Positions 1 to 64,000 of a stretch of DNA of 64,000 nucleotides are shown here, piece after piece. Below the pieces are notes generated by a model, which was not told where the DNA came from, did no database searches, and saw only the letters and a list, made by a program, of their open reading frames with translations. Both the position numbers and the translations under genes were made by a program. Every line of letters begins with the position of its first letter. The first letter of the stretch is position 1. The stretch lies in contig NZ_LT629758.1 of assembly GCF_900104725.1 (NCBI RefSeq), positions 3,844,001-3,908,000 of the forward strand, given 5' to 3'. This stretch comes from Actinoplanes derwentensis. Lineage in GTDB: Bacteria > Actinomycetota > Actinomycetes > Mycobacteriales > Micromonosporaceae.

Positions 1-458
1 GGCGAGATCTGCGGGAGATTCCGGCGGACGAGGTTCGGCGGGTGGTCGGCTATCTACCGGAGGACAGCTACCTGTTCGACACCACGATCGGTGACAACCT
101 GCGGATCGGCCGGGCAGGGGCGGGCGACAGCGAACTGCATGAGGCGCTTCGGCAGGCGCGGCTGCTGGACTGGGTGCGGACCCTGCCGGACGGCCTCGGC
201 ACCCTGGTCGGCGAGCACGGGATGGCACTGTCCGGTGGGCAACGGCGGCGGCTCGCGCTGGCCCGGCTGCTGCTCGGCAACGCCCGGGTACTGATCTTCG
301 ACGAACCGACCGAACACCTGGACGACGAGACAGCGGCGGCACTGACTCATGACCTGCTGGACGCCGCCGGGGACCGCACCGTCCTGCTGATCACCCACCG
401 CACCGACCTCACCGGCCTGTCCGTCACCCGCATGCCTTTCGGCAGTTCGCAGCGCTGA
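1..458 (+). CDS. ABC transporter ATP-binding C-terminal part, CydC-like (5' truncated by window edge)
   Basis: Only the last ~150 residues are in the window. They contain the second half of an ABC ATPase domain: the signature LSGGQRRRLALARLL, a Walker B ending VLIFDEPTEHLDD, and the switch histidine in LLITHR. The region upstream of the signature (VGYLPEDSYLFDTTIGDNL) follows the pattern of exporter-type fused permease/ATPase proteins. The best match from memory is CydC, half of the CydDC thiol/glutathione exporter needed for cytochrome bd assembly. The membrane domain that would settle this is outside the window, so CydC is an inference and another type I exporter is possible. The stop lies in a 12-bp palindrome (455-466) that also carries the stop of the convergent kinase gene. 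Confidence 0.75.
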   Translation, partial: RDLREIPADEVRRVVGYLPEDSYLFDTTIGDNLRIGRAGAGDSELHEALRQARLLDWVRTLPDGLGTLVGEHGMALSGGQRRRLALARLLLGNARVLIFDEPTEHLDDETAAALTHDLLDAAGDRTVLLITHRTDLTGLSVTRMPFGSSQR

Positions 459-462
459 CCGG

Positions 463-2391
463 TCAGACGTGGGCCGGGGACTTCAAGGGGACCGCAGCGG
501 CCGGGAGGGTCAGGGTGAAGGTGGTTCCACGGCCCACCACTGACTGGACGGAGATCGTGCCGCCGTGGTCCCGGACGATGTCCCGGACGATGGCCAGGCC
601 CAGGCCGGGGCCCTGGACTGCCTGGTCCATGGCGTTGCCGGCGCGATGGAACGGGGTGAACAGGCCGGGGACGTCCTCGGCGGGGATGCCGATTCCGGTG
701 TCGGTGACCGAGATCGCGACGCTGCGGACGTCGGCCGCCATCCGGCAGGTGACGCTGCCGCCGGAGGGGGTGAACTTGATCGCGTTCTCCAGCAGTTTGC
801 GCAGGGCCCGCTGCAACTGGGTGCGGACACCGCGTACCCAGCCCTGATCGGCGGTGAAGGTGACCGTCAGGTTCTTGGCCTTGGCCGCGCTGTCCAGCTC
901 GTCCCGGACCGTCACCGCGACGGCCGCCAGATCCAGGGTTTCGGCGGCGACGGCGGTTCCGTCGGGACGGTCGAGCAGGATCAGGTCGCCGATGGTGTCG
1001 TGCAGGCGGTGGGCGTTGCGCAGGATGGCGTTGAGGGCGCGCTGCTGGACCGAGGTGAGCGCGCCCCCGTCCTCGTCGGCGATCATCTCGGTGTAACCGA
1101 GGATGCTGGTCAGCGGGGTGCGCAGTTCGTGGGTGACGGTCTGGATGAAGACGTCTTTGCGCTGGTCGAGCATCCGTAGTTCGGTGATCAGGCGGGCCTG
1201 GTTGTTCTGCAGGTTGAGCTGGCGCAGGGCACGTTCGATCTCCCGGCCGACCCCGGCGAGCAGGCGCTGTTCGGCGGCGGTCCAGGTGGGGTTGCCGGGG
1301 CGGCTGAGGTGCAGGTACCCGGGGGCGCATTCGGCGTCGCCGCCGACGGTCAGCCAGACGGTGCCGCCGGAGCCGCATACCGGGTCGCAGGATTTGCCGG
1401 TGATCAGTTCGACGACCCGGTCGACGGGCGGGCCGGGGGCTCCGGCGGGCCAGCCGGAGCACATCTCGCCGCGGCCGGGGACGACCAGTTCGCAGTGCAC
1501 GGCGTCAGCGCCGACGGCGACACCGATGAGTTCGGTGATCCGGCGACCGGTGTGGGCGATGTCGCCGAGTTCCTGCATCTCGGTGGCGACGGCCTGGCGC
1601 AGGCCGGCCCGGGCGGCGCGGGCGTGTTCGGCGATGAGCAGGGTCTCGGTCTGGGCGGCCAGTTCGTTGAGCGCGTCGATGACGGTGCGCAGTTCGGTGG
1701 AGCCGGCCGGTTCGGCCCGGATCGACCGGTCCCCGGCGGCCAGGCGGCGGATGGTCACGGTCAGGTCGCCGAGGGGTAACAGCAGTTGACGCCGGCCGGT
1801 GCGGGCGACGCTGTAACCGATCGCGAGGATCGCCACGACCAGGCAGGCCGCCAGGATGGCCATCTCGCGGCGGTCGCCACTGGCTGCGGTACGCATGTCG
1901 GCGCGGTCGGCGGCGAGGGCCTGGTCCATCGCGGCGTTGACCCGGCGCAGTTCGTCGAAGAGTTGTTTGCCCTCGGCTGCGAGTTCGTCGTCGTCGACGG
2001 CGAGACGCCGGCCGCTGACGATCGGTACGGCGTAGGTGTCGAGCCAGGCCCGGACCGCCTCGCGCTGCTGGCCGATCAGCGCGGCGACCCTGGAGCCGGA
2101 GCTGCCCGCTCCGATGTCGTCGAGGGCGGCCATGACTGCCGCACGGCTGTTCTCGTACGGTTCGAGAAAGGCCACGTCGCCGGTGAGCTGGTAGCCGCGT
2201 ACCCCGGTCTCGGCGTCGGTCATCTCCTGGAGCACGTGGTCGTTGGCGATCTCGGCGCGGGTGGAGCGCGCGGCCTCGGTGTCCTGTTCCGCCCGCAGCA
2301 GGGTGCCGAAACCGAACTGGACCAGCAGCAGGATCATGAAGAGACCGAGCATGGCGAGGGAACCCACGTTGAGGCGACGCTGCACACTCAT
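463..2391 (-). CDS. Membrane sensor histidine kinase (CHASE3-HAMP-GAF-like-HisKA-HATPase)
   Basis: A 642-residue hybrid-free sensor kinase. Domain order: membrane segment at about 10-32; CHASE3-type helical extracytoplasmic domain at about 35-175, with the hallmark ETGVRGYQLTGD; second membrane segment at about 176-195; HAMP linker at about 200-250; GAF-like domain at about 260-390; HisKA with the phospho-acceptor His at about 421 in THELRTP; HATPase with the N box near 536 (LLENAIKF), G1 DTGIGIP and G2 GPGLGLA. The GAF-like part is rich in cysteine (about residues 300, 311, 335, 339 and 355), which could mean redox or metal sensing. No response regulator gene adjoins it, so the partner must be encoded elsewhere. 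It is convergent with, and 4 bp from, the CydC-like gene. Confidence 0.9.
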   Translation of the reverse strand: MSVQRRLNVGSLAMLGLFMILLLVQFGFGTLLRAEQDTEAARSTRAEIANDHVLQEMTDAETGVRGYQLTGDVAFLEPYENSRAAVMAALDDIGAGSSGSRVAALIGQQREAVRAWLDTYAVPIVSGRRLAVDDDELAAEGKQLFDELRRVNAAMDQALAADRADMRTAASGDRREMAILAACLVVAILAIGYSVARTGRRQLLLPLGDLTVTIRRLAAGDRSIRAEPAGSTELRTVIDALNELAAQTETLLIAEHARAARAGLRQAVATEMQELGDIAHTGRRITELIGVAVGADAVHCELVVPGRGEMCSGWPAGAPGPPVDRVVELITGKSCDPVCGSGGTVWLTVGGDAECAPGYLHLSRPGNPTWTAAEQRLLAGVGREIERALRQLNLQNNQARLITELRMLDQRKDVFIQTVTHELRTPLTSILGYTEMIADEDGGALTSVQQRALNAILRNAHRLHDTIGDLILLDRPDGTAVAAETLDLAAVAVTVRDELDSAAKAKNLTVTFTADQGWVRGVRTQLQRALRKLLENAIKFTPSGGSVTCRMAADVRSVAISVTDTGIGIPAEDVPGLFTPFHRAGNAMDQAVQGPGLGLAIVRDIVRDHGGTISVQSVVGRGTTFTLTLPAAAVPLKSPAHV

Positions 2392-2734
2392 CGGCGGCGA
2401 ACCTCGCGGGCGGTCATGCCCCTCAGTTCGGCAGGTTGGGGCCGAGACCTAAGTCACCGCGCCCCAAATTCGTTTCGTTATCCATCCGCAATAAATCAGA
2501 CCTTGCGTACCCCTGGTAACGGGTAACTGGGCTTAATGTCCGAAATATCGGACAGCTGAGCGGTTGGACTCACCGTACGTCACGTTGATCTCATGGTCGA
2601 GGTTACCGGCGGGTAGACGAGGCTCTTGTGAGCAGACCCCTTCACGGGCAACATTTCCGGCACATTACGACCGGAGCCATCGACGCTTCTCGTTACGACG
2701 GGCCGCCCGGTCGAACCATCCCTGAGGAGGTTCC
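2392..2734. other. 343-bp divergent intergenic region
   Basis: No gene is recognised between the divergent kinase and DUF6230 genes. The stretch must contain both promoters. It is AT-richer than its surroundings around 2465-2560, holds a perfect spaced palindrome at 2537-2554 and has a repeated GGTAAC motif near 2516-2526. I could not assign -35/-10 boxes with confidence. Confidence 0.6.
2537..2554. promoter_or_regulatory. Perfect inverted repeat TGTCCGA-N4-TCGGACA
   Basis: Two 7-bp arms separated by AATA form an 18-bp dyad in the intergenic region between the kinase (leftward) and the DUF6230/DUF6114 operon (rightward). The size and spacing fit a homodimeric transcription factor operator. 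It lies about 180 bp upstream of the DUF6230 start and about 145 bp upstream of the kinase start. The regulator is unknown. Confidence 0.45.
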
Positions 2735-3349
2735 GTGGCGGAGTCGCACAGCGGGCGCACCGACTGGCGCCGGTTCGCCGTCGCGGTGGCCGTGCCCACG
2801 GTCGTCGCCGGTGGGCTGATCCTGGCGCTGGCCGAAGGCGCTCTGGCGGCAAACTTCACGGTGTCCGGCAAACAGTTCAAACTGTCCGCCGACAAGCTCG
2901 TCGGCGCCGGATTCACCCAGTACAGCGGGGACCTGCGGACCGCGGACGAGGAGAACCACCCGGACGGTACGGTCCCGGCCGCCATGTCCGGCATCAGAAG
3001 CGCCGACCTGTGGGGACTCTGCCAGTCGGTCGCCGTCGGGCCGGTGACCCTGCGTATCGAGGCCGGGGACGACCCGGAGCATCCGGTGCACGCCGACGAC
3101 CTGCTGATCGGCATGTCCACGCTCGGAGGTGACGCCACGTTCGAGGACATCCAGATCGGGCTGGACGCCGCCACCCTCACCCAGGACGGCGCGGAGACCC
3201 ACGGTGCGGCACTCTCGTTCGGCCAGCAGGCCCGCAAGGTGACCATCGAGAAGCTACGGCAGGAGGCGTACTACACCTCTGCTTCCACGTTCACTCTCAA
3301 CGACATGAACCTCGAACTGCACATCGGTGGCTCGCACGAGTGCTTCTGA
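2735..3349 (+). CDS. DUF6230 family secreted/membrane-associated protein
   Basis: A 204-residue protein that starts at GTG, preceded by GAGGAGG at 2724-2730. A hydrophobic segment at about 14-38 ends in AEGALAANF, consistent with an uncleaved anchor or signal peptide. The rest is a predicted beta-rich domain with a pair of cysteines (in LCQSV and at the C-terminal HECF). Actinobacteria commonly encode DUF6230 proteins immediately before a DUF6114 protein, as here. Older annotation calls the family cholesterol esterase, but I see no catalytic serine motif and would not use that name. Its biochemical role is unknown; an envelope location is likely. Confidence 0.8.
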   Translation: MAESHSGRTDWRRFAVAVAVPTVVAGGLILALAEGALAANFTVSGKQFKLSADKLVGAGFTQYSGDLRTADEENHPDGTVPAAMSGIRSADLWGLCQSVAVGPVTLRIEAGDDPEHPVHADDLLIGMSTLGGDATFEDIQIGLDAATLTQDGAETHGAALSFGQQARKVTIEKLRQEAYYTSASTFTLNDMNLELHIGGSHECF

Positions 3350-3391
3350 CCCGCGTACCCACGCGTCTGGTCATTTCTGAGCGGAGGATTC

Positions 3392-4660
3392 GTGGCTGCG
3401 GAGAACAACTGGCGGCACGGGCGCCCGTTCTGGGGCGGGCTGTTCCTGGTGGTGGCGGGGCTGGAGATGTTCGGCAGCGCGAACATGGAACTGGACGAGA
3501 TTCAGATCCATGTCGGGCCGCAGGGCTTCTACTCGTACCTGCTGCCGGTGATGTTGATCGCCGCCGGGGTGTTGACCTGGCTTTCTCCCGAGCAGCGCCT
3601 GTTCTACGGGATCGTCGGGATCATCACGGCGCTGTACTCGTTCATCGGGCTCAACCTGGGCGGCTGGATCGCCGGGATGGTGCTCGGCATCGTCGGCGGC
3701 GCCCTGGTCATCGCCTGGAGCCCACCCGCCGCGAAGCCGGTCGACAAGCCCGCCGAACCGGCTGGCGAGCCGCTGCCCCACAAAGCGCTGGTCTTCCTGG
3801 CGCCGTTGCTCCTCGCCGCAGGGGTGGTGACCGCGGGGAATCGGCCGGCCGAGGCCGCTGAATGCCCGGCGGACCCGCCGTCCCGGGAGACCAGCGCGTC
3901 CCCGGCCCCGGCCAGCCTGTCCCCGACGCCGCCATCCGTTCCGGCCTCCCCGTCCCCCAGCGTCTCGCTCTCCCCCAGCGTCTCGCTCTCCCCCAGCACT
4001 TCGCCTTCACCCAGCGTGAGTGTGTCGGAGAGCGAGCATCCGATTTTGGAGGGGATCGACGACTTCTGGGATGGTGTCGGCGACCTGATCGGCATCGGCG
4101 GCGAGAAAGATAAAGCGGAAGCACCCGTCGAGAAGCAGTCCCCCGCGCCGCGGAAGAGCAGCGCAACGCCGAGGAAGAGCAGTCAAGCCGACGAGATCCC
4201 GTGCCTGGGTGAACGCCAGTTCGGCCTGCTGGCCGATGATGACGAGCTGCCCTTGGCCGGGGCGAAACCCGGCGTGGTCAAGACGGCGTCGATGACCATG
4301 TACGAGTCGTCCTACGGCGGGGTGGCCGAGGTCCCGACCGGCGAGGGCACCATCCGGTCGCTGAAGTTCACCATGGACAAGGTGGTGAACAAGCCGTTCC
4401 AGCTCACCATCGACGAGCCGGGCGACGCGACCACGGTGATCGACAGCGGTGAGCTGATCCTGGACGGCGACGTCGAGTTCTACAGCCCCCGGTTCGAGGG
4501 CAAACTGTTCGGGACGATCCCGGTCGTGTTCACCCCGGAGTCGCCGCCGCCCGTGACCCTCCCGGTGCTCTGGTTCACCGACGTGACTGTGCAGCTGGCC
4601 TACGTCCGCAGCGACGTCCTGACCGCCGCACCGCTGGACATCGTCGAGACGAATAGCTAG
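3392..4660 (+). CDS. DUF6114 family membrane protein with Ser/Pro linker and extra C-terminal domain
   Basis: A 422-residue protein that starts at GTG with GCGGAGG at 3381-3387, 42 bp after the DUF6230 gene. The N-terminal ~150 residues are the DUF6114 membrane domain with four hydrophobic segments. A low-complexity Pro/Ser/Glu/Lys linker follows (about 150-275, with an 18-bp tandem repeat at 3956-4009). A C-terminal beta-rich domain of ~130 residues resembles the DUF6230 partner in composition. The ordinary family member ends after the membrane domain, so the linker and distal domain look like an accretion that places a DUF6230-like module outside the membrane. The stop codon overlaps that of the convergent diguanylate cyclase in a shared CTAG. 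Confidence 0.75.
   Translation: MAAENNWRHGRPFWGGLFLVVAGLEMFGSANMELDEIQIHVGPQGFYSYLLPVMLIAAGVLTWLSPEQRLFYGIVGIITALYSFIGLNLGGWIAGMVLGIVGGALVIAWSPPAAKPVDKPAEPAGEPLPHKALVFLAPLLLAAGVVTAGNRPAEAAECPADPPSRETSASPAPASLSPTPPSVPASPSPSVSLSPSVSLSPSTSPSPSVSVSESEHPILEGIDDFWDGVGDLIGIGGEKDKAEAPVEKQSPAPRKSSATPRKSSQADEIPCLGERQFGLLADDDELPLAGAKPGVVKTASMTMYESSYGGVAEVPTGEGTIRSLKFTMDKVVNKPFQLTIDEPGDATTVIDSGELILDGDVEFYSPRFEGKLFGTIPVVFTPESPPPVTLPVLWFTDVTVQLAYVRSDVLTAAPLDIVETNS
3956..4009 (+). repeat. 18-bp tandem repeat (3 units) in the DUF6114 linker
   Basis: Two exact copies of an 18-bp unit (3956-3973, 3974-3991) and one diverged copy (3992-4009) encode the six-residue PSVSLS-type repeat of the extracellular linker. 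Such in-frame repeats are prone to change in copy number, so the linker length may differ between strains. Confidence 0.8.
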
Positions 4661-6186
4661 GCCGCGGCGGACTCGTACCGGCGAACCGTGCCCTTGCCCG
4701 CGGCTTTCGCGGCGTACATCGCGGTGTCCGCCCGGCGCAGCAGCCCGGTGAGGTCACCGCCCTCGTCCGCGGCGGCCAGGCCGATGCTGCCGCCGACCGT
4801 GACGGTGTGGCCGTGGACGCGCATGGGTTCGCTGATCCGGCGGAGCAGCCGCTTGGCCACCTCTTCGGCGTCGCCGTCCCAGCCCTCGTCGCCTTCACCG
4901 CTGCGCAAGCCGGACCCGTCGGACCCCTCGGCCTCGCTGCTGCGGACGCCGGTCAGCAGGATCGCGAACTCGTCGCCGCCGATCCGGCTGACCAGGTCCT
5001 CGGCTCGCAGTTCGGCGCTGAGCCGACGGGCCACCACGACCAGCACGTCATCACCGGCGGCATGCCCGTGGCTGTCGTTGACCGGTTTGAACCCGTCCAG
5101 GTCCAGGACCATCGCGGTCACGCCCAGATGCGGGCCAGCCAGGATGTCGGCGGCCCGGCTGTCGAAGGCGGGCCGGTTCAGCAGTCCGGTGAGCGCGTCG
5201 TGGCTGGCCTGGTGTTCGAGGGTGTCCCGCTGTTCTTCGAGGACCTCGGTCATCCGGCCCAGGCTCGCCAGGGTGAGGAACTGCCGGATCAGCACCAGGG
5301 AGAACGTGGCCAGCAGGGTCCAGACCAGCACCGGATCGAGCTGCCCGGTCGCGGCCTGGCGGGAGGCGGCGGTCGCGACGGCGAAGACCACCGGGACGTA
5401 CGGCAGCAGGGCCCAGCCCCGGAACACCAGCGCACCGCCGCGTTCGACGCCGGGGCGGGAGGTGGCGAGCCGGCTGGACACCGCCATCACCAGGGCGCCG
5501 AGGATGTAGCCGCCGCCGACTCCGTCCGCGTACCAGAGATGGCCTTCGAGGTCGTTGCGGGTCGCGGCGAGCAGCGTCACCGCCTGGACCAGGGCGGCCG
5601 CCGCCAGCAACTGTTGTGCGCTGCCGCCCTGCCCGGGTTCGGCGGAGGCCAGGGTGACCAGGGCGATCACCGCGCCGAGCACCAGCAGACCGACGATGGT
5701 GACCCGGTAGCCCTCGCCGCCGACCTCGCCGGGCACCTGAGTGCCGGACAGCACGAACTCCCAGGCCAACGCGAACATCGCGCCGAAGACCGCGGCGACG
5801 TCGATCAGCAGGCGGACTGCCGCGAGTCCGTGCGGGCGCGGCGCGGCGAGGATCAAGGCGATGGGTACGAACCCGGCCGCCATCGTCGACAACAGTCCGC
5901 CCACACCGGCGAGGGAGCCGGCGCCGAGGGTCGAGATCAGCAGCACCACGTTGCCCAGTGACCAGATCCCGCACGCGACGGTGCCGCATCCGAAAGCGAG
6001 CCGCATCCGCCGGATGTTGGCCGGATCGGCGGCCCGCCGCCGGTAGTGGAATGCCGCGTATCCGCTGGCCAGCGCGATGACCGTGTCGGACACCGCCAGT
6101 TGGCCCCAGCGGGGTAGAAAAGGGTACAGAGCTTGCAGGGCCGCGGCGACCACCAGGCTCGCCAGCAATGCCGTCCGCAACCGCAT
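4657..6186 (-). CDS. Membrane-bound diguanylate cyclase (GGDEF)
   Basis: The reading frame is open far upstream, but the likely start is ATG at 6186 (509 residues; a GTG at 6192 is also possible). About nine membrane helices fill residues 1-310, an integral membrane sensor of the MASE type. A C-terminal GGDEF domain (about 325-505) has an intact active site GGDEF at 403-407 and an RxxD inhibitory site (RAED) five residues before it, so active, product-inhibited c-di-GMP synthesis is expected. Between the active-site hairpin and the next helix lies an unusual acidic Gly/Ser/Asp/Glu insertion of about 27 residues. No EAL domain is present. It diverges from the DUF2277 gene with 99 bp between starts. 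Confidence 0.88.
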   Translation of the reverse strand: MRLRTALLASLVVAAALQALYPFLPRWGQLAVSDTVIALASGYAAFHYRRRAADPANIRRMRLAFGCGTVACGIWSLGNVVLLISTLGAGSLAGVGGLLSTMAAGFVPIALILAAPRPHGLAAVRLLIDVAAVFGAMFALAWEFVLSGTQVPGEVGGEGYRVTIVGLLVLGAVIALVTLASAEPGQGGSAQQLLAAAALVQAVTLLAATRNDLEGHLWYADGVGGGYILGALVMAVSSRLATSRPGVERGGALVFRGWALLPYVPVVFAVATAASRQAATGQLDPVLVWTLLATFSLVLIRQFLTLASLGRMTEVLEEQRDTLEHQASHDALTGLLNRPAFDSRAADILAGPHLGVTAMVLDLDGFKPVNDSHGHAAGDDVLVVVARRLSAELRAEDLVSRIGGDEFAILLTGVRSSEAEGSDGSGLRSGEGDEGWDGDAEEVAKRLLRRISEPMRVHGHTVTVGGSIGLAAADEGGDLTGLLRRADTAMYAAKAAGKGTVRRYESAAA

Positions 6187-6285
6187 GCGCACCCCGGTTT
6201 TCCCAGCACCGCGGACTTGATCGAGAAGGCCGAGTATTGCACAGAGAGCACTACGCTTGTTGCTTTCTGCCACGAGGGGGACCAG

Positions 6286-6552
6286 ATGTGCCGGAGCATC
6301 CACCAGTTGCACAATTTCGAGCCGCCGGCGACGCCGGACGAGGTCCACGCGGCGGCTCTGCAGTACGTCCGCAAGATCGCCGGGTCGACCCGGCCGTCGC
6401 AGGCCAACCAGGCGGCCTTCGATCAGGCGGTGGCGGCGGTGACCGCGGCCACCGCGGAGTTGCTGTCCGCTCTGGTGACCACTGCCGCGCCGCGTAACCG
6501 TGAGGAGGAGGCGGTCAAGGCCCGGGCACGGGCGGAGAAGCGCTACGGGTGA
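6286..6552 (+). CDS. DUF2277 family small protein
   Basis: An 88-residue protein. The ATG at 6286 is preferred because it follows GAGGGGGA and begins with the family hallmark MCRSIHQLHNFEPPAT; longer in-frame extensions overlap the cyclase start. DUF2277 proteins are short, mostly helical and widespread in actinobacteria and proteobacteria, with no established function. The conserved N-terminal cysteine and the HNFEPPAT and RKI.G..RPS blocks are all visible. A hairpin follows the stop at 6558-6576. Confidence 0.85.
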   Translation: MCRSIHQLHNFEPPATPDEVHAAALQYVRKIAGSTRPSQANQAAFDQAVAAVTAATAELLSALVTTAAPRNREEEAVKARARAEKRYG

Positions 6553-6557
6553 TGACG

Positions 6558-6576
6558 GACGGTAAAGCAGACCGTC
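6558..6576 (+). terminator. Short hairpin after the DUF2277 gene
   Basis: GACGGT and ACCGTC arms of 6 bp flank a 7-nt loop, 6 bp after the DUF2277 stop and 28 bp before the next gene. There is no T tract. It could be a weak terminator or an operator for the sugar ABC operon. Confidence 0.4.
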
Positions 6577-6603
6577 ACACCGGCGATCTATCATAGTTCC
6601 TCT

Positions 6604-7482
6604 ATGGGACTACAGGGATTGCCGGTCCGCCGCACACTCACCGGCTACGCGTTCCTCGCTCCGAGCCTGATCGGGGTGATCGGGTTCCTGCTCGTCCCGG
6701 TGATCGTCGTGATCGGGATCAGCCTGCACCGGTGGGACCTGGTCAGCCCGGCACGCTGGGTGGGTCTGGACAACTACGCGGCACTGCTCGACGACCTCGC
6801 GTTCTGGCAGTCGATGCTGATCACCGGCATGTTCGTGGCGCTCGTCATCCCGGCGCAGGTGCTGCTCGGGCTGCTCGCCGCGGTGCTGCTGGACCGGCGG
6901 CTGCCCGGCTCGGTCGTCTTCCGGACCATCTTCGTGATCCCGTGGATCAGTGCCCCGCTCGCTCTCGGCGTCGTCTGGCGGTGGATCTTCGACCCGTCCG
7001 ACGGTGCCGTCAACGCCCTGACCGGGATCCGTGTCGAGTGGCTGTCCGATCCTGATCTGGCGTTGCCGGCGGTGGCCGCCGTGACGGTCTGGCAGCACGT
7101 CGGTTACGTCGCCCTGTTCTTCCTGGCCGGGCTGGGCGGCATCCCCGGGCAGTTCGCCGAGGCGGCCCGGATCGACGGCGCCGGTGCCTGGCAGGTGTTC
7201 CGCCGGATCACGCTGCCACTGCTGCGCCCGACGATGTTCTTCGTCCTGGTGACGAGTCTGGTCACCACGTTCCAGACCTTCGACGTCGTCTACGCGATGA
7301 CCCAGGGCGGGCCGTCCGGGAGCACCGACGTCATCGCCTCACTGATCTACCGGGAGGCGTTCACCAACTTCCGGATGGGCCGGGCCGCGGCCATGTCGGT
7401 CGTGCTCCTGCTGCTGTTGATCACGGTGACGGTGAGCCAGCAGCTCTACTTCCGCAAGCGCACGACGTACGAGGTGAGCTGA
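6604..7482 (+). CDS. Carbohydrate ABC transporter permease (MalF/UgpA type)
   Basis: A 292-residue inner-membrane permease with six helices and the cytoplasmic EAA loop near residue 190 (EAARIDGAGAWQVFRRITLPLLRP), which contacts the ATPase. It is the first gene of a permease-permease-binding protein operon. No Shine-Dalgarno sequence precedes the ATG, and a TATCAT -10-like hexamer ends ten bases before it, so the mRNA may be leaderless. The substrate is unknown, most likely a mono- or oligosaccharide. The family (CUT1) normally has a separate ATPase, which is absent here. Confidence 0.9.
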   Translation: MGLQGLPVRRTLTGYAFLAPSLIGVIGFLLVPVIVVIGISLHRWDLVSPARWVGLDNYAALLDDLAFWQSMLITGMFVALVIPAQVLLGLLAAVLLDRRLPGSVVFRTIFVIPWISAPLALGVVWRWIFDPSDGAVNALTGIRVEWLSDPDLALPAVAAVTVWQHVGYVALFFLAGLGGIPGQFAEAARIDGAGAWQVFRRITLPLLRPTMFFVLVTSLVTTFQTFDVVYAMTQGGPSGSTDVIASLIYREAFTNFRMGRAAAMSVVLLLLLITVTVSQQLYFRKRTTYEVS

Positions 7483-8306
7483 TGTCCCGGCGGATCGCGA
7501 ACGTGGTCACCTATCTCCTGCTCACCCTGGGTGCGATCGTCACGCTCGCGCCGTACCTGCTCAGCATCCAGACGTCGTTGAAGACACCGGAGCAGTTCGC
7601 CGCCCAGTCCCCGCTGGCCCCGCCGTCCCCGGTCAGCGGCGGCTCCTACGCCGAACTGGTCGTCGGCGATCACACTCTGGTGCCGCCGCTGGTGATCACG
7701 GTGCAGGTGGTGATCCTGGTGGTGCTCGGCCAGCTGACCTGCTCGGTGCTGGCGGCGTACGCGTTCGCCCGGCTCGACTTCCCCGGCCGCGACCTGCTGT
7801 TCTGGGTGTACCTGGGCACCCTGATGGTGCCACTGGCCGCCACGCTCGTGCCGAGGTTCGTGCTGGTCGCCGGACTCGGGCTGCGCGACACGTTCTGGGG
7901 CATCGTGCTGCCGACCCTGTTCGGTTCCCCGTACGCGGTCTTCCTGCTCCGTCAGTTCTTCCGCGGCATCCCCACCGAACTGCTGGACGCGGCGCGCATC
8001 GACGGCGCCGGGCATCCGCGGGTGCTGCGGCACGTGATCCTGCCGTTGAGCCGCCCGATCCTGGCCACGCTGCTGATCATCACGGTGGTGGCGCACTGGA
8101 ACGAGTTCCTCTGGCCGCTCGTGGTCACCAGCAGTGAGCGCTGGCGGGTGCTGACGGTGGCGGTGTCGGCGTTGCAGAGCCAGTACAACGGCAACTGGAC
8201 GCTGGTGATGGCCGCCACCACGCTCGCCACGTGTCCGTTACTGATCCTCTTCGTCGTGTTCCAGCGGCACATCGTCAAGTCGATCACGATCACCGGGATG
8301 AAATGA
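7482..8306 (+). CDS. Carbohydrate ABC transporter permease (MalG/UgpE type)
   Basis: A 274-residue partner permease, translationally coupled to the preceding gene through a TGATG overlap. Six hydrophobic segments and an EAA loop (LLDAARIDGAGHPRVLRHVI) near residue 175 match the second permease of CUT1 importers. It forms the heterodimeric channel with its neighbour. The operon lacks an ATPase gene; in actinobacteria such operons commonly share a general ATPase of the MsiK kind encoded elsewhere, an inference here. Confidence 0.9.
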   Translation: MSRRIANVVTYLLLTLGAIVTLAPYLLSIQTSLKTPEQFAAQSPLAPPSPVSGGSYAELVVGDHTLVPPLVITVQVVILVVLGQLTCSVLAAYAFARLDFPGRDLLFWVYLGTLMVPLAATLVPRFVLVAGLGLRDTFWGIVLPTLFGSPYAVFLLRQFFRGIPTELLDAARIDGAGHPRVLRHVILPLSRPILATLLIITVVAHWNEFLWPLVVTSSERWRVLTVAVSALQSQYNGNWTLVMAATTLATCPLLILFVVFQRHIVKSITITGMK

Positions 8307-8314
8307 GGGCATCC

Positions 8315-9595
8315 ATGCGCGTACTCGCCGCATTCCTTCTGCTGCTGCTCACCAGCTGTTCGGTGGCGGGCGGCCCGACCAGCGACCGGACCACCGTCAC
8401 CTTCCGGCTCTGGGACGAACAGGTGGCCGAGGCGTACGAGGAGTCGTTCGCCGCCTTCGCGAAGCAACACGGCGACATCGACGTGGTGGTGCAGCTGGTG
8501 CCGTGGGCCGACTACTGGACCAAACTACCGACCGACATCGCCGCGGGCACTGCCGCCGACATCTTCTGGACCAACACCAGCAACTACGGGTTGTACGCGG
8601 ACAGCGGTCACCTGCTACCGATCACCGACGGTCAGCAGTCCGGCTGGACCAGGTCGGTGGTGGACCTCTACACCCGGGGCGGCAAGCTGTGGGGCGTACC
8701 GCAGCTGTGGGATTCGATCGCTCTTTTCTACAACGAAGAGCTGGTCACGAAGGCGGGCGTCGACCCGGCCACCCTGGTCTGGAACCCGTCCGGCACCGGT
8801 GACACGTTCCTCCCGGCGGCCCGCAGACTGACCGTCGACAAGGCGGGGAAGAGCGCGGACCAACCCGACTTCAACCCCACGGCGATCGCCCGGTACGGGT
8901 TCAACGCCGCCCTGGACAGTCAGGCCGTCGGCGGGAACTTCGTCGGCTCCAACGGCGGCACCTGGCAGAACGGCGACACCTTCGACTACGCGGACCAGCC
9001 GAAGACCGTCGCGGCGATCCAGTACGTCGTCGACCTGATCAACAAGCATCACGTGGCCCCGTCGGCGGCCGACACCAACACCAACGGTGACAAGACCCTC
9101 CAGCTTTTCACCCAGGGCAGACTCGCCCTGTTCCAGTCCGGCCCCTACAACCTGAAGAACGTGCAGGAGGGCGCGAAGTTCGCCTGGGGCCTCGCGCCGC
9201 TGCTCACCGGCCCGGCCGGGCGGGTCAGCGTGGTGCACGGCGTCGCCGCGGTCGCCTCCGCGAAGACCCCGCACCGGGACGCCACCGAGAAGGTGCTGTC
9301 CTGGATCGGCTCCGCCGACGGCACCCGCCCGATCGCCGCCGGAGGTTTCGCCTTCCCCGGTGTGGTCGCCGCCGAACCGGACTTCACCGCGTACTGGCAG
9401 AAACAGGGCGTGGACGTGCGACCGTTCCTGAACGCCGCGCACGGCACCACGTTCCCGGCCCCGATCGGCCCCCGCGTGCAGGCCGGAGCCACCGCCGCGC
9501 TCCCGATCCTGCAACAGGTGTTCCTCGGACGCCAGCCAGTCCCGGCCGGCCTGCGCCAGGCCCAGAACGCCGCGAACAAGGCCATCGCCGAATAG
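8315..9595 (+). CDS. Sugar ABC transporter substrate-binding lipoprotein
   Basis: A 426-residue extracellular solute-binding protein of family 1. ATG 8315 is preferred because GAGGG lies 5 bp upstream; an ATG at 8303 overlapping the permease stop is the alternative. A short signal peptide ends in the lipobox LTSC, so the protein is expected to be lipid-anchored to the membrane face. The body shows the usual features of sugar-binding proteins (WADYWTKLPTDIAAG, GVPQLWDS, FTQGRLALFQSGPY). It would deliver ligand to the two upstream permeases. It abuts the convergent gene with no intergenic gap (stops at 9593-9595 and 9596-9598). Confidence 0.9.
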   Translation: MRVLAAFLLLLLTSCSVAGGPTSDRTTVTFRLWDEQVAEAYEESFAAFAKQHGDIDVVVQLVPWADYWTKLPTDIAAGTAADIFWTNTSNYGLYADSGHLLPITDGQQSGWTRSVVDLYTRGGKLWGVPQLWDSIALFYNEELVTKAGVDPATLVWNPSGTGDTFLPAARRLTVDKAGKSADQPDFNPTAIARYGFNAALDSQAVGGNFVGSNGGTWQNGDTFDYADQPKTVAAIQYVVDLINKHHVAPSAADTNTNGDKTLQLFTQGRLALFQSGPYNLKNVQEGAKFAWGLAPLLTGPAGRVSVVHGVAAVASAKTPHRDATEKVLSWIGSADGTRPIAAGGFAFPGVVAAEPDFTAYWQKQGVDVRPFLNAAHGTTFPAPIGPRVQAGATAALPILQQVFLGRQPVPAGLRQAQNAANKAIAE

Positions 9596-10210
9596 TCAGT
9601 AGAGAGTGATCACCAGGTCGAGACCACGGGCGGCGAGATCGCGGCAGTGGCCGGCCCGGGATCGCAGGTCACGCAGGTTCCGGGCGAAACTCGCGGCGTC
9701 GTCCTCGGTCTCGTGGACCTGATAGACGCCCTGTTCGAGCATGTCGGCGACGGAGTACTCGCGGCGCGCGGCGACGACGTCCAGGTCGTCGATCAGCCGC
9801 GCCGCCTCGGCCAGTTGGGCGGCCGTCGAGCACCGCCACCTGATGCCCTGGCCACTCGTGGCGTGCTCGGCGAACCGGTCCACACCCATGATCGTCTGGT
9901 AGGCGCGGGCCTGTTCGCGCTGCTCCCACGAAGAGAGGGCGCGATAGCCGGCCGGATCCAGAAGGTACTCGGCCTGCTGGTGGTTGCGGCTCTCGAACCA
10001 GTCCGGGGTCCACCCGGTGCCCGCCGGCACGACAGCCAGCAGTTGCCGGGTGATCTCCGGAAGCTCCTCGGCTTGGGCAGGAGTGAGGCGGGCCCTCGGC
10101 TTGCGGCAGCGGTCGGCGAAACAGCCGAGGCCAGCCGGGAGACAGCGGTCGCGGCTGCGCCGCGATCTACGAACGCTGCCCTCGTTCAGCGACTTTCGAG
10201 AGGTGATCAT
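9596..10210 (-). CDS. Hypothetical protein, last gene of the glycosyltransferase operon
   Basis: Up to 204 residues; I do not recognise the family. The putative ATG at 10210 lies 44 bp inside the preceding glycosyltransferase gene, so the true start may be further in. The first ~30 residues are Arg/Ser-rich and look unconserved; a clearer domain begins near RLTPAQAEELPEITRQLL. There is no signal peptide or membrane helix. The long overlap and shared strand suggest co-translation with the glycosyltransferase. Composition (many charged residues, several Trp and His) is that of a soluble globular protein. Confidence 0.55.
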   Translation of the reverse strand: MITSRKSLNEGSVRRSRRSRDRCLPAGLGCFADRCRKPRARLTPAQAEELPEITRQLLAVVPAGTGWTPDWFESRNHQQAEYLLDPAGYRALSSWEQREQARAYQTIMGVDRFAEHATSGQGIRWRCSTAAQLAEAARLIDDLDVVAARREYSVADMLEQGVYQVHETEDDAASFARNLRDLRSRAGHCRDLAARGLDLVITLY

Positions 10211-11483
10211 GGGTCAGGGTATGGGCCAGATCGCGTCCTGGTGTACGCCGTAGTTGCTCGCCGATCGCCTGGGCCGCCGGTGCGCACTCGAGCGCACGTT
10301 GCACAGCGGCGGCGATGTCGTCCGCCGTAGCCGCGTTCGGGTCCAGGGCTACGCCGACGCCGGTGGTCTCGATCGCCGCCGCGCCCGCGAACTGGTCGGT
10401 GGAGAACGGGAGCGCCAGCATCGGCACTCCCGCGGTGAGGGCCTCGGTGACGCTGTTGTTGCCTGCGTGTGTGACCGCCACCGACGCCTGGTCCAGCAAC
10501 GCGGTCTGCGGCAGGTAGGGACGCACGAGCCAGGTGTCCGGCACTGGAGGCAGGTCCTGGGCCGCCCCGGTCGCGAGCGCCACCCGCAGGCCGGAGCGCC
10601 GCAGAGCCCTGATGACCGTGCTCAGCACGTCCGCCCGGGTGGACAGGAAGCTTCCGAAGCTGACGTAGGCGAACGGCTGGTCGCCGGTCTCCAGCCACGA
10701 TCGCACGTCGGCCGGGACGGTCTCGGTGCGGACCGCCGAGCCGAGAAAGGCATGCGGTGCCGGTAGGGGCCCGCGGGTCAGGTCGTGCAGCGCGGCGGGA
10801 TAGTTGTAGAGCACCAGGTCGCCGTGTTCGGTGAAGGCGTCCGTCGCGGCGGCGGCGTTGGGCGCGAGAATGTGCAGCGCGGCGTTCCACTCCGCCGTGA
10901 ACTCGTCCCGCACCGTACGGCACACCAGGTGCAGCGCGGCGAGCTCGCTCTCGGCCGGGCGGAACGCGGCCGGCCACGCTGTCGGGTAGCCGTAGACCTC
11001 GTCGCCCACCGGCAGCGCCGACGGGTGGCCGAGGACGACGTCCACGTGCGGCACGGCACCCGCGATCAGAGCCAGCCGGGCGCTGAAGGCCAGGTGGTCG
11101 ACGACAATCCGGTCCGGCCGGACCTGCTCGACCACCTTGAGAACCGCCTGCGCCCGGTCGACCGGCTCCCACAGCAGGTCGTTGCGACGCGCCTCGGCCT
11201 GGAAACGCAACGTCTCGACCATCCCGCGGTAGGTCGCGGCGAAGAACCCGCGCAGCGCGTCGTCCTCGCCGGCCGGCTGCTGCTCCGCCCGGATCACACC
11301 CGGGTTGGAACCCCGGCCGAGCGGAAGGTCGCTGTGCTCGAAGCCGAACCCCGCGACCAGCGCGGCGGTGGCCGAGCCGGTCGCCACCACGACCCGTTCG
11401 CCGGCCCGCTGCCACGCGGTGGCGAGCGTGGCCAGCGGCAGCAGGTGGGAGGCGTAGTCCGGACTGATCACCAGCAGGGTCAT
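10167..11483 (-). CDS. GT1-family glycosyltransferase (macrolide/antibiotic-type, UGT fold)
   Basis: A 438-residue two-domain GT-B enzyme. The N-terminal acceptor domain begins with VISPDYASHLLPLATLA. The C-terminal nucleotide-sugar domain has the diagnostic THAGNNSVTEALTAGVPML stretch near residue 345 followed by DQFAGAAAIE, as in natural-product and macrolide glycosyltransferases. It would transfer a sugar from an NDP-sugar to a small lipophilic acceptor. Its start overlaps the upstream HEAT-GT4 gene by 4 bp (ATGA), so the two glycosyltransferases are coupled. No polyketide or peptide synthase genes lie nearby, so the acceptor is unknown. Confidence 0.85.
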   Translation of the reverse strand: MTLLVISPDYASHLLPLATLATAWQRAGERVVVATGSATAALVAGFGFEHSDLPLGRGSNPGVIRAEQQPAGEDDALRGFFAATYRGMVETLRFQAEARRNDLLWEPVDRAQAVLKVVEQVRPDRIVVDHLAFSARLALIAGAVPHVDVVLGHPSALPVGDEVYGYPTAWPAAFRPAESELAALHLVCRTVRDEFTAEWNAALHILAPNAAAATDAFTEHGDLVLYNYPAALHDLTRGPLPAPHAFLGSAVRTETVPADVRSWLETGDQPFAYVSFGSFLSTRADVLSTVIRALRRSGLRVALATGAAQDLPPVPDTWLVRPYLPQTALLDQASVAVTHAGNNSVTEALTAGVPMLALPFSTDQFAGAAAIETTGVGVALDPNAATADDIAAAVQRALECAPAAQAIGEQLRRTPGRDLAHTLTHDHLSKVAERGQRS

Positions 11484-13588
11484 GACCGGTGCTCCTCGAC
11501 TGTCACGGACGCGTAGATGCCCGCCAGGCTACCCGCCATGGAGTCCACGGTCAGGCCGGCGCTGATCCGGGCCCGGGCCAGGTCGACCCGCGACGGCATG
11601 GGCAGGTCGGCGAGATCGAGGGCGGCCCGGAAGGCGACGGCCAGGGCGGCCGGGTCACCGGCCCGGGCGAGCAAGCCGGTGACGCCGTGCTCGATGTAGG
11701 TGGCCGGACCACCGGCGTCCGGCCCGACCACGACCAGACCAGCGGCCAGCGCCTCCAGCAGGGCGAGGCCGAACTCCTCTTTGAGGCTGGCGCACACGTA
11801 GACGCCCCCGGCGGCGATCAGGGAGGCACGGCCGGCGTGTGCGGCGGCGAGCCACCGGGCCACCACGTCGTTGGGCCGGTGGCCGGGCATGAGCAGCCCG
11901 GCCGAGGCGTCCGGGTCGTCGCGTAGCACCCGGGCGATGAGCTCGAGTTGCTCCCGCTCGTCCGGCGACGGATCCGCCAGATCGCCGCCGACGATCAGCA
12001 GGTTGCACCGCTCGCGCAGCGCCGGGTCATGGGCCCAAGCCTGCACCAGGGTCGCCATGCCTTTGACGCGGTGCAGCCGGCCGACGCTCATCGCCAGCGG
12101 CAGGCCGTGGCGGTGCGGCGGCAGAGCCCCGACGAGCGCGTCCAGTTCGGCCAGGGCAGGTGAGGCTGCCGAGTCCGTCAGTTCGGCAGCGGCCGCCCGG
12201 CTGACCTTGAGGTCGATGCCCTCCGCGACGACGCTGTAGCGTCCGGCTTCGGCGGCGATGTCGATGCCGATGAGCGTCTCGAGATCACGGGCGAGGTGCG
12301 GACGGGGGAAGAGAACGACGTGGTCGGCCTCGGCCGCCAGCCGTTGCACCAGCCGCGCCCGGAACCAGTAGTGCTCCCGTTCGTCGGCCAGGCCGAAGTT
12401 GTCGCGGCGCAGGCCACCCGTTCGTTCCAGGGCGCCGATGGTCGCATGCGGGTCGGGAGCCAGGGTGAACACCACCGGGATGTCCAGCTCCGCCGCAACC
12501 TCAGCTGCGGCCAGACTGCCGACCTCCGCCATCCGCAGGTGGACGACGTCGATGTGATGAGCGCGCAACAGGCGCCGGATGCCACGCCGCACGGCGACCC
12601 GGGCCGGCCACGCGTCAGCCGCGTTCACCGCCGGTCCCGGCATCGGCACGGCCGCCAAAACGTGCTTCTCGTCGCGGGTGAGGGCGGCCAGCGCACTCTC
12701 CGGGGTGCCTCGGGAGATGGTCAGCACGCGTCCCGCTCCGGGTTGGGCAGCGAGCTCGTCCCCGAGCCGGACGAGCAGGGTGGCGACGCCGCCGTTGTCC
12801 CCCGCACCGGCCCGGCTCAACTGCCGATCGATGTCCGCGTGCAGAAACAGCTGGGCGACCCGCAGGCCCGGTGCGCCGCCGGCGGGGGCACTGCCCGCGG
12901 CCAGTCCGAGATCGACGGCGGCCAGCCGGACCACCGCTCCGAGGTCACCACCCGCCGCCCAGAGGGACTCGATCACCCGTACCGCTTCCCGATCGCCGGG
13001 CCGGTCGCCCAGCGCGGCGACGGCTCTGACCCGGGCGGCCGGGCTCTCGTCCGGGTCGAGGGCGATCCGGCCCACGGCCTGACCAGTCGGCTCGGCGGAG
13101 AACAGGCCGAAGGTCTCGACGAGGCGCGCGCGGGCCTGCGGGTCACGCGTGTCAGCCAGGGCCCGCAGCAGAGCCGCGACGATGTGGTCCCCAGCCGGGC
13201 CGCCCCAGCTCTCCAGGGTCCGCTGTGCGAGCATGCCGGAGAAACCGCCGGCGACGACAACGCGGACAAGACGGTCGATGGCGTCGAGCCGCGGCAGACG
13301 GGACTGCAGCACCCACGCAGCATGCTCCCGCAGAAACGGCCGCCGATGCGACAAAAGCCGCGAGAGTACGGCGTCGGCCTCATCGTCGACAACCGCCCCG
13401 ATCCCGTGCACCGCGGCCACCGCCGCCAACTCGTCCTCCCCGTCGACCGCAGCCGCCAGCAGCCTCATCACCGACGGCGCCGGGTCCCGCCCCGCCTCCT
13501 GAGCGAGCCCGTGATGGTCGCGGAGGACGTCGAGCATGGACGCACTGCGACGCACCTCGTGCAGTACGGAATTCACGGATGACGACAT
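11480..13588 (-). CDS. HEAT-repeat / GT4 glycosyltransferase fusion
   Basis: A 702-residue protein from ATG 13588; an upstream in-frame extension is possible but unlikely. Residues ~15-255 are tandem helical pairs of the HEAT type (for example DPQARARLVETFGLF and ESPAARVRAVAALGD). Residues ~260-700 form a GT-B fold of family GT4: an N-terminal Rossmann-like domain (HIDVVHLRMAEVGSL), a second with SVGRLHRVKGMATLVQAW, and the EX7E block in SLKEEFGLALLEALAAG. GT4 enzymes are retaining glycosyltransferases or sucrose-synthase-like. The N-terminal solenoid is not part of the normal family and probably mediates protein binding. First gene of the three-gene operon. Confidence 0.8.
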   Translation of the reverse strand: MSSSVNSVLHEVRRSASMLDVLRDHHGLAQEAGRDPAPSVMRLLAAAVDGEDELAAVAAVHGIGAVVDDEADAVLSRLLSHRRPFLREHAAWVLQSRLPRLDAIDRLVRVVVAGGFSGMLAQRTLESWGGPAGDHIVAALLRALADTRDPQARARLVETFGLFSAEPTGQAVGRIALDPDESPAARVRAVAALGDRPGDREAVRVIESLWAAGGDLGAVVRLAAVDLGLAAGSAPAGGAPGLRVAQLFLHADIDRQLSRAGAGDNGGVATLLVRLGDELAAQPGAGRVLTISRGTPESALAALTRDEKHVLAAVPMPGPAVNAADAWPARVAVRRGIRRLLRAHHIDVVHLRMAEVGSLAAAEVAAELDIPVVFTLAPDPHATIGALERTGGLRRDNFGLADEREHYWFRARLVQRLAAEADHVVLFPRPHLARDLETLIGIDIAAEAGRYSVVAEGIDLKVSRAAAAELTDSAASPALAELDALVGALPPHRHGLPLAMSVGRLHRVKGMATLVQAWAHDPALRERCNLLIVGGDLADPSPDEREQLELIARVLRDDPDASAGLLMPGHRPNDVVARWLAAAHAGRASLIAAGGVYVCASLKEEFGLALLEALAAGLVVVGPDAGGPATYIEHGVTGLLARAGDPAALAVAFRAALDLADLPMPSRVDLARARISAGLTVDSMAGSLAGIYASVTVEEHRS

Positions 13589-14014
13589 ACTCGTACTTCG
13601 GCATAGCGGCCACCGACGGATGCAAAAGATCTTCACGAAATGAGTGCGCCACCCCACACCGGTGGCCGAGGTGCCAGCACCTCGGCGCCCGCTGCTTGCC
13701 GGCGGTCCCGGTCGTGCGGTTACCGAGCAGATCTCGCGTCATCGCCGCCGGGTCACACAGGGCAGGCAGGGGCGACAGTTCATCCATGACGCCGTCAAGC
13801 GGCGGCGGTGCGGTGTGACGCCGCCGAGGAAGTCACCGTCCGGCGGGAGCTTCGCCATGACGCCGGGAGACCTGCGCAACCCGCTGGCCGCACGTTTGAC
13901 CACCTCGCGTGGCTGACGCGCCGACGATGTGGGCTGACTCGACCTGCTGAGGCGGGCCCCGTACCGCTGGATCACACTCGGCGTACGACGAGTCCCGGCT
14001 TGACCGCTGCCTCG
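13589..14014. other. 426-bp intergenic region, no recognised gene
   Basis: No supported coding region lies between the glycosyltransferase operon and the FNT-type channel gene; both genes point left, so this holds the promoter of the glycosyltransferase operon and the 3' flank of the channel gene. The only clear structure is the inverted repeat at 13665-13686. Short open frames on either strand lack ribosome-binding sites and family features. Confidence 0.6.
13665..13686. promoter_or_regulatory. Perfect 10-bp inverted repeat upstream of the glycosyltransferase operon
   Basis: GCCGAGGTGC and GCACCTCGGC arms are separated by two bases, 77-98 bp upstream of the HEAT-GT4 start codon. This is a typical location for an operator. 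A transcription terminator is less likely, since the loop is only two bases (four if the end pair opens) and no T tract follows. Confidence 0.4.
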
Positions 14015-14881
14015 TCAGGGGTGATCGGTGGTGCGGTACCGGCGGAAGATGGTCCAGTAGAAGATGCCGATCATGATGCCGCCGCCGACGATGTTGCCGA
14101 GGGTGACGGGGACCAGGTTGTGCAGGACGAAATGGGCCCAGGTGAGGTCGGCGAAGTCGGCCTTGACGAGCCCGGCGCCGCTCCAGAAGCCAGCGCCCGC
14201 GTTGTCCTTGATCAGCAGGCCGAGCGGGATCATGAACATGTTGGCCACCGAGTGCTCGAAGCCCGTGGAGACGAAGAGGGCGACGGGCATGGTGACCGCC
14301 AGGATCTTGTCGGTGGCGGTACGGCCGGAGTACGCGGCCCATACGGCGAGGCACACCATGAGGTTGCACAGGATGCCGAGCGTAAAGGCCTCCACGTACG
14401 TGTGCTGGACCTTCGCCAGCGCACTGTGCAGCACCACCCCACCCCAAGCGCCGTTCGCATTGCGCCAGACGCCGCCGAGGTACACGAGCGCCAGAATCGT
14501 CAGCGCGCCCGCGAAGTTGGCGACGTAGACGACGCCCCAGTTCCGGAAGAGTTGAGCCCAGGTGATGCGCCCGCTGGCCCGCGCCGTCAGCGTCAACGTC
14601 GAGGACGTGAACAGCTCCGCGCCGGTCAGCACGACCAGCACCAGACCGGTGGCGAAGGCGATGCCGCCGACCACCTTCGCCCCACCCCACCAGGCCAGGT
14701 TCTCCGCACCTACCTGGCTGGTGGTGTAGAAGACGAACCCCAGCGCAATGAAGGCACCACCGGTGAGCCCGAGCATGAAGGACTTCAGAGGCTTGCTCGT
14801 GGCCTTGCCGTACGCGGCGTCCTCGGCCGTCTGAGCCACCTGGGCCGGACTGAGCATGAACGGCTCAGAGATCGTAGACAT
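14015..14881 (-). CDS. Formate/nitrite transporter (FNT) family channel
   Basis: A 288-residue membrane protein from ATG 14881 (ATG 14905 would add eight residues). Six hydrophobic segments and FNT signatures are visible: GGAFIALGFVFY, LTGAELFTSS (inner-pore loop), and FEHSVANMFMIPLG, where the His belongs to the conserved central-pore histidine region. FNT pentamers pass formate, nitrite or hydrosulfide across the cytoplasmic membrane. No formate lyase or nitrite reductase genes lie in this window, so the anion is not predictable. It is not obviously in an operon. Confidence 0.85.
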   Translation of the reverse strand: MSTISEPFMLSPAQVAQTAEDAAYGKATSKPLKSFMLGLTGGAFIALGFVFYTTSQVGAENLAWWGGAKVVGGIAFATGLVLVVLTGAELFTSSTLTLTARASGRITWAQLFRNWGVVYVANFAGALTILALVYLGGVWRNANGAWGGVVLHSALAKVQHTYVEAFTLGILCNLMVCLAVWAAYSGRTATDKILAVTMPVALFVSTGFEHSVANMFMIPLGLLIKDNAGAGFWSGAGLVKADFADLTWAHFVLHNLVPVTLGNIVGGGIMIGIFYWTIFRRYRTTDHP

Positions 14882-15280
14882 GGGGCGAATCGTAGGCAGG
14901 GACATGCCCGGTTCAGCACGGGCAGAAGGAACTACCGGGACCGGCCGATGGTCACCACACGCCGGTCGCCGCGAGCCCGACAGCCGAGTCGGTCCAGGGA
15001 GCCGAGCCGAAGACTCACCGCGTGCCGATCGAAAGAACCTACTCCGAGCCGCTCGGCACCACGGGAGACCATCTCGTCGGCCGCCCTGTCGAGCCAGGTA
15101 CAGATCGGTCGATCGCTTCGAGGTGTTCCGGTGGCCCAGCAAGGGAACCCACCCACACCACTTCGGCCGTCGACGACCTCACCCGACAGGCCAGCCTCGC
15201 TGCCTGGCAGAGCCGATCTCCGCCACCACAACAAAAAACGACACGATCAACCAAACCAGACTCAACCTTCACGGCTCCCG
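14882..15280. other. 399-bp intergenic region, no recognised gene
   Basis: Nothing convincing is encoded here. Open frames continue upstream of the channel gene but have no conserved sequence. One leftward frame contains LGHRNTSKRSTDLYL, which superficially resembles the C-terminal block of a tyrosine recombinase; the spacing is wrong and nothing else of a recombinase is present. Confidence 0.55.
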
Positions 15281-16642
15281 CTACTCAAACCTCCGGCGGC
15301 CGCGAACGATGGCGACCGTGTTGAGGAGGGCGAGAACTCCGCCGATGCCGGCGATGACCAGGCCCAGCGAGACGGCGCCCCCATGGGCCGCGGCCGGGAC
15401 GAGCAACAGAGTGACGGCCGCGGCCGACAAGGCGGCGCCGACGTACTGGGCGGTGCGGTAAAGGCCGCTGGCGATGCCGAGAGCCGCTGTCGGGGCCGCG
15501 GCGTGCAGCTCGCCCTGGTTGCCGAGGTTGTTGAAGCCGTTGGGCACACCGAGCAATGCACCGACGACGATCATCGTCCACCACGCAGCGTCGTCGCGCA
15601 GGACCAGCGCCATGCTCATGCCTGCGATCACGGTGGTGACGCCGCCGATGATCAGCAGGGCGCGGGGCTGCAAGATCCGGCCGGCGAAGGTGGCCGCCAT
15701 GGTGCTGAGCACGCCGGTGCCGAAGATCGGCATCATCAGCAGCCCGGCCTGGGCGGAGCCGAGCCCCCGCGTGGTCTCGAACCACTGGGGCAGGCCGTAG
15801 AAGACGGCGTAGAAACCGATGAAGGTCAGTACCGCCCGGCCGCAGGTGGTCAGTACACCGCGGTGGCGCAGCAGCAACCGGACGTCCACGAAGGGAGTCG
15901 CCGCGCGGCGTTCCCGCAGCAGGAAAGCCGCCCAGCAGGGCAGTGACAGGACGACCGGCAGCAGGGAACCGGCCTGGCCGAGGCGCAGCAACCCGGCCAT
16001 CAGCAGGGTCAGGGCGGCGGTGAAGAGCACCAGCCCGGGCAGGTCCAGCCGGCCCAGCAGACCCTGCCGCCGACCGAGAGGTGGATCCTTGGGCACCGTG
16101 GCGTACAGCCAGACGGCCGAGTTGAGAACGAGCGGCAGATTGACCCAGAAGATGCTCTGCCAGCCGAACGCCGAGACCAGGACGCCGCCGACCGAGGGCC
16201 CGATGGCCGCGACGGTCTGCCCGCACAGCGCGATCGTCCCCATGGATCTTCGCTGGCCCTCGCCCGGGGTGCCGGCGAGCCGGCGCACGAGCACCATCGC
16301 GGCCGGGAAATGCACCGACGCGCCGATCCCCATCAGGACGCGGTCCGCGACGAGCCAGCCAGCCGAGGGCGCGAACGGCCCAGCGATCGCGGTGAGCAGC
16401 ACGACGGCGAGCCCGGCGGCGTAGAGCCGCCGGGCTCCGAACAGGTCGACGAGGCGGCCCATGGCGGGCGAGGCCACAGCACAGGCGATGTACATGCCGG
16501 AGACCAGCCACGGAAGGGCGGCGGTCTCGCCGAAGTGGGCGCCGATGGACACCAGCGCGACCGCGATCATCGAGGAGTTGAAGCCCTGCAGCACAGTGCC
16601 CGAACCGAGCACCCAGCCGAGCTGGCGGGATAGCGATTTCAC
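15281..16642 (-). CDS. MFS transporter (DHA2-like), last gene of the leftward catabolic operon
   Basis: A 453-residue protein with about 13-14 hydrophobic segments, typical of 14-helix drug/metabolite:H+ antiporters. The loop after helix 2 carries GRLVDLFGARRLYAAGL, a variant of MFS motif A, and SVGGVLVSAFGWQSIFWVNLPL is the familiar family block around helix 5. Its start follows directly on the stop of the upstream deacetylase-fold gene, so it belongs to the catabolic operon. It may import the substrate, export a product or remove a toxic intermediate. The direction of transport is inference. Confidence 0.85.
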   Translation of the reverse strand: MKSLSRQLGWVLGSGTVLQGFNSSMIAVALVSIGAHFGETAALPWLVSGMYIACAVASPAMGRLVDLFGARRLYAAGLAVVLLTAIAGPFAPSAGWLVADRVLMGIGASVHFPAAMVLVRRLAGTPGEGQRRSMGTIALCGQTVAAIGPSVGGVLVSAFGWQSIFWVNLPLVLNSAVWLYATVPKDPPLGRRQGLLGRLDLPGLVLFTAALTLLMAGLLRLGQAGSLLPVVLSLPCWAAFLLRERRAATPFVDVRLLLRHRGVLTTCGRAVLTFIGFYAVFYGLPQWFETTRGLGSAQAGLLMMPIFGTGVLSTMAATFAGRILQPRALLIIGGVTTVIAGMSMALVLRDDAAWWTMIVVGALLGVPNGFNNLGNQGELHAAAPTAALGIASGLYRTAQYVGAALSAAAVTLLLVPAAAHGGAVSLGLVIAGIGGVLALLNTVAIVRGRRRFE

Positions 16643-17539
16643 TTAGCCGGTGACCTGGCCCGGTAGCAGGATACGGATGTCCGGGTGTGCGGCCAGCCGG
16701 GTCAGCACCCGCTCGGCGACGTCGGCGAAGCAGGCCTGGCCGAGGACCCAGCCGAACCAGCTCAACCCGAGGAACCGGGGGCCGGTGACGGCCGCGTCGG
16801 CCAGGAGCTGGTCGACGGTGTCGTCGAGCAGTCGTTCGTAGTCGCCGAAGGGCAGGCCCCGGGTGTAGAGCGCGAACATGTCCTCGGTCTCCAGCCCGAA
16901 CGGCAGCGCGGTGAGGCCGTCACCGACCGGGACGGGCACCTCGTCCAGCGGCCAGTCACCGAACCAGGCGAAACCGGCGCCACGCAGGATGCCACTGGTC
17001 AACGGCGTGCTTGCGCGTTCGGGAGAGAACCAGCCGGTGGATGTGCGGCCGGTGGCCGCTTCGACCGCGGCGCGCGCCTCCCGTATGTACCGCTGCTGCT
17101 CGTCGGGGGTCATGGCGGGAGACAGGATCGCGTTGGCCGCCTCACCTCGCACAACGATCTCACCGGCCAGGGACGAGACCGCTGCGGCCAACCCGGGTAG
17201 CCGGGTGCCGTAGGAATCGAGGGCGACCGCCACCGGCACGTTCAGGCCGGCCGCGATGTCCAGGAGCCGGAAGATCCCGGTGGTGAGACCGAAGTCCCAT
17301 TGCGATAGCCGTGCGACCTGACCGTGGCGGGGCTCGCTGGTCTCGCGGCCGACACCACCCTGCATCGCCGCGGGCTTGTGCCGCGGCGGCAGCACGACGT
17401 CCTGGTATGCCGGCGCGTGCAACAGCACGCTGACCGTGAGCGGGGCATCGGCTTGCCACGGGGGCCGTGACGGTTCGTAGGAGCGCGGGATGTCCGGGGC
17501 GTAGACGATCGCGTCGGCGGGGTGTGGGATCAGGGTCAT
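16643..17539 (-). CDS. Polysaccharide-deacetylase-fold protein, apparently metal-site deficient
   Basis: A 298-residue paralogue of the upstream gene with the NodB/PuuE-like barrel. The middle of the fold is recognisable (LTTGIFRLLDIAAGLNVPVAVALDS), but the segment that normally carries the metal-binding H-x3-H reads VVRGEAANAILS, and I see no Asp-Asp pair near the N-terminus. It is therefore probably a non-catalytic partner of the neighbour, whose start it overlaps by 4 bp. Members of this superfamily include allantoinase PuuE and other amide-bond hydrolases. Function unknown. Confidence 0.7.
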   Translation of the reverse strand: MTLIPHPADAIVYAPDIPRSYEPSRPPWQADAPLTVSVLLHAPAYQDVVLPPRHKPAAMQGGVGRETSEPRHGQVARLSQWDFGLTTGIFRLLDIAAGLNVPVAVALDSYGTRLPGLAAAVSSLAGEIVVRGEAANAILSPAMTPDEQQRYIREARAAVEAATGRTSTGWFSPERASTPLTSGILRGAGFAWFGDWPLDEVPVPVGDGLTALPFGLETEDMFALYTRGLPFGDYERLLDDTVDQLLADAAVTGPRFLGLSWFGWVLGQACFADVAERVLTRLAAHPDIRILLPGQVTG

Positions 17540-18453
17540 CGGGCGAGTCCCTCGGCGTGGGCGACCTGTTCGTCGTAGTGGTGCTCGAGATAGTGATCGG
17601 TGATCTCGCCGGCTGTGGTGACCCAGATCCGCTCGTCGCCGCGGACATGGTCGAAGATCTCCGCCAGGTACCGGGCCAGGTACGGCTGTCCGGAGACGAA
17701 CGGGTGGGTGGCCAGGCAGGCGACGCGGCCCTGTCCGTCGCGGTCGCTGTCGCGCAGCAGCCGGTCGATCTGGGCTTTCGCGATGGCCACGAAGTACTCG
17801 CCGGTGAAGTGCTTGGCGTGCAGCAGCGGCACATCGTTGAGCATGAACGAGTACGGGATCGACACCAGCCGGTCGCCGGTCGCGGTGCGCAGCGGGCGCG
17901 GCTGTTCGTCGTGGATCCAGTCGGCGTGGTAGGTCATGCCGTGCTTGACCATCAGGTCACAGGTGTTGTCGGTGCCGCTGACCTTCGGGCCCAGCATGCC
18001 CTTGATCCGCCGCCCGCCGTAGTAGGTCTCGGCCAGGCGTTGCGAAAGGGCCAGGAACGCGTCCTCGTCGTCGTAGGCCATGTCGTAGATCGGGCGCAGG
18101 TTGGAGATGCCGTGGCTCATGATCTCCCAGTCCCGCTCGAACATGGCGTCGCGGACCTCAGGCATTTCCTCCAGCACCGACAGGCTCAGCGAGACCGAGG
18201 CGGGCATCGCGAACTGGTCGCTGACGCGCAGCATGCGCCAGAACCCGGCCCGGTTGCCGAAGTCGCGGTGCGCGTAGTGCTGCAGGTCAGGTGCGGTGAC
18301 CCGGCCCTGCGGGGAGCCGCCGCCGGGCGGGACGTAGTCGTAGTGCTCGATGTTGGGCGCGTGCCAGAAGGCGAGTGTTCTGCCCTGCGGCCAGGTGACC
18401 TGTGGCCGGCCGGGCAGGGGGGCGTAGACGAGGCGGTCGTTGTTGTCGATCAT
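17536..18453 (-). CDS. Polysaccharide deacetylase/allantoinase-like amidohydrolase
   Basis: A 305-residue protein; ATG 18453 overlaps the stop of the isochorismatase gene (ATGA), which decides the start. It resembles the PuuE-type branch of the NodB superfamily, which hydrolyses C-N bonds in small ring or linear amides rather than chitin. Visible blocks: TLAFWHAPNIEHYDYV near residue 30, EIMSHGISNLRPIYDM near 120 (one histidine of the H-x3-H site, the second being Asn here), and VACLATHPFVSG near 240, which supplies a late conserved His. It is cytoplasmic, with no signal peptide. With the downstream paralogue it probably forms a heteromer acting on a nitrogenous intermediate. Confidence 0.75.
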   Translation of the reverse strand: MIDNNDRLVYAPLPGRPQVTWPQGRTLAFWHAPNIEHYDYVPPGGGSPQGRVTAPDLQHYAHRDFGNRAGFWRMLRVSDQFAMPASVSLSLSVLEEMPEVRDAMFERDWEIMSHGISNLRPIYDMAYDDEDAFLALSQRLAETYYGGRRIKGMLGPKVSGTDNTCDLMVKHGMTYHADWIHDEQPRPLRTATGDRLVSIPYSFMLNDVPLLHAKHFTGEYFVAIAKAQIDRLLRDSDRDGQGRVACLATHPFVSGQPYLARYLAEIFDHVRGDERIWVTTAGEITDHYLEHHYDEQVAHAEGLAR

Positions 18454-19079
18454 GCGGCCAGCCGCTTCAGGGTCTCGTCGAGGGAGACGACGTCGGCGAA
18501 CCGGTCCTGCATGTCCCAGAGCGACACCTCGCCGGACAGGGTGCGGAAGTCGTCGACGCATTCCTCGACCACTGACACGCGCAGGCTGCGGTAGGCGGCG
18601 TCCATGACGGTGGCACGGACACAGCCGCTGGTGCTGGTGCCGGCGACGATCACCTCGTCGGTACCCAGCTTGGCCAGCAGGTCGTCCAGGCCGGTCCGGT
18701 AGAAGCCGGTGGCGACCGTCTTCTCCACGACGTGGTCGCCGTCCTGCACGGCTACGACCGAGCTGACCTCGGTCCACGGGTTGCCGCGCTCGCAGCGTTC
18801 GGTGAGCGAGGAACGGACCCTCTGGGCGAGCATCCGGTCATCGAGCGAGTCGAGGATCATGACGAGATAGATCACCGGCACGCCCGCGGCCCGGGCGGAA
18901 TCCAGCAGGGCTGCGGTGTTGCGCAGGGCGATCGCTGCCGAGGGACCGCAGCCCTCGTGCTCGACGAACGCCTTCTGGAAGTCCACCACGAGCACGGCCG
19001 GGTTCTCCCCCGGCCCGATACGGGTCCGCTCGGCCCGTAGCTCGCGGATCCGGGCCACCTCGGCGTTCCAGTCGGTCAT
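18450..19079 (-). CDS. Isochorismatase-family cysteine hydrolase 1 (amidohydrolase)
   Basis: A 209-residue enzyme with the complete catalytic triad of the family: Asp in VVDFQKAF (about residue 33), Lys in VVEKTVATGFYRT (about 119) and nucleophilic Cys in TSTSGCVRAT (about 152). Relatives hydrolyse amides or carbamoyl groups, for example N-carbamoylsarcosine amidase, nicotinamidase and maleamate amidase. The N-terminal helix before the Asp is longer than in nicotinamidases and closer to N-carbamoylsarcosine amidases. It overlaps the second isochorismatase by 4 bp. The likely role is release of ammonia from an open-chain amide in the pathway. Confidence 0.85.
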   Translation of the reverse strand: MTDWNAEVARIRELRAERTRIGPGENPAVLVVDFQKAFVEHEGCGPSAAIALRNTAALLDSARAAGVPVIYLVMILDSLDDRMLAQRVRSSLTERCERGNPWTEVSSVVAVQDGDHVVEKTVATGFYRTGLDDLLAKLGTDEVIVAGTSTSGCVRATVMDAAYRSLRVSVVEECVDDFRTLSGEVSLWDMQDRFADVVSLDETLKRLAA

Positions 19080-19672
19080 GGCGTTACACCCTTCTTCAGA
19101 TACGGAAGATCGTTCATCAGTACGACGTCGGCGATCTTGGCCGCGATGTCGTTCAGGTTGGCCTCGTGGATCGCCGGGTCCCGGTCGCCGACGGCTTCGC
19201 GGACCACGAGCGGGACGAAGCCGTGCTGGAGTGCGTCCAGGGCACTGGCGCGCACACAGCCGCTGGTGGAGAGCCCGGCGATGAGCAGGGTGTCGATGCG
19301 TCGGGCGGTGAGTGACGCGGCCAGGGCAGTGCCGAAGAAGGCACTGGGGTACTGCTTGGTCAGCAGCATCTCGCCGGGCCGGTGTTCCAGGCCGGCGATC
19401 GGCTCGGCGAGTGGGTTGCCGGCGGCGAACGCGGCGCTGCCGGGGACCTTGCGCGCGAAGAGGCCGCCGTCGCCGGGTTGCTCGTGCCGGACCCGCGTGA
19501 TGATGACGGGCAGGCCGGCCGCGCGGACGAGCGCCAGCAGCTCCCGCATCCGGTCGACGGCATCCTCGACGCCGGCGTACAGCGGTGAGCCGGGCTCGGT
19601 GTAGGCGCGGGCCGGATCGATCAGCAGCAGCGCGGGTCGCTCACCCGGATCGAGGTGTCCGCCGAAGATCAT
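19076..19672 (-). CDS. Isochorismatase-family cysteine hydrolase 2 (amidohydrolase)
   Basis: 198 residues from ATG 19672, chosen because it overlaps the stop of the Dabb gene. The triad is intact: Asp in LLLIDPARAY, Lys in LLTKQYPSAFFGT, Cys in LSTSGCVRAS. It is only distantly similar to the adjacent isochorismatase, so the pair may act on two successive amides or form a mixed oligomer. No signal peptide. Substrate unknown. Confidence 0.85.
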   Translation of the reverse strand: MIFGGHLDPGERPALLLIDPARAYTEPGSPLYAGVEDAVDRMRELLALVRAAGLPVIITRVRHEQPGDGGLFARKVPGSAAFAAGNPLAEPIAGLEHRPGEMLLTKQYPSAFFGTALAASLTARRIDTLLIAGLSTSGCVRASALDALQHGFVPLVVREAVGDRDPAIHEANLNDIAAKIADVVLMNDLPYLKKGVTP

Positions 19673-19962
19673 GCGGCCACCTGGACGAAGGTCTTCGCCG
19701 CGAGCACCGGGGCGATCCGTTCCTTGATGACGGCGACGTGGTCGGGGTGGGTCCGGTAGCCCTCCCAGGCGGCCTGGTCGGCGAAAGTCAGGTGGAAGAC
19801 CAGGGTGGCGTTGCCTGGGGTGAGGCCGGCGTCCCGGTCCACCTTGGCCTCGACGAGCCCGGGGATCGTCGCGGGCAGCGCGAGCAGCCCGGCCACGATC
19901 GCGTCGGCGTTCTCGGCGGTGGCCTCGTCGACCAAGGTCAGCATGCCGATGTGCTGGAACAT
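19669..19962 (-). CDS. Dabb (stress-responsive A/B barrel) domain protein
   Basis: A 97-residue single-domain protein with the ferredoxin-like dimeric A/B barrel: an N-terminal strand FQHIGMLTLVDEAT, central PGLVEAKVDRDAG and a conserved YRTHPDHVAVIKERIAP near the end. Small Dabb proteins in catabolic operons act as cyclases, decarboxylases or isomerases, or as heme or product-binding factors. The specific role is not predictable. It overlaps the next gene by 4 bp and is 18 bp from the racemase-fold gene. Confidence 0.85.
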   Translation of the reverse strand: MFQHIGMLTLVDEATAENADAIVAGLLALPATIPGLVEAKVDRDAGLTPGNATLVFHLTFADQAAWEGYRTHPDHVAVIKERIAPVLAAKTFVQVAA

Positions 19963-19980
19963 GTGCTCTCCTCGGGTGGG

Positions 19981-20724
19981 TCAGTGGTCTGCCAGCAGGC
20001 GGCCGTGGCCGGTCAGCTGGTCGGGGATGCCTTGAGCACGCAAGGCGTGCCACACCGTCGCCGCGTTGATGGCGATGACCGGCTTGCCGAGCTCGGCTTC
20101 CAGCTCGGCGGCCACGGCTACGGCGGCGAGGTTCGTGCCGGCCTGCACAAGAACGTCGACGTCCGGCGCGTCGACCTCCAGGAACGCCGCCCGGATCTCC
20201 GCGGGCGTGACGTCGGCGATGGAGGTGGCGCTGTCGCACTTGAATCCGCGTACGGCGGCCACGTCGTAGCCGAGGTCGGTGAAGAAGGTACGGACCTGCT
20301 CGTCACCGACCGGCTGGTAAGGGGTGATCACGGCGATTCGGCGGGCGCCGAAGGCCTTGAGCGCGGCGTCGCAGGCGGCGGCGCCGCTGGAGACCTCCAG
20401 GCCGGAGATCTCCCGAATGTGCTTCTCGAAGTCGGCGTTCCCGGCGGCCCCGCCCCAGAACGTCTCGGCGGACATGCCCATGACGATGCGGTCGGGCAGA
20501 CAGGTGACGACGTCGCGGACGGCGGTGTCGAGCTGCGTGCGCAGGTCTTCGAGGAACGCCACCATGTCGTCGTCTCCGCCCAGACCGGGCTTCGCGATGT
20601 AGATGCGGCCCGTGTGGAAGCTGACGCCGGGTGGGCGCATGTCGTTGTACTCGGCCTCGACGACGGTGTTGGTGGACGGCACGATCACGCCGAGGACGGC
20701 GCGGGGGGAGGTGACGGTGGTCAT
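19981..20724 (-). CDS. Asp/Glu racemase-superfamily protein (maleate isomerase/arylmalonate decarboxylase-like)
   Basis: A 247-residue protein whose ATG at 20724 overlaps the upstream stop. It has the fold signatures of maleate cis-trans isomerase and arylmalonate decarboxylase: GVIVPSTNTVVEAEYNDM at the N-terminus, MGMSAETFWGGAAG near residue 85 and DVLVQAGTNLAAV near 195. In classical maleate isomerases and racemases these two loops carry the paired catalytic cysteines; here they read MSAET and AGTN, so neither cysteine is in place. Cysteines elsewhere (VVTCLPD, AACDAAL) are not at the usual positions. A decarboxylase, lyase or hydrolase function is therefore as likely as isomerisation. Confidence 0.8.
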   Translation of the reverse strand: MTTVTSPRAVLGVIVPSTNTVVEAEYNDMRPPGVSFHTGRIYIAKPGLGGDDDMVAFLEDLRTQLDTAVRDVVTCLPDRIVMGMSAETFWGGAAGNADFEKHIREISGLEVSSGAAACDAALKAFGARRIAVITPYQPVGDEQVRTFFTDLGYDVAAVRGFKCDSATSIADVTPAEIRAAFLEVDAPDVDVLVQAGTNLAAVAVAAELEAELGKPVIAINAATVWHALRAQGIPDQLTGHGRLLADH

Positions 20725-22793
20725 GCGGGCTCTCCTTCGGTGAGCAACGTGGCAAGGTCGGACCAGGTCCGGGTGAGAGTGGTGTCGGCGCTGCCTTCGG
20801 CGGCTATCGAGGCGTAGGCGGAGTACACCGCGCGGGTGGCGGCGAGCAGCCCAGCGACCGGGAAGAGCACGACGGCGACGCCGGCGGCCCGCAGGTCGTC
20901 GAGCTCGGCCGGGCCGGGCAGTTCCCGGGCGGCCTCGCTGCGGCTGATCACCAGCGGCAGCCGGGTGGCCTGGTGCACCCGCAGCAGCCGGTCGGTGTCG
21001 AGTTCGCCCTCGAGGAACAGCAGGTCGGCTCCGGCCGCCGCATAGGCCCGCAGGCGGTCCAGCGCGGCGTCGAAGCCCTCGGGCAGCAGGGCGTCGGTAC
21101 GGGCGATCACCAGCAGTTCCGTACGCGCGGCGACCGCAGCCCGGATCTTGGCGGCCATCGCCGTCGTACCGATGAGTTGTTTGCCCTGCTCGTGACCCTC
21201 GCGCTTGGGGTGTCGCTGATCCTCCAACTGGATGGCGGCCGCGCCGGCGCGTTCGTAGGCGCGGACGGTCGCCGCGACCTGGTCCGGGCCGCCGTAGCCG
21301 TCGTCGCCGTCGGCGATGAGTGGGACGCCGGTGCTCGCGGCCAACCGGCGGATCTGGGCGACCATGTCGGAACGGCCCACGTAGCCGTTGTCGAGCGCAC
21401 CGAGCGCTGTCGCTGCGACCGCTGCCCCGGAGACGTACCCGGCAGGAAAGGACGTGAGGGCTCGGGCGGAGACCGCGTCGTGTGCGCCCGGCGCGAAGAC
21501 GACGGGCCCGGTGGCGAGAGCGGCGGCGAGGCGGCGGCCGGCGGGGCTCGGCACGCGCGGCCCGGCGGCGCGCAGCCCGGCCGCCAGCTGCCGGCGTGAC
21601 GTACTCCATGAGGTGAGCATCGAACTGCCGAGCAGGTAGCGGCGGGCCAGTTCCGGGTCGGCGGCCGTCTTGCCCAGGCTCAGCGCGCGCTTGTGGCGGG
21701 CGCCGGTGTCCGACTCCTGCAGGTCGGCATAGTTGCGCCTGGTCGTCGTCTGCACGTAGGAGACGGCGGCGTCGCGGCGCGCCTCGGCGTACGCGCGGGC
21801 GCAGCCGCCCGGGTCGGCGCCTTCCAGGGCGGCCAGGACCGCGTCGGCGGCGGCCCAGGCGTCCTGGACGCCGCTGTTCATCCCGAGCCCGCCGAGCGGA
21901 TTGTTGACGTGTGCGGCGTCCCCGGTGATCAGTACCCGGCCGGCGGCGAAGGTCGCGGCGACCCGCTGGTGGACGGCGTAGACGGTGATGTGCTCCAGCG
22001 GGTAGTCCTCGGCACGGGGCACGATGCGCCGTAGCCGGGTCTGCACTGCTCGCGGGTCGGTGGCCTGCTCGTCGGTCACGTCCGCGGCGATCTGCATGAG
22101 GATGCGCCAGTGCCGGGGGGTGCGCAGCAGCACGCCCCAGTCGTCCGGGTCGGACACGTACGACACCGGCGCCAGACCGGGGATGTCGTCGGCGAGCTCG
22201 TGCGTGGTGGAGGCGACCAGGAACCGCTCGGGGAAGGTGAAGCCCTCGAACGCGATGCCGAGGCTCTTGCGCACGGCCGAACCGGCGCCGTCCGCGGCGA
22301 TGACCCAGCGGCCGCGATACGAGGGTTCGCGGCCGTCGCCGGGCACGAAAACCCCCACGCCGTCGCTGCCGATCTCGACCCGCCGCACCGGGGCGCCGAA
22401 GACGAGCCGGGCGTTCGGCAGCTCACGCAACCGGCTGGCGATGATCTCGGTGAGGTTGTTCTGCTCGCTCTGCAGCCGGTACGGATACTTCGTGTCGCCG
22501 GCCAGCACCGCCAGGTCGAGGTCGGCGAGCACCGTCCCGGTCCGGTCGCGATACTGGAACGTCCGGGCGATCAGGCCCCGCTCGTGCAGCGCGTCAGCCA
22601 CGCCCAGCTCGTCGAGGATCTCCAGCGTCGGCGGGTGGAACGTCGACGCGCGGGACTCGGCGGCGAGCGTGTCGCCAGCCTCGAGGACGACGACGTCGAC
22701 GCCGCGCCGGGCGAGCGCGAGCGCCGCCACCATGCCGACGGGGCCCATCCCCACGACGACGACGGTCGCGGGGGAAGGCAGGGGGTTGGTCAT
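20721..22793 (-). CDS. FAD-dependent monooxygenase fused to an isocitrate-lyase/PEP-mutase domain
   Basis: A 690-residue bifunctional protein from ATG 22793. Residues 1-~400 form a PHBH/MhpA-type flavin hydroxylase: dinucleotide motif VVVGMGPVGMVAALAL, DG motif VIAADGAGSAVRKSLGI and FAD-phosphate motif GDAAHVNNPLGGLGMNSG. Residues ~430-690 are a TIM barrel of the isocitrate lyase/PEP mutase family: PLIADGDDGYGG with the metal-binding Asp residues, AAIQLEDQ, and LLVIARTDALL. The loop that carries the catalytic Cys (KKCGH) in isocitrate and methylisocitrate lyases reads KREGHEQGK, so the C-C bond chemistry differs or relies on another base. There is no internal stop or likely restart between domains. 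Ring hydroxylation or opening followed by C-C cleavage in one protein is the inferred logic. Confidence 0.85.
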   Translation of the reverse strand: MTNPLPSPATVVVVGMGPVGMVAALALARRGVDVVVLEAGDTLAAESRASTFHPPTLEILDELGVADALHERGLIARTFQYRDRTGTVLADLDLAVLAGDTKYPYRLQSEQNNLTEIIASRLRELPNARLVFGAPVRRVEIGSDGVGVFVPGDGREPSYRGRWVIAADGAGSAVRKSLGIAFEGFTFPERFLVASTTHELADDIPGLAPVSYVSDPDDWGVLLRTPRHWRILMQIAADVTDEQATDPRAVQTRLRRIVPRAEDYPLEHITVYAVHQRVAATFAAGRVLITGDAAHVNNPLGGLGMNSGVQDAWAAADAVLAALEGADPGGCARAYAEARRDAAVSYVQTTTRRNYADLQESDTGARHKRALSLGKTAADPELARRYLLGSSMLTSWSTSRRQLAAGLRAAGPRVPSPAGRRLAAALATGPVVFAPGAHDAVSARALTSFPAGYVSGAAVAATALGALDNGYVGRSDMVAQIRRLAASTGVPLIADGDDGYGGPDQVAATVRAYERAGAAAIQLEDQRHPKREGHEQGKQLIGTTAMAAKIRAAVAARTELLVIARTDALLPEGFDAALDRLRAYAAAGADLLFLEGELDTDRLLRVHQATRLPLVISRSEAARELPGPAELDDLRAAGVAVVLFPVAGLLAATRAVYSAYASIAAEGSADTTLTRTWSDLATLLTEGEPA

Positions 22794-22807
22794 GCGGGTT
22801 GTTCCCT

Positions 22808-24934
22808 TCACAGTAGGTCCGTGAGGCGGATCGGGAGCCGGCGCAGCCGCCGGCCGGTCGCGTGGAAGACCGCGTTGGCCACGGCGGCGGCCACGCCGAC
22901 CATGGCGACCTCGCCGAGGCCTTTGACACCGAGGGGGTTGAGCAGCGGGTCCGGCCGGTTGACGAAGTCCACGTCGATCACGCCGATGTCGGCGTTGACC
23001 GTGACCGGGTAGTCCTCCAGCGTCGCGTTGAGAAAGCCGCCGTGACGGGGGTCGGTCTCCAGGTGCTCGCGCAGCGCACCACCCAGTCCCCAGACAACGC
23101 CGCCGCGGACCTGCGCGGCGGCGGTGACCGGGCTGGCCACCCGGCCGCAGTCGGCGACGCTGACCACCCGGGGCACGCGGATGCGGCGGGTGACCGGTTC
23201 GACCGCCACCTCGACGAAGTGCGCGATGAAGCTGTACGCCGTGAACGTCGGGTACACCGGGCCCGCTGCGGCCAGCAGGCCCTGCCGGGCGCGGTCGAGC
23301 ATCGCCTCCGGCAGGCCGTTCCCGGCGGTAGCGACGGACGGCGGGTCGGCCGGGTCCCGGTCCTGCCGGTCCCGTTCGGTGCGCAGGCGGGCCAGCGCGG
23401 CATGCACGGCGGGAAGGGCGGAGGCTGTCCCCCAGGATCCTGCGGTGAGGTGCTGGGCGCCGTCGAGGGTGTCGCCCAGCCGGACGTTCACCCGGTCCAC
23501 TTCGATGTCGAGGTCTGCGGCGACCAGCAGGGCCACCGCCGAGCGCAGCCCCTGACCCATCTCGTGGCCGTCGACGAGGACGGTGACCGAGCCGTCGGCG
23601 TGCACCTCGATGGTCGCGGAGGCCGCGGCGGTCGACGCAGGATAGGCGCCGATGGCGACTCCCCAGCCGAGTTCGGTGCCGTCCGGTCCGCGCATCCGGC
23701 CCGGGCGGGGGTCCCGTTCCGCCCAGCCGAAGAGCTCCGCGCCCCGGCGCAGACACTCGCCGACGTGCCGGCTGGAGAACCGCAGCCCGCTCACCGGGTC
23801 GGTGGTGGTGTCGTTGGCCAGCCGGAGCGCGACCGGGTCGAGGCCGAGGGCGTACGCCAGTTCGTCCACCGCGGACTCGAACGCCCAGACGGCCGGTTGC
23901 TCGTACGGCGCGCGCATGTAGCCGGGGGTCTGGACATCGGTCCGGACCAGGTGCTGACTGCCGCCGAATGCGCGGTAGCCGTACAGCCGCGAGGTGACCT
24001 TGGTGTAGGAGGCGGGGAACAGGTCGTGCCGGGAGGTCTGCTGGGTAGCGTCGTGCAGCGCGGCCACGATCAGGCCGTCGGCCTGCGCGCCGAGGCGGAC
24101 CCGGTGCCGGCTACGCGGGCGGAAGCTGCCCTGGTGGAAGGTCTGGGTACGGGTCAGCTCCAGCCGCACCGGGCGGCCGATCCGGCGGGCGGCCAGGGCC
24201 AGCGGGCCCAGGTGCGGCTGCAGGGCGTTCTTCTGCCCGAACCCGCCGCCCAGGTACGGCGACACGACCCGCACCAGCTCTGGGTCGATGCCGAGCTGAC
24301 GGGCCAGTCCGTGCCGCACGGCCCCGGCGTTCTGCGTTCCCTCGTGGACGGTCAGACGGTCGCCGTTCCAGGCGACGATGCTGGCGAGCAGTTCCAGCGG
24401 GGCGGCGTTCTGCGCCGGATGATCGTAGGTGGCGTCGACGTGAACGGGGGCCGCGGCGTACTCGGCCTGCGGATCGCCGACGACGATGTCCGCGGCGAAC
24501 GGGATCGGGATGGCTTCCTGCTGGCGCACCGTCTCCGCGTGCTCGTCGTCGAGGCCGGTGATCGCCGGTTCGGCGGCATAGTCGGCGGTCACCGCGTCGG
24601 CGGCCGCGCGGGCCGCGACCACGGTGTCCGCCACCACCAGGGCTATCGGCTGGCCGCGGTAGGCGATCCGGTCGCCCAGCAGGGGCTGGAAGCTCTGCAC
24701 CGCGAAACCGCCGGCCATGTTGTGCCCGGCTGGGCGCAGTTCGTCCGGGGACAGGCGGGTCAGCACGAGGCGAACCCCCGGCACTGCCTCGGCCGCGCCG
24801 GTGTGCACGGCTGTCACCCGCCCCCGGGCGATCGTCGCCACCGCCAGCGCGGCATGCAGCATCCCCTCGGGGTGGTGGTCGGTGGCGAACCGGACGGCTC
24901 CGGTGACCTTGTCCCGGGCGTCGACGCGGGTCAT
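22808..24934 (-). CDS. Molybdenum hydroxylase large subunit (xanthine dehydrogenase family, molybdopterin-binding)
   Basis: A 708-residue Mo-cofactor subunit. The two-domain layout is typical: an N-terminal ~130-residue a/b hammerhead domain beginning with DARDKVTGAVRFA, then the large Mopterin-binding region with YLGGGFGQKNALQPH, PGYMRAPYEQPAVWAFE and the C-terminal GVKGLGEVAMVG containing the catalytic Glu. The last two blocks place it in the PaoC/YagR-like branch that hydroxylates aldehydes or N-heterocycles. It overlaps the FAD-subunit gene by 4 bp and assembles with it and the 2Fe-2S subunit in the cytoplasm or, if co-exported, the periplasm; no Tat signal is seen on the small subunit, so cytoplasmic is favoured. 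Confidence 0.9.
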   Translation of the reverse strand: MTRVDARDKVTGAVRFATDHHPEGMLHAALAVATIARGRVTAVHTGAAEAVPGVRLVLTRLSPDELRPAGHNMAGGFAVQSFQPLLGDRIAYRGQPIALVVADTVVAARAAADAVTADYAAEPAITGLDDEHAETVRQQEAIPIPFAADIVVGDPQAEYAAAPVHVDATYDHPAQNAAPLELLASIVAWNGDRLTVHEGTQNAGAVRHGLARQLGIDPELVRVVSPYLGGGFGQKNALQPHLGPLALAARRIGRPVRLELTRTQTFHQGSFRPRSRHRVRLGAQADGLIVAALHDATQQTSRHDLFPASYTKVTSRLYGYRAFGGSQHLVRTDVQTPGYMRAPYEQPAVWAFESAVDELAYALGLDPVALRLANDTTTDPVSGLRFSSRHVGECLRRGAELFGWAERDPRPGRMRGPDGTELGWGVAIGAYPASTAAASATIEVHADGSVTVLVDGHEMGQGLRSAVALLVAADLDIEVDRVNVRLGDTLDGAQHLTAGSWGTASALPAVHAALARLRTERDRQDRDPADPPSVATAGNGLPEAMLDRARQGLLAAAGPVYPTFTAYSFIAHFVEVAVEPVTRRIRVPRVVSVADCGRVASPVTAAAQVRGGVVWGLGGALREHLETDPRHGGFLNATLEDYPVTVNADIGVIDVDFVNRPDPLLNPLGVKGLGEVAMVGVAAAVANAVFHATGRRLRRLPIRLTDLL

Positions 24935-25932
24935 GCCGTGGCCCGCTCGTACGCGATGGTGAGGGCTTCGATGACGGCCCGGCGGCCCAGCTCCACCTTG
25001 TAGCCGTTTGCGCGGCCGGGCCGTGCGCCGCTGAGGGCGAGTTCAGCGGCCGTGCGGAACTGCAGGGTGCCGGGAGGCTGCCCGATCAGGGCATGCTCGG
25101 CGGAGGGTGTGCGCCAGGGCACGGTGGCGACGCCGCCGAGGGCGAGGCGGCAGTCGCGGATCCGGCCGGTGGTGTCGAGGTCGAGCGCGGCGGCGCAGGA
25201 GGCGAGGGCGAACGCGTACGACTCCCGCGGCCGGATCTTGACGTAGGTCGAGGCGCGTGCGGCGGCCGTGGCGGGAACCCGGATCCGCAGGATCAGCTCG
25301 CCGGAGGCCAGGGTGTGCTCGCGGTCCGGGTGATCGCCCGGTGCGAGATGCAGACCGGCGAGCGGGATTGTCCGCTCGCCATTCGGGCCGGTGAGGTCGA
25401 TGACGGCGTCGAAGGCGAGCAGGGCGATGGCGGCGTCGCCGGGGTAGACGGCTGTGCAGTGTGCGCTGGTGCCGAGCACGGCCTGGCCGTTGTCGAGGCC
25501 GTCGGCTGCTGAGCAGCCGCTGCCGGGCGCGCGCTTGTGGCACGGCAGTGCCGGAACAGCCCGGAAGTAGCAGCAGCGGGTGCGCTGCAGCAGATTGCCG
25601 CCGAGCGTCGCCGACGAGCGGATCTGGGGCGAGGCCGCCCGCGACAGGGATTCGGACAGGGCAGGAAAGTCACGGACCACCGCGGGGTGCGCGGCGACGT
25701 CGGCCATCCGGCTGGCGGCACCGAGGACCAGCCCGTCCGGGCCGGCTTCGATCCCGGCGAGTTCGGGCACCCGCTGAATGTCGATGACCGTGGCCGGCTG
25801 TTCGACGCCGAGCTTCATGAGGTCGTACAGGGTGGTGCCGCCGGCGAGCAGCCGGACGCCGGGCCCGGCCTGGCTCAGCGCCCGGACGGCGGCCTCGGCG
25901 CTGTCGGCCCGCAGATAGGTGAACGCGTGCAC
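24931..25932 (-). CDS. Molybdenum hydroxylase FAD subunit with extra 4Fe-4S loop (PaoB/YagS-like)
   Basis: A 333-residue FAD-binding subunit. The FAD PCMH domain has LLAGGTTLYDLMK and SATLGGNLLQRTRC near residues 30 and 110. A cysteine-rich loop follows: RTRCCYFR, then PCHKRAPGSGCSA, the pattern that in PaoB/YagS-type and 4-hydroxybenzoyl-CoA reductase-type subunits binds an additional [4Fe-4S] cluster. A C-terminal CO-dehydrogenase flavoprotein domain ends the protein. Electrons pass from Mo via the 2Fe-2S centres to FAD and an acceptor. The gene order iron-sulfur, FAD, Mo is that of paoABC. Confidence 0.9.
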   Translation of the reverse strand: MHAFTYLRADSAEAAVRALSQAGPGVRLLAGGTTLYDLMKLGVEQPATVIDIQRVPELAGIEAGPDGLVLGAASRMADVAAHPAVVRDFPALSESLSRAASPQIRSSATLGGNLLQRTRCCYFRAVPALPCHKRAPGSGCSAADGLDNGQAVLGTSAHCTAVYPGDAAIALLAFDAVIDLTGPNGERTIPLAGLHLAPGDHPDREHTLASGELILRIRVPATAAARASTYVKIRPRESYAFALASCAAALDLDTTGRIRDCRLALGGVATVPWRTPSAEHALIGQPPGTLQFRTAAELALSGARPGRANGYKVELGRRAVIEALTIAYERATA

Positions 25933-25935
25933 GGG

Positions 25936-26412
25936 TCAGCCCGCCGCACAGGCCCGGACAGCGGCCACGATGCCCGGGTACGCGCCGCAGCGGCACAGGT
26001 TGCCGCTCATGTACTCGCGGACGGTCGCCTCGTCGTGGGCGTTGCCTTCGGCCACGCAGGCCAGCGCGGACATGATCTGGCCCGGCGTGCAGTATCCGCA
26101 CTGCAGTGCGTCGTGCTCGATGAAGGCCTGCTGCATGGGGTGCAGGGCGCCGTCCGGTCCCGCAACGCCCTCGATCGTGCGCACCGCACGGTCATCGGCC
26201 TGTACGGCGGGGGTCAGGCACGCCAGCACCCGCCGGCCGTCGAGATGGACCGTGCACGCACCGCACTGGCCGTGGTCGCAACCCCGCTTGGCGCCGGTGA
26301 GCCCGAGCCGGTCGCGGAGTACCTCGAGCAGCGACTCCCGCGGATCCAGCACGAGCCGAACGTCCCCGTCGTTGACGGTGCACGCGACCGCAATCTGGCT
26401 TCCGATCGTCAT
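25936..26412 (-). CDS. Molybdenum hydroxylase 2Fe-2S subunit
   Basis: A 158-residue two-cluster iron-sulfur subunit, first gene of the leftward operon. ATG 26412 is preferred to the upstream TTG because AGAGAGG lies 6 bp before it. The N-terminal plant-type 2Fe-2S domain has GCDHGQCGACTVH and a fourth Cys in VLAC; the C-terminal alpha-helical 2Fe-2S domain has QCGYCTPGQIM and GNLCRCGAYPGIV. No twin-arginine signal is visible, unlike PaoA. An IclR-type operator at 26415-26431 directly abuts the start codon, so repression would block initiation of the whole 11-gene operon. Confidence 0.92.
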   Translation of the reverse strand: MTIGSQIAVACTVNDGDVRLVLDPRESLLEVLRDRLGLTGAKRGCDHGQCGACTVHLDGRRVLACLTPAVQADDRAVRTIEGVAGPDGALHPMQQAFIEHDALQCGYCTPGQIMSALACVAEGNAHDEATVREYMSGNLCRCGAYPGIVAAVRACAAG

Positions 26413-26414
26413 GT

Positions 26415-26431
26415 GTTCCTCTCTGCGGAAC
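26415..26431. promoter_or_regulatory. Operator copy 1, GTTCC-N7-GGAAC, at the start of the leftward operon
   Basis: A 17-bp inverted repeat with 5-bp arms and a 7-bp spacer, overlapping the ribosome-binding site of the 2Fe-2S subunit gene. Two further copies with the same arms and spacing lie in the same divergent promoter, next to an IclR-family gene. Binding by that regulator is the natural inference. Confidence 0.7.
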
Positions 26432-26541
26432 AAGATTCAAGTGCCCGGGATCCGGGCAAGATCGAGTAAAGATGCTCTACCTGCAAATTCTTGTTAACTC
26501 TTGTTTCGAGAGCGTTGCCTGATCAAATTTGGCCGTAGCTT

Positions 26542-26558
26542 GTTCCTATCGACGGAAC
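26542..26558. promoter_or_regulatory. Operator copy 2, GTTCC-N7-GGAAC
   Basis: Second copy of the 17-bp dyad, centred about 50 bp upstream of the IclR start codon. A possible promoter (TTGCCT at 26515-26520, TAGCTT at 26536-26541, spacer 15 bp) ends immediately before it, which would place the operator at the transcription start of the regulator gene. Confidence 0.7.
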
Positions 26559-26571
26559 ATGGCGCTGCTGT

Positions 26572-26588
26572 GTTCCTCCCAGCGGAAC
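26572..26588. promoter_or_regulatory. Operator copy 3, GTTCC-N7-GGAAC
   Basis: Third copy of the dyad, 30 bp (about three helical turns) downstream of copy 2 and 11 bp before the GTG start of the IclR gene. The pair on one face of the helix suggests cooperative binding and autorepression of the regulator and its operon. Confidence 0.7.
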
Positions 26589-26598
26589 CAGAGCGGCG

Positions 26599-27435
26599 GT
26601 GACCATAGTGGAGACCCAGACGCGTCTTGCCGGTCCAGCCATCGGCAGCGAAACGGCCGGCCGTGTGATCGACGTGCTGCTCCTGTTCGGACAGGGTCCG
26701 ACCCGGCGTGGCGTCACCGAGATCTCCCGCGAGCTCGGCCTCAGCAAGACGGTCGTGCATCGCATCCTGCAGAGCCTCGTGCAGCGCGACGTCCTGGTCA
26801 CCGATCCGGACAGCCGGGACTACCGGCTCGGTGCCGCCGCCCTCGCGCTGGGGTCCCGCGCGATCCGCGAGGCCGAGTTACGGGTCATCGGCCTGCCTTT
26901 CCTGTTGCGGCTGCGCGACGAGACCGGAGAGACATCCACCTTGTCTGCCCGGGTCGGCCTCGAACGTCTGCATCTGGCCCAGGTGGAGAGCGAACAGGAG
27001 GTGCGCGTCTCGGTGCCGGTCGGCCGGCGCGTGCCGCTGTACGCCGGTTCCTCCAGCCTGGCCATCCTGGCCTGGATGCCGCCCGCCGACCAGCATGTCG
27101 TGCTGTCCCGGCCCATTCCCCGCTTCACCGCGCAGACGCCGCAGGACCCCGAGAAGGTCCTCTCCCGACTTACCGAGATCCGGCAGCGCGGCTGGGCCGA
27201 GACCGCCGCCGAACGCAAACCCGACGCCGGGGCAGTCGCCGCCCCGCTGCTCGGCCCTGACGGCGAAGTTGTCGGTGCGATCTCGGTGGCCGGACCGATC
27301 AACCGCATGGATCCCGAGACCCGGGCGCGGTACGCCCCATTCGTCCTCAACGCCGCCGCCGAGCTGTCCACGGCGCTAGCCAACATCACCGATGCCATCC
27401 CCACCGACGATGACATCGCATTCCACGAGTCCTGA
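26599..27435 (+). CDS. IclR-family transcriptional regulator
   Basis: 278 residues from a GTG start. The N-terminal winged helix-turn-helix is clear (RRGVTEISRELGLSKTVVHRILQSL, described here as residues ~34-60), followed by the C-terminal IclR effector domain (ETSTLSARVG, VPLYAGSSSLAILAW, GWAETAAERKPDAGAVAAPLLGPDGEVVGAISV). IclR proteins sense small organic acids or aromatic intermediates. It sits between two divergent operons with three matching inverted repeats in the 186-bp gap, so it very probably controls both arms and itself. Confidence 0.92.
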   Translation: MTIVETQTRLAGPAIGSETAGRVIDVLLLFGQGPTRRGVTEISRELGLSKTVVHRILQSLVQRDVLVTDPDSRDYRLGAAALALGSRAIREAELRVIGLPFLLRLRDETGETSTLSARVGLERLHLAQVESEQEVRVSVPVGRRVPLYAGSSSLAILAWMPPADQHVVLSRPIPRFTAQTPQDPEKVLSRLTEIRQRGWAETAAERKPDAGAVAAPLLGPDGEVVGAISVAGPINRMDPETRARYAPFVLNAAAELSTALANITDAIPTDDDIAFHES

Positions 27436-27451
27436 CCAGGAGGCCTCCGTC

Positions 27452-28525
27452 ATGGAAGTCAAACTCGACCAACGATCCCGAGCCGCCCTGCAGTTTCTGG
27501 GCTCCACTCAGAGCTTCGCCGGCGGAACCCTGCAGCCCATCGCCGCCCGCCAATACGAGCAGGCCGTTCCCGAACCACCGGACACCCTCGCCGGGCGGCG
27601 CGAGTCGGTAAGCGAGGCCCTGGACAACTCCGGAGCCTGGCGCGTCGACCGGCTGCTCACCCGCTGGGTGGCCGAGGAGGTCTACGTCCGGGCGCTGCCC
27701 GCCGTCGAGCGTCTGCGGCCCGAGGCACAGGCCTGGCTGGCCGATGTGGACGAAGCACCGGGCACTCTGACCCTCGACCCCGGGCTGGTCCCGCCGTCCT
27801 ACTGGGACAGCGGCTTCCACCTCACCCCGGGCGGCTGGGACGGTCACGACCTGATGGGTCTGACCATCCACGAGCTCGTCTACTCCTACGTGCTCACCCC
27901 GGGCGGGGTCGGCGCGGTCAAGACCGGGGAGAACCTCAACGACCAGCGCACCCAGGTCGCCCTGGAGGCGCACCGCGACTCCTACCGGCGCATCGTCGAG
28001 CTCGGTTCGGGCACCGGTCGTTACACCTTCGCCGTGCAGCGCACCTACCCGACGGCCGAGGTCATCGGCGTCGAACTGTCGCGTACCTCCCTGCAGTACG
28101 CGCACGCCGTGGCCGCGAGCCGGGAGCTGCCCATCCACTGGGTGCAGGCCGCCGCCGAGCACACCGGCCTCGAAAGCGGGTCCTTCGACCTGGTCACCTT
28201 CTACACGTTGATGCACGAGGCACCCACCAAGGCCAACGAGGAGATCCTCGACGAGGCCTTCCGGCTGCTGGAGCCCGGTGGCGACCTGCTCATCGGCGAG
28301 GTCGCGCCGTGGGACAAGCACACCGCGTTCAAGTCCGTCGTCCTCGACTGGGAGACGGAGAACCGGGGTGAGCCGTACTGGCGCGACGCGATGCTCATGG
28401 ATCTGCCCGGCATGCTCACGCGCGCCGGTTTCACCGACATCGAGGCGTACGGCCTCGGCACGAACAACTACCCGTGGATCACCCGGGCCCGTAAGCCCGT
28501 GACTGCTGACGGAAAGGACGCCTGA
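27452..28525 (+). CDS. Class I SAM-dependent methyltransferase 1
   Basis: A 357-residue protein from ATG 27452, 16 bp after the IclR gene, with CCAGGAGG upstream. The N-terminal ~170 residues are a helical extension ending in the block GWDGHDLMGLTIHELVYSYVL, shared with the second methyltransferase of the operon. The Rossmann domain has motif I IVELGSGTGRYTF near residue 188, acidic VIGVELSR, motif post-I and FDLVTFYTLMHEAP. It is paralogous to the 30438-31514 gene. A small-molecule substrate is likely; none can be named. The GWDGH...HELVY block is strongly conserved between the two copies and may form the active site or metal site. Confidence 0.85.
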   Translation: MEVKLDQRSRAALQFLGSTQSFAGGTLQPIAARQYEQAVPEPPDTLAGRRESVSEALDNSGAWRVDRLLTRWVAEEVYVRALPAVERLRPEAQAWLADVDEAPGTLTLDPGLVPPSYWDSGFHLTPGGWDGHDLMGLTIHELVYSYVLTPGGVGAVKTGENLNDQRTQVALEAHRDSYRRIVELGSGTGRYTFAVQRTYPTAEVIGVELSRTSLQYAHAVAASRELPIHWVQAAAEHTGLESGSFDLVTFYTLMHEAPTKANEEILDEAFRLLEPGGDLLIGEVAPWDKHTAFKSVVLDWETENRGEPYWRDAMLMDLPGMLTRAGFTDIEAYGLGTNNYPWITRARKPVTADGKDA

Positions 28526-28526
28526 C

Positions 28527-28826
28527 ATGGCCGGCGGCGACGTCGCACAGCGACCGCAGTACCTGGGCAGCGACCGGCTGGACGACCTGGCCCGGATGAT
28601 CCTCGAGCTCACCACCGAGCTGTGGATCCTCAAGGACCGCACCATCGTGCTCGAACACCTGCTCGCCGAGCACGGCGTCGTCTCCCCCGGCGCGGTCGAC
28701 CTCTTCCAGCCCGGCACCGACCTGGCCCAGTCCCTGCGCGACGAGCGCGAGGCCCTGGTGCGCCGGGTCATGGGCGCTGTCCTGACCTCCGACGAACGAC
28801 TCGCACTCGCACTCGGCAAGAAGTAG
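28527..28826 (+). CDS. Small protein of unknown function, ELW-LKDR family, copy 1
   Basis: A 99-residue soluble protein, one base after the methyltransferase stop. I do not recognise the family. It is predicted fully helical, with a central LTTELWILKDRTIVLEHLL and then AEHGVVSP, and a final segment rich in Arg and Glu. The same pattern recurs in the protein at 33561-33833, so it is a real, duplicated gene of this system. Its tight linkage to the methyltransferase suggests a subunit or adaptor role. Confidence 0.75.
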   Translation: MAGGDVAQRPQYLGSDRLDDLARMILELTTELWILKDRTIVLEHLLAEHGVVSPGAVDLFQPGTDLAQSLRDEREALVRRVMGAVLTSDERLALALGKK

Positions 28827-28835
28827 GAGACGCAT

Positions 28836-30374
28836 ATGGCAACTGGCGGTTCGCGCGGCCCGATGAGCCGGCGAAGATTTCTCTCCCTGACCACCGGCGC
28901 CGGCGCCGGATTCGTGCTCGCCGGCGGCGCACTCAGCGCCTGCACCCCCGGGAGCACCAGCGGCGGCGGTGACGCGAGCAAGCTGGTGATCGGTACCTCG
29001 ATCACCACCGAAACCCTCAACCCACTCGACAAGCAGTACGCCACCTTCCAGTTCAACGCCTTCGACGCACTCGTCCGCCAGTTGCGCGGGCAGACCGAGG
29101 CCGAGCCGCGCCTGGCCGAGTCCTGGACCCAGGTCGACGACACGACCTGGGACTTCAAGCTGCGCCAGGGGGCCACGTTCCACGACGGCACCCCGGTCAC
29201 CGCGCAGGACGTGGCGTTCACCTACTCCGAGGTTCTCGACAAGCAGTACGCCAACGCCACCACGATCATCTCGATCGGCTCGGTCACCGCCGTCGACGCG
29301 AGCACCGTGCGGATCGTCACCAAACGGCCCGACCCGCTGCTACTCAACGCCGTCGGGCAGATCTTCGTGGTACCGGCCGCGTACTGGAAGAAGGTCGGCG
29401 CCGACGGCTTCAGCGCGGCACCGATCGGGTCCGGCCCGTACAAGATCACATCGTTCTCCCCGGACACCGGCATCCAGTTCGAGGCCTACCAGGGCTTCTG
29501 GGGCGACAAGGCCGCCACCGCCGCGGTCGAACTGCGGTTCTTCAGCGCCAACACCGCTCTGGCCGCCGCGTTCGAGGCCGGCGAGATCGACGCGGCGCAC
29601 GAACTGCCCTCGACCGCGATCAAGACCCTGGCCGGTGGCACGAACAAGGTCACCGCCGAGGTCAGCGGCTCGCAGAACATGTTCCAGTTCAACACCACCA
29701 AAGGGCCGTTCAAGGACCTGCGGGTACGCCAGGCGGCGGTGGCAGCGGTCGATGTCAAGGCACTGCTCACCGCGCTGACCGACGGTGCCGGCGACCTCGA
29801 GGACGGGCAACTGCCGCTCAAGGGCGTCAACGGCTACGCGGAGAGCATCACCCGCCCCGCGTACGACCCCGAACGCGCCAAGTCGCTGCTGACCGAGGCC
29901 GGGGCGACCGGCGCGGAGATCACCATCTCCGGCATGGCCCTGTTCAAGTCGCTGCTGGAGGCGATCGGCGGGCAACTCGACGCCGTCGGCTTCAAGACGA
30001 CCATCAAGGCCAACGAGACCGCGGTCTGGGTGCAGGAGTTCAAGAACGGCTCCGACGCCGACATCTTCTACCGCGGTGCCTCCTACACCGGGGTCTTCGA
30101 CGCCAATCGGCCGTTCCAGTTCGTCTCCTTCGGCGCCAAGCCGGCGGTCAAGGACGACAAGTGGACGCAACTGTTCCAGGCCAGCCGCACCGAGATGGAC
30201 CCGGAGGCACGCCGGACCAAGCTCGCCGCATGCAGCGAATACCTGCAGCAGCAGGCCTACATCCTGTGGACCTATGGCCGTCCCTCGGTCAACGCGGTCA
30301 CCCCCGCGGTCAAGGACCTGGACTTCACCAACGGCCTGGTTCTGCTACTCGACCCGATCACCAAGACCGCCTGA
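28836..30374 (+). CDS. ABC transporter substrate-binding protein, family 5 (oligopeptide/dipeptide type), Tat lipoprotein
   Basis: A 512-residue extracytoplasmic binding protein. The N-terminus has a twin-arginine motif SRRRFLS, a hydrophobic stretch and the lipobox LSAC, so Tat export and lipid anchoring are expected. The body matches SBP family 5: DTTWDFKLRQGATFHDGTPVTAQDVAFTYS in part (about residues 105-130), and IGSGPYKITSF. These proteins bind peptides, opines, nickel complexes or other amide-rich ligands. It is the receptor of the importer encoded by 31511-35664. Confidence 0.9.
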   Translation: MATGGSRGPMSRRRFLSLTTGAGAGFVLAGGALSACTPGSTSGGGDASKLVIGTSITTETLNPLDKQYATFQFNAFDALVRQLRGQTEAEPRLAESWTQVDDTTWDFKLRQGATFHDGTPVTAQDVAFTYSEVLDKQYANATTIISIGSVTAVDASTVRIVTKRPDPLLLNAVGQIFVVPAAYWKKVGADGFSAAPIGSGPYKITSFSPDTGIQFEAYQGFWGDKAATAAVELRFFSANTALAAAFEAGEIDAAHELPSTAIKTLAGGTNKVTAEVSGSQNMFQFNTTKGPFKDLRVRQAAVAAVDVKALLTALTDGAGDLEDGQLPLKGVNGYAESITRPAYDPERAKSLLTEAGATGAEITISGMALFKSLLEAIGGQLDAVGFKTTIKANETAVWVQEFKNGSDADIFYRGASYTGVFDANRPFQFVSFGAKPAVKDDKWTQLFQASRTEMDPEARRTKLAACSEYLQQQAYILWTYGRPSVNAVTPAVKDLDFTNGLVLLLDPITKTA

Positions 30375-30437
30375 TCCCGCGCGGACCGGTCAGCGCCGCC
30401 CGGTCCCGCCCCCTTCGATCCCGAACGGAGGAAACCC

Positions 30438-31514
30438 ATGACGATGACGACCACCGGTGCGCCCCTCGTGGCCGACCTGCCCGTCGACCAGCGCGGCCGT
30501 GCCGAGTTGGACTTCCTCCGCGCGGTACGCGGAGGACTCGCCCCGTTGCGCACCCGTATCCGTGAGCGGTTGCAGGCCGGGGGCGCGTTCGACGGGCCCT
30601 TCACCACCATCGAGGCGCTGCGGGCCGGTGCCGATGCCCAGCTGAGGGACGCGCCCGACCACCGCGTCACCGGTGCCGTGCTGCGCTGGGCCCGTGACCA
30701 GCAGACCCCGCGCGCCACCGCCCTGTTCGACCGCAACCGCGACCGGCTGCTGATCTACGCCACCCCACGCAGCACCGACCCGGTCGACGACCGGCTCGGC
30801 GAGCAACCGCCACCGCGCTACTGGACCTACGAGTTCCACGGCACCACCGGCGGCTGGGACGGCCACGAGCACATGGGCTTCATCCACCACGAGCTCGTCT
30901 ACGGACGGCTGCTCACCGCGGCGTACGGCGGCGACATCTTCGCCCAGCGCACCACGGTCGCGCAGGCCGCGCCCCGTGACGACTACGCCCGCATCGCCGA
31001 CCTCGGCTGCGGCACCGGCCAATACACGATGAAACTTGCCGAGGTCTACCCGCAGGCTCGGATCACCGGCGTCGACCTGTCACATGCCGAACTGGTCTAC
31101 GCTCGCCGCCGCGCCGAGCAAGCCGGCCACGACTGGCACCTGGTCCGCGCTCCGGCCGAGGACACCACCCTGCCAGCCGACTCGTTCGACCTGGTCACCT
31201 CGTTCATCCTGCTGCACGAGGTGCCACCGCACATCACCCGCAAGATCTTCGCCGAGGCGTTCCGGCTGCTTGCCCCAGGCGGCGACGTGCACATGTCCGA
31301 CGTCGCCCCGTACCGGCTGCGCAGCGGTTACCAGGCCTGGGCCGACGACTGGGACGCCGAGAACGGCTCCGAGCCGTGGTGGCGCAGCGCGGCCACGATG
31401 GATCTCGCCTCCGTCGCCACCGACGCCGGCTTCGTGGAGGTCCGCCAGGCAGCGTCGGGGCGCGAGTCGTACCCCTGGGTGTTGACCGCCCGTAAGCCGG
31501 CGGCCGCCGCATGA
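30438..31514 (+). CDS. Class I SAM-dependent methyltransferase 2
   Basis: A 358-residue paralogue of the first methyltransferase, with GGAGG upstream of ATG 30438. It shares the GGWDGHEHMGFIHHELVYG block before the SAM domain; motif I reads IADLGCGTGQYTM. Differences in the N-terminal helical region suggest distinct substrates or a heterodimer. The last codons overlap the following ATPase gene by 4 bp, so it is translated as part of the transport operon. Confidence 0.85.
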   Translation: MTMTTTGAPLVADLPVDQRGRAELDFLRAVRGGLAPLRTRIRERLQAGGAFDGPFTTIEALRAGADAQLRDAPDHRVTGAVLRWARDQQTPRATALFDRNRDRLLIYATPRSTDPVDDRLGEQPPPRYWTYEFHGTTGGWDGHEHMGFIHHELVYGRLLTAAYGGDIFAQRTTVAQAAPRDDYARIADLGCGTGQYTMKLAEVYPQARITGVDLSHAELVYARRRAEQAGHDWHLVRAPAEDTTLPADSFDLVTSFILLHEVPPHITRKIFAEAFRLLAPGGDVHMSDVAPYRLRSGYQAWADDWDAENGSEPWWRSAATMDLASVATDAGFVEVRQAASGRESYPWVLTARKPAAAA

Positions 31515-32548
31515 CCCCGGCCTCCGCCGTGGCGGCGGTCCCGGCCGGCACCACCGCGGCCGCGGGTGAGACGCTCACCTTCACCGACGTACGGGTGTCC
31601 GTACCCACCGCCAACGGCCCGCTGCAGATCCTCGGCGGCGTCACCTTCGACGTCCCGGCCGGCGCGGTGGTCGCGCTCGCAGGCGAGTCCGGATCCGGCA
31701 AGTCCACCGCCATGCTCAGCGTCCTGCGCCTGCTCCCGTGGGGCGCCGAGGTCACCGGTTCCATCCGGTACGGCGAGCGCGAGGTCACCGCGCTGACGGC
31801 CCGGCAGTTGCGCGAGTTCCGGGCCCGGCACGCCCGCGTGATCTTCCAGGACCCGTGGAGCTCACTGCACCCGATGCACACGCTCGGCCAGCAGCTGATC
31901 GAGTCCGCCCGAAGCGCCGACCCGGCCCTGTCGAAACGCGACGCCCGCCGCCTCGCCGTCGAGACCCTCGCCCGTGTCGGACTGCCGGACCCGGACGCAC
32001 GCATGGCGGCGCACCCGCACCAGCTTTCCGGCGGACAGTTGCAACGCGTGATGATCGCCATGGCGCTGGTGGCCCGCCCGACCCTGCTGCTGTGCGACGA
32101 GCCGACCACCGCACTCGACGTCACCACCCAGGCGCAGATCCTCGAATTGCTGCGCGAACTGAACCGCGACATGGGCCTGACCGTCATCATCGCCACCCAC
32201 GACCTGGAGGTCATCGCGGACTTCGCCGACCACCTCGTCGTCATGTACGCCGGCCGCGTCGCCGAGCAGGGGCCGGTCGCCCGGATGCTGGCAGCGCCCC
32301 GGCACCCGTACACCTGGGCGCTGCTGGGCGCGGCACCCGCCCGGCAGCGCGGTACCCGGCTGCTTCCCATCGAAGGCCGGCCGCCCCGGCTCGACGAATT
32401 GCCCCCGGGCTGCGCGTTCGCCCCCCGCTGCGTCTTCGCGGAGGCGCAGTGCACCGAGACCGACCCGCAGCCGCTGCTGGTGGACCCCGCGACGGGACAT
32501 CGCACGGCCTGCGTACGGGTGCAGCAACAGGAAGGACGAACGGCATGA
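31511..32548 (+). CDS. Oligopeptide-type ABC transporter ATP-binding protein (DppD/OppD-like)
   Basis: A 345-residue ATPase with Walker A GESGSGKST, signature LSGGQLQRVMIA, Walker B LLLCDEPTTALD and switch His in IIATHDLEV. The C-terminal oligopeptide extension is present, with a cysteine cluster (GCAFAPRCVF) characteristic of Opp/Dpp ATPases that can bind a [4Fe-4S] cluster. It pairs with the next gene, overlapping by 4 bp, to power the importer. Confidence 0.92.
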   Translation: MTPASAVAAVPAGTTAAAGETLTFTDVRVSVPTANGPLQILGGVTFDVPAGAVVALAGESGSGKSTAMLSVLRLLPWGAEVTGSIRYGEREVTALTARQLREFRARHARVIFQDPWSSLHPMHTLGQQLIESARSADPALSKRDARRLAVETLARVGLPDPDARMAAHPHQLSGGQLQRVMIAMALVARPTLLLCDEPTTALDVTTQAQILELLRELNRDMGLTVIIATHDLEVIADFADHLVVMYAGRVAEQGPVARMLAAPRHPYTWALLGAAPARQRGTRLLPIEGRPPRLDELPPGCAFAPRCVFAEAQCTETDPQPLLVDPATGHRTACVRVQQQEGRTA

Positions 32549-33564
32549 GCGACCCGGTCCTGCGCCTCGACGGCATCGAACAGACCTTCCGCGGCACCCG
32601 CGGCGTCCACCTCCGGGCTCTGGACGGGGTGTCACTGAGCATCGGCCGCGGCGAGACTCTCGGCCTGGTGGGAGAGTCCGGCAGCGGCAAGAGCACGATC
32701 GGCCGCACAGCGCTGCGCCTCTACCGCCCGACCGCGGGCTCGGTGCATTTCGAGGGCCACGACATCACCCGGATGCACGGCCGTGAACTGGGCCGGGTGC
32801 TGCGCCGTCGTTCGGCGATGATCTTCCAGAACCCGTCCACCTCACTGAACCCTGCGCTGCGGCTGGCCGACACCCTCGACGAGCCGCTGCGCATCCACCG
32901 CGCCGGTACCCCCGCCGAGCGGCGCTCCCGTGTCGGCGAGGCCCTGGAACGCGTCGGACTGGATCCAGCCATGGGCAGCCGCTACCCGAAGGAGCTGTCC
33001 GGCGGGCAGCGGCAGCGGGTCGGCGTCGCCCGGGCGTTGATGCTCAACCCGGCCCTGGTGGTCGCCGACGAGCCCACCGCCTCGCTGGACGTCTCGGTGC
33101 AGGCCCAGGTTGTCAACCTGCTCGCCGACCTGCAGGCCGAGCGGGGCTTCTCGTACCTTTTCATCAGCCATGACCTGGCCCTGGTCCGGCACCTCAGCCA
33201 CCGCATCGCCGTGCTCTACCTGGGCCGGATCGTCGAGATCGGACCGGCTGCCGACGTCTTCGACCGGCCCGCGCACCCCTACACGACCGCGCTCGCCTCG
33301 ATGGGCCATCCGGCGAGCGAGCGGGTCGTCCCCGGCGGGGAGATCCCGTCACCGGCCGCACCGCCGCCCGGCTGCGCCTTCCATCCCCGGTGTCCGATCG
33401 CTCGCGACCGGTGTGGCACCGAACGCCCGGTCTTGCAGCCCACCGGCGACGGGCGCGAGGTCGCCTGCCACTTCGCCGGGGAACTGACCCTTACCACCGC
33501 ACGTGAGCAGCCGGCGGCACCCCCGCCGCCGCTGCCCCTGCCCACCGCGAAGGAACTGGTGTGA
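32545..33564 (+). CDS. Oligopeptide-type ABC transporter ATP-binding protein (DppF/OppF-like)
   Basis: 339 residues from ATG 32545, chosen because of its ATGA overlap with the upstream stop. Walker A GESGSGKST, signature LSGGQRQRVGVA and Walker B LVVADEPTASLD are intact, and the C-terminal extension carries GCAFHPRCPIA. It completes the ATPase heterodimer of the importer. A Pro-rich tail follows the domain. Confidence 0.92.
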   Translation: MSDPVLRLDGIEQTFRGTRGVHLRALDGVSLSIGRGETLGLVGESGSGKSTIGRTALRLYRPTAGSVHFEGHDITRMHGRELGRVLRRRSAMIFQNPSTSLNPALRLADTLDEPLRIHRAGTPAERRSRVGEALERVGLDPAMGSRYPKELSGGQRQRVGVARALMLNPALVVADEPTASLDVSVQAQVVNLLADLQAERGFSYLFISHDLALVRHLSHRIAVLYLGRIVEIGPAADVFDRPAHPYTTALASMGHPASERVVPGGEIPSPAAPPPGCAFHPRCPIARDRCGTERPVLQPTGDGREVACHFAGELTLTTAREQPAAPPPPLPLPTAKELV

Positions 33565-33833
33565 GCGGCTTCGCCCTGGACGACCCCAAGTACCTGCAGG
33601 CTTCCGACCTCGACGGGGTGCTACGCGCCGTGCTGGAGGTCGCCTCCGAGCTGTGGGTGCTCAAGGACCGGTTCGCCGTCCTGGAACAGGTCATGGCCGA
33701 ACGCGGCTACGTCACCCCCGAGGACCTGGACCGGACCGAGCCCACCGTGGACACCGAGGCCCGGCTGGCCGCCGAGCGGACCGCATTCACCGCCCGCATC
33801 ATCGGGTCTGTCGCCGGAGCAGACCCGGCATGA
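33561..33833 (+). CDS. Small protein of unknown function, ELW-LKDR family, copy 2
   Basis: A 90-residue paralogue of the protein at 28527-28826: ASELWVLKDRFAVLEQVMAE followed by RGYVTPEDLD aligns directly, and both end with an Arg/Glu-rich helix. It overlaps the ATPase gene upstream and the permease gene downstream by 4 bp each, so it is a fixed member of the transport operon. Function unknown; an all-helical adaptor or small subunit is the best description. Confidence 0.75.
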   Translation: MSGFALDDPKYLQASDLDGVLRAVLEVASELWVLKDRFAVLEQVMAERGYVTPEDLDRTEPTVDTEARLAAERTAFTARIIGSVAGADPA

Positions 33834-34756
33834 CCCGGTTCCTCATCCAGCGCCTCGCGCTGATGGTCCTCGTGGTGGCGGGCGTGACGACGTTCCTGTT
33901 CGCCCTGTCGCGGCTCTCCGGCGATCCCGCGCAGATCTTCTCGCCGCCGGAGGCAAGCGACGCCGTCGTCGCCGCCACCCGGGAACGGCTCGGCCTCGAC
34001 GCCCCGCTGTGGCAGCAGTACGCCGACGCGATCACCGGAGCGTTCCAGTTCGACTTCGGCACCTCGTTCGCCTTCCGTACGCCGGCCGGGCAACTCGCGC
34101 TGGAACGCCTCGGCCCGAGCCTGACCGTCGTGCTACCCGCTCTGCTGCTGGCGTTCCTACTGGCCCTGGCCATCGGCACGTTCGCCGCGCTGTACCCCAC
34201 CCGGCTGCGGGGACGGGTCGCGATGGCCGGCGCCTTCGTCACCGACGGCGTTCCGTTCTTCCTGGTCGCCTTCGTACTCGTGCTGGTGTTCGCAATCTGG
34301 CTGCGCTGGGTGCCGGCCACCGGCAGCACCGGGCTCATCAGCCTCGTCATCCCGGTCGCGGTGCTCACCATCCACGCTGTCTCCACCCTGTCGCGCCTGG
34401 TCCGCGGGCAGTTGCTCGACGCGCTGGCCACCGGTCCGGTCGTCACCGCCCGGTCCAAGGGCCTGCCACCCCGCACGATCCTGCTGCAGCACGCCTTCCC
34501 GATCGCCCTACCCCCGGTGCTGGCCTGGCTGGGCATCCAGTTCTCCTTCATGTTCAGCGCGCTGCTCGTGCTGGAGCCGATCCTCAACTATGGCGGACTG
34601 GGCGGGCTGCTCGTACGTTCGGTCACCAACCGGGACTTCCCAGTCGTGCAGGCATGCGTCTTCGTCATCGCCGTACTGATCACCCTCGCCAACATCGGCA
34701 CCGACATGATCGTGCGGTTGCTCGACCCGCGGCTACGAGCAGGAGTGAGCCGATGA
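33830..34756 (+). CDS. Oligopeptide-type ABC transporter permease (DppB-like)
   Basis: 308 residues from ATG 33830, which overlaps the preceding stop. The conserved N-terminal block (MTRFLIQRLALMVLVV, then RLSGDPA), six membrane segments and the EAA-type loop (LDALATGPVVTARSKGLP) mark a DppB/OppB permease. It pairs with the next gene to form the channel. Confidence 0.92.
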   Translation: MTRFLIQRLALMVLVVAGVTTFLFALSRLSGDPAQIFSPPEASDAVVAATRERLGLDAPLWQQYADAITGAFQFDFGTSFAFRTPAGQLALERLGPSLTVVLPALLLAFLLALAIGTFAALYPTRLRGRVAMAGAFVTDGVPFFLVAFVLVLVFAIWLRWVPATGSTGLISLVIPVAVLTIHAVSTLSRLVRGQLLDALATGPVVTARSKGLPPRTILLQHAFPIALPPVLAWLGIQFSFMFSALLVLEPILNYGGLGGLLVRSVTNRDFPVVQACVFVIAVLITLANIGTDMIVRLLDPRLRAGVSR

Positions 34757-35664
34757 CCACCGTCGCCGCGCCCCCGCGCAAGGCACCGTCCCGGTTCCGG
34801 GAGATCGCCACGCGCACCTGGGCCAACCCGTCCGGCAAACTGGCCCTGTCCATGCTGGCCCTGCTGGTGCTCGCCGCGGTGTTCGCGCCGCTGCTGGCCG
34901 GCCAGGACCCAGCCGTGCAGAAACTGTCGGCCACCAACGACCCGCCATCGTGGCTCGGCGGCATCGGCGGGCATCCGCTCGGCGCCGACAACCTCGGCCG
35001 AGACGTGCTCAGCCGCATCCTGCACGGCCTGCGCCTCAGCCTCGCCGTCGGTGCGCTGACCGCCACCGCCGGGGCCGTGCTGGGTCTCGCCCTCGGACTG
35101 CTGGCCGGCTACTACGAACGCAGCGTCGGCGCGGTACTGCTGCGCCTGGCCGATATCCAGTTCTCCATCCCGTTCGTTGCCGTCGGCATCGCCCTGGCCG
35201 CCGTCCTGGGCCCCGGCATCGGCCGTCTGATGGTGGTGCTCGCCCTGTGGGGCTGGCCCATCTACGCCCGCACCATCGTCACCACGGTCGCCCAGACCTG
35301 CCGCCTCGACTACGTCACCGCCGCCCGCACCATGGGAGCGCACCCGTTCGGCCTGCTCCTGCGGCACGTCGCCCCCAACATCCTCGGCCAGGTGATCGTG
35401 CTCTGGTCGACGACCGCGGGCGCCCTCGTGCTCGCCGAGAGCTCCCTGAGCCTGCTCGGCCTCGGCGTGCAGCCACCCGGCTTCTCCCTGGGCAGCATGC
35501 TCGCCGACGCCCCGACCAGCCTGCGCCTGAGCTGGTGGGCCACGGTCTTTCCCGGCGTCGCCCTGCTGCTGATCGTGCTCGCGTTCAACATGCTCGGCGA
35601 CGCCGTCCGCGACGCCCTGGAGCCAGGGACCCACCGTGCCCCTCACGACCCCGACCTGACCTGA
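34753..35664 (+). CDS. Oligopeptide-type ABC transporter permease (DppC-like)
   Basis: 303 residues from ATG 34753 with a 4-bp overlap. Features: an N-terminal cytoplasmic tail, a first membrane segment, the conserved HPLGADNLGRDVLSRILHG block after it, and an EAA loop (YVTAARTMGAHPFGLLLRH). It completes the five-component importer (binding protein, two permeases, two ATPases). Confidence 0.92.
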   Translation: MTTVAAPPRKAPSRFREIATRTWANPSGKLALSMLALLVLAAVFAPLLAGQDPAVQKLSATNDPPSWLGGIGGHPLGADNLGRDVLSRILHGLRLSLAVGALTATAGAVLGLALGLLAGYYERSVGAVLLRLADIQFSIPFVAVGIALAAVLGPGIGRLMVVLALWGWPIYARTIVTTVAQTCRLDYVTAARTMGAHPFGLLLRHVAPNILGQVIVLWSTTAGALVLAESSLSLLGLGVQPPGFSLGSMLADAPTSLRLSWWATVFPGVALLLIVLAFNMLGDAVRDALEPGTHRAPHDPDLT

Positions 35665-35676
35665 TAAGGATCCCCC

Positions 35677-37377
35677 GTGACCGACACCCCGGTGCGATTC
35701 GCCGCCGCACAGTTCTTCTCCGGCACCGACGTCACCGCCAACGCCGCCCGCTGCGTCGACCTGCTCACCGAAGCCACCGCAGCCGGTGCTCGCCTGCTCG
35801 TGCTGACCGAGAACGCCAACCGTGTGCGCGACTACGTCTCCCGGCAGCAGTGCTGGGAACTGTCCGAAGACCTCGACGGAGAATTCGTCACCACCCTGCG
35901 CGCTGCCTGCGCCCGCCTCGGCATCTGGTGCGTCGCCGGCGTCGACGTCCGCGCCGAGGCCCCGGACGTGCACATCAGCTCGCTGCTCATCGACGACCGC
36001 GGCGAGTTGCGCCACGTGCACCGCAAGCACGTTCTCTGGGACTACGAGTACACCCTGTTCGTGCCCGGCGACGAACCGCTGACCGTCGTGCACACCGAAC
36101 TCGGCCGTCTCGGGCTGCTCATGTGCGCCGACGGCATCGTGCCTGACGTGCCCCGTCTGCTCGCCCTGCAGGGCGCCGAGGTCCTGCTCAACTCACTCAA
36201 CTCCCGCGGTCCCGACGAGATGCGTGTACACGTGCCGCTGCGCGCGATGGAGAACCGGGTCTGGCACGTCTCCGCCAACACCGTCGGCGGACCGGCCGAC
36301 GCCTGGCCCTGGATGGGCGGCTCGCAGATCGTCGCCCCTGACGGCACCGTCGTCGCAGCGGCCGACGAGGAGACCGAACAGATCATCTGGGCCGACATCA
36401 CCCCGGCTGTGGCACGCGACAAGACCGTGCCGGGACTCGCGGACGTCTTCGCCTGGCGGCGCCCCGACTTGTACGCCGACCTGCTGGCCGATCTCGCCGA
36501 CGTGCCCGTGGCCGCGATGTACGGACCGGCGCCCGCCGATATGGCGCCGATGCCGCTCGACGTGGCCACCCTGCAGGTCTCCTGGTTCCACAACCGCGAC
36601 TGGACGGTGACCCGTGCCCTGAGCCAGGTCAAGTACGCGGCCGGACGGGGCGCGAAGCTCGGCGTCCTGCCCGAGCTCTTCTGCTTCCGCCCCGGCGAAG
36701 TGGCCACCGACCCGGCCGCCGCGGCCCGGTTCTCCGCGCAGGTGCTCGCCCGGCTCGGCGAAGCCGCCGCCGAGCATGGCATCTGGCTCGTCGCGCACCT
36801 GGTCGAGAGCGACGGTGAGCGCTTCTACTCCACGGCGTGGCTGCTCGATGACACCGGCGCTGGCGCGCTGCGCTATCGGCGTACTCATCTGAGCGACGAC
36901 GACCGGTCCTGGGCAACCCCCGGTGACGACCTTCCGGTAGCCGACACGACCATCGGCCGGATCGGCCTGATGATCGGCACCGAGGTCTGGGTTCCCGAGG
37001 TCGCCCGCGTGCTCGCCGTGCGCGGCGCCGAGATCATCGCGCACCCGTGCTCGTGGGACCGTCCCGAGGCCGCACATATCGCCGCCACAGAGCGCACCGA
37101 GGAGAACCGAGTGCACCTGGTGTCGGCAGCACGTCTCGACAACCCCGCCGGCGTGGGCAGCCAGATCCTGCGGGCCGACGAGTTCGGCCCCTACCAGCCC
37201 ATCGCCCTTATGCGCTACCCGAGCGCGGTGTGGAGCCGCCACGGCTTTGAGGAACAACTCCTCGTCCGTCTCGACCGCCGCGAGGCCCACAGCAAGATGA
37301 TGGGCCACCACCTCGACCCGGTTGCGTCCCGCCAACCGGCGATCTACGGACCCCTGGCGGGACTCAGTCTAAAGTAG
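35677..37377 (+). CDS. Tandem nitrilase-superfamily protein, N-half catalytic, C-half degenerate
   Basis: A 566-residue protein from GTG 35677 with AAGGA upstream. Two consecutive carbon-nitrogen hydrolase domains are visible. The N-terminal one keeps the whole triad: Glu in LLVLTENAN, Lys in VHRKHVLW and Cys in LGLLMCADGIVP. The C-terminal one keeps Glu (LGVLPELFCF), but the Lys position is Arg (YRRTHL) and the Cys segment reads GLMIGTEVWVPE, so it cannot form the thioester intermediate. It should hydrolyse or form an amide or nitrile bond with one active site per chain. Last gene of the rightward operon, 12 bp after the permease. Confidence 0.88.
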   Translation: MTDTPVRFAAAQFFSGTDVTANAARCVDLLTEATAAGARLLVLTENANRVRDYVSRQQCWELSEDLDGEFVTTLRAACARLGIWCVAGVDVRAEAPDVHISSLLIDDRGELRHVHRKHVLWDYEYTLFVPGDEPLTVVHTELGRLGLLMCADGIVPDVPRLLALQGAEVLLNSLNSRGPDEMRVHVPLRAMENRVWHVSANTVGGPADAWPWMGGSQIVAPDGTVVAAADEETEQIIWADITPAVARDKTVPGLADVFAWRRPDLYADLLADLADVPVAAMYGPAPADMAPMPLDVATLQVSWFHNRDWTVTRALSQVKYAAGRGAKLGVLPELFCFRPGEVATDPAAAARFSAQVLARLGEAAAEHGIWLVAHLVESDGERFYSTAWLLDDTGAGALRYRRTHLSDDDRSWATPGDDLPVADTTIGRIGLMIGTEVWVPEVARVLAVRGAEIIAHPCSWDRPEAAHIAATERTEENRVHLVSAARLDNPAGVGSQILRADEFGPYQPIALMRYPSAVWSRHGFEEQLLVRLDRREAHSKMMGHHLDPVASRQPAIYGPLAGLSLK

Positions 37378-37510
37378 ACCCTCACTGGCGGTAGCCGGCT
37401 CACCAAGGGCCGTACGCGGCAGAGACGTCACGCCAGGCGATCCGATCCGGTGGATCAGCTGCCGCTTCTCTCACTTCGGCGGACGACCTTCACCCGACGC
37501 GGCAGGCAGA

Positions 37511-37559
37511 TGACCACGGCCCTCCGACGTCCCGCACGCTGACGTCAGAGGGCCGGTCA
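37511..37559. terminator. Long bipartite hairpin, terminator
   Basis: CGGCCCTCCGACGTC pairs with GACGTCAGAGGGCCG (one G-U-type mismatch in RNA), and an outer TGACC/GGTCA stem extends it with a 1-base bulge. It lies about 135 bp after the nitrilase stop and 19 bp beyond the stop of the truncated leftward gene, so it was probably the terminator of that gene and may act on the rightward operon as well. Confidence 0.65.
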
Positions 37560-37577
37560 TGGCATGTCACGGCCGGG

Positions 37578-37697
37578 TCAGTCCCCGTCGGAAACGTAGA
37601 TGTAGTAGCGCGCCGGGTCGGTTGCGGTGCCGTCCGCCAGGTGGCCGGTCACCGACAGGGTGTGGGTCTCGAAGTTCGCCGACGGGGTGTAGGTGAT
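37578..37697 (-). pseudogene. 3' remnant of a gene for an Ig-like/secreted protein
   Basis: An in-frame leftward fragment of about 40 codons ending in a stop at 37578. It encodes a beta-strand-rich tail (for example FETHTLSVTGHLADGTATD and ARYYIYVSDGD) of the kind found in extracellular Ig-like or adhesin domains. The frame stops being coding near 37697, where the transposase remnant begins, and the fragment keeps its own terminator downstream. The rest of the gene is missing from the window, so it was cut by the insertion and later deletion. Confidence 0.6.
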
Positions 37698-38025
37698 CGA
37701 TGCCTTTCCGCATCACGATCATCCAGGTGCTGACCGACAACGGCTCCTGCTACAAATCCCGGCTCTGGGCACACCACCTGCGCCCAGCTCGGCGTCACCG
37801 TGAAGAAGACCCGGCCCTACCGGCCCCAGACCAACGGCAAGGTCGAACGTTTCCATCGCACCCTCGCCGACGAATGGGCCTACGCCAAGGCCTACACCAG
37901 CTGAAAACGCCAGAAGAAGAGCACTACCCCGGTTCCTGCACACCTACAATCACCACCGGCACCACTCCGCCAGCCGCGGCCCACCCGCCAGCCGCGTTCC
38001 CGACCTGTCTGGGCAGAACATCTAG
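37694..38025 (+). mobile_element. Frameshifted 3' remnant of an IS481-type transposase
   Basis: The C-terminal part of a DDE integrase-core transposase is spread over more than one frame: VLTDNGSCYKSRLW (second catalytic Asp block), then after a frameshift AQLGVTVKKTRPYRPQTNGK and VERFHRTLADEWAY (the block with the catalytic Glu), then FLHTYNHHRHHSA and a tail ending at a TAG at 38023-38025. The order and spacing are those of IS481-family transposases. The N-terminal half and the left inverted repeat are absent. It cannot be functional. Confidence 0.8.
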
Positions 38026-38402
38026 GTCGTGATGGAGAATGACTGATCGAGGATGTTGTTTCCGTAGGTGAAGACCTTGACGCCTGGGTCGGTCTGTGTG
38101 CTGGCCCCGAACCGCGTCAGCGGCCACTTCAGCGGCTTCGTGGCATCAAAGATGGCCCACACCTTGATCGCGTAGGTGCCCGACGGGATGGTGGCCGCGA
38201 TGCACTTGCCGGGCGCCGCGAGGTACGTCGCCTGGTATTCGAGCCCCCCTTCGAACTCGAGCCAGGACTGGTATGTCCCCTTGGAACAGATCTGCACCCG
38301 CCCCTTACCCATGGCCGCGGCGGCTGACCCGGGATTCACCACCACAGCGGCCGCGGTGAGCGCAACCGCTGTGGTGACAGCGCCGATTACCCGTTTCACC
38401 AT
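38022..38402 (-). CDS. Small secreted hypothetical protein
   Basis: 126 residues from ATG 38402 with GGAG upstream; an in-frame ATG ten codons earlier is less likely. An N-terminal signal peptide (KRVIGAVTTAVALTAAAVVVNPGSAAAA) ends at an AxA cleavage site. The mature ~98 residues are beta-rich with two cysteines (VQICSKG and PGKCIAA) that could form a disulfide. I do not recognise the family. Its stop codon overlaps the end of the transposase remnant, so the insertion stopped exactly at the 3' end of this gene. Confidence 0.65.
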   Translation of the reverse strand: MVKRVIGAVTTAVALTAAAVVVNPGSAAAAMGKGRVQICSKGTYQSWLEFEGGLEYQATYLAAPGKCIAATIPSGTYAIKVWAIFDATKPLKWPLTRFGASTQTDPGVKVFTYGNNILDQSFSITT

Positions 38403-38659
38403 GTTCAACGAAGCTCCAGAGACTCGATCCACCCGAACATTCCACGAAGGACGCTACTGACGCCCACTGAATAGGCAGTTGATGACCACTTGATCGCGAC
38501 CCAGACATGACTGCCCAGTCAGGCGCCACGCAAGGCGTTCGGCGCCACCGACCCGGCGCAGAACCAAGAGACTCAAATCCCTCGGCCGCGAGGTTCGCCA
38601 CAGGACCTCAAAACGGCGACCCGCCACCGATCAACCCCACCGCCACCACCGTGACGTGG
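38403..38659. other. Intergenic region between the secreted protein gene and the tRNA-like locus
   Basis: No gene is recognised. It contains the promoter of the secreted protein gene. I see no repeat or attachment-site-like duplicate of the nearby tRNA-like 3' end. Confidence 0.5.
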
Positions 38660-38681
38660 GGTCTGGGGGCGCTCCCAGACC
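38660..38681 (-). terminator. Hairpin immediately downstream of the tRNA-like locus
   Basis: GGTCTGGG and CCCAGACC arms (8 bp, extendable with one mismatch to 11 bp) begin nine bases beyond the 3' end of the tRNA-like sequence on the minus strand. The position fits a transcription terminator of that locus, although no clear T tract follows. Confidence 0.5.
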
Positions 38682-38689
38682 GGCAAAGG

Positions 38690-38816
38690 TGGGCCGCCGG
38701 GGACTCGAACCCCGGAACCTTCCGGTCCAGAAAGGAAGAAAAGGCGACCCCCGTGCCCGCGAGACGGAGAGCGAACGCGCTACCAAGCCCGATGCTCTGC
38801 CGTTGAGCTACGACCC
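38690..38816 (-). tRNA. tRNA-like locus with an abnormal central insertion (amino acid unassignable)
   Basis: On the minus strand a canonical D arm (GCTC-loop-GAGC, 38794-38808) and T arm (CGGGG-TTCGAGT-CCCCG, 38698-38714) are present. The first seven bases, GGGTCGT, can pair with the last seven, GCGGCCC, using two G-U pairs. But D arm and T arm are 79 nt apart instead of the usual ~23 (or ~40 with a long variable arm). The middle holds other hairpins, including one with a GGAA tetraloop just before the T arm. The anticodon cannot be read with confidence (a CTG-like loop, TTCTGGA, is one option). It may be a tRNA interrupted by an insertion, a recombinant of two tRNAs, or a non-canonical tRNA. 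Confidence 0.5.
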
Positions 38817-38916
38817 GCGCAGATCATGGCACGCCCCTCTCCACCCTCGCCAACGGATCTCAGCGGGCTTTCAGCGAGCCACCGCCCGGCTGTTCAGCGC
38901 GGCGCCCCCGGGTCTT

Positions 38917-40910
38917 TCAGCGGGGCACCGCCCGGAAGTAGACCTCGCGGTCGGCCGGGTCGGGGCCGCGCCGGGGCAGGACCGGCGGTTCCTCGCCGGT
39001 GATCGGCGCGTAGTGGTCGAAGTGAGCGGTCAGCACCGCCTCGCCGCCGGTCAGGTCGGGCAGCGCGGCCACCACCGCCGGGATCCGCGCCGACGGCAGG
39101 GTGCCGCCGACCTCCAGATAGCCGCCCGCGGAGGTGGTGTCGTCGATGATCGCGCCGGCCCGGCCGAGCAGCCCGGTGACCGTGTCGGCGACGTGATCCG
39201 GCAGGTTCACGTCGAACCGTTCGACCGGTTCGCACACCCGGGTCCCGGCTTCCCGCAACGCCGCGGCCACCACCACCTGACCGAGGTTGCGAAGTCGGCG
39301 GCGATCGTCGAGACCGCCTTGTTGAACTTCTGGTGGGGGCGGCTCTGCCGGGGCCAGTACTGCGACGACGTCATGGTGATCACGCAGTCGGTGACCGGCC
39401 AGCCGTGCCGGCCCTGCCGCAGCGCCGCACGCGCCCCCTCTTCGGCGGCGGCGACGAACGCCGGTGGCAGCCGCCCGGGTTCGAGACCGGGCCGGAACTC
39501 GATGCCGTGCCCTACCGGGGCGGCTTCGATCCGCAGACCTAGCCCGGCCAGGTACGGGTTGCCGCGCTCCTTGACTCGTTCGTCAGCCAGCCCGGTGCCG
39601 GTGACCCGCTCGATGCAGGCGGTCAGCGTGCCGGAGAACCGCACCTCGACGCCGTACCGTTCGGCCAGCAGTGCCGCGATCACCTCTTTCTGCACCTCGC
39701 CGTGCAACCGGATCACCGCCTCCGCCCGCATCTCGTCGAGGCGCAGGTCGACCAGCGGGTCCTCGTCGGAGAGTTCGGCGAGCCCGGCGAAGAGGGCCAG
39801 CCGCCGGGCCGGGTCGACCGGTTCGACCAGGGCCTGCCGGGTCGGTGGCGGGAAGCGGTAGAGGTGCCGTCGCGGCGGGTCGCCGATGTGCTGGCCGATC
39901 CGGGCGGACAGGCCCCGGACCGCCACGATCTGACCGGCCGACGCGGACGGGCGCACCAGCACACCACCGGGTTCGCTGACCGCGATCTGGGTGATCGTCT
40001 GCGGGCGGGCCCCGCCGATCTCCACCCGGTCGCGCACCCGCAGCTCCCCCGACCACAGCCGCACCCAGGCCCGGCGGCCGTGACCGTCGCGGTCCACGGC
40101 GAAAACCGTGCCGGTCGGTGGGCCTGCGCGGTCCACTGCGAAAACCGTGCCGGCCGGTGGGCCGGCGTTCTCGGCGCAGCGTGGCAGCAGGTCGGCCAGG
40201 ACGTGGCGCAACTGGGGGACGCCGGTGCCGGTGATCGCCGACCCGGACACCACCGGGGTGAGGTCGCCACGGCGGACCGCCCGCCGGATGGCCCGGCGCA
40301 CGTCACGGGTCCGGGCCTGTTCGCCGGCCAGCCAGCGCGCGGCCACCGCGTCGTCGACCTCGGCCACGTTCTCCACGACCGGTTCGGCGTCCAGCGCGAG
40401 GGCCCGCACCCGGGCCTGCCGATCGCCCTGGCCGGTGACGGTGGTGAGCATGACCGGGCGGGCACCGAGCCGTCGCCGGATCTGGGCCACCACCCGGTCC
40501 ACGTCGGCGCCCCGGCGGTCCACCTTGTTCACGAAGAACATCGTGGGTACGCCGATGCGGCGCAGCGCCCGCCAGATGACGACGGTCTGCGGCTGGACAC
40601 CCTCCACACCCGACACCACCAGCACGGCGGCGTCGAGAACGGCGAGCGACCGCTCGACCTCGGCGATGAAGTCCGGGTGGCCCGGGGTGTCGAGCAGGTT
40701 GACGGTGAGGTCGCCGAGGCTGATCGAGGTGACAGCGGCCCGGATGGTGATGCCCCGGCGCCGCTCGAGGTCCATCGAGTCGGTGCGGGTGGTGCCGTCG
40801 TCGACACTTCCCGGCTGGGACACCGCCCCGGCCTCGAAGAGCAGCCGCTCGGTCAGGCTGGTCTTGCCGGCGTCAACATGGGCGACGATTCCGAGGTTCA
40901 ACAATGACAA
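38917..40910 (-). pseudogene. TetM/OtrA-like ribosomal protection protein (EF-G-like GTPase), single frameshift
   Basis: A TTG start at 40910 opens a GTPase with all G motifs: HVDAGKTSLTERL, RGITIRAAV, DTPGHPDFI, NKVDRRG. Domains II-IV of a ribosome-protection factor follow, with about 530 residues in frame. Near 39284 the frame is lost, and it resumes one base away as NLGQVVVAAALREAG, running to a stop at 38917. Restoring one C in a TTCGC context would give about 665 residues, the normal length of TetM/OtrA proteins. It is either a recent pseudogene or a sequencing error. A leader ORF with a strong ribosome-binding site precedes it (40873-40965). If intact it would free ribosomes of tetracycline-type drugs. 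Confidence 0.8.
40090..40167 (-). repeat. 39-bp tandem duplication inside the ribosomal-protection gene
   Basis: Two adjacent 39-bp units (40090-40128 and 40129-40167) differ at only a few positions and encode AGPP-[A/T]-GTVFAVDR twice, at the junction of the GTPase domain and domain II. This adds 13 residues to a normally conserved linker strand. In-frame slippage is the likely origin. Confidence 0.8.
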
Positions 40911-40965
40911 AGCAGGTCTCCACGGTCAGACGGTTCGGGGTCCGGAGCGTGGAAGCTGCTCGCAT
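40873..40965 (-). CDS. 30-codon leader peptide upstream of the ribosomal-protection gene
   Basis: ATG at 40965 with AAGGAGAG three bases upstream, the best ribosome-binding site in this region. It encodes 30 residues beginning MRAASTLRTPNRLTV and ending NRRPC, and stops 35 bases inside the main gene, overlapping its TTG start in another frame. Short translated leaders controlling expression by ribosome stalling or attenuation are known for tet(M)-type genes. The main gene has no ribosome-binding site of its own, so translational coupling to this leader is likely. Confidence 0.55.
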   Translation of the reverse strand: MRAASTLRTPNRLTVETCFVIVEPRNRRPC

Positions 40966-41115
40966 GGTCTCTCCTTGACGACAGGTGACAGGTCTACGGC
41001 CCACCCTGGCACCGCATCAGCCACTCCGCCACCGATTTTGCACACCGGCGGACTCGTGTCACCGGTAGCGGCGAGAACGGCGAAGGCGGCCACCGGCGGA
41101 CCTAACCTGAGTGGC

Positions 41116-41574
41116 ATGTCGTTCGTCCCCGCCCGAGACGGCCGTAAGAACCGCAGCGCCGCCACCCGGGCTCCCGCCATCCCTGACCGGATCGAGAACC
41201 TGCACGGCCACAGCCTCGGCGTCCTCGAAGTGCCGCACCACATGGCCCCCGGACATCCGAGCCGCCGCCGGTACGAACTCGACGACCCCGCCCAGTTACG
41301 GCACGCCTACGAGCAGGTGCTGCGCGAGGCGGCGGACCCGCACGAGGTGGAGGACCTGATCAACCCGGGCATGTTGCGCCGGGTGTGGCGGGACCTGCAT
41401 CTGCCGTCCCGGATCCGGGAGGCCTGGGAGACCCAGCATCCGGGCCTGCGCCGCACCGTCAACCGCACCAAACCCGGCTCCGACGACGTCATCACCCGGT
41501 CCGGGAACTCCCGGCCGGCCGCGCCCGGGTTCGCCCGCCGCAGCCGACGGCAGATCGCTCGCGCGGTTTCTTGA
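41116..41574 (+). CDS. Conserved hypothetical protein
   Basis: 152 residues from ATG 41116. I do not recognise a named family. The central part (YELDDPAQLRHAYEQVLREA, then NPGMLRRVWRDLHLPSRIRE) is a compact helical domain with many charged residues; both ends are basic and probably disordered, with R/K-rich stretches that could bind nucleic acid. There is no signal peptide or membrane segment. It stands alone, divergent from the leader of the ribosomal-protection gene. Confidence 0.65.
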   Translation: MSFVPARDGRKNRSAATRAPAIPDRIENLHGHSLGVLEVPHHMAPGHPSRRRYELDDPAQLRHAYEQVLREAADPHEVEDLINPGMLRRVWRDLHLPSRIREAWETQHPGLRRTVNRTKPGSDDVITRSGNSRPAAPGFARRSRRQIARAVS

Positions 41575-41634
41575 CGCATCGACGTTCTTCGAACCTATCA
41601 TTCCTTCAGGAAAGCGCATTCCTGGAGGATGACG

Positions 41635-42840
41635 ATGAGTCTCACCGCAGTCCTGACCGCTGTGACCCTGGCCCTACTAGCACCGGGTACCCCGGCGCGG
41701 CCGATCCTGTCGACAACAGAGGCCGCGCCGTTCGTACCGGCGAACTATCTGGGTTTCTCCGGCACCTACGCCGATCCGGTGGCCGACCCCTGGCGCCCCG
41801 CCCCGATCCGCACGCCCGCCCGGCCCGGGTTCACGGTCGGGCCGCAAGGCTTTGCCACCGTGCAGGACGCCGTCGACGCCGCCTACCGGGCCGGCGGGAC
41901 GGCGCGGCGCTGGATCGCGGTTCGCCCCGGCACGTACACCGGCACGGTCTTCATCCCGGAGGGCTCGCCGCCGCTGACGATCTACGGCACCGGCCGCGCC
42001 GAGGACGTGAAACTGCAGTTCACCATCGACGCGACGGTCACTCCGGCCCAGTGGGCGGCCCAGGTCAACCCGGGCGGCCGTTACGCCGAGGGCGACCCCG
42101 CGTGGCCGATGTTCCAGTCCTGCGCGACACGCACCAGCGCCACCGCCGGGCTGTGCGCCACCGTCGTCTGGGCCCGCAGCACCGATCTGCAGCTCAAGAA
42201 TCTGACGATCACCAACACCCTGCTGGATACGGTGGATCGTGGCACACATCAGGCCCTGGCTCTGCGCACCGACGCGGACCGCACCCAACTGGAGGGGCTG
42301 CGGCTGATCAGCCGGCAGGACACTCTGCTGACCAACGCCGACGACGTCGCCCGGATCGCCCGGGTCTCGGTGCGTGACACCTACGTCGAAGGCGACACCG
42401 ACTTCGTGTTCGGCCGGGCCGCCGCCGTCTTCACCGGCTGCACGTTCCGCCTGGTGTCCAGTCGCAAGGATTCCGGCGGAGTGATCTTCGCACCGAACAC
42501 CGCACCCGGTTTCCGGTACGGGTTCCTGGTCACGCGTTCGCGCATCGTCGCCGACGACGGTTACGTCACCGCGCCGACCGGCCGTCTCGGCCGAGCCTGG
42601 GACCAGGGCGCGAGCGCCACCGGCTATCTGCCCGGCATCACTCCCAACGGCCAGCTGGTGATCCGCGACAGCTACATCGGCGCCGGTTTCGACACGCTGG
42701 CCCCCTGGGCCCCGGCGGCCACCACGGCCCGCCCGTTCAGCGCCTCGGTCGCCGAGGGCCGCGACGTGAACGACGTCGACTTCAACCGCCTCTGGGAGTA
42801 CGCGAACCACGGCCCCGGGTCAGCGCTTCAGCCCTGGTGA
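41635..42840 (+). CDS. Secreted pectin methylesterase (CE8)
   Basis: 401 residues from ATG 41635, 6 bp after GGAGG; an ATG at 41629 is too close to the site. A signal peptide ends near TPARP. The beta-helix shows the catalytic features of pectinesterase: Gln in SRQDTLLTN, Asp in DTYVEGDTDFVFG (two Asp) and the substrate-binding Arg in LGRAWDQG (usually LGRPW). It has the long insertions of the bacterial PemA-type enzymes. It would remove methyl esters from homogalacturonan outside the cell. No pectate lyase is in the window, but an apionate operon lies 10 kb away. Confidence 0.9.
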   Translation: MSLTAVLTAVTLALLAPGTPARPILSTTEAAPFVPANYLGFSGTYADPVADPWRPAPIRTPARPGFTVGPQGFATVQDAVDAAYRAGGTARRWIAVRPGTYTGTVFIPEGSPPLTIYGTGRAEDVKLQFTIDATVTPAQWAAQVNPGGRYAEGDPAWPMFQSCATRTSATAGLCATVVWARSTDLQLKNLTITNTLLDTVDRGTHQALALRTDADRTQLEGLRLISRQDTLLTNADDVARIARVSVRDTYVEGDTDFVFGRAAAVFTGCTFRLVSSRKDSGGVIFAPNTAPGFRYGFLVTRSRIVADDGYVTAPTGRLGRAWDQGASATGYLPGITPNGQLVIRDSYIGAGFDTLAPWAPAATTARPFSASVAEGRDVNDVDFNRLWEYANHGPGSALQPW

Positions 42841-42886
42841 CGGCCCGGTTGATCGATGGTCGGGAGGGAGGTGCGGAGAATCGGTC

Positions 42887-43557
42887 ATGCGGCGTCGGGT
42901 CGTCGTCCTGGGTGTGTTGCTGCTCGTCGCGGCAGGGCTCGGCGGGCTGGCCGTCCGGGGCCACGACTTCGTGATGAAGGAGCAGGCGATCACCCTGCCC
43001 GGCCCGGACGGTGTGCTCAACGGCGTGCTGGCGCTGCCCGAGAAGCAGGCCGGCCCGGTTCCGGTGGTCGTCTTCGTGCACGGGGACGGGGCGGTCGACG
43101 CCACCCGCGACGGGCAGTACCGGCCCTCGTTCGAAGCTCTCGCGAAAGCCGGCGTGGCCTCGGTGTCGTGGAACAAGCCCGGGGTGGGCGGGTCCGCCGG
43201 GAACTGGCTCGAACAGAACCAGGCCGACCGTGCCCGCGAAGTGGCCACGGTGGTGACGAACCTGCGGCAGCGGGCCGAGGCGTTCGCCGCCCGCGAGCGG
43301 GTGACGCCGGTGCTGCTGATCCTGGCCGGTCACGACCGCGACGTGGACGCCCACGAGACGGAACACGTCTACCAGGCGGTCCTGGGGAGAAGCAGCTCAC
43401 TGTGCGCTGGTTCCCGGACGCCGGCCACTGGATGGTCCGCTCCGACGTGGAGGACAACCGGGTCCGGTGGTGGCTCACCGCGCTCTTCACCCCCCGCGAC
43501 CTGATGCCACCCGACTATCTGGAGGCCGTGGCGGCGTTCGCGGCGAAGTCGCGGTAG
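42887..43557 (+). pseudogene. Alpha/beta-hydrolase remnant lacking the nucleophile elbow, frameshifted
   Basis: The N-terminal anchor and the first strands are normal (PVVVFVHGDGAVDATRDGQY, SVSWNKPGVGGSAGNW). After VVTNLRQRAEAF the sequence jumps to RVTPVLLILAGHDRDVDAHET, which belongs after the catalytic Ser region, so the segment with GxSxG is deleted. Near 43385 the frame shifts; in the second frame the true C-terminus continues (EKQLTVRWFPDAGHWM with the catalytic His, then a normal end at 43557). Two lesions make inactivity certain unless both are assembly errors. Confidence 0.8.
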
Positions 43558-43657
43558 GGTCGTCCCCAGCGTCGCGTGCCGGTGGCAGACCGTGTCAGGC
43601 ATGGAGGCGCCGAACCGAAGGAGACCGGCGTGCTTTCGTCGCGACCTTCGTCCGCGC

Positions 43658-44125
43658 GTGTCTGAGCGCGAGACGACCAGGCTGGTGGCCTGGAGCCAAG
43701 AGATGCGCGGAGTGCATTCCCGTCTGCGCAAAGCCCTCCGACTCGTCCAGCAGTCCCTGGACGACGCCGAATCAGACGGCGCTGATAACGCCCTGAGTGA
43801 TCTGCTGCTGTACTGCCGTGGCTTCTGCGCGGCACTCGACGGCCATCACCGGAGCGAGGACCACACCCTGTTCCCGGCGATCGCCGCCGCCCACCCGGAG
43901 CTACGCCCGGTGCTGCGAAAACTGGAACAGGACCACTCCATGATCGCCTACCTGATCGGCACCCTGGAGAACGCCGTCCGGCAGAACGTCGATCCACGGC
44001 CACACCTCGACGGACTCGGAGCGATCATGGAAAACCACTTCCGATACGAGGAACGCCAGCTCCTGACCGTCCTGGAGACCCTCGACCTGACCGCTGACCC
44101 CGCCGACGCCCTCGGCCCCCTCTAA
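43658..44125 (+). CDS. Hemerythrin HHE-domain protein
   Basis: About 155 residues from GTG 43658; longer starts at ATG 43601 or GTG 43592 are possible and no site has a clear ribosome-binding sequence. It is a four-helix bundle with the iron ligands in place: His in MRGVHSRLR, HHRSEDHTLFP, LEQDHSMIAYL and ENHFRYEE. Such cytoplasmic proteins bind a di-iron centre and respond to oxygen or nitric oxide. It is convergent with the CPBP protease, sharing the hairpin at 44131-44175. Confidence 0.85.
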   Translation: MSERETTRLVAWSQEMRGVHSRLRKALRLVQQSLDDAESDGADNALSDLLLYCRGFCAALDGHHRSEDHTLFPAIAAAHPELRPVLRKLEQDHSMIAYLIGTLENAVRQNVDPRPHLDGLGAIMENHFRYEERQLLTVLETLDLTADPADALGPL

Positions 44126-44130
44126 CCGAC

Positions 44131-44175
44131 AGCGTGGTGAGTTGCGGTTCGCATCGGAGCGCAAGTCACCACGCT
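44131..44175. terminator. Bidirectional hairpin, dispersed-repeat copy A
   Basis: Arms of 16 bp (AGCGTGGTGAGTTGCG / CGCAAGTCACCACGCT, one mismatch) with a 13-nt loop, centred between the convergent HHE and CPBP genes. The outer 12 bp are nearly identical to those of the hairpin at 47691-47733. Confidence 0.7.
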
Positions 44176-44196
44176 GCTTCGGGTGCGGGCCAGGCG

Positions 44197-45018
44197 TCAG
44201 GCGGTGGGCTGCCTGGCCGGGCGGGGGCGCAGGTGGCCGCGGCTGCGGGCCAGGCGCAGGAACCACCAGGCCGCGGCCAGGCTGATCAGGACGGCGAAGA
44301 CGCTGGCCTCGGGGCCGAACGAGCCGCCGGTCAGGATCGCCGGGCCGTCGAAGACGCCGCGCAGCAGGCCGAGCGTGGCGTTGTCGGAGCCGGACACCTC
44401 GACGCCGAACAGGCCGCCTTCGGCGAAGTTCCAGCCCAGGTGCAGGCCGATCGGCACCCACAGGGCGCGAGTGGCTACGTAGGAGGCGGCCACCATCAGA
44501 CCGGCCGCGATGATCGCCACCCCGCCGAAGATCGCGGTCGGGTCGTTGACCAGGTGCAGCAGGCCGAAGATCGCGGCGGAGACGGCGAGTGCGGTCCAGG
44601 TGCCCCGGCGGTCCTCGATCATCCGGAACAGTAGTCCGCGGAACAGCACCTCCTCGACCGTCGCCACCGCCATCATCAGGCCGAAGACCGAGAGCATGCC
44701 GCCGAACGACCCCCACCCGTCGAGGCCGAAACCGCCGAAGATCGCGATGGCCAGTACGGTCGTGGTGAACAGCCCGATACCGCCGAGGGTGCCCCGGGTC
44801 AGGGCCCGCCACCGGCCCGCGCGGGGAACGTCGTCGGGGTCCCGGTTCTCGATACGGCGGGAGGCCCACCCGTACAACCAAATGGTGGCGACCGCGGCCA
44901 GAAGGCCTGCCGCGAGTGACAGGATCGCGCTGCCCGCGACCGCACTGACGACCGCGACCACCGCGATGTCGACGATCAGGAACAGTGGCAGGAGCAGAAA
45001 GGGCCGGATCGATCTCAT
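44197..45018 (-). CDS. CPBP-family intramembrane metalloprotease (CAAX-like)
   Basis: A 273-residue integral membrane protein with about eight helices. The family motifs are intact: EExxxR in TVEEVLFRG near residue 122, FxxxH in FGLLHLVND near 150, and GLHLGWNF near 200. These residues bind the catalytic metal within the membrane. Bacterial members take part in peptide maturation, self-immunity or regulation. No bacteriocin gene is adjacent, so the substrate is unknown. Confidence 0.88.
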   Translation of the reverse strand: MRSIRPFLLLPLFLIVDIAVVAVVSAVAGSAILSLAAGLLAAVATIWLYGWASRRIENRDPDDVPRAGRWRALTRGTLGGIGLFTTTVLAIAIFGGFGLDGWGSFGGMLSVFGLMMAVATVEEVLFRGLLFRMIEDRRGTWTALAVSAAIFGLLHLVNDPTAIFGGVAIIAAGLMVAASYVATRALWVPIGLHLGWNFAEGGLFGVEVSGSDNATLGLLRGVFDGPAILTGGSFGPEASVFAVLISLAAAWWFLRLARSRGHLRPRPARQPTA

Positions 45019-45096
45019 GGGTACGACGGTAGAAAGAAAAGCATCACCGATCGTCGCCCCGCAGTGGACATTCGGGATGGCTCGCCCGGGGGATGG

Positions 45097-45753
45097 TCAA
45101 GAGACCAGTCCCGTCTGATAGGCGAGGATCACCGCCTGCACCCGGTCGCGCAGCGCGAGTTTGGTGAGGATCCTCGAGACGTAGGTCTTGACCGTCTCCG
45201 GGCTGATCACCAGTCTCGCCGCGATCTCCGCGTTGGACAGGCCCTCGGCGATCAGCCGGAACACCTCGATCTCCCGCGCGGTCAGCACAGCCAGCCGCTG
45301 ATCGGAACCGGACGCCGACGGCCGCACCCGGTCACCGAACCGCCCGACCAGCCCGCGGGTGACGGCCGGCGCGAGCAGCGACTCGCCTCGGGCGATCGTG
45401 CGGATGCCCTCGATCAGTTCGGCCGGTTGCGCGTCCTTGAGCAGGAAGCCGCTGGCCCCGGCCCGCAACGCCTCGTAGACGTAACCGTCCAGGTTGAACG
45501 TGGTCACCACCAGCACCCGGATCGGCTGGTCGACGCCGGGCCCGGCCAGCCGGCGGGTCGCCTCGATGCCGTCGAGCAGCGGCATCCGGATGTCCATCAC
45601 CACCACGTCAGGCCGCAGGCGCAACGCCTCCCGGACGGCCGCCTCACCGTCGGACGCCTCGCCGACCACGTCCAGGTCGTCCTGCATGCCGAACACGGTC
45701 ACGAACCCGGCCCGGATCAGCGCCTGGTCGTCGCAGACCAGCACCCGGATCAC
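45097..45753 (-). CDS. NarL/LuxR-type response regulator
   Basis: A 218-residue regulator: receiver domain with phospho-acceptor Asp in VVVMDIRMPLLDG (about residue 54) and a switch Lys in FLLKDAQPAE, then a LuxR helix-turn-helix (LTAREIEVFRLIAEGLSNAEI). It overlaps the kinase gene upstream by 4 bp. Targets are unknown; autoregulation is usual. Confidence 0.92.
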   Translation of the reverse strand: MIRVLVCDDQALIRAGFVTVFGMQDDLDVVGEASDGEAAVREALRLRPDVVVMDIRMPLLDGIEATRRLAGPGVDQPIRVLVVTTFNLDGYVYEALRAGASGFLLKDAQPAELIEGIRTIARGESLLAPAVTRGLVGRFGDRVRPSASGSDQRLAVLTAREIEVFRLIAEGLSNAEIAARLVISPETVKTYVSRILTKLALRDRVQAVILAYQTGLVS

Positions 45754-46865
45754 GCCACGCTCCCACGGGGCAGGAACGCTCGTACCGTGAAATCGCCGTC
45801 CCGTTCACCGCCGGCGTCGAACGTACCGCCGAAGACCTTGACCCTCTCCCGGAGACCGGTCAGGCCGCGACCGGGCCGCACGTCGCCGCGCAACGACCCC
45901 GCCGTCACCACCTCGATCTCGGTGCCGGTGCCGCTGTGCCGCACCCGCACCCGAGTCGGCCGCCCACGGGCGTGTTTGACCGCGTTGGTCAGGCTCTCCT
46001 GCACCACCCGGTGCACGGCGAGGCCGAGGCCACCGTCCGGGCCGGGACCGCCCTGTTCACTGAACTCGACCGGCTGACCCGCGCGGCGCATGCGGTCCAC
46101 CAGGTCGGCGAGGCGGCCTCCGGCCGGTTCCGAGGACATTTCACCGCTTTCCAGTACGCCCAACAAGAGCCGCAACTCGCTGAGCGCCTCCCGCCCGGCC
46201 CCACTGACCGCGGCGACCGCCTCGCCGGCTCGCTCCGGCTGCGGCCCGATCAGGAACCCGGCGGTGTCGGCCTGCACCACCATCGCGGTCACGTGGTGAG
46301 TGACGACGTCATGCAGCTCCCGCGCGATCCGGGACCGTTCCTCAGTGATCGCCGCGCCCACACTCGCCTGTCGTTTGCGCTGCTCCTCGGCCTGTCGTGC
46401 GCGGATCCAGGCACCGGCGCCCCAGCAGGCGGCGAGGAACGCGAAGAAGGTCACGAAGTCGACCGGCTGCTCACCGGAGCCGCGCAGGTGCAGCCCCACG
46501 GCCAGTCCGGTGTAGGCGGCCGTCACGGCGGCCACCACCGTCCATCGCTGCTGGTAGGCGCCCGCGCTGTAGAGGGCGACGACAAGCGCCATGGTGGCCA
46601 CGTTCGCCGGGTAGCCGAGCAGTTGGTGAACCACGTACGCGCTGCCGACGATGGCCAGGCAGACGGCCGGCCAGCGGCGGCGCAGCGCCAGCCCACCGGC
46701 TTGGAGCAACAGCAGCGTCAGGCTGAGCGGGTCGTCGGCGCGCTGATGCAGTTCGCCGATCTCCAGCCCGAGTTCCGCGACCCCGGGCACGAACGCCGCC
46801 ACGATCAGCAGGACCGCTCCGGCGGCGTCCCTGATCAGCGGGTCCAGGCTTCTCCACCAACGCAC
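45750..46865 (-). CDS. NarL-type sensor histidine kinase (HisKA_3)
   Basis: A 371-residue kinase with four to six N-terminal membrane helices and almost no extracytoplasmic domain, then HisKA_3 with the phospho-acceptor His in SRIARELHDVVTHHV near residue 180 and a HATPase domain (RVVQESLTNAVKHA; GRGLTGLRERV). It belongs to the group of intramembrane-sensing kinases that respond to envelope stress. The partner is the downstream regulator. It diverges from the carbonic anhydrase gene with 102 bp between them. Confidence 0.9.
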   Translation of the reverse strand: MRWWRSLDPLIRDAAGAVLLIVAAFVPGVAELGLEIGELHQRADDPLSLTLLLLQAGGLALRRRWPAVCLAIVGSAYVVHQLLGYPANVATMALVVALYSAGAYQQRWTVVAAVTAAYTGLAVGLHLRGSGEQPVDFVTFFAFLAACWGAGAWIRARQAEEQRKRQASVGAAITEERSRIARELHDVVTHHVTAMVVQADTAGFLIGPQPERAGEAVAAVSGAGREALSELRLLLGVLESGEMSSEPAGGRLADLVDRMRRAGQPVEFSEQGGPGPDGGLGLAVHRVVQESLTNAVKHARGRPTRVRVRHSGTGTEIEVVTAGSLRGDVRPGRGLTGLRERVKVFGGTFDAGGERDGDFTVRAFLPRGSVA

Positions 46866-46967
46866 GCCGGGAGCTTAATGCCGACCCGCCACCAGCCATC
46901 GCCCGGCCTTTCGGCAGCCGCCATCGAAGGAGGATGATCCTACGGTCGTCAATGATTAGGAGACTCG

Positions 46968-47669
46968 ATGATCGACGTTTCGCTCCGCCGTCGAGCGCTG
47001 TTCACCGCCGGAGGAGCCGTCGCCGGTTCGATCGCGATCGGAGCGGCACCCGCCGCCGCTTCCCTCCCGCCCGAACCGTCCCCCGCCACCCCGCGCGCCG
47101 CACTGAAGGCGCTGCTCGACGGCAACCGCCGGTTCGTCACCGGCCGGTCCCGGCACCCGCATCAGACGGTGGCCCGGCTGCACGAGGTGGCGGCCGGGCA
47201 GCATCCGTTCGCGGTCCTGCTCGGCTGCGCGGATTCCCGGGTGTCCCCGGAACTGTTGTTCGACCAGGGCATCGGCGACCTGTTCGACGACCGGGTGGCC
47301 GGCAACATCGTCGACGACCTGCTACTGGGCAGCATGGAGTACGCGGTCGAGGAGTTCGAACCGCCGCTACTGATAGTGCTGGGCCACGAGCGCTGCGGCG
47401 CGATAGCGGCGACGTTGAGCACGATCGCGAACGGAACCACCGCCCCCGGCCACATCCAGACGATCGTGAACGCGCTGACCCCGATCGTCGAGCCGTTCGT
47501 GAACGACCCGGACGCCGTGGAGAAGGCCGTACGAGCCAACGTGCTGGCCCAGGTGGCAGCCCTGAAAGCCGGCAGCGACATCATCCGGGAGCGTGTCGAA
47601 CACGGGAAACTGGCAGTCGTCGGAGCCCGCTACGACCTGGACACCGGAGTGGTGACGCCGCTGTCATAA
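46968..47669 (+). CDS. Tat-exported beta-class carbonic anhydrase
   Basis: A 233-residue protein with an arginine-rich signal (SLRRRALFTAGG) and a hydrophobic stretch up to APAAA, so Tat export to the cell surface is likely. The beta-CA zinc site is intact: Cys and the Asp-Arg dyad in LLGCADSRVSPE, then His and Cys in VLGHERCGAI. The usual GDLFVVR.AGN block reads GDLFDDRVAGN, an unusual acidic change near the active site. It interconverts CO2 and bicarbonate outside the membrane. It ends 21 bp before a strong hairpin. Confidence 0.88.
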   Translation: MIDVSLRRRALFTAGGAVAGSIAIGAAPAAASLPPEPSPATPRAALKALLDGNRRFVTGRSRHPHQTVARLHEVAAGQHPFAVLLGCADSRVSPELLFDQGIGDLFDDRVAGNIVDDLLLGSMEYAVEEFEPPLLIVLGHERCGAIAATLSTIANGTTAPGHIQTIVNALTPIVEPFVNDPDAVEKAVRANVLAQVAALKAGSDIIRERVEHGKLAVVGARYDLDTGVVTPLS

Positions 47670-47690
47670 CCCCGAGAAGAGCCGCCACCA

Positions 47691-47733
47691 GCGTGGTGAC
47701 TTCGGGTTCGATTCGCACCCGAAGTCACCACGC
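47691..47733. terminator. Bidirectional hairpin, dispersed-repeat copy B
   Basis: Perfect 17-bp arms (GCGTGGTGACTTCGGGT and its complement) with a 9-nt loop, between the convergent carbonic anhydrase and serine hydrolase genes. It shares the outer GCGTGGTGACTT arm with copy A at 44131-44175. Confidence 0.75.
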
Positions 47734-47792
47734 AACTCGCGCACCCGGCATGCGTGCCGACTTACGGCTCGCACCCTGGGAAGGGCGGGTGG

Positions 47793-48791
47793 TCAGCCGC
47801 CGTTGACCGGGCTGAACGGCTTCGGCAGGGTGCGGGGCACCGACGACGTGCGGGCCGTCGACAGGGTGGCCGGGACGGCCGGAAGGTTGTCGAAGAGGGT
47901 CCGGCCGATCTTGGCGTGGGCCTCGACCGCCGGGTGGGTGGCGCCGTAGTTCAGCGGCTCGCCCAGGCCCTCGGCGAACATCGCGTAGGTCAGCAGCGGC
48001 AGCCCGTCTGCGCTGAACATGATGCCGGCCTCGTGCCGGGACTCGCCGAGGGTGTTGAAGTCGGCGCCGTACTTGGTGGCGACCCGCTCGCGCTCCTTCG
48101 ACGACATGACGCGGCGGACCCCGTCGTGGTAGCCGTTGAGCCAGCGGGTGATGCTCAGCAGGAAGTCACAGGACTCCGGGCTGAGCAGGGTCTTGTTGGC
48201 GAGACGCCAGAGCATGTCGTGCGTCTCGCGCGGGGTGGTGGTGCCGAGGAAGAAGCGGTTCGGGTTGGCGACCGGCTCGACCCGGGTGTGCACGAAGCCC
48301 TTGGCGGCCAGGATCTCGTTGAGTTCCAGGGCGGGCACGACCCGGCCGCACATCCGGACCGCGGTGTTGTCGGAGACCAGCAGCATCGCGGTGAGGAAGT
48401 TCGCGACGGTGATGTCGTCGCCCCACACCCGGTGCAGGTGGTAGATGCCGGAGCCGCCGAGGATGATGCCGGCGGTGAGGTCGAGCTTGGTGCCGAGGGT
48501 CAGCTCACCCCGGTCGATCTTGTCCATCACCGCGGTGGCGACGAACAGTTTCTGCACGCTGTAGCCGTAGGTGACGTGGTCGGCGTCGTCCTCGATGATC
48601 GGCGCGATCGTTCCGGTGGCGTCGATGGCCGCGATGTGCGTGTGCCACACGCCGCCGGCCTTCACCTTCTCCTTGTTGTAGACCTTGCGGATAGCGGCCG
48701 GACCGGAAAGCGCGGCCTGGGCGGGACTACTCACTCCGGCTCCGGCGACAGCTGCTGCGGCACCGATCCCGAGGGCGGCGCGGCGGGACAT
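47793..48791 (-). CDS. Tat-exported serine hydrolase of the class A beta-lactamase fold
   Basis: 332 residues from ATG 48791; upstream in-frame starts are possible. A twin-arginine motif (MSRRAALGIG) and an AQA site indicate export. Active-site Ser and Lys are in YSVQKLF (SxxK), and the SDN loop is LLVSDNTAV. The third motif (KTG) is not evident: the segment in its place reads NTLGESRHEAGIM. The protein is therefore a PF13354-type hydrolase, but antibiotic hydrolysis is doubtful; a peptidoglycan or ester substrate is possible. Confidence 0.8.
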   Translation of the reverse strand: MSRRAALGIGAAAAVAGAGVSSPAQAALSGPAAIRKVYNKEKVKAGGVWHTHIAAIDATGTIAPIIEDDADHVTYGYSVQKLFVATAVMDKIDRGELTLGTKLDLTAGIILGGSGIYHLHRVWGDDITVANFLTAMLLVSDNTAVRMCGRVVPALELNEILAAKGFVHTRVEPVANPNRFFLGTTTPRETHDMLWRLANKTLLSPESCDFLLSITRWLNGYHDGVRRVMSSKERERVATKYGADFNTLGESRHEAGIMFSADGLPLLTYAMFAEGLGEPLNYGATHPAVEAHAKIGRTLFDNLPAVPATLSTARTSSVPRTLPKPFSPVNGG

Positions 48792-48944
48792 GCTGGTAGA
48801 CAAAGCTCCCCCTATGTGGATGGACAGTCGATCTCGCGGCAACGTACACCACATCCGCACATGCAGATCGATCATTGACTTCCGTTACCGGCGGATGACA
48901 GCTTGATCATCGTCAAGTTTCCTTACGATCGATGAGGTACAGGC

Positions 48945-51599
48945 GTGCGCCATCGCTTACTCCGGGGGCTCGCCGTCACGGCCGCCCTCATCCTGGTCGC
49001 GCCGGTCGCTCCGGCACAGGCCGCGGCCCGGGACGTCGTCTCGGGCAACGCCCGCTTCCAGGTCCTCTCCCCCACCCTGATCCGCACCGAGTTCTCCCCC
49101 ACCGGGCGGTTCACCGACGCGGACACGTTCAACGTGATCGGCCGCGACGACTTCAAGCGGACCCCCTTCACCTCCCGGGTCTCGCGCGGCTGGCTGACCA
49201 TCGAGACCAGCGGGGCGACGCTGCGTTACCGGGTCGGTTCCGGTCCCTTCAACCAGGACAACTTGCTGGTACGGGTGAAGAACGTGACCGCCTCCCCCTG
49301 GACCGGTGGTCCCGTCTGCACGCCCGGCGCCCTGTGTGAGGCCGAGTCGCTCACCCTCGACGGCCCGAGCGTCGCCACCAACCACCGGGACTACACCGGG
49401 CGTGGTTTCGCGGCCGGGTTCGAGAGCACCGGTGCCTCGCTGAAGTTCGCCGTCACCGCGGCGGCCGCGGGCGCTCGGCAGCTCAGCGTCCGTTACGCGA
49501 ACAGCACCGGCGGGGACGGCCAGAACGTCACCCGCACCCTGACCGTGACCGTCGACGGTGTCGCGGCCGGCACCCTGAGCCTGCCGCCGACCGCCGACTG
49601 GGACACCTGGGGCCTCGCCGCGGTGCCGCTGACCTTGAGCGCCGGCCGGCACGACGTCACCCTGGTCCGGACGGCCACCGACTCGGGCAATGTGAACGTC
49701 GACAGCCTGGCGCTTGTCGCACCGGGCGCCGGTTACCCCGCGCCGACTCCGCCGGCTGCCGTGCCCTGCGTGTTCGCAGAGCTGTGCGAGGCGGAGAAGG
49801 GGCAGTTCAGCGGTCGCGCGAAGCTCGCCGACGACCACAACGGGTATGCCGGTGAGGGCTTCCTGGCCGGGCTGGAGGGCATCGGCGACGGGACTGCGTT
49901 CACCGTGACCAGGGTGCCCGCCGACGGCGTCTACCAGGTGCAGTTGCGGTACGCGAACGGGCCGGCCGGAAGTCAGCCCCTGCAGACCCGCACCGTGACC
50001 GTGGGGACGGCCACCGCCGAGTTGCCGCCGACCAGTGGGTGGGACTTCTGGCGTACCCAATCGGTGAAGTTGACCTTGAAGGCCGGAACGAACACCGTCG
50101 CGCTGGGCTGTCCCACCGAACAGAGCTGCCACGTCAACGTGGACACGATCGCCGTGACCGCCGCCCGCTCGAAGCTTCTCGCCCCGCACGCGCCGCTCGG
50201 TGGCTACCGGCGTGGCCTGGACGGCGTCGACGGCGGTGCGCGCACCTACGCGGGGCTGCTCTACCAGGACGGATGGTCGCTGCTGGACGATTCCGGGGAT
50301 CATCAGGACGGTTACGTCTTCGCCTACGGGACGGACTACCGTCGGGCGCTGCGGGAACTCTCGGTGCTGACCGGGCCGACGAAACTGCTGCCGAAGTGGG
50401 CGTACGGCGTCTGGTACTCGCAGTATTTCGACCGCACGGCCGCCGAGTTCGACAGCATCGTGGCGCGGTTCAAGAGTGAGGGTGTGCCGCTGGACGTGCT
50501 GGTGGTGGACACCGACTTCAAGGCGCCGGACAAGTGGAACGGCTGGTCGGTCGACGAGTCCCGGTTCCCGGACTGGAACGCGTTCGCCGCCAATCTGCAC
50601 AAGAAGGGCATCCGCACCGGGCTGAACATCCACCCGAGCATCTCCGAGTCCGACCCGCACTACGCGAGGGCGCAGGAGATCGCCAAGGGCAAACTGAAGC
50701 CGTCCAGCCGCGGTCGCGTCTTCGACTTCGACGACCCGGACCAGCTGAAGGCCTACTTCTGGTTGCACGAGCAGATGGGTGCCGACGTCGACTTCTGGTG
50801 GCTGGACTGGTGCTGCGACGACTCCCGCGGTTCCGACGCCCGGATCAACCAGGAGTACGCCGACCGCACCGGCTTCGCCTTCTCTCGCGCCTACGGAGCG
50901 TTGCAGACCGGCGGTTACGGCAACCCCGGCCCGGTCGCCGGTGGCCCGTGGGCCGACAAGCGCACCACGCTGCACTTCACCGGTGACACCATCTCCAACT
51001 GGGAGACGCTGCGGTACACCATCGGTTACACGCCCGCCGAGTCGGCGGCGACCGGTCTGGCCGCGATCAGCCACGACATCGGCGGGCACACTCGCGGCCT
51101 GCAGGAGCCGGGCGCCGAGCCGGGTTCCACAAAACTGCCCGACGATCTGTACGCCCGGTGGGTGCAGATGGGCACGTTCCAGCCGATCGACCGGCTGCAC
51201 TCCGACCACAGTGACCGTCTGCCGTGGCAGTACGGCCCGGCGGCGAACGCGTCGGCGAAGAAGTTCCTGAACCTGCGCAAGAAGCTGCAGCCCTACACGT
51301 ACGCGGCGGCCGCCGAGGCCACCCGCACCGGAACACCGATCGTCCGCGCCATGTACCTGGCGTACCCGAACGAACAGGAGGCGTACGCGACGGCCGGCAG
51401 CCAGTACCTGTTCGGCCCGGACTTCCTGGTCGCCCCGGTGACCACCCCGGGCACCACCGCGTCCACCACGGTGTGGTTCCCGCGCGGCAACACCTGGGTC
51501 GACTACTTCACCGGCAAGCGCTACAAGGGCGGCACCACCGCCACGGTCACCACGACCCTGGACACCATGCCGGTCTTCGTCCGGTCACCCGGACGCTGA
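48945..51599 (+). CDS. Secreted GH31 alpha-glycosidase with two inserted CBM35-like modules
   Basis: 884 residues from a GTG start with a signal peptide ending APAQA. Domain order: the start of an N-terminal GH31 beta-sandwich (~30-120), two carbohydrate-binding modules of CBM35 type (~125-265 and ~275-405, each opening with CEAE and closing with NVNVDS or HVNVDT), then the (b/a)8 barrel (~440-790) with nucleophile Asp in DFWWLDWCCDDS and acid/base Asp in HFTGDTISNW, and C-terminal beta domains. GH31 includes alpha-glucosidases, xylosidases and related enzymes. The modules sit within the sandwich rather than at an end. Its linkage to the apionate operon may mean action on plant cell-wall glycans. 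Confidence 0.88.
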   Translation: MRHRLLRGLAVTAALILVAPVAPAQAAARDVVSGNARFQVLSPTLIRTEFSPTGRFTDADTFNVIGRDDFKRTPFTSRVSRGWLTIETSGATLRYRVGSGPFNQDNLLVRVKNVTASPWTGGPVCTPGALCEAESLTLDGPSVATNHRDYTGRGFAAGFESTGASLKFAVTAAAAGARQLSVRYANSTGGDGQNVTRTLTVTVDGVAAGTLSLPPTADWDTWGLAAVPLTLSAGRHDVTLVRTATDSGNVNVDSLALVAPGAGYPAPTPPAAVPCVFAELCEAEKGQFSGRAKLADDHNGYAGEGFLAGLEGIGDGTAFTVTRVPADGVYQVQLRYANGPAGSQPLQTRTVTVGTATAELPPTSGWDFWRTQSVKLTLKAGTNTVALGCPTEQSCHVNVDTIAVTAARSKLLAPHAPLGGYRRGLDGVDGGARTYAGLLYQDGWSLLDDSGDHQDGYVFAYGTDYRRALRELSVLTGPTKLLPKWAYGVWYSQYFDRTAAEFDSIVARFKSEGVPLDVLVVDTDFKAPDKWNGWSVDESRFPDWNAFAANLHKKGIRTGLNIHPSISESDPHYARAQEIAKGKLKPSSRGRVFDFDDPDQLKAYFWLHEQMGADVDFWWLDWCCDDSRGSDARINQEYADRTGFAFSRAYGALQTGGYGNPGPVAGGPWADKRTTLHFTGDTISNWETLRYTIGYTPAESAATGLAAISHDIGGHTRGLQEPGAEPGSTKLPDDLYARWVQMGTFQPIDRLHSDHSDRLPWQYGPAANASAKKFLNLRKKLQPYTYAAAAEATRTGTPIVRAMYLAYPNEQEAYATAGSQYLFGPDFLVAPVTTPGTTASTTVWFPRGNTWVDYFTGKRYKGGTTATVTTTLDTMPVFVRSPGR

Positions 51600-51611
51600 T
51601 CATCGCGCACT

Positions 51612-51647
51612 CCACTCTCCCCGGTCATTCACCACCGGGGAGAGTGG
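51612..51647. terminator. Perfect 14-bp hairpin between GH31 and GntR genes, partly inside the GntR gene
   Basis: CCACTCTCCCCGGT and ACCGGGGAGAGTGG arms with an 8-nt loop, 13 bp after the GH31 stop. The right arm encodes the last residues of the convergent GntR regulator. It probably ends transcription in both directions. Confidence 0.75.
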
Positions 51648-52368
51648 GCCGCAGCCGGGCTCCGGCGCTGTCCATGTGGCGGCTCATCGCCTGGGCGGCC
51701 GCCTCGGGATCGCGGGCTCGCACACCCTCCAGGATGGCCCGGTGCTCGGCGATCGTGATCTTGGCGTGGTCGGCGTCGTTCAGGGCGCGCTCGACCCAGA
51801 CCCGAATCAGCGAGCGGACACTCTGGAGGATGTCCCGTAGCAGCTCGTTACCCGCGATGACGGCGAGTTCCTGATGGAACAGCATGTCCGCGGTGACGAA
51901 ATGGTGGAAGTCGCCGAGGCTGTGCTCCATCGTGTCCAGATGGTCGGCCAGCCGGCGCAGCGAGCCGTCGGTGACGTTCCCGGCGGCTAGACGGGCGGCC
52001 TGGGTCTCCAGACCGTGCCGGACCTCGATCAGTTCGCGGGTCTTGTCCGCGTGCAGCAGGATGCCCCAGGACAGGGTCTGCGGCAGCAGCTCTGACGTGC
52101 TGCCGCGCAGGTAGGTGCCGGAGCCGGGGCGGACCTCGACGATGCCGAGGATCTCCAGAGCGGCCAGCGCCTCCCGCACCGCGGACCGGCCGACGCCCAT
52201 CAGGGTGGACAGCTGACGCTCGGCAGGCAACCGATCACCTTCGGCCACGGCCCCGCTGTGAATGTAATCCAGCAGGCGGCGGGCCACCTCGGCCATCGCG
52301 GTCGGGCTCTTGATCGTGCCGCCGAGCGCGGCACTCAGCTCGGCGTCGAAAGCCGGGGGCGTCACCAT
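51625..52368 (-). CDS. GntR-family regulator (FadR subfamily), likely repressor of the apionate operon
   Basis: 247 residues from ATG 52368 (an ATG at 52392 would put the start in the operator region). N-terminal winged helix-turn-helix with PAERQLSTLMGVGRSAVREAL, then an all-helical FCD ligand domain (RHGLETQAARLAA, FHQELAVIAGN, EHRAILEGVRARD) with the His/Asp residues that usually bind a metal and an acidic sugar ligand. It diverges from the transporter gene of the apionate operon, and a GTCAACCGGTTGAC palindrome lies in the 123-bp gap. Derepression by an apionate-type acid is the inference. Confidence 0.88.
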   Translation of the reverse strand: MVTPPAFDAELSAALGGTIKSPTAMAEVARRLLDYIHSGAVAEGDRLPAERQLSTLMGVGRSAVREALAALEILGIVEVRPGSGTYLRGSTSELLPQTLSWGILLHADKTRELIEVRHGLETQAARLAAGNVTDGSLRRLADHLDTMEHSLGDFHHFVTADMLFHQELAVIAGNELLRDILQSVRSLIRVWVERALNDADHAKITIAEHRAILEGVRARDPEAAAQAMSRHMDSAGARLRPTLPGGE

Positions 52369-52385
52369 GCGCTGAGCATACCAAC

Positions 52386-52417
52386 TGGTCAACCAAAAAA
52401 TTGGTCAACCGGTTGAC
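52386..52417. promoter_or_regulatory. GntR operator region: TGGTCAACC direct repeat plus GTCAACCGGTTGAC palindrome
   Basis: TGGTCAACC occurs at 52386-52394 and again at 52402-52410; the second forms a perfect 14-bp palindrome at 52404-52417. It lies between the divergent GntR and MFS genes and fits the short palindromic sites of FadR-subfamily regulators. Confidence 0.65.
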
Positions 52418-52491
52418 AGGTGCGATGCAAATCATGACGATGGCGTTACCGCTTCGTTCCACCAGGAGTCATGTCATGTAAGGAGTTCCTC

Positions 52492-53868
52492 TTGACCAGC
52501 ACGTCGACCGCCTCATCGGCGCCGTCCGCAGTCGAGAAATCAGCGATCCGCAAGGTCGCTGTTCGCCTGGTCCCCTTCGTTGCACTCATGTTCTTCATCA
52601 ATTACCTCGACCGCACCGCGATCGGGTTCGCAGCACCCAACGGGATGAACGACGACCTGGCCCTCACGGCAGCTCAGTACGGTTTCGCCTCGGGTGTCTT
52701 CTTCATCGGCTACATCCTGCTGGAGGTCCCCAGCAACCTCGCGCTGCACAAGTTCGGGGCCCGGCGCTGGCTCGCCCGGATCATGGTCACCTGGGGCATC
52801 GTCGCGGTGCTGTTCACCTGGGTCGGGTCGTTCACCCAGCTGAGCTGGCTACGCTTCCTGCTCGGTGTGGCCGAGGCCGGCTTCTTCCCCGGCGCGATCC
52901 TGTTCCTCAGCCTCTGGGTCCCGGCCCGCTACCGCAGCCGGATCCTCGGCCTGTTCTACCTGGCACAGCCGCTCACCAGCGTGATCGGCGCACCGCTGGC
53001 CGGCTGGCTGATGAGCCACGACGGCGCCTTCTTCGGCCTCGAGGGCTGGCGCTTCATGTTCCTCGGCGTCGGCCTGCCGGCCATCGTCATCGGCGTGGTC
53101 GCCTGGTTCTACCTGGCCGACTCCCCCAAGCAGGCCAAGTGGCTCACCCCCGCCGAGCAGGAGTGGCTGACCACCGAACTGGCCGTCGAAGCCAGGAGCA
53201 AGGGCGCCGACGACACCGGCGGACACGGCCTCGCCGGGCTGAAGGCCGCGTTCAGCAGCGGCCGGGTCTGGACTCTCAGCTTCATCTACTTCGGCTTCAT
53301 CTACGGCCTCTACACCCTCGCGTTCTTCCTGCCGACGATCATCGCGGACTTCCAGGAACAGTTCGGCGTGAAGTTCGACCTGATCGACAAGGGCCTGATC
53401 ACCGCCATCCCGTACGTCCCGGCGGCGATCGCGCTCTACCTGGCCACCCGGCACGCCACCAAACACGGGGTCAAGCCCGGCCACATCGCCATCCCGGCAG
53501 CCGTCGGCGCGGTCAGCATCCCGCTCGCGCTGTTCGCCGGCTCGCCGACCCTGACCATCGCGGTCCTCGCGATCACCGCCTGCTCGATCTTCGCCGCTCT
53601 GCCCAACTTCTGGACCGTGCCCACGCAGTTCCTCGCGGGTGCCGCCGCGGCGGCCGGTATCGCCCTGATCAACACGATGGGCAACCTGGCCGGTTTCGCC
53701 GCCCCGTACATCACCGGCGAACTGGCCGACCTCAACGGCGGCGACTACAAGGTGGCGTTCTTCGTCGTCGGCGCGTTCATGCTGCTCAGTTCGGTGCTGA
53801 TGGTGGCGCTGAGCCGCCGGGGCCGGATCGCCGCCGACGACCAGGCCCCGGTTCCGGCCGGGCACTGA
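52492..53868 (+). CDS. MFS transporter of the anion:cation symporter type (putative apionate importer)
   Basis: 458 residues from TTG 52492, chosen because AAGGAG sits 6 bp upstream; an ATG at 52471 has a site only 2 bp away. Twelve hydrophobic segments and the ACS/phthalate-permease signatures are visible: LMFFINYLDRTAIGFA, FASGVFFIGYILLEVPSNL and WLTPAEQEWL in the central loop. Relatives import hexuronates, tartrate, galactonate and other sugar acids by proton symport. As first gene of the apionate operon it probably imports D-apionate. Confidence 0.88.
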   Translation: MTSTSTASSAPSAVEKSAIRKVAVRLVPFVALMFFINYLDRTAIGFAAPNGMNDDLALTAAQYGFASGVFFIGYILLEVPSNLALHKFGARRWLARIMVTWGIVAVLFTWVGSFTQLSWLRFLLGVAEAGFFPGAILFLSLWVPARYRSRILGLFYLAQPLTSVIGAPLAGWLMSHDGAFFGLEGWRFMFLGVGLPAIVIGVVAWFYLADSPKQAKWLTPAEQEWLTTELAVEARSKGADDTGGHGLAGLKAAFSSGRVWTLSFIYFGFIYGLYTLAFFLPTIIADFQEQFGVKFDLIDKGLITAIPYVPAAIALYLATRHATKHGVKPGHIAIPAAVGAVSIPLALFAGSPTLTIAVLAITACSIFAALPNFWTVPTQFLAGAAAAAGIALINTMGNLAGFAAPYITGELADLNGGDYKVAFFVVGAFMLLSSVLMVALSRRGRIAADDQAPVPAGH

Positions 53869-53893
53869 ACCCACTCCCCCTGGAAGGACCGTA

Positions 53894-55633
53894 ATGACCC
53901 GTCTGTTCAACGACCCCGCGGCGTTCGCCGACGAGATGACCGAAGGCTTCGTGGCCGCCAACGGCCGCTGGGTGCGGCACACCTCCGGTGGAGTGGTCCG
54001 CAGCACGGCCACCCCGCCCGGCACCGTCGCGGTGGTCGTGGGCGGCGGGTCCGGGCACTACCCGGCCTTCGCCGGCCTGGTCGGCCAGGGCCTGGCCAGC
54101 GCCGCCGTGATCGGCAACGTGTTCGCTTCACCGTCGGCGCAGCAGGTCACCGCGGTCAGTAAGGCCGCCGACCACGGGGGCGGCGTTCTGCTGGCGTACG
54201 GAAACTACGCCGGCGACTGCCTCAACTTCGACGCCGCGCAGGAACGCCTGCGCGGCGCCGGGATCCGGGTGGAGACCGTCCGGGTCACCGACGACATCTT
54301 CAGCGCCCCCGACGCCGAACGGCACAAACGCCGTGGCATCGCCGGTGACCTGGTCGTCTTCAAGGTCGCCGGAGCGGCCGCCGACGAAGGGATGCCCCTG
54401 GAGGTGGTGTCCGCGCTGGCGAACCGGGCCAACGACCGCACCCGCAGCATGGGCGTGGCGTTCTCCGGGTGCACGCTGCCCGGCGCCGGCACCCCGCTGT
54501 TCACCGTGCCCGACGGCAAGATGGCGATCGGCCTGGGCATCCACGGCGAACCCGGATTCGCCGAGGCCGACCTGCCGACCGCCGACGAACTGGCCACCCT
54601 GCTCGTCGAGCGGCTGCTGACCGAACTGCCCGACGGTGTCGTGACGGCGTCCGGCGCCCGGGTGGCCGTCCTGCTCAACGGGCTCGGCTCGGTCAAACAG
54701 GAAGAACTGTTCGTGGTGTACCGCCGGGTGAACCACCTGCTCGGCGCGGCCGGCCTGACCGTAGTGGCGCCCGAAGTCGGCGAACTGTGCACCAGCTTCG
54801 ACATGGCCGGTGTCTCGCTGACCCTGACCTGGCTGGACGACGACCTGGAACGGCTCTGGACCGCACCCGCCGACACTCCGGCCTTCCACCGGGGCGCGAT
54901 CCACTCGACCGTCGCGGACACGACCGAGACGCTCTCCGAACTCGCCGCCGAACTACCCCAGGGCAGCCCCGCCTCGCAGGCGGCGGCCGCCCGTGTCGTC
55001 GCGGTCCTGACCGCCGCCCGGGACGTCGTCGACGCCAACGTCGACGACCTCGGCCGCATCGACGCGGTAGCCGGCGACGGTGACCACGGCATCGGCATGC
55101 AACGCGGCATCAAAGCCGCGGTCGACGCGGCAGCGGACGCCCAGCGGCGACGGGCCGGTGCCGGAACCGTCCTGATCGAAGCAGCCGACGCCTGGTCCGA
55201 CCGGGCCGGCGGCACCTCCGGCGCGCTCTGGGGCATCGCCCTGCGGCGCATCGGCCAGGCCCTCGGCGACCAGGACCACCCCACGCCTGAGGTGATGGCC
55301 GCGGCGGTCCGCGCGGCCCGCGACGGCATCTGCGACATCGGCGGCGCTCAGCTCGGCGACAAGACCATGGTCGACGTGCTGATCCCGCTCGACGAATCCT
55401 TCGCCGCGGCAGTCGCCGACGGCGCGTCCGTGACCGGCGCCTGGGGTGTCGCCGCGGACGCCGCCGAGAGGGCGGCCGAAGCCACGAAGAACCTGCTTCC
55501 GCGGATGGGCCGGGCCCGGCCCCACGCGGAGAAGAGCCTGGGCACCCCCGACGCCGGCGCGGTCTCGATGAGCCTGATCGCCCGCACCGTGCACACCGTG
55601 CTCAGCACCCCTGCGACAACGACCGGAGAGTGA
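53894..55633 (+). CDS. lerK: DhaK-DhaL fused kinase, probable L-erythrulose kinase
   Basis: A 579-residue single-chain dihydroxyacetone-kinase-family enzyme. DhaK part (1-~330): [25 protein letters not shown] and the covalent-substrate His in GLGIHGEPG. DhaL part (~380-579): [13 protein letters not shown] metal/ATP motif and [15 protein letters not shown]-dependent DhaK-DhaL fusions phosphorylate C3-C4 ketoses. In this context, between an apionate importer and tetrose phosphate isomerases, L-erythrulose is the expected substrate giving L-erythrulose 1-phosphate. General glycerone kinase activity is the alternative. Confidence 0.85.
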
Positions 55634-55641
55634 GCACCCCG

Positions 55642-56094
55642 ATGAGCAAGTTTCGTATCGTAGTCGGCGCCGACGAGGCGGGCTTCGCCTACAAGGAGGC
55701 CCTCAAGGCGGACCTGGCCGCGAACGACCTCGTGGAGACCGTGGTCGACGTGGCCGACACGCCGGATCACTCGTACCCGAGCGTGGCGATCGCCGCCGCC
55801 GAGATGGTCGCCGCCGGTAAGGCCGACCGGGCGCTGCTGGTCTGCGGCACCGGACTGGGCGTGGCGATCGCGGCCAACAAGGTGGCCGGCATCCGGGCCG
55901 TCACCGCACACGACAGCTTCTCGGTCGAACGCTCGATCCTGTCGAACAACGCCCAGGTGCTCACGTTCGGGCAGCGTGTCGTCGGCCTGGAACTGGCCCG
56001 CCGGCTGGCCCGCGAGTGGCTGACCTACACCTTCGACGAGACCTCGGCCTCGGCCGGCAAGGTCGCGCTCATCGAGAAGTACGAGTGCGCATGA
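55642..56094 (+). CDS. derI: RpiB/LacAB-family isomerase, probable D-erythrulose-4-phosphate isomerase
   Basis: 150 residues from ATG 55642; a GTG at 55630 overlapping the kinase stop (GTGA) is also possible. RpiB-fold features: [16 protein letters not shown] (the usual DHAG replaced by DEAG), [12 protein letters not shown], active-site Cys in [16 protein letters not shown] and Ser/Asn in [12 protein letters not shown]. The family interconverts aldose and ketose phosphates. Operon context assigns D-erythrulose 4-phosphate to D-erythrose 4-phosphate. Confidence 0.83.
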
Positions 56095-56852
56095 CCCGGA
56101 CTCTCGGTGTCAGCCTGAAGATGTACTTCGGGTACGACCAGACACTGCGCTGGTCCCGCACGGTCGCCGACCTGCTCGGCAACCACCCGGCCCTGGTCGC
56201 GGGCGACGTACGGCTGTTCCTGCTCCCGTCGTTCCCGGCCCTTCCAGCAGTTGCCGGCATCCTGCGCGGCACGCCGATCACGGCGGGCGCGCAGAACCTG
56301 GCCGCCGCCGACAGCGGCGCGTGGACCGGTGAGGTCAGTGGCGTCTTCCTGCGCGAGGCCGGCGCCCGCTACGTCGAGGTCGGTCACGCCGAACGGCGCA
56401 CCCACTTCGGCGAGACCGAGGAGGTGGTGGCCGACAAGACCGCCGCCGCCCTGCGCGCCGGGCTGACCCCGGTGCTCTGCCTCGGTGAGCGGGATCGGAT
56501 GCCGGTCGCCCAGGCCGTCACCGAGTGCCGTCGTCAGCTCATCGACGCACTGCAGACCAGCCGGCGGTTCGGTCTCGGCGGTTCGCTGATCCTCGCCTAC
56601 GAGCCGTTCTGGGCGATCGGCGCTGCGCAACCCGCGTCGGACGAGCACATCACGGGGGTGTGCACGGCCCTGCGGGACACGGTGGCGCAGGAGTCGGCGC
56701 ACCCGGACAGCTCGGTCATCTACGGCGGCAGCGCGGGACCGGGCCTGGCCACCCGCCTGGGCGGCGGCGTCGACGGGCTGTTCCTGGGACGGTTCGCCCA
56801 CGACCCGGAGGCCCTGGTCAAGGTGGTCGAGGAGACGGCGGCCCGGGCATGA
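56091..56852 (+). CDS. lerI: Triosephosphate-isomerase-family enzyme, probable L-erythrulose-1-phosphate isomerase
   Basis: 253 residues; the ATG overlaps the preceding stop (ATGA). TIM catalytic residues are conserved: Lys in VSLKMYFG, His in [11 protein letters not shown], Glu in AYEPFWAIG, and a phosphate loop in YGGSAGPG. The first block differs from housekeeping TIM (usually NWK), as expected for a paralogue acting on C4 substrates. Predicted to interconvert L-erythrulose 1-phosphate and D-erythrulose 4-phosphate. Confidence 0.83.
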
Positions 56853-57634
56853 CGATCGGGCTGAGCACGTACGCGTTCTTCTGGCAGTGGCACTCGACCG
56901 CCCCTGATCCGATCAGCCTGGACACGATGCTGGAGCGGACCGCGGCACTCGGCGTGGAACTGTTCCAGATCTGCGACTACCCGTTGATCGAGGAAGCCGA
57001 CTTGGCCTCGGTCAAACGTACGGCCGATGGCCTGGGAATTGCTCTTGAGCTGGGAACGCGGGGCCTCTCACCGGAACATCTCCAGAGATATCTGGACATC
57101 GCGCAGCGGCTGGACGTCACCGTGGTCCGCAGCATGTTCAACACGGTCGGTCACCGGCCGAGCTTGGACGAGGCGATCGACCTGCTCGGCGCGGCGATTC
57201 CGGACTACGAGCGGGCCGGCGTGACAGTGGCGCTGGAGACCTACGAGCAGGTCCCGACGCCGACCGTGGTCGCCGCCGTCGAAGCCGTCGGATCGGCGAA
57301 CCTGGGCATCTGCCTGGACCCGGCGAACAGTGTCGCCGCGCTGGAGCATCCGCGGGACACCATCGAGCGCACCAGAAATCACGTCAAGAACATCCACGTC
57401 AAGGACTTCTCCTTCACCCGTAGGAACGGCTGGGTCGGCTTCACGCTGGCCGGCTGCCCGCTGGGCGAAGGGCTCCTCGACTACGACCACATGATCGACG
57501 CGGTCCGCCCGGCGGACGGCGTCAACCAGATCATCGAGCACTGGGTGCCCTGGCAGGGCGACCCGGAGACCACGAGTCAGCTCGAGAACCGCTGGACCGA
57601 CCACAACCTGGACTACCTGAGGAGCCGGAAATGA
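56849..57634 (+). CDS. oiaC: Sugar phosphate isomerase/epimerase-family TIM barrel, probable 3-oxo-isoapionate decarboxylase
   Basis: 261 residues; the ATG overlaps the preceding stop. Xylose-isomerase-like barrel with a metal site formed by Glu in VALETYEQ, Asp in GICLDPANS, His in IHVKDFSF and Glu in IIEHWVPW. The EHWVPW and KDFSF blocks are what I would expect for the OiaC group, which decarboxylates 3-oxo-isoapionate to L-erythrulose. Assignment rests on operon context plus fold; other epimerases of the family cannot be excluded. Confidence 0.78.
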   Translation: MTIGLSTYAFFWQWHSTAPDPISLDTMLERTAALGVELFQICDYPLIEEADLASVKRTADGLGIALELGTRGLSPEHLQRYLDIAQRLDVTVVRSMFNTVGHRPSLDEAIDLLGAAIPDYERAGVTVALETYEQVPTPTVVAAVEAVGSANLGICLDPANSVAALEHPRDTIERTRNHVKNIHVKDFSFTRRNGWVGFTLAGCPLGEGLLDYDHMIDAVRPADGVNQIIEHWVPWQGDPETTSQLENRWTDHNLDYLRSRK

Positions 57635-58479
57635 AGCTGACCATCGCTGTAGTGGGTGCCGGCGGCAAGATGGGCATGCGCGTGTCCAACAACCTGATGC
57701 GCAGCGAGCACACCGTCTTCTACGCGGAGAACTCCCCCGCCGGCCAACAGCGCACCGTCGACGCCGGCCGGGTCGTCACCGCGACCGACGAGGCCGTCAA
57801 GGACGCCGACGTGGTCATCCTGTCGGTGCCGGACATCGCGCTCGGCCCGGTCTCCGCCGCGGTCGTGCCGCAGCTTCGGCCCGGTGCGATCGTGCTGACC
57901 CTGGACCCGGCGGCCGCGTACGCGAACCTGCTGTTCCAGCGCGAGGACGTGGAGTACGCGGTGGCCCACCCTTGTCACCCGTCGGTCTTCCTGCAGCGCA
58001 AGACCAAGGCGGAGCTGGAGGACACCTTCGGTGGCATCGCCGCGCCGCAGGACGTGGTGGCCGCGCTGGAGTCCGGCTCCACGGAAGTCCAGCAGACGGC
58101 CGAAACGGTCATCAAGCTGATGTACGCGCCGGTCCTGGACGTGCACTGGGTGACCGTCAAGCAGCTCGCCTACCTGGAGCCGACCCTGGTCGAGGTGGTG
58201 GCCTGCATGATCGGTTCGCTGCTGAACGAGGCTCTGCGGGAGACCGTCGACACCGTCGGCGTGCCGGAGCCGGCCGCCCGCGCCATGCTGATGGGTCACG
58301 TGCAGGTGGCGCTGGCCAACGGCCTGCGCGGCGACAACCCGTTCTCGGACGCCTGCCTGATCGCGATGGACTACGGCCGCGACAAGATCATCAAGGACGA
58401 CTGGAAGTCCATCTTCAACGACGCCGAGCTGGACAGCGTCCTCAAGAAGATGCTGCACCTGGACCACATCGACCGCTGA
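57631..58479 (+). CDS. apnO: NAD-dependent dehydrogenase with phosphogluconate-dehydrogenase-type C-terminus, probable D-apionate oxidoisomerase
   Basis: 282 residues; 4-bp overlap with the upstream gene. N-terminal Rossmann domain with VVGAGGKMGMRVSNNL, then VVILSVPD and VAHPCHPSVF, and a helical C-terminal domain (YAPVLDVHWVTVKQLAYLEPTLVEV). This is the family of ApnO, which oxidises and rearranges D-apionate to 3-oxo-isoapionate. The operon holds every later enzyme, which supports the assignment. Last gene; a hairpin at 58496-58536 follows inside the convergent kinase gene. Confidence 0.82.
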   Translation: MKLTIAVVGAGGKMGMRVSNNLMRSEHTVFYAENSPAGQQRTVDAGRVVTATDEAVKDADVVILSVPDIALGPVSAAVVPQLRPGAIVLTLDPAAAYANLLFQREDVEYAVAHPCHPSVFLQRKTKAELEDTFGGIAAPQDVVAALESGSTEVQQTAETVIKLMYAPVLDVHWVTVKQLAYLEPTLVEVVACMIGSLLNEALRETVDTVGVPEPAARAMLMGHVQVALANGLRGDNPFSDACLIAMDYGRDKIIKDDWKSIFNDAELDSVLKKMLHLDHIDR

Positions 58480-58482
58480 TCT

Positions 58483-59544
58483 TTATTGGGGGAACGCGAC
58501 CTCCACCGTCAGGCCGTCCCTGCCGGTGGAGGTCGCGGTGATCAGCCCGTCGTGGGCCTGGGTGATGGATCGGGCGATGGACAGGCCCAGCCCGGCCCCG
58601 CCGCTGTGATCGATACGGGTACCCGCCCGCCGCCGGAACGGCTCGAACAGGGCGGCCACCTCTTCCGGCGGCACGTCCTCACCGGTGTTGACCACGGCCA
58701 GGGCCGGATCGGCGCCGACCCGCACATCGATCGTTCCGCCCGGCCGGTTGTACTTGATCGCGTTCTGCACCAGGTTCGTGACCAGCCGTTCCAGCAGGAT
58801 CCGCTCGCCGAGAACGGTCCGCGGCGTCAGCTCGCTGGTGACCGTCACTCCCGCCTCGGCGGCCCGGCCCCGGTGCGCCTTCAGCACCTCGGCGGTGATC
58901 TCGTCGAGCCGCAGCGGAGTCCGGGCCATCAGGCCGCGGTCGCTCTCGCTGAGCACCAGCAGGCCCTCGATCAGGCGTTCGTTGCGCACGTTGGTGTCCA
59001 GCAGCTGCCCGGTGAGCAGTTCCAGCTGTTCCCCGGTCAACTCCTCGGCCATGCTCACCTCGATCAGGGTGCGCTGCACGGCGAGCGGAGTGCGCAGTTC
59101 GTGCGAGGCGTCGGCCGCGAACCGGCGCTGCGCCTCGTAGCCGACGGCGATCCGGTCCATCATCTCGTCGACGGCCCGGCCGAGGGCCGCCAGTTCGTCT
59201 CGGCTCTTCCCCGGCCGCAGCCGGTGGCCGAGGTTCTGCGGCCCGGCGGCGGCGATCACCGGGACCAGGTCCCGCAGCGGGCGCAGGCACCACCTCACCA
59301 GCGGATAGCAGAACGCCAGGATCGCCGCGAGCACCAGCACCAGCAGGACCAGGCCGGGAAGACTCGGGAACCGGTAGAGCAGCGTGCACCCGAGTGGCGT
59401 GTCCGCGTCCGGCGCCCACAACGGTTCCGGGCAGGAGAAGGTCTGGTACTGGTCGAGCAGCCGCAGAAGCTGGTCCGCGGCCCACGGCGCGGCCTGTGCC
59501 ACGACCAGGACGATCGCGCAGAGCAGCAGCACCCGCCGTCTCAT
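58483..59544 (-). CDS. OmpR-type sensor histidine kinase
   Basis: 353 residues from ATG 59544, which overlaps the regulator stop (ATGA). Two membrane helices flank a ~45-residue external loop with two cysteines (TFSCPEPLW, PLGCTLL), then HAMP, HisKA with phospho-acceptor His in DASHELRTPLAVQ near residue 140 and a HATPase domain (VQNAIKYN, GGAGLGLSIARSI). The small cysteine-bearing sensor loop suggests detection of redox state or a small ligand. Partner: the adjacent regulator. Confidence 0.9.
   Translation of the reverse strand: MRRRVLLLCAIVLVVAQAAPWAADQLLRLLDQYQTFSCPEPLWAPDADTPLGCTLLYRFPSLPGLVLLVLVLAAILAFCYPLVRWCLRPLRDLVPVIAAAGPQNLGHRLRPGKSRDELAALGRAVDEMMDRIAVGYEAQRRFAADASHELRTPLAVQRTLIEVSMAEELTGEQLELLTGQLLDTNVRNERLIEGLLVLSESDRGLMARTPLRLDEITAEVLKAHRGRAAEAGVTVTSELTPRTVLGERILLERLVTNLVQNAIKYNRPGGTIDVRVGADPALAVVNTGEDVPPEEVAALFEPFRRRAGTRIDHSGGAGLGLSIARSITQAHDGLITATSTGRDGLTVEVAFPQ
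58496..58536. terminator. Perfect 13-bp hairpin after apnO, inside the 3' end of the convergent kinase gene
   Basis: GCGACCTCCACCG and CGGTGGAGGTCGC arms with a 15-nt loop, 17 bp after the apnO stop. It encodes kinase residues near the C-terminus on the other strand, so coding sequence doubles as the terminator of the apionate operon. Confidence 0.65.
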
Positions 59545-60200
59545 GCGCCCAGCCGGTATCCGGCCCGGCGGACGGTGTGCAGCAGGGGCGGGTCGCCGAG
59601 TTTGCGGCGCAACGTCATCACCGTCATCCGTACCGTGTTGGTGAACGGGTCGGCGTGTTCGTCCCACGCCTGTTCCAGCAGGTCCTCGGAGCTGACCACC
59701 CGGCCGCCGACCCGCAGCAGCACGTGCAGGACCGCGAACTCCTTCGACGACAGCGCCAGCACCCGCCCGTCCCGCGACGCGGTGTGCCGGGTGCTGTCCA
59801 GCACGACACCGTCCTGTTCCAGGATCGGCGGCAGCGCCGGGGTGGACCGCCGGGACAGCGCCAGGACCCGGGCGGCCAGTTCCGCGAACGCGAACGGCTT
59901 GGTCAGGTAGTCGTCGGCGCCGAGCCCGAGCCCTTCGACCCGGTCCCGGATGCCGGCCGCGGCGGTCAGCAGCAGGATCTTGGTGGTCGCGCCGGAGTCG
60001 ACGATCCACCGGCACAGCTCGTCACCGGTGCGGCCGGGCATGTCCCGGTCGAGCACGGCTACGTCATAGCGGTTCACCCCGAGACGATCAAAGGCCGCTT
60101 CGCCGTCGTACGCCACGTCAACGGCCATCGACAGCCGCCGCAACCCCTGCGCCACCGTGTCGGCGAGCAGCCGTTCGTCGTCCGCCACCAGCACCCGCAT
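59541..60200 (-). CDS. OmpR/PhoB-type response regulator
   Basis: 219 residues. The receiver domain has acidic residues in VLVADDERLL, phospho-acceptor Asp in YDVAVLDRDMPGRTG and Lys in DDYLTKPFAF; the winged-helix DNA-binding domain contains LSSKEFAVLHVLL and ends with HTVRRAGYRLG. First gene of the two-component operon, divergent from the protease gene. Targets unknown. Confidence 0.92.
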   Translation of the reverse strand: MRVLVADDERLLADTVAQGLRRLSMAVDVAYDGEAAFDRLGVNRYDVAVLDRDMPGRTGDELCRWIVDSGATTKILLLTAAAGIRDRVEGLGLGADDYLTKPFAFAELAARVLALSRRSTPALPPILEQDGVVLDSTRHTASRDGRVLALSSKEFAVLHVLLRVGGRVVSSEDLLEQAWDEHADPFTNTVRMTVMTLRRKLGDPPLLHTVRRAGYRLGA

Positions 60201-60352
60201 TCTCTCGCCCCCGTCGGCTCCCGGCTTCTCGCCGTCGGCCAGGTTCGCACACCGTTCGTCAACGGTGGATAAAGACGCCGATGACGGTCACCGGACACGC
60301 CGGTGGGAACTATGAGGCTGATTCTGCCCAGCGAAGGTACGGACGGTCCCCC

Positions 60353-61222
60353 TTGATCAAGAAATGTCTCCTGGTTCTCTTCGCGGCGGCGGTGGCCGTT
60401 CCCTGGGGAGCCCGGCCCGCCGCCGCGATCGCCAACGGCCAGGACGCCGCCCCCGGCGACTACCGGTTCTCGGTCCGGCTGACCATGACCGGCCTGCCCG
60501 CCGACGACGGCGGCAGCCGGGACAGCTCCTGCTCCGGGGCCCTGATCGCGCCGCGCTGGGTGATCACCGCGGGCCACTGTTTCCGCGACGCCGACGGCCG
60601 GCGGGTGAGCCGCACGGTGGCCGAGCGGACCACGGCGGTCGTCGGCCGGGCCGATCTGTCGAGCACCGACGGCGCCGAGACCGAGGTGGTCGCCGTGCAC
60701 CAGGCCGACGACACCGACGTGGCCCTCGCCGAACTGGCCACCGACATCACCGGGATCACCCCGATCCGGCTCGCCACCACCGGACCGGTCGCCGGCGAGA
60801 TCCTGCGCCTGACCGGTTTCGGCCTGGTCACCGGCGATTCCGGGTACGTGGCCCCGACCCGGATGCAGACCGGACTGTTCACCGTCGGGTCCGTCGGCAC
60901 CACCCTGGTCGAGGCCTCCGGCCGCTCTCCCCGGCCGGACACCAGCCCGTGCCCGCACGACTCCGGCGGCCCGTACTTCCGCGAGTCCCCCGGCCGCGAA
61001 CCCGTCCTGGTGGCACTGGTCAGCACCGGCCCCGGCTGCCCGCATCCCGGCCCGGACTTCAGCGCCCGCGTCGACAACCTGAACGACTGGGTGACCGCCA
61101 CCATGTCCGGGCGCCCCACCGTCCGTGCTCTGGGGATGGCCGCGGCCGCCCTCGCCACCCTGACTGTCCTGGCCGTCCTGTTCGTCCGGCGGCGCGCCGC
61201 GACCGCAGCGGACAGGCGATGA
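60353..61222 (+). CDS. Membrane-anchored trypsin-like serine protease (S1)
   Basis: About 289 residues from TTG 60353; an ATG at 60281 would add 24 residues before the signal peptide. A signal sequence ends at RPAAA. The catalytic triad is intact: His in VITAGHCFR, Asp in DDTDVALAEL, Ser in CPHDSGGPYF (HDSGGP instead of GDSGGP). A C-terminal helix (ALGMAAAALATLTVLAVLFV) followed by RRR anchors the protein with the protease domain outside. Conserved Cys pairs suggest disulfides. Substrates unknown. Confidence 0.85.
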   Translation: MIKKCLLVLFAAAVAVPWGARPAAAIANGQDAAPGDYRFSVRLTMTGLPADDGGSRDSSCSGALIAPRWVITAGHCFRDADGRRVSRTVAERTTAVVGRADLSSTDGAETEVVAVHQADDTDVALAELATDITGITPIRLATTGPVAGEILRLTGFGLVTGDSGYVAPTRMQTGLFTVGSVGTTLVEASGRSPRPDTSPCPHDSGGPYFRESPGREPVLVALVSTGPGCPHPGPDFSARVDNLNDWVTATMSGRPTVRALGMAAAALATLTVLAVLFVRRRAATAADRR

Positions 61223-61247
61223 CCGCAATTGCGGGCACGCTGGGACC

Positions 61248-61676
61248 ATGACTCCTGATCGCTCCGGGTCCCGTATCGACCACCTGAACGTCGCCGTTCC
61301 CGACCTCGCCGCGGCGGTGGCCTTCTACGAGCCGGTGCTGGCCAGCATCGGTATCACGAAGATGCTGGAGATCCCGCCGAACGCCACCCCGCGCCAGCCG
61401 ACGGCCATGGTCGGGTTCGGGCTGGCCCAGGTCAAGCCGTACTTCTGGCTCATCGACGGCGGCACCGTGGGCACCAACATGCACCTGGCCTTCACCGTCG
61501 ACACCCGTGCCGCCGTGACCGATTTCCACCGGGCCGCGCTCGCCGCCGGCGCCACTCCCCTGTTGCCGCCGGCGGTCCACCCGGAATACCACGACGACTA
61601 CTTCGGGGCCTTCGTGCTGGACCCGCACGGCATCAACCTCGAAGCCGTCTGCCACCACCGTGCCTCCGACGGGTGA
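61248..61676 (+). CDS. VOC (glyoxalase/bleomycin-resistance) family protein
   Basis: A 142-residue single VOC domain with two babab units: IDHLNVAVPDLAAAVAFYEPVL at the N-terminus contributes the first metal ligand (His in DHLNV), NMHLAFTVDT the second module, and AFVLDPHGINLEAVCHH the final Glu ligand. Such proteins act as small lyases, dioxygenases or binding proteins. Function unspecified. A hairpin starts right after the stop. Confidence 0.85.
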   Translation: MTPDRSGSRIDHLNVAVPDLAAAVAFYEPVLASIGITKMLEIPPNATPRQPTAMVGFGLAQVKPYFWLIDGGTVGTNMHLAFTVDTRAAVTDFHRAALAAGATPLLPPAVHPEYHDDYFGAFVLDPHGINLEAVCHHRASDG

Positions 61677-61709
61677 GACGGCGCCGAGTCCCGCGGAGTG
61701 GGCGCCGTC
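61677..61709 (+). terminator. Hairpin directly after the VOC gene
   Basis: GACGGCGCC and GGCGCCGTC arms (9 bp) with a 15-nt loop begin at the base following the stop codon. No T tract follows, as is common for high-GC terminators. Confidence 0.6.
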
Positions 61710-61798
61710 ACGAGGTCGTTTGCGGCAGAGTGCGGGAAGGCGACCTGTGACGTCCCTGCCGCCCGGGCCCGATCAGGCGACGGCCTAGCATGGCCTCG

Positions 61799-62371
61799 AT
61801 GACTAACTTCTCAGAGCGACCCGTGCACGTCTCCCCCGCCCAGGCTCGGGCGGAGGAGGCTCTGCGGCTGCTGTCCGGTCCGCCGTTCGCGCTCGACGTC
61901 GCCGCCAAGCGGCTCAGCCGGGGTGGCGGTGTCTACGCGTGGTGGGCCGGCCCGTCGGTCTTCCCCTGGCTGGACGGGGTCCCGAACGAGAACGTTCCGT
62001 CGCTGCGGATGCTGTACCTGGGGCGCGCGTCCAGTCTGCGCGGCCGGATCCTGCGTAACCATCTGCGGCGTTCCGGTAGCTCGACGCTGCGCCGTACCCT
62101 CGCCGGGCTTCTGTTGTCCGAGGGCTATCGGACGACCTGGACCGATCGGGTGGTCCTGGTGCCCGAGGACGAGGAGCGGCTGACCAGCTGGATGCACGCG
62201 AACCTGCGGCTGACCTGGGCCGAGGACGCGGAGCCCGGATCCATCGAGGCCGCCCTCGTCCAGCGCCTGCACCCGCCGCTGAACGTGAGTGGCGTCGATC
62301 CCGCGGACGTCCAGCCGTCGGTGGTCGAGGCCAAGAACGCGTACAACACGTCCAGCGGCCCGGACGCTTAG
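61799..62371 (+). CDS. GIY-YIG domain protein
   Basis: 190 residues from ATG 61799 (ATG 61790 adds three). After an N-terminal helical part, the GIY-YIG core is recognisable: GGVYAWWAG as the first strand and LYLGRASSLRGRI as the second, with the Arg in the following helix (RILRNHLRR) and a late Glu and Asn (SIEAALVQRLHPPLN) as in GIY-YIG nucleases. It stands alone with no restriction or recombination partner. It could be a structure-specific nuclease or a DNA-damage protein. Confidence 0.75.
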   Translation: MTNFSERPVHVSPAQARAEEALRLLSGPPFALDVAAKRLSRGGGVYAWWAGPSVFPWLDGVPNENVPSLRMLYLGRASSLRGRILRNHLRRSGSSTLRRTLAGLLLSEGYRTTWTDRVVLVPEDEERLTSWMHANLRLTWAEDAEPGSIEAALVQRLHPPLNVSGVDPADVQPSVVEAKNAYNTSSGPDA

Positions 62372-62426
62372 CCGCCAGTTCCCCGTCGCTTCCGGGCCGC
62401 CGCGACGCGATCGTGACCGGTCCGGG

Positions 62427-63260
62427 CTAGGACGGGACGGGCTTTTCGCACGGGTCGAGCGCCGCCGAGTTCGGTTTGCGGTCGGTCGGGATCACGTTCG
62501 GCAGGTTGTTCGTGAAGGTCTGGTCCCATTCCTCGTTGATGAACTTGACCAGCTTCTTCGACAGGTAATCGCACAGTTTCGGGCTGTTGTTGTGGATGCC
62601 GATTCCGTACCGTTCGCTGCCCACCCTGATGCCGGGCACCAGCCTGAGGTCGCGGGCGGTGTCGTGGGAGATGAAGCCCTCCAGGATGGCCCGGTCGGAG
62701 GAGACCGCGTCCGCCTCGCCGGCCCGCAACCTCTGCAGGCAGCGTTGCAGGGTGTTCTCCGACAGCGGATTGATGGTCATGCCGAACAGCCGCACCTCGG
62801 TGGTGGATCCGAGTGCCGTACAGATGGTCTTCCGCTCGATGTCCTCCACCTTCATGATCTTGCTGGTGGTGAGGGTCAGCAGACCCTGCGAGTCGGCGAA
62901 GTAGGGTCCCACCTGGTCGATGGTCTCGCGGCGCTTGTCGTTGATCGAGAAGTTGGAGATGACGAGTTTCACCTCGCTGTCCGCGTCCTGGAGTGCCGTG
63001 AGCCGTTCGTTGGTGGTGAGATTGACGTATCGGGGACGGAACCCGAGTTCCTCACCGAGCCAGTTGCTCAAACTGATGTCGAAGCCCTGCCACACGCCGT
63101 TCGCGTACTCGCTCCAGCCGGGCAGGTCCGTGTTGATGCCGATCAGAACCTCGCCGGAGAGATATTCGGCGGGATCGGGCTCCAGTTCGGAGTCCTGGCA
63201 TCCGGCGGTCGTCATCAGGGTGGCAGCCAGGACGGCGGCCAGCAGCGGGCGAAAACGCAC
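62427..63260 (-). CDS. Substrate-binding lipoprotein, family 3 (amino-acid type)
   Basis: A 277-residue protein with a signal peptide ending in the lipobox TAGC. SBP3 features: VLIGINTDLPGWSEY, GFDISLSNWLGEELGF and VISNFSINDKRRETIDQVGPYF. It has no permease or ATPase gene nearby; the neighbour is a membrane protein 12 bp upstream. It may serve a distant ABC importer or act as a sensor with the neighbour. Confidence 0.85.
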   Translation of the reverse strand: MRFRPLLAAVLAATLMTTAGCQDSELEPDPAEYLSGEVLIGINTDLPGWSEYANGVWQGFDISLSNWLGEELGFRPRYVNLTTNERLTALQDADSEVKLVISNFSINDKRRETIDQVGPYFADSQGLLTLTTSKIMKVEDIERKTICTALGSTTEVRLFGMTINPLSENTLQRCLQRLRAGEADAVSSDRAILEGFISHDTARDLRLVPGIRVGSERYGIGIHNNSPKLCDYLSKKLVKFINEEWDQTFTNNLPNVIPTDRKPNSAALDPCEKPVPS

Positions 63261-63272
63261 GTGTGCTCCCTT

Positions 63273-63926
63273 CTATCGGCGTAGCTCGCCGTGGCCGAAC
63301 GTCGCCGACACCACACAGTTCTGATCGCCCGGAGCTTCGAGCTTCAGCCCGAGGTCGACGCGCCGGGTCCCGTCCGGGATGTTGATGGAGACCGGCACGT
63401 CGTGGCGGGCGGCGATCACCGTGCCGGACCGGCCGTCCAGTTTCGGCTCGACGTGCAGGACGGCCGGGATGACGCAGTCGCTCAGGTCGCTGAGCGCCGC
63501 CAGCGACGGTGTGAACACCAGCTCGCCGCCTTGCCATCCGGTCACGACGTCCGGGGTGACCGCGCTGACCTGGTCCTCTCGGACCTCGACCGCCGCCGGG
63601 AACCGGACGTCCAGGTCAGCGAACCAGCGGTTCCAGACCCACGCCGACGCCGGCACCAGCAGGGCGACGGCCAGCACCGCACCCGTCCAGAACTTGGCCG
63701 GCCCGCTCAGCTCGTAGTGCCGCCACGGCGACGCCGCGGCCTGCTGCCCCATCCGGTTCGCGGCGTGCACGGCGAGCGCCGTGCTCACGATCGTCAGGGT
63801 GAGGCTGAGAATCGCGGCGGTGTTGGCGCCACGTTCCGGATTCCAGAACAGGTAGACCGTGACCAGCACGGCGACCAGAATCGATCCGCCGATCCACTTG
63901 CGGGTGCTGCTCGGTAGCTCGTCCAT
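63273..63926 (-). CDS. Two- to three-helix membrane protein with extracytoplasmic beta domain, unknown function
   Basis: 217 residues from ATG 63926 with GGGAGG upstream. Hydrophobic segments at about 10-28, 36-54 and 78-97 are followed by a soluble ~115-residue domain (FPAAVEVREDQV, VIPAVLHVEP, CVVSATFGHGEL) that appears beta-rich with two cysteines. I do not recognise the family. It is co-directional with and 12 bp from the solute-binding lipoprotein, so the two may form a receptor or anchoring pair. Confidence 0.65.
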   Translation of the reverse strand: MDELPSSTRKWIGGSILVAVLVTVYLFWNPERGANTAAILSLTLTIVSTALAVHAANRMGQQAAASPWRHYELSGPAKFWTGAVLAVALLVPASAWVWNRWFADLDVRFPAAVEVREDQVSAVTPDVVTGWQGGELVFTPSLAALSDLSDCVIPAVLHVEPKLDGRSGTVIAARHDVPVSINIPDGTRRVDLGLKLEAPGDQNCVVSATFGHGELRR

Positions 63927-64000
63927 GCACCCTCCCCATGAGTGACACGCCCCGCCGCGCCTACGCATCGATACTCATGCACGCGCCAAGGTCATAACCT

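Follow-up and report, generated by a model that had tools for sequence, protein, structure and literature searches.

The divergent arrangement of genes examined here in Actinoplanes derwentensis raises the question of whether its two arms serve one system and what that system might act on. The DNA analyzed (hereafter the window) was a 64,000-nt stretch (GCF_900104725.1, NZ_LT629758.1, 3,844,001-3,908,000, forward strand), in which genes were called by codon usage and GC3, with the start codons of nine ORFs shifted inwards from the longest reading, and families were assigned by Pfam and NCBIfam scans. The 21-gene divergent system described in an initial, sequence-only reading was confirmed by these calls and scans and, with the regulator included, amounts to 22 genes at 15281-37377, which diverge 11 and 11 from one 186-bp intergenic region (26413-26598). 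The arms encode: (i) on the left (minus strand), an MFS transporter, two deacetylase-fold proteins (PDA2 and PDA1), two isochorismatase-fold hydrolases (ICH1 and ICH2), a Dabb protein, a protein of the AMDase/Asp-Glu racemase superfamily (AMD), a FAD monooxygenase (FADMO)-lyase fusion, and the L/M/S subunits of a Mo enzyme; and (ii) on the right (plus strand), an IclR regulator, MT1, sm1, SBP_bac_5, MT2, OppD, OppF, sm2, DppB, DppC, and a tandem nitrilase (NIT2x). The cluster looks like one switchable unit for the import and breakdown of a compound, probably a nitrogen-containing ring. The papers found contain no description of the gene cluster, in support of the initial view that the gene set fits no known pathway.

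Motif search of the intergenic region identified three copies of the operator-like palindrome GTTCC-N7-GGAAC, one on the left operon side (26415-26431) and two on the right operon side (26542-26558 and 26572-26588), the latter followed by the gene of the IclR-family regulator (26599-27435, plus strand; Pfam IclR_C and HTH_IclR). These were the only exact copies in the 64 kb, compared with 0.02 expected; when two mismatches were allowed, 36 sites were detected versus 32.5 expected, which is no enrichment. A longer form, TGTTCCT-N5-CGGAAC, was found three times in the whole 10.65-Mb genome, at the same three intergenic sites, and its backwards control gave no match genome-wide. As the longer form is confined to this intergenic region, the regulon may be just the two operons. 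We regard the palindromes as predicted operators common to both operons, positioned beside the IclR gene. The operator was examined in one genome only, since the regulators of the Kineosporia-like clusters are just 28-31% alike to the window IclR.

Relatives were sought with a profile of the methyltransferases (MT), which are right-arm genes, and were found in 17 other genomes. Co-occurrence of the arms had been set beforehand as the refuting test, and the left-arm core was detected beside the right arm in 15 of the 17, with the arms on two contigs in another (G618); the claim was left standing. Two Kineosporia-like genomes had the complete set of gene types. A sample of 199 other genomes from the family of A. 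derwentensis yielded no copy of the marker gene. Because a right-arm gene was used, the search covers left-arm clusters lacking the importer less well; examples are one in G1159 and others in proteobacteria. Correlation of distances between the two arms (r 0.77-0.94, p 0.001) was similar to that within them (0.82-0.95) by statistics that ignore kinship, and the cross-arm correlations may reflect species descent. In the genomes compared, the predicted unit was patchily distributed among scattered, distantly related bacteria, with its two arms usually together. Overall, the neighboring of the arms in relatives and the operator-like sites common to both support the proposal of a single, co-regulated-looking catabolic and uptake unit.

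The right arm (all plus strand) encodes an importer composed of an SBP_bac_5 substrate-binding protein (28836-30374; Pfam PF00496), OppD-type (31511-32548) and OppF-type (32545-33564) ATPases assigned by NCBIfam, and DppB-type (33830-34756; PF00528) and DppC-type (34753-35664; PF00528 and OppC_N) permeases. Interspersed are two class I SAM methyltransferases, MT1 (27452-28525; Pfam) and MT2 (30438-31514; with a helical N-terminal part), which are 38% alike; alignment, model, and fold matches revealed the Rossmann SAM-binding fold and a glycine-rich motif, with natural-product methyltransferases among the fold matches. The small helical proteins sm1 (28527-28826), identified by alignment, and sm2 (33561-33833; 43% to sm1) complete two MT-sm pairs. 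The AF2 model of sm1 was helical (pLDDT 83), and neither a PDB match at E ≤ 0.001 nor a Pfam match was obtained for it. The tandem nitrilase (35677-37377; PF00795 twice) has the two domains of the "double nitrilase" first proposed, of which the first retained its E-K-C triad in 17 of 17 aligned proteins and the second had no catalytic Cys in any of the 17, window protein included.

On the left arm (all minus strand), the fusion of a PnpA/HspB-like FAD monooxygenase (about residues 1-400) to a lyase domain of the PEP-mutase/ICL type (about residues 420-680) was found to be real by Pfam domains (FAD_binding_3 and PEP_mutase) and alignments (20721-22793). Among solved structures, PnpA came closest to FADMO (238 bits across nearly the whole domain), followed by HspB (166 bits), with the next PDB match at 83; however, the solved PnpA chain (418 residues) is without a lyase domain. 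By sequence match, these nearest relatives are enzymes that replace a ring substituent by OH. PnpA is p-nitrophenol 4-monooxygenase and its substrate is a nitrophenol, so a benzenoid ring would suit FADMO equally. HspB is described in PMC3812094 as converting 6-hydroxy-3-succinoylpyridine to 2,5-dihydroxypyridine and succinic semialdehyde, contrary to PMC6122326, where the co-product is succinate; if it is succinate, the aldehyde link of our best explanation fails, and our confidence in that model was reduced accordingly. The lyase domain shares the metal-binding acidic residues of the isocitrate/methylisocitrate lyase family, with DGD/DAD and EDQ motifs found in each of the 19 proteins aligned, but in the K(K/R)CGH loop of the window protein the catalytic Cys is replaced by Glu (PKREGH). 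This Cys was likewise lost in G377, G1508, and G1520; the remaining 12 actinobacterial and 3 proteobacterial sequences of the alignment have it, as does Rhodococcus. C-C cleavage by the ICL-type domain, as initially suggested, is a putative reaction. The PDB matches of this domain included 2,3-dimethylmalate lyase, as would suit the breakdown of an alkyl-substituted pyrrole or maleimide (e.g., a tetrapyrrole fragment) by way of a branched malate that the ICL-type domain would cleave; the mesaconate CoA-transferase-, RipC-, and PrpD-like genes carried by sister clusters and the heme-binding HbpA among the substrate-binding-protein matches are consistent with such a route. We consider it very improbable, as those protein matches are broad, the lyase Cys is missing in the window protein, and no heme oxygenase or biliverdin enzyme was recognized in the cluster.

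The Mo enzyme is composed of a large subunit (22808-24934), a FAD subunit (24931-25932; FAD_binding_5 and CO_deh_flav_C), and a 2Fe-2S subunit (25936-26412; Fer2_2 and Fer2). The large subunit was nearest aldehyde oxidases (PDB 5y6q, 391 bits; PaoC, 363 bits) versus at most 136 bits for quinoline/nicotine-type hydroxylases. PaoABC aldehyde oxidoreductases likewise have three subunits and provided the best PDB group and NCBIfam model for the large subunit, but the scores were below the equivalog cut-offs (PaoC, 481 versus 1180 bits; PaoA, the best NCBIfam match of the 2Fe-2S subunit, 179 versus 322 bits) and the FAD subunit was nearest another model, 4-hydroxybenzoyl-CoA reductase beta (173 bits, cut-off 405), which is not an aldehyde oxidase. 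Mo genes were present in 2 of the 15 other clusters and absent from 13. In G377 and Rhodococcus an aldehyde dehydrogenase gene directly followed DppC, the place taken in the Kineosporia-like clusters by a hydrolase (identified by sight) and Mo genes. The Mo hydroxylation initially taken to define the chemistry is not supported by the scarcity of the Mo genes, the scores of the large subunit, or this aldehyde dehydrogenase.

AMD (19981-20724; PF17645) is of the IgiC type, with Ser and Ala at the two catalytic Cys positions; among the matches listed, Ser occupied the first position in 120 of 120 (query included) and Cys the second in 4 of 120. Because both Cys are missing, none of the isomerase, racemase, and decarboxylase mechanisms known in its superfamily is suited to AMD; the protein, of the racemase fold recognized at the outset, groups with IgiC of indigoidine operons. 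It was 39.8% alike over its full length to an IgiC-type protein of Leisingera NJS201, in which both Cys are also missing, and igiC of the Leisingera JC1 indigoidine operon is listed as arylmalonate decarboxylase in PMC5014874. A resistance, detoxification, or biosynthetic cluster, in which an antibiotic-like compound would undergo modification and export through the MTs and MFS, would be in keeping with this biosynthetic kinship, with the natural-product methyltransferase matches, and with the DHA2-like MFS transporter (15281-16642; MFS_1 E 1.7e-41; NCBIfam EmrB family below cut-off). Yet indigoidine operons have an NRPS, whereas no NRPS/PKS or other assembly enzyme was recognized among the 22 genes by Pfam/NCBIfam scans; the context looks catabolic, including an importer and several hydrolases with intact triads, and the MFS was found in just 3 of the 15 other clusters, so that we view such a role as rather improbable. 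FADMO adjoins AMD in proteobacterial L035, L058, L125, and L124.

Next to AMD are the Dabb alpha/beta-barrel protein (19669-19962; PF07876), present in 14 of the 15 other clusters tabulated, and ICH2 (19076-19672) and ICH1 (18450-19079; PDB 4l07 and 26st), which were first read as amidohydrolases and are in fact isochorismatase-fold hydrolases (PF00857). The D-K-C triad was intact in 4 of 4 aligned ICH1 and 19 of 19 aligned ICH2 proteins. The best PDB match of ICH1 was 4l07, which we take to be the amidase of Pseudomonas putida S16. PDA1 (17536-18453; PDB 3s6o and 3cl6, PuuE) and PDA2 (16643-17539) are PuuE-like, with 97 and 42 bits to the PuuE allantoinase model TIGR03212, both under its cut-off of 424.6. 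In PDA2, SHG is changed to VRG and HPF to WFG (4 of 4 aligned), so that two conserved His motifs of PDA1 are gone; PDA2 is probably a degenerate paralogue. With this and the Cys-less nitrilase half, the case for serial amide hydrolysis is weaker than initially stated. Catabolism of a cyclic ureide, imide, or lactam (hydantoin- or allantoin-like ring) would have the ring opened by PDA1 or by the allantoinase/hydantoinase-like amidohydrolase of sister clusters, with the isochorismatase-fold hydrolases and nitrilase finishing and FADMO upstream. This is suggested by the sub-threshold PuuE match, by an AllB/D-hydantoinase-like protein in the G128 sister cluster (224 bits, cut-off 358) and a caprolactamase-like pair in proteobacterial L030, and by the distant kinship of ICH1/2 to RutB, biuret hydrolase, and N-carbamoylsarcosine amidase. 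We judge it unlikely, given that the supporting family scores are all under curated cut-offs, FADMO is nearest PnpA/HspB, and neither HIU hydrolase nor OHCU decarboxylase was recognized among the 22 genes.

The nicotine genes of P. putida S16 (spmABC, mfs, hspB, iso, nfo, hpo, and ami, as given in PMC3812094) resemble the window in combining a three-subunit Mo enzyme, an MFS, an HspB-type monooxygenase, an AMDase-superfamily protein, and an isochorismatase-fold hydrolase. This likeness, with the apparent homologue of the HspB/NicC-type flavin monooxygenase (HspB being the second-best PDB relative, 166 bits), would accommodate a rearranged nicotinate/nicotine-type maleamate pathway, in which (i) the Mo hydroxylase and monooxygenase form a dihydroxypyridine; (ii) the dioxygenase and deformylase are encoded elsewhere or replaced, with PDA1 as deformylase; (iii) the isochorismatase-fold hydrolases are maleamate amidases; and (iv) AMD replaces maleate isomerase. 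However, the AMD of the window is without the two isomerase Cys, and the Mo large subunit, which scores best against aldehyde oxidases, has no counterpart in 13 of the 15 sister clusters. As the sequence-only reading had noted, neither a 2,5-dihydroxypyridine dioxygenase nor an N-formyl deformylase (hpo and nfo of S16) was recognized among the 22 genes, and the sole PF02073 match in the genome, at 9.65 Mb, is putative as a dioxygenase. The window also differs from S16 by its lyase domain, importer, MT-sm pairs, Dabb, tandem nitrilase, and PDA pair. We thus doubt this pathway, at about the same level as the ureide route.

Our best model, to which we give somewhat less than even confidence, combines import with a hydroxylation that displaces the side chain of a hydroxy-(hetero)arene, oxidation of an aldehyde, and amide hydrolysis to a small dicarboxylate. 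With inducer present, the IclR repressor would leave the operator-like sites and the Opp-type ABC importer would bring in a substituted, probably nitrogen-containing, (hetero)aromatic, which, or an early intermediate of which, the MT-sm pairs would methylate. FADMO would then place OH on the side-chain-bearing ring carbon, expelling the chain, probably as an aldehyde to be oxidized by the Mo enzyme (aldehyde dehydrogenase in two sister clusters), while the ring product would be the substrate of AMD. Hydrolysis of amide bonds by PDA1, the isochorismatase-fold hydrolases, and the single nitrilase domain that looks active would yield a small dicarboxylate, which the fused lyase domain may cleave or decarboxylate, by a changed mechanism because its catalytic Cys is missing. 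The model is supported by the operator-like sites, the co-occurrence and correlated distances of the arms, the complete Kineosporia-like sets, the FADMO-AMD adjacency, the PnpA/HspB scores, the aldehyde-oxidase-like Mo subunit, the aldehyde dehydrogenase of sisters, and the intact D-K-C and E-K-C triads. Counted against it are that no ring-cleaving dioxygenase or deformylase was recognized, the missing Cys of AMD and lyase, the Mo genes in 2 of 15 clusters, the FAD subunit nearest a 4-hydroxybenzoyl-CoA reductase model, and a role of the MTs for which the model has no explanation. A bolder proposal, which we hold more doubtfully, is an undescribed catabolic route of 16 comparable Actinomycetota clusters (window included) with cousins in Pseudomonadota, where the MTs and a new small-helical-protein family would be obligatory ("methylate to degrade") and the Cys-less IgiC-type enzyme would take over from FADMO for ring opening without a dioxygenase; as part of the same proposal, clusters would fall into two subtypes, one with the lyase Cys and one without it but with PDA1-PDA2-MFS.

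If true, a pathway with four ill-understood protein types (the Cys-less IgiC-like enzyme, the monooxygenase-lyase fusion, the MT-sm pairs, and the tandem nitrilase with a Cys-less half) would become testable in actinobacteria that can be cultured, and the IgiC of indigoidine operons would gain a catabolic parallel. Furthermore, a simple IclR-operator screen could be used to look for the inducer and, through it, the substrate.

Codon-usage gene calls combined with family scans resolved 22 genes at 15281-37377, organized as two diverging operons, in a host genome that is a single contig of 10.65 Mb with the window at 3.84-3.91 Mb; GC content was 67-74% across the window in 2-kb steps. The left arm (- strand) runs from 26412 down to 15281, with 4-base overlaps at 6 of its 10 gene junctions, and includes the genes of a three-subunit Mo enzyme, an FAD monooxygenase fused to a PEP-mutase/ICL-type lyase domain, an AMDase-superfamily protein (AMD), a Dabb protein, two isochorismatase-fold hydrolases (ICH1 and ICH2), two PuuE-like deacetylase-fold proteins (PDA1 and PDA2) and an MFS transporter. 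The right arm (+ strand) runs from 26599 up to 37377 and encodes an IclR regulator, two SAM methyltransferases (MT1 and MT2), two small helical proteins (sm1 and sm2), an importer (SBP, OppD, OppF, DppB and DppC) and a tandem nitrilase. The 186-bp divergent intergenic region carries three exact GTTCC-N7-GGAAC palindromes: one adjoins the start codon of the left operon, and the other two lie a short way upstream of iclR. Shuffled sequence gave an expectation of 0.02 per 64 kb. When two mismatches were allowed, no palindrome excess was detected (36 versus 32.5 expected), and the signal thus resides in the perfect sites. The extended pattern TGTTCCT-N5-CGGAAC was found three times in the whole genome, at these same intergenic sites, while the reversed control pattern was found zero times. 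We infer that IclR would bind the three operator-like sites. A sigma-70-type promoter was searched for in 26300-26700 with no match. In the two Kineosporia-like genomes (G1508 and G1520), TTCCCA-type inverted repeats unlike the window operator were seen by eye in the intergenic regions beside the regulator (loci L155-L157 and L158-L160); the regulators of these clusters are only 28-31% alike to the window IclR.

The occurrence of the cluster in other genomes was examined with an MT2 profile at a threshold of E 1e-50, using sampled genome groups that overlap. Matches were detected in 5 of 394 genomes of the class (own genome included), 1 of 200 of the own family (own genome only), 9 of 250, 4 of 245 and 1 of 398 in families f31, f41 and f51, respectively, and 3 of 386 in the order of genome G377. 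No close match to MT2 was found in 35 genomes of the same genus (best 58 bits versus 815 for self). The sequence-only reading had proposed a search for the same gene order in other genomes, and its view of the two arms as one system was supported: of 17 other genomes in total, counting one named Rhodococcus, 15 have both arms on one stretch. The other two are (i) G618, in which the arms are split over two contigs; and (ii) G1159, which is without MT2 and whose fusion cluster has a methyltransferase-small protein pair and a different importer. A partial contig with genes of both arms (L036) was left out of these counts. Since the search started from a right-arm gene, it under-represents left arms that lack this importer. 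Pairs of the monooxygenase and AMD were also identified in four proteobacterial loci (L035, L058, L124 and L125), with varying PDA1-like, lyase-like or isochorismatase-fold genes. Among plasmids, none of 731 records searched with the fusion and none of 88 searched with MT2 covered 80% of the query.

Comparison of the 15 comparable clusters separated core from accessory genes. The tandem nitrilase, monooxygenase, lyase domain, AMD, ICH2, MT1, sm1, SBP, MT2, OppD, OppF, DppB and DppC were present in all 15, and Dabb in 14. By best-hit label sm2 was also found in 14, the small protein in the sm2 slot of G1520 matching sm1 better. The accessory genes were ICH1 (4 of 15), PDA1-PDA2-MFS (3 of 15) and the Mo genes (2 of 15). 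In the Kineosporia-like clusters all gene types of the window are present, together with a third methyltransferase-small protein pair, and the idea that the Mo genes are specific to the window was rejected on this basis. Other clusters have varying sets of flavocytochrome-c-like dehydrogenase, allantoinase/hydantoinase-like amidohydrolase, CoA-transferase, CitE-like, cyclase-like and PrpD-like genes. In a comparison of 16 clusters, the distances of left-arm genes were correlated with those of right-arm genes (r 0.77-0.94, permutation p 0.001), with values much like those of gene pairs within an arm (0.82-0.95); shared species descent may contribute to these correlations. A pseudogene reading of in-frame TGA flags was not adopted, and MT1 of G1520 is an open frame of 350 aa.

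The first 400 residues of the fusion protein were nearest to PnpA (238 bits), which displaces a nitro group, and to HspB (166 bits), with the next solved relative at 83 bits. The conversion of 6-hydroxy-3-succinoylpyridine by HspB is described in one paper as yielding 2,5-dihydroxypyridine and succinic semialdehyde (PMC3812094), while another gives the co-product as succinate (PMC6122326). As this disagreement bears on the aldehyde step, our confidence in the best model was lowered slightly, from somewhat short of even to tentative. The aldehyde step itself would be carried out by the Mo enzyme, a reading based on the aldehyde-oxidase matches of its large and small subunits and on the gene order after DppC, which an aldehyde dehydrogenase directly follows in the sister clusters of G377 and Rhodococcus. 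Among PDB entries the large subunit was closest to aldehyde oxidases (5y6q, 391 bits; PaoC, 363 bits), then to 4-hydroxybenzoyl-CoA reductase (162 bits), and scored 136 bits or less against nicotine- and quinoline-type hydroxylases. The best NCBIfam models were PaoA for the small subunit and 4-hydroxybenzoyl-CoA reductase beta for the FAD subunit; no equivalog cut-off of NCBIfam was reached by the Mo subunits. In both Kineosporia-like clusters DppC is followed by a hydrolase (by sight) and the three Mo genes.

The lyase domain retains its acidic metal motifs; however, in the window Glu takes the place of the Cys in the K(K/R)CGH loop. This Cys is also absent from G377, G1508 and G1520, and is present in the other 12 actinobacterial and 3 proteobacterial aligned proteins and in Rhodococcus; in a wider set of fusion proteins, several others are also without it. 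Of the 16 clusters compared, that of the window included, exactly the four that lack the lyase Cys carry PDA1-PDA2-MFS. Confinement of ICH1 to the Cys-less subtype was rejected: the Rhodococcus cluster has ICH1 alongside the kept Cys, such that Cys loss is tracked by PDA1-PDA2-MFS alone. On these alignments, two cluster subtypes exist, with the lyase Cys kept or lost.

Residue conservation was also examined in the hydrolases. The D-K-C triad is kept in ICH1 (4/4) and ICH2 (19/19 aligned), and the nitrilase has E-K-C in domain 1 and no Cys in domain 2 (each 17/17). PDA1 retains two His motifs, both of which are lost in PDA2 (4/4). Fold matches to MT2 cover approximately residues 118-356, and no claim of a new fold is made for its N-terminal helical part; a fold search with sm1 returned nothing at E <= 0.001. 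Distant methyltransferase homologues were observed in cyanobacterial loci (among L044-L090), where no adjoining small partner gene was found.

AMD belongs to the AMDase/Asp-Glu racemase superfamily, with its two catalytic Cys replaced by Ser and Ala. In an alignment of 23 proteins, only the second Thioclava paralogue was without the Ser, having Cys at the first place, and Cys was at the second place in four other proteins; among the 120 matches listed (query included), Ser occupied the first place in all 120 and Cys the second in 4. Since one AMD homologue carries the UniRef name 'IgiC', indigoidine operons were compared. In the literature, igiC is listed as an arylmalonate decarboxylase (PMC5014874) and implicated in pigment formation (PMC12826045). 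The IgiC-type protein of Leisingera NJS201 is 39.8% identical to AMD over the full length and likewise lacks both Cys. On plasmids of Bradyrhizobium elkanii (L179) and Rhizobium jaguaris (L180), both typed conjugative, an IgiC-like gene adjoins an adenylation-domain NRPS, an oxidoreductase and an MFS gene, with a tautomerase also present in L180; these loci are possible indigoidine-type operons. Tistrella mobilis plasmid pTM1 (L176, 10610-16592) has a row of cupin, AMD, GntR, CoA transferase, HMG-CoA lyase, NIPSNAP and isochorismatase genes, with a monooxygenase absent among the annotated genes.

Other genes of the window include an EF-G-like GTPase of 567 aa (39207-40910, -; GTP_EFTU, EFG_III and EFG_IV), presumably a ribosomal-protection-type protein; a Beta-lactamase2-family protein (47793-48875, -; PF13354, E 1.5e-32); and a dihydroxyacetone kinase (53894-55633, +; Dak1+Dak2), followed by a gene whose translated start, by sight, we take to resemble an RpiB-type isomerase. 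The single PF02073 match in the genome, at 9.65 Mb, is probably an M29 aminopeptidase.

The gene set was not described in papers found by literature search, among them those on indigoidine and nicotine. Breakdown of tetrapyrroles was considered as a minor alternative role for the cluster; however, no gene was recognised in its support. In G1159 (Nocardioides-like), three separate related loci were observed (L165-L168 and L147-L148): the fusion cluster; a cluster in which lyase and monooxygenase are split, accompanied by aldehyde dehydrogenases and, by sight, a Rieske-like protein; and a methyltransferase-small protein locus. These three loci suggest that the module is reused for several substrates. 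Overall, the cluster is a real, conserved pathway unit, apparently co-regulated, that follows the general scheme of known hydroxy-(hetero)arene and amide catabolism and includes unusual components.
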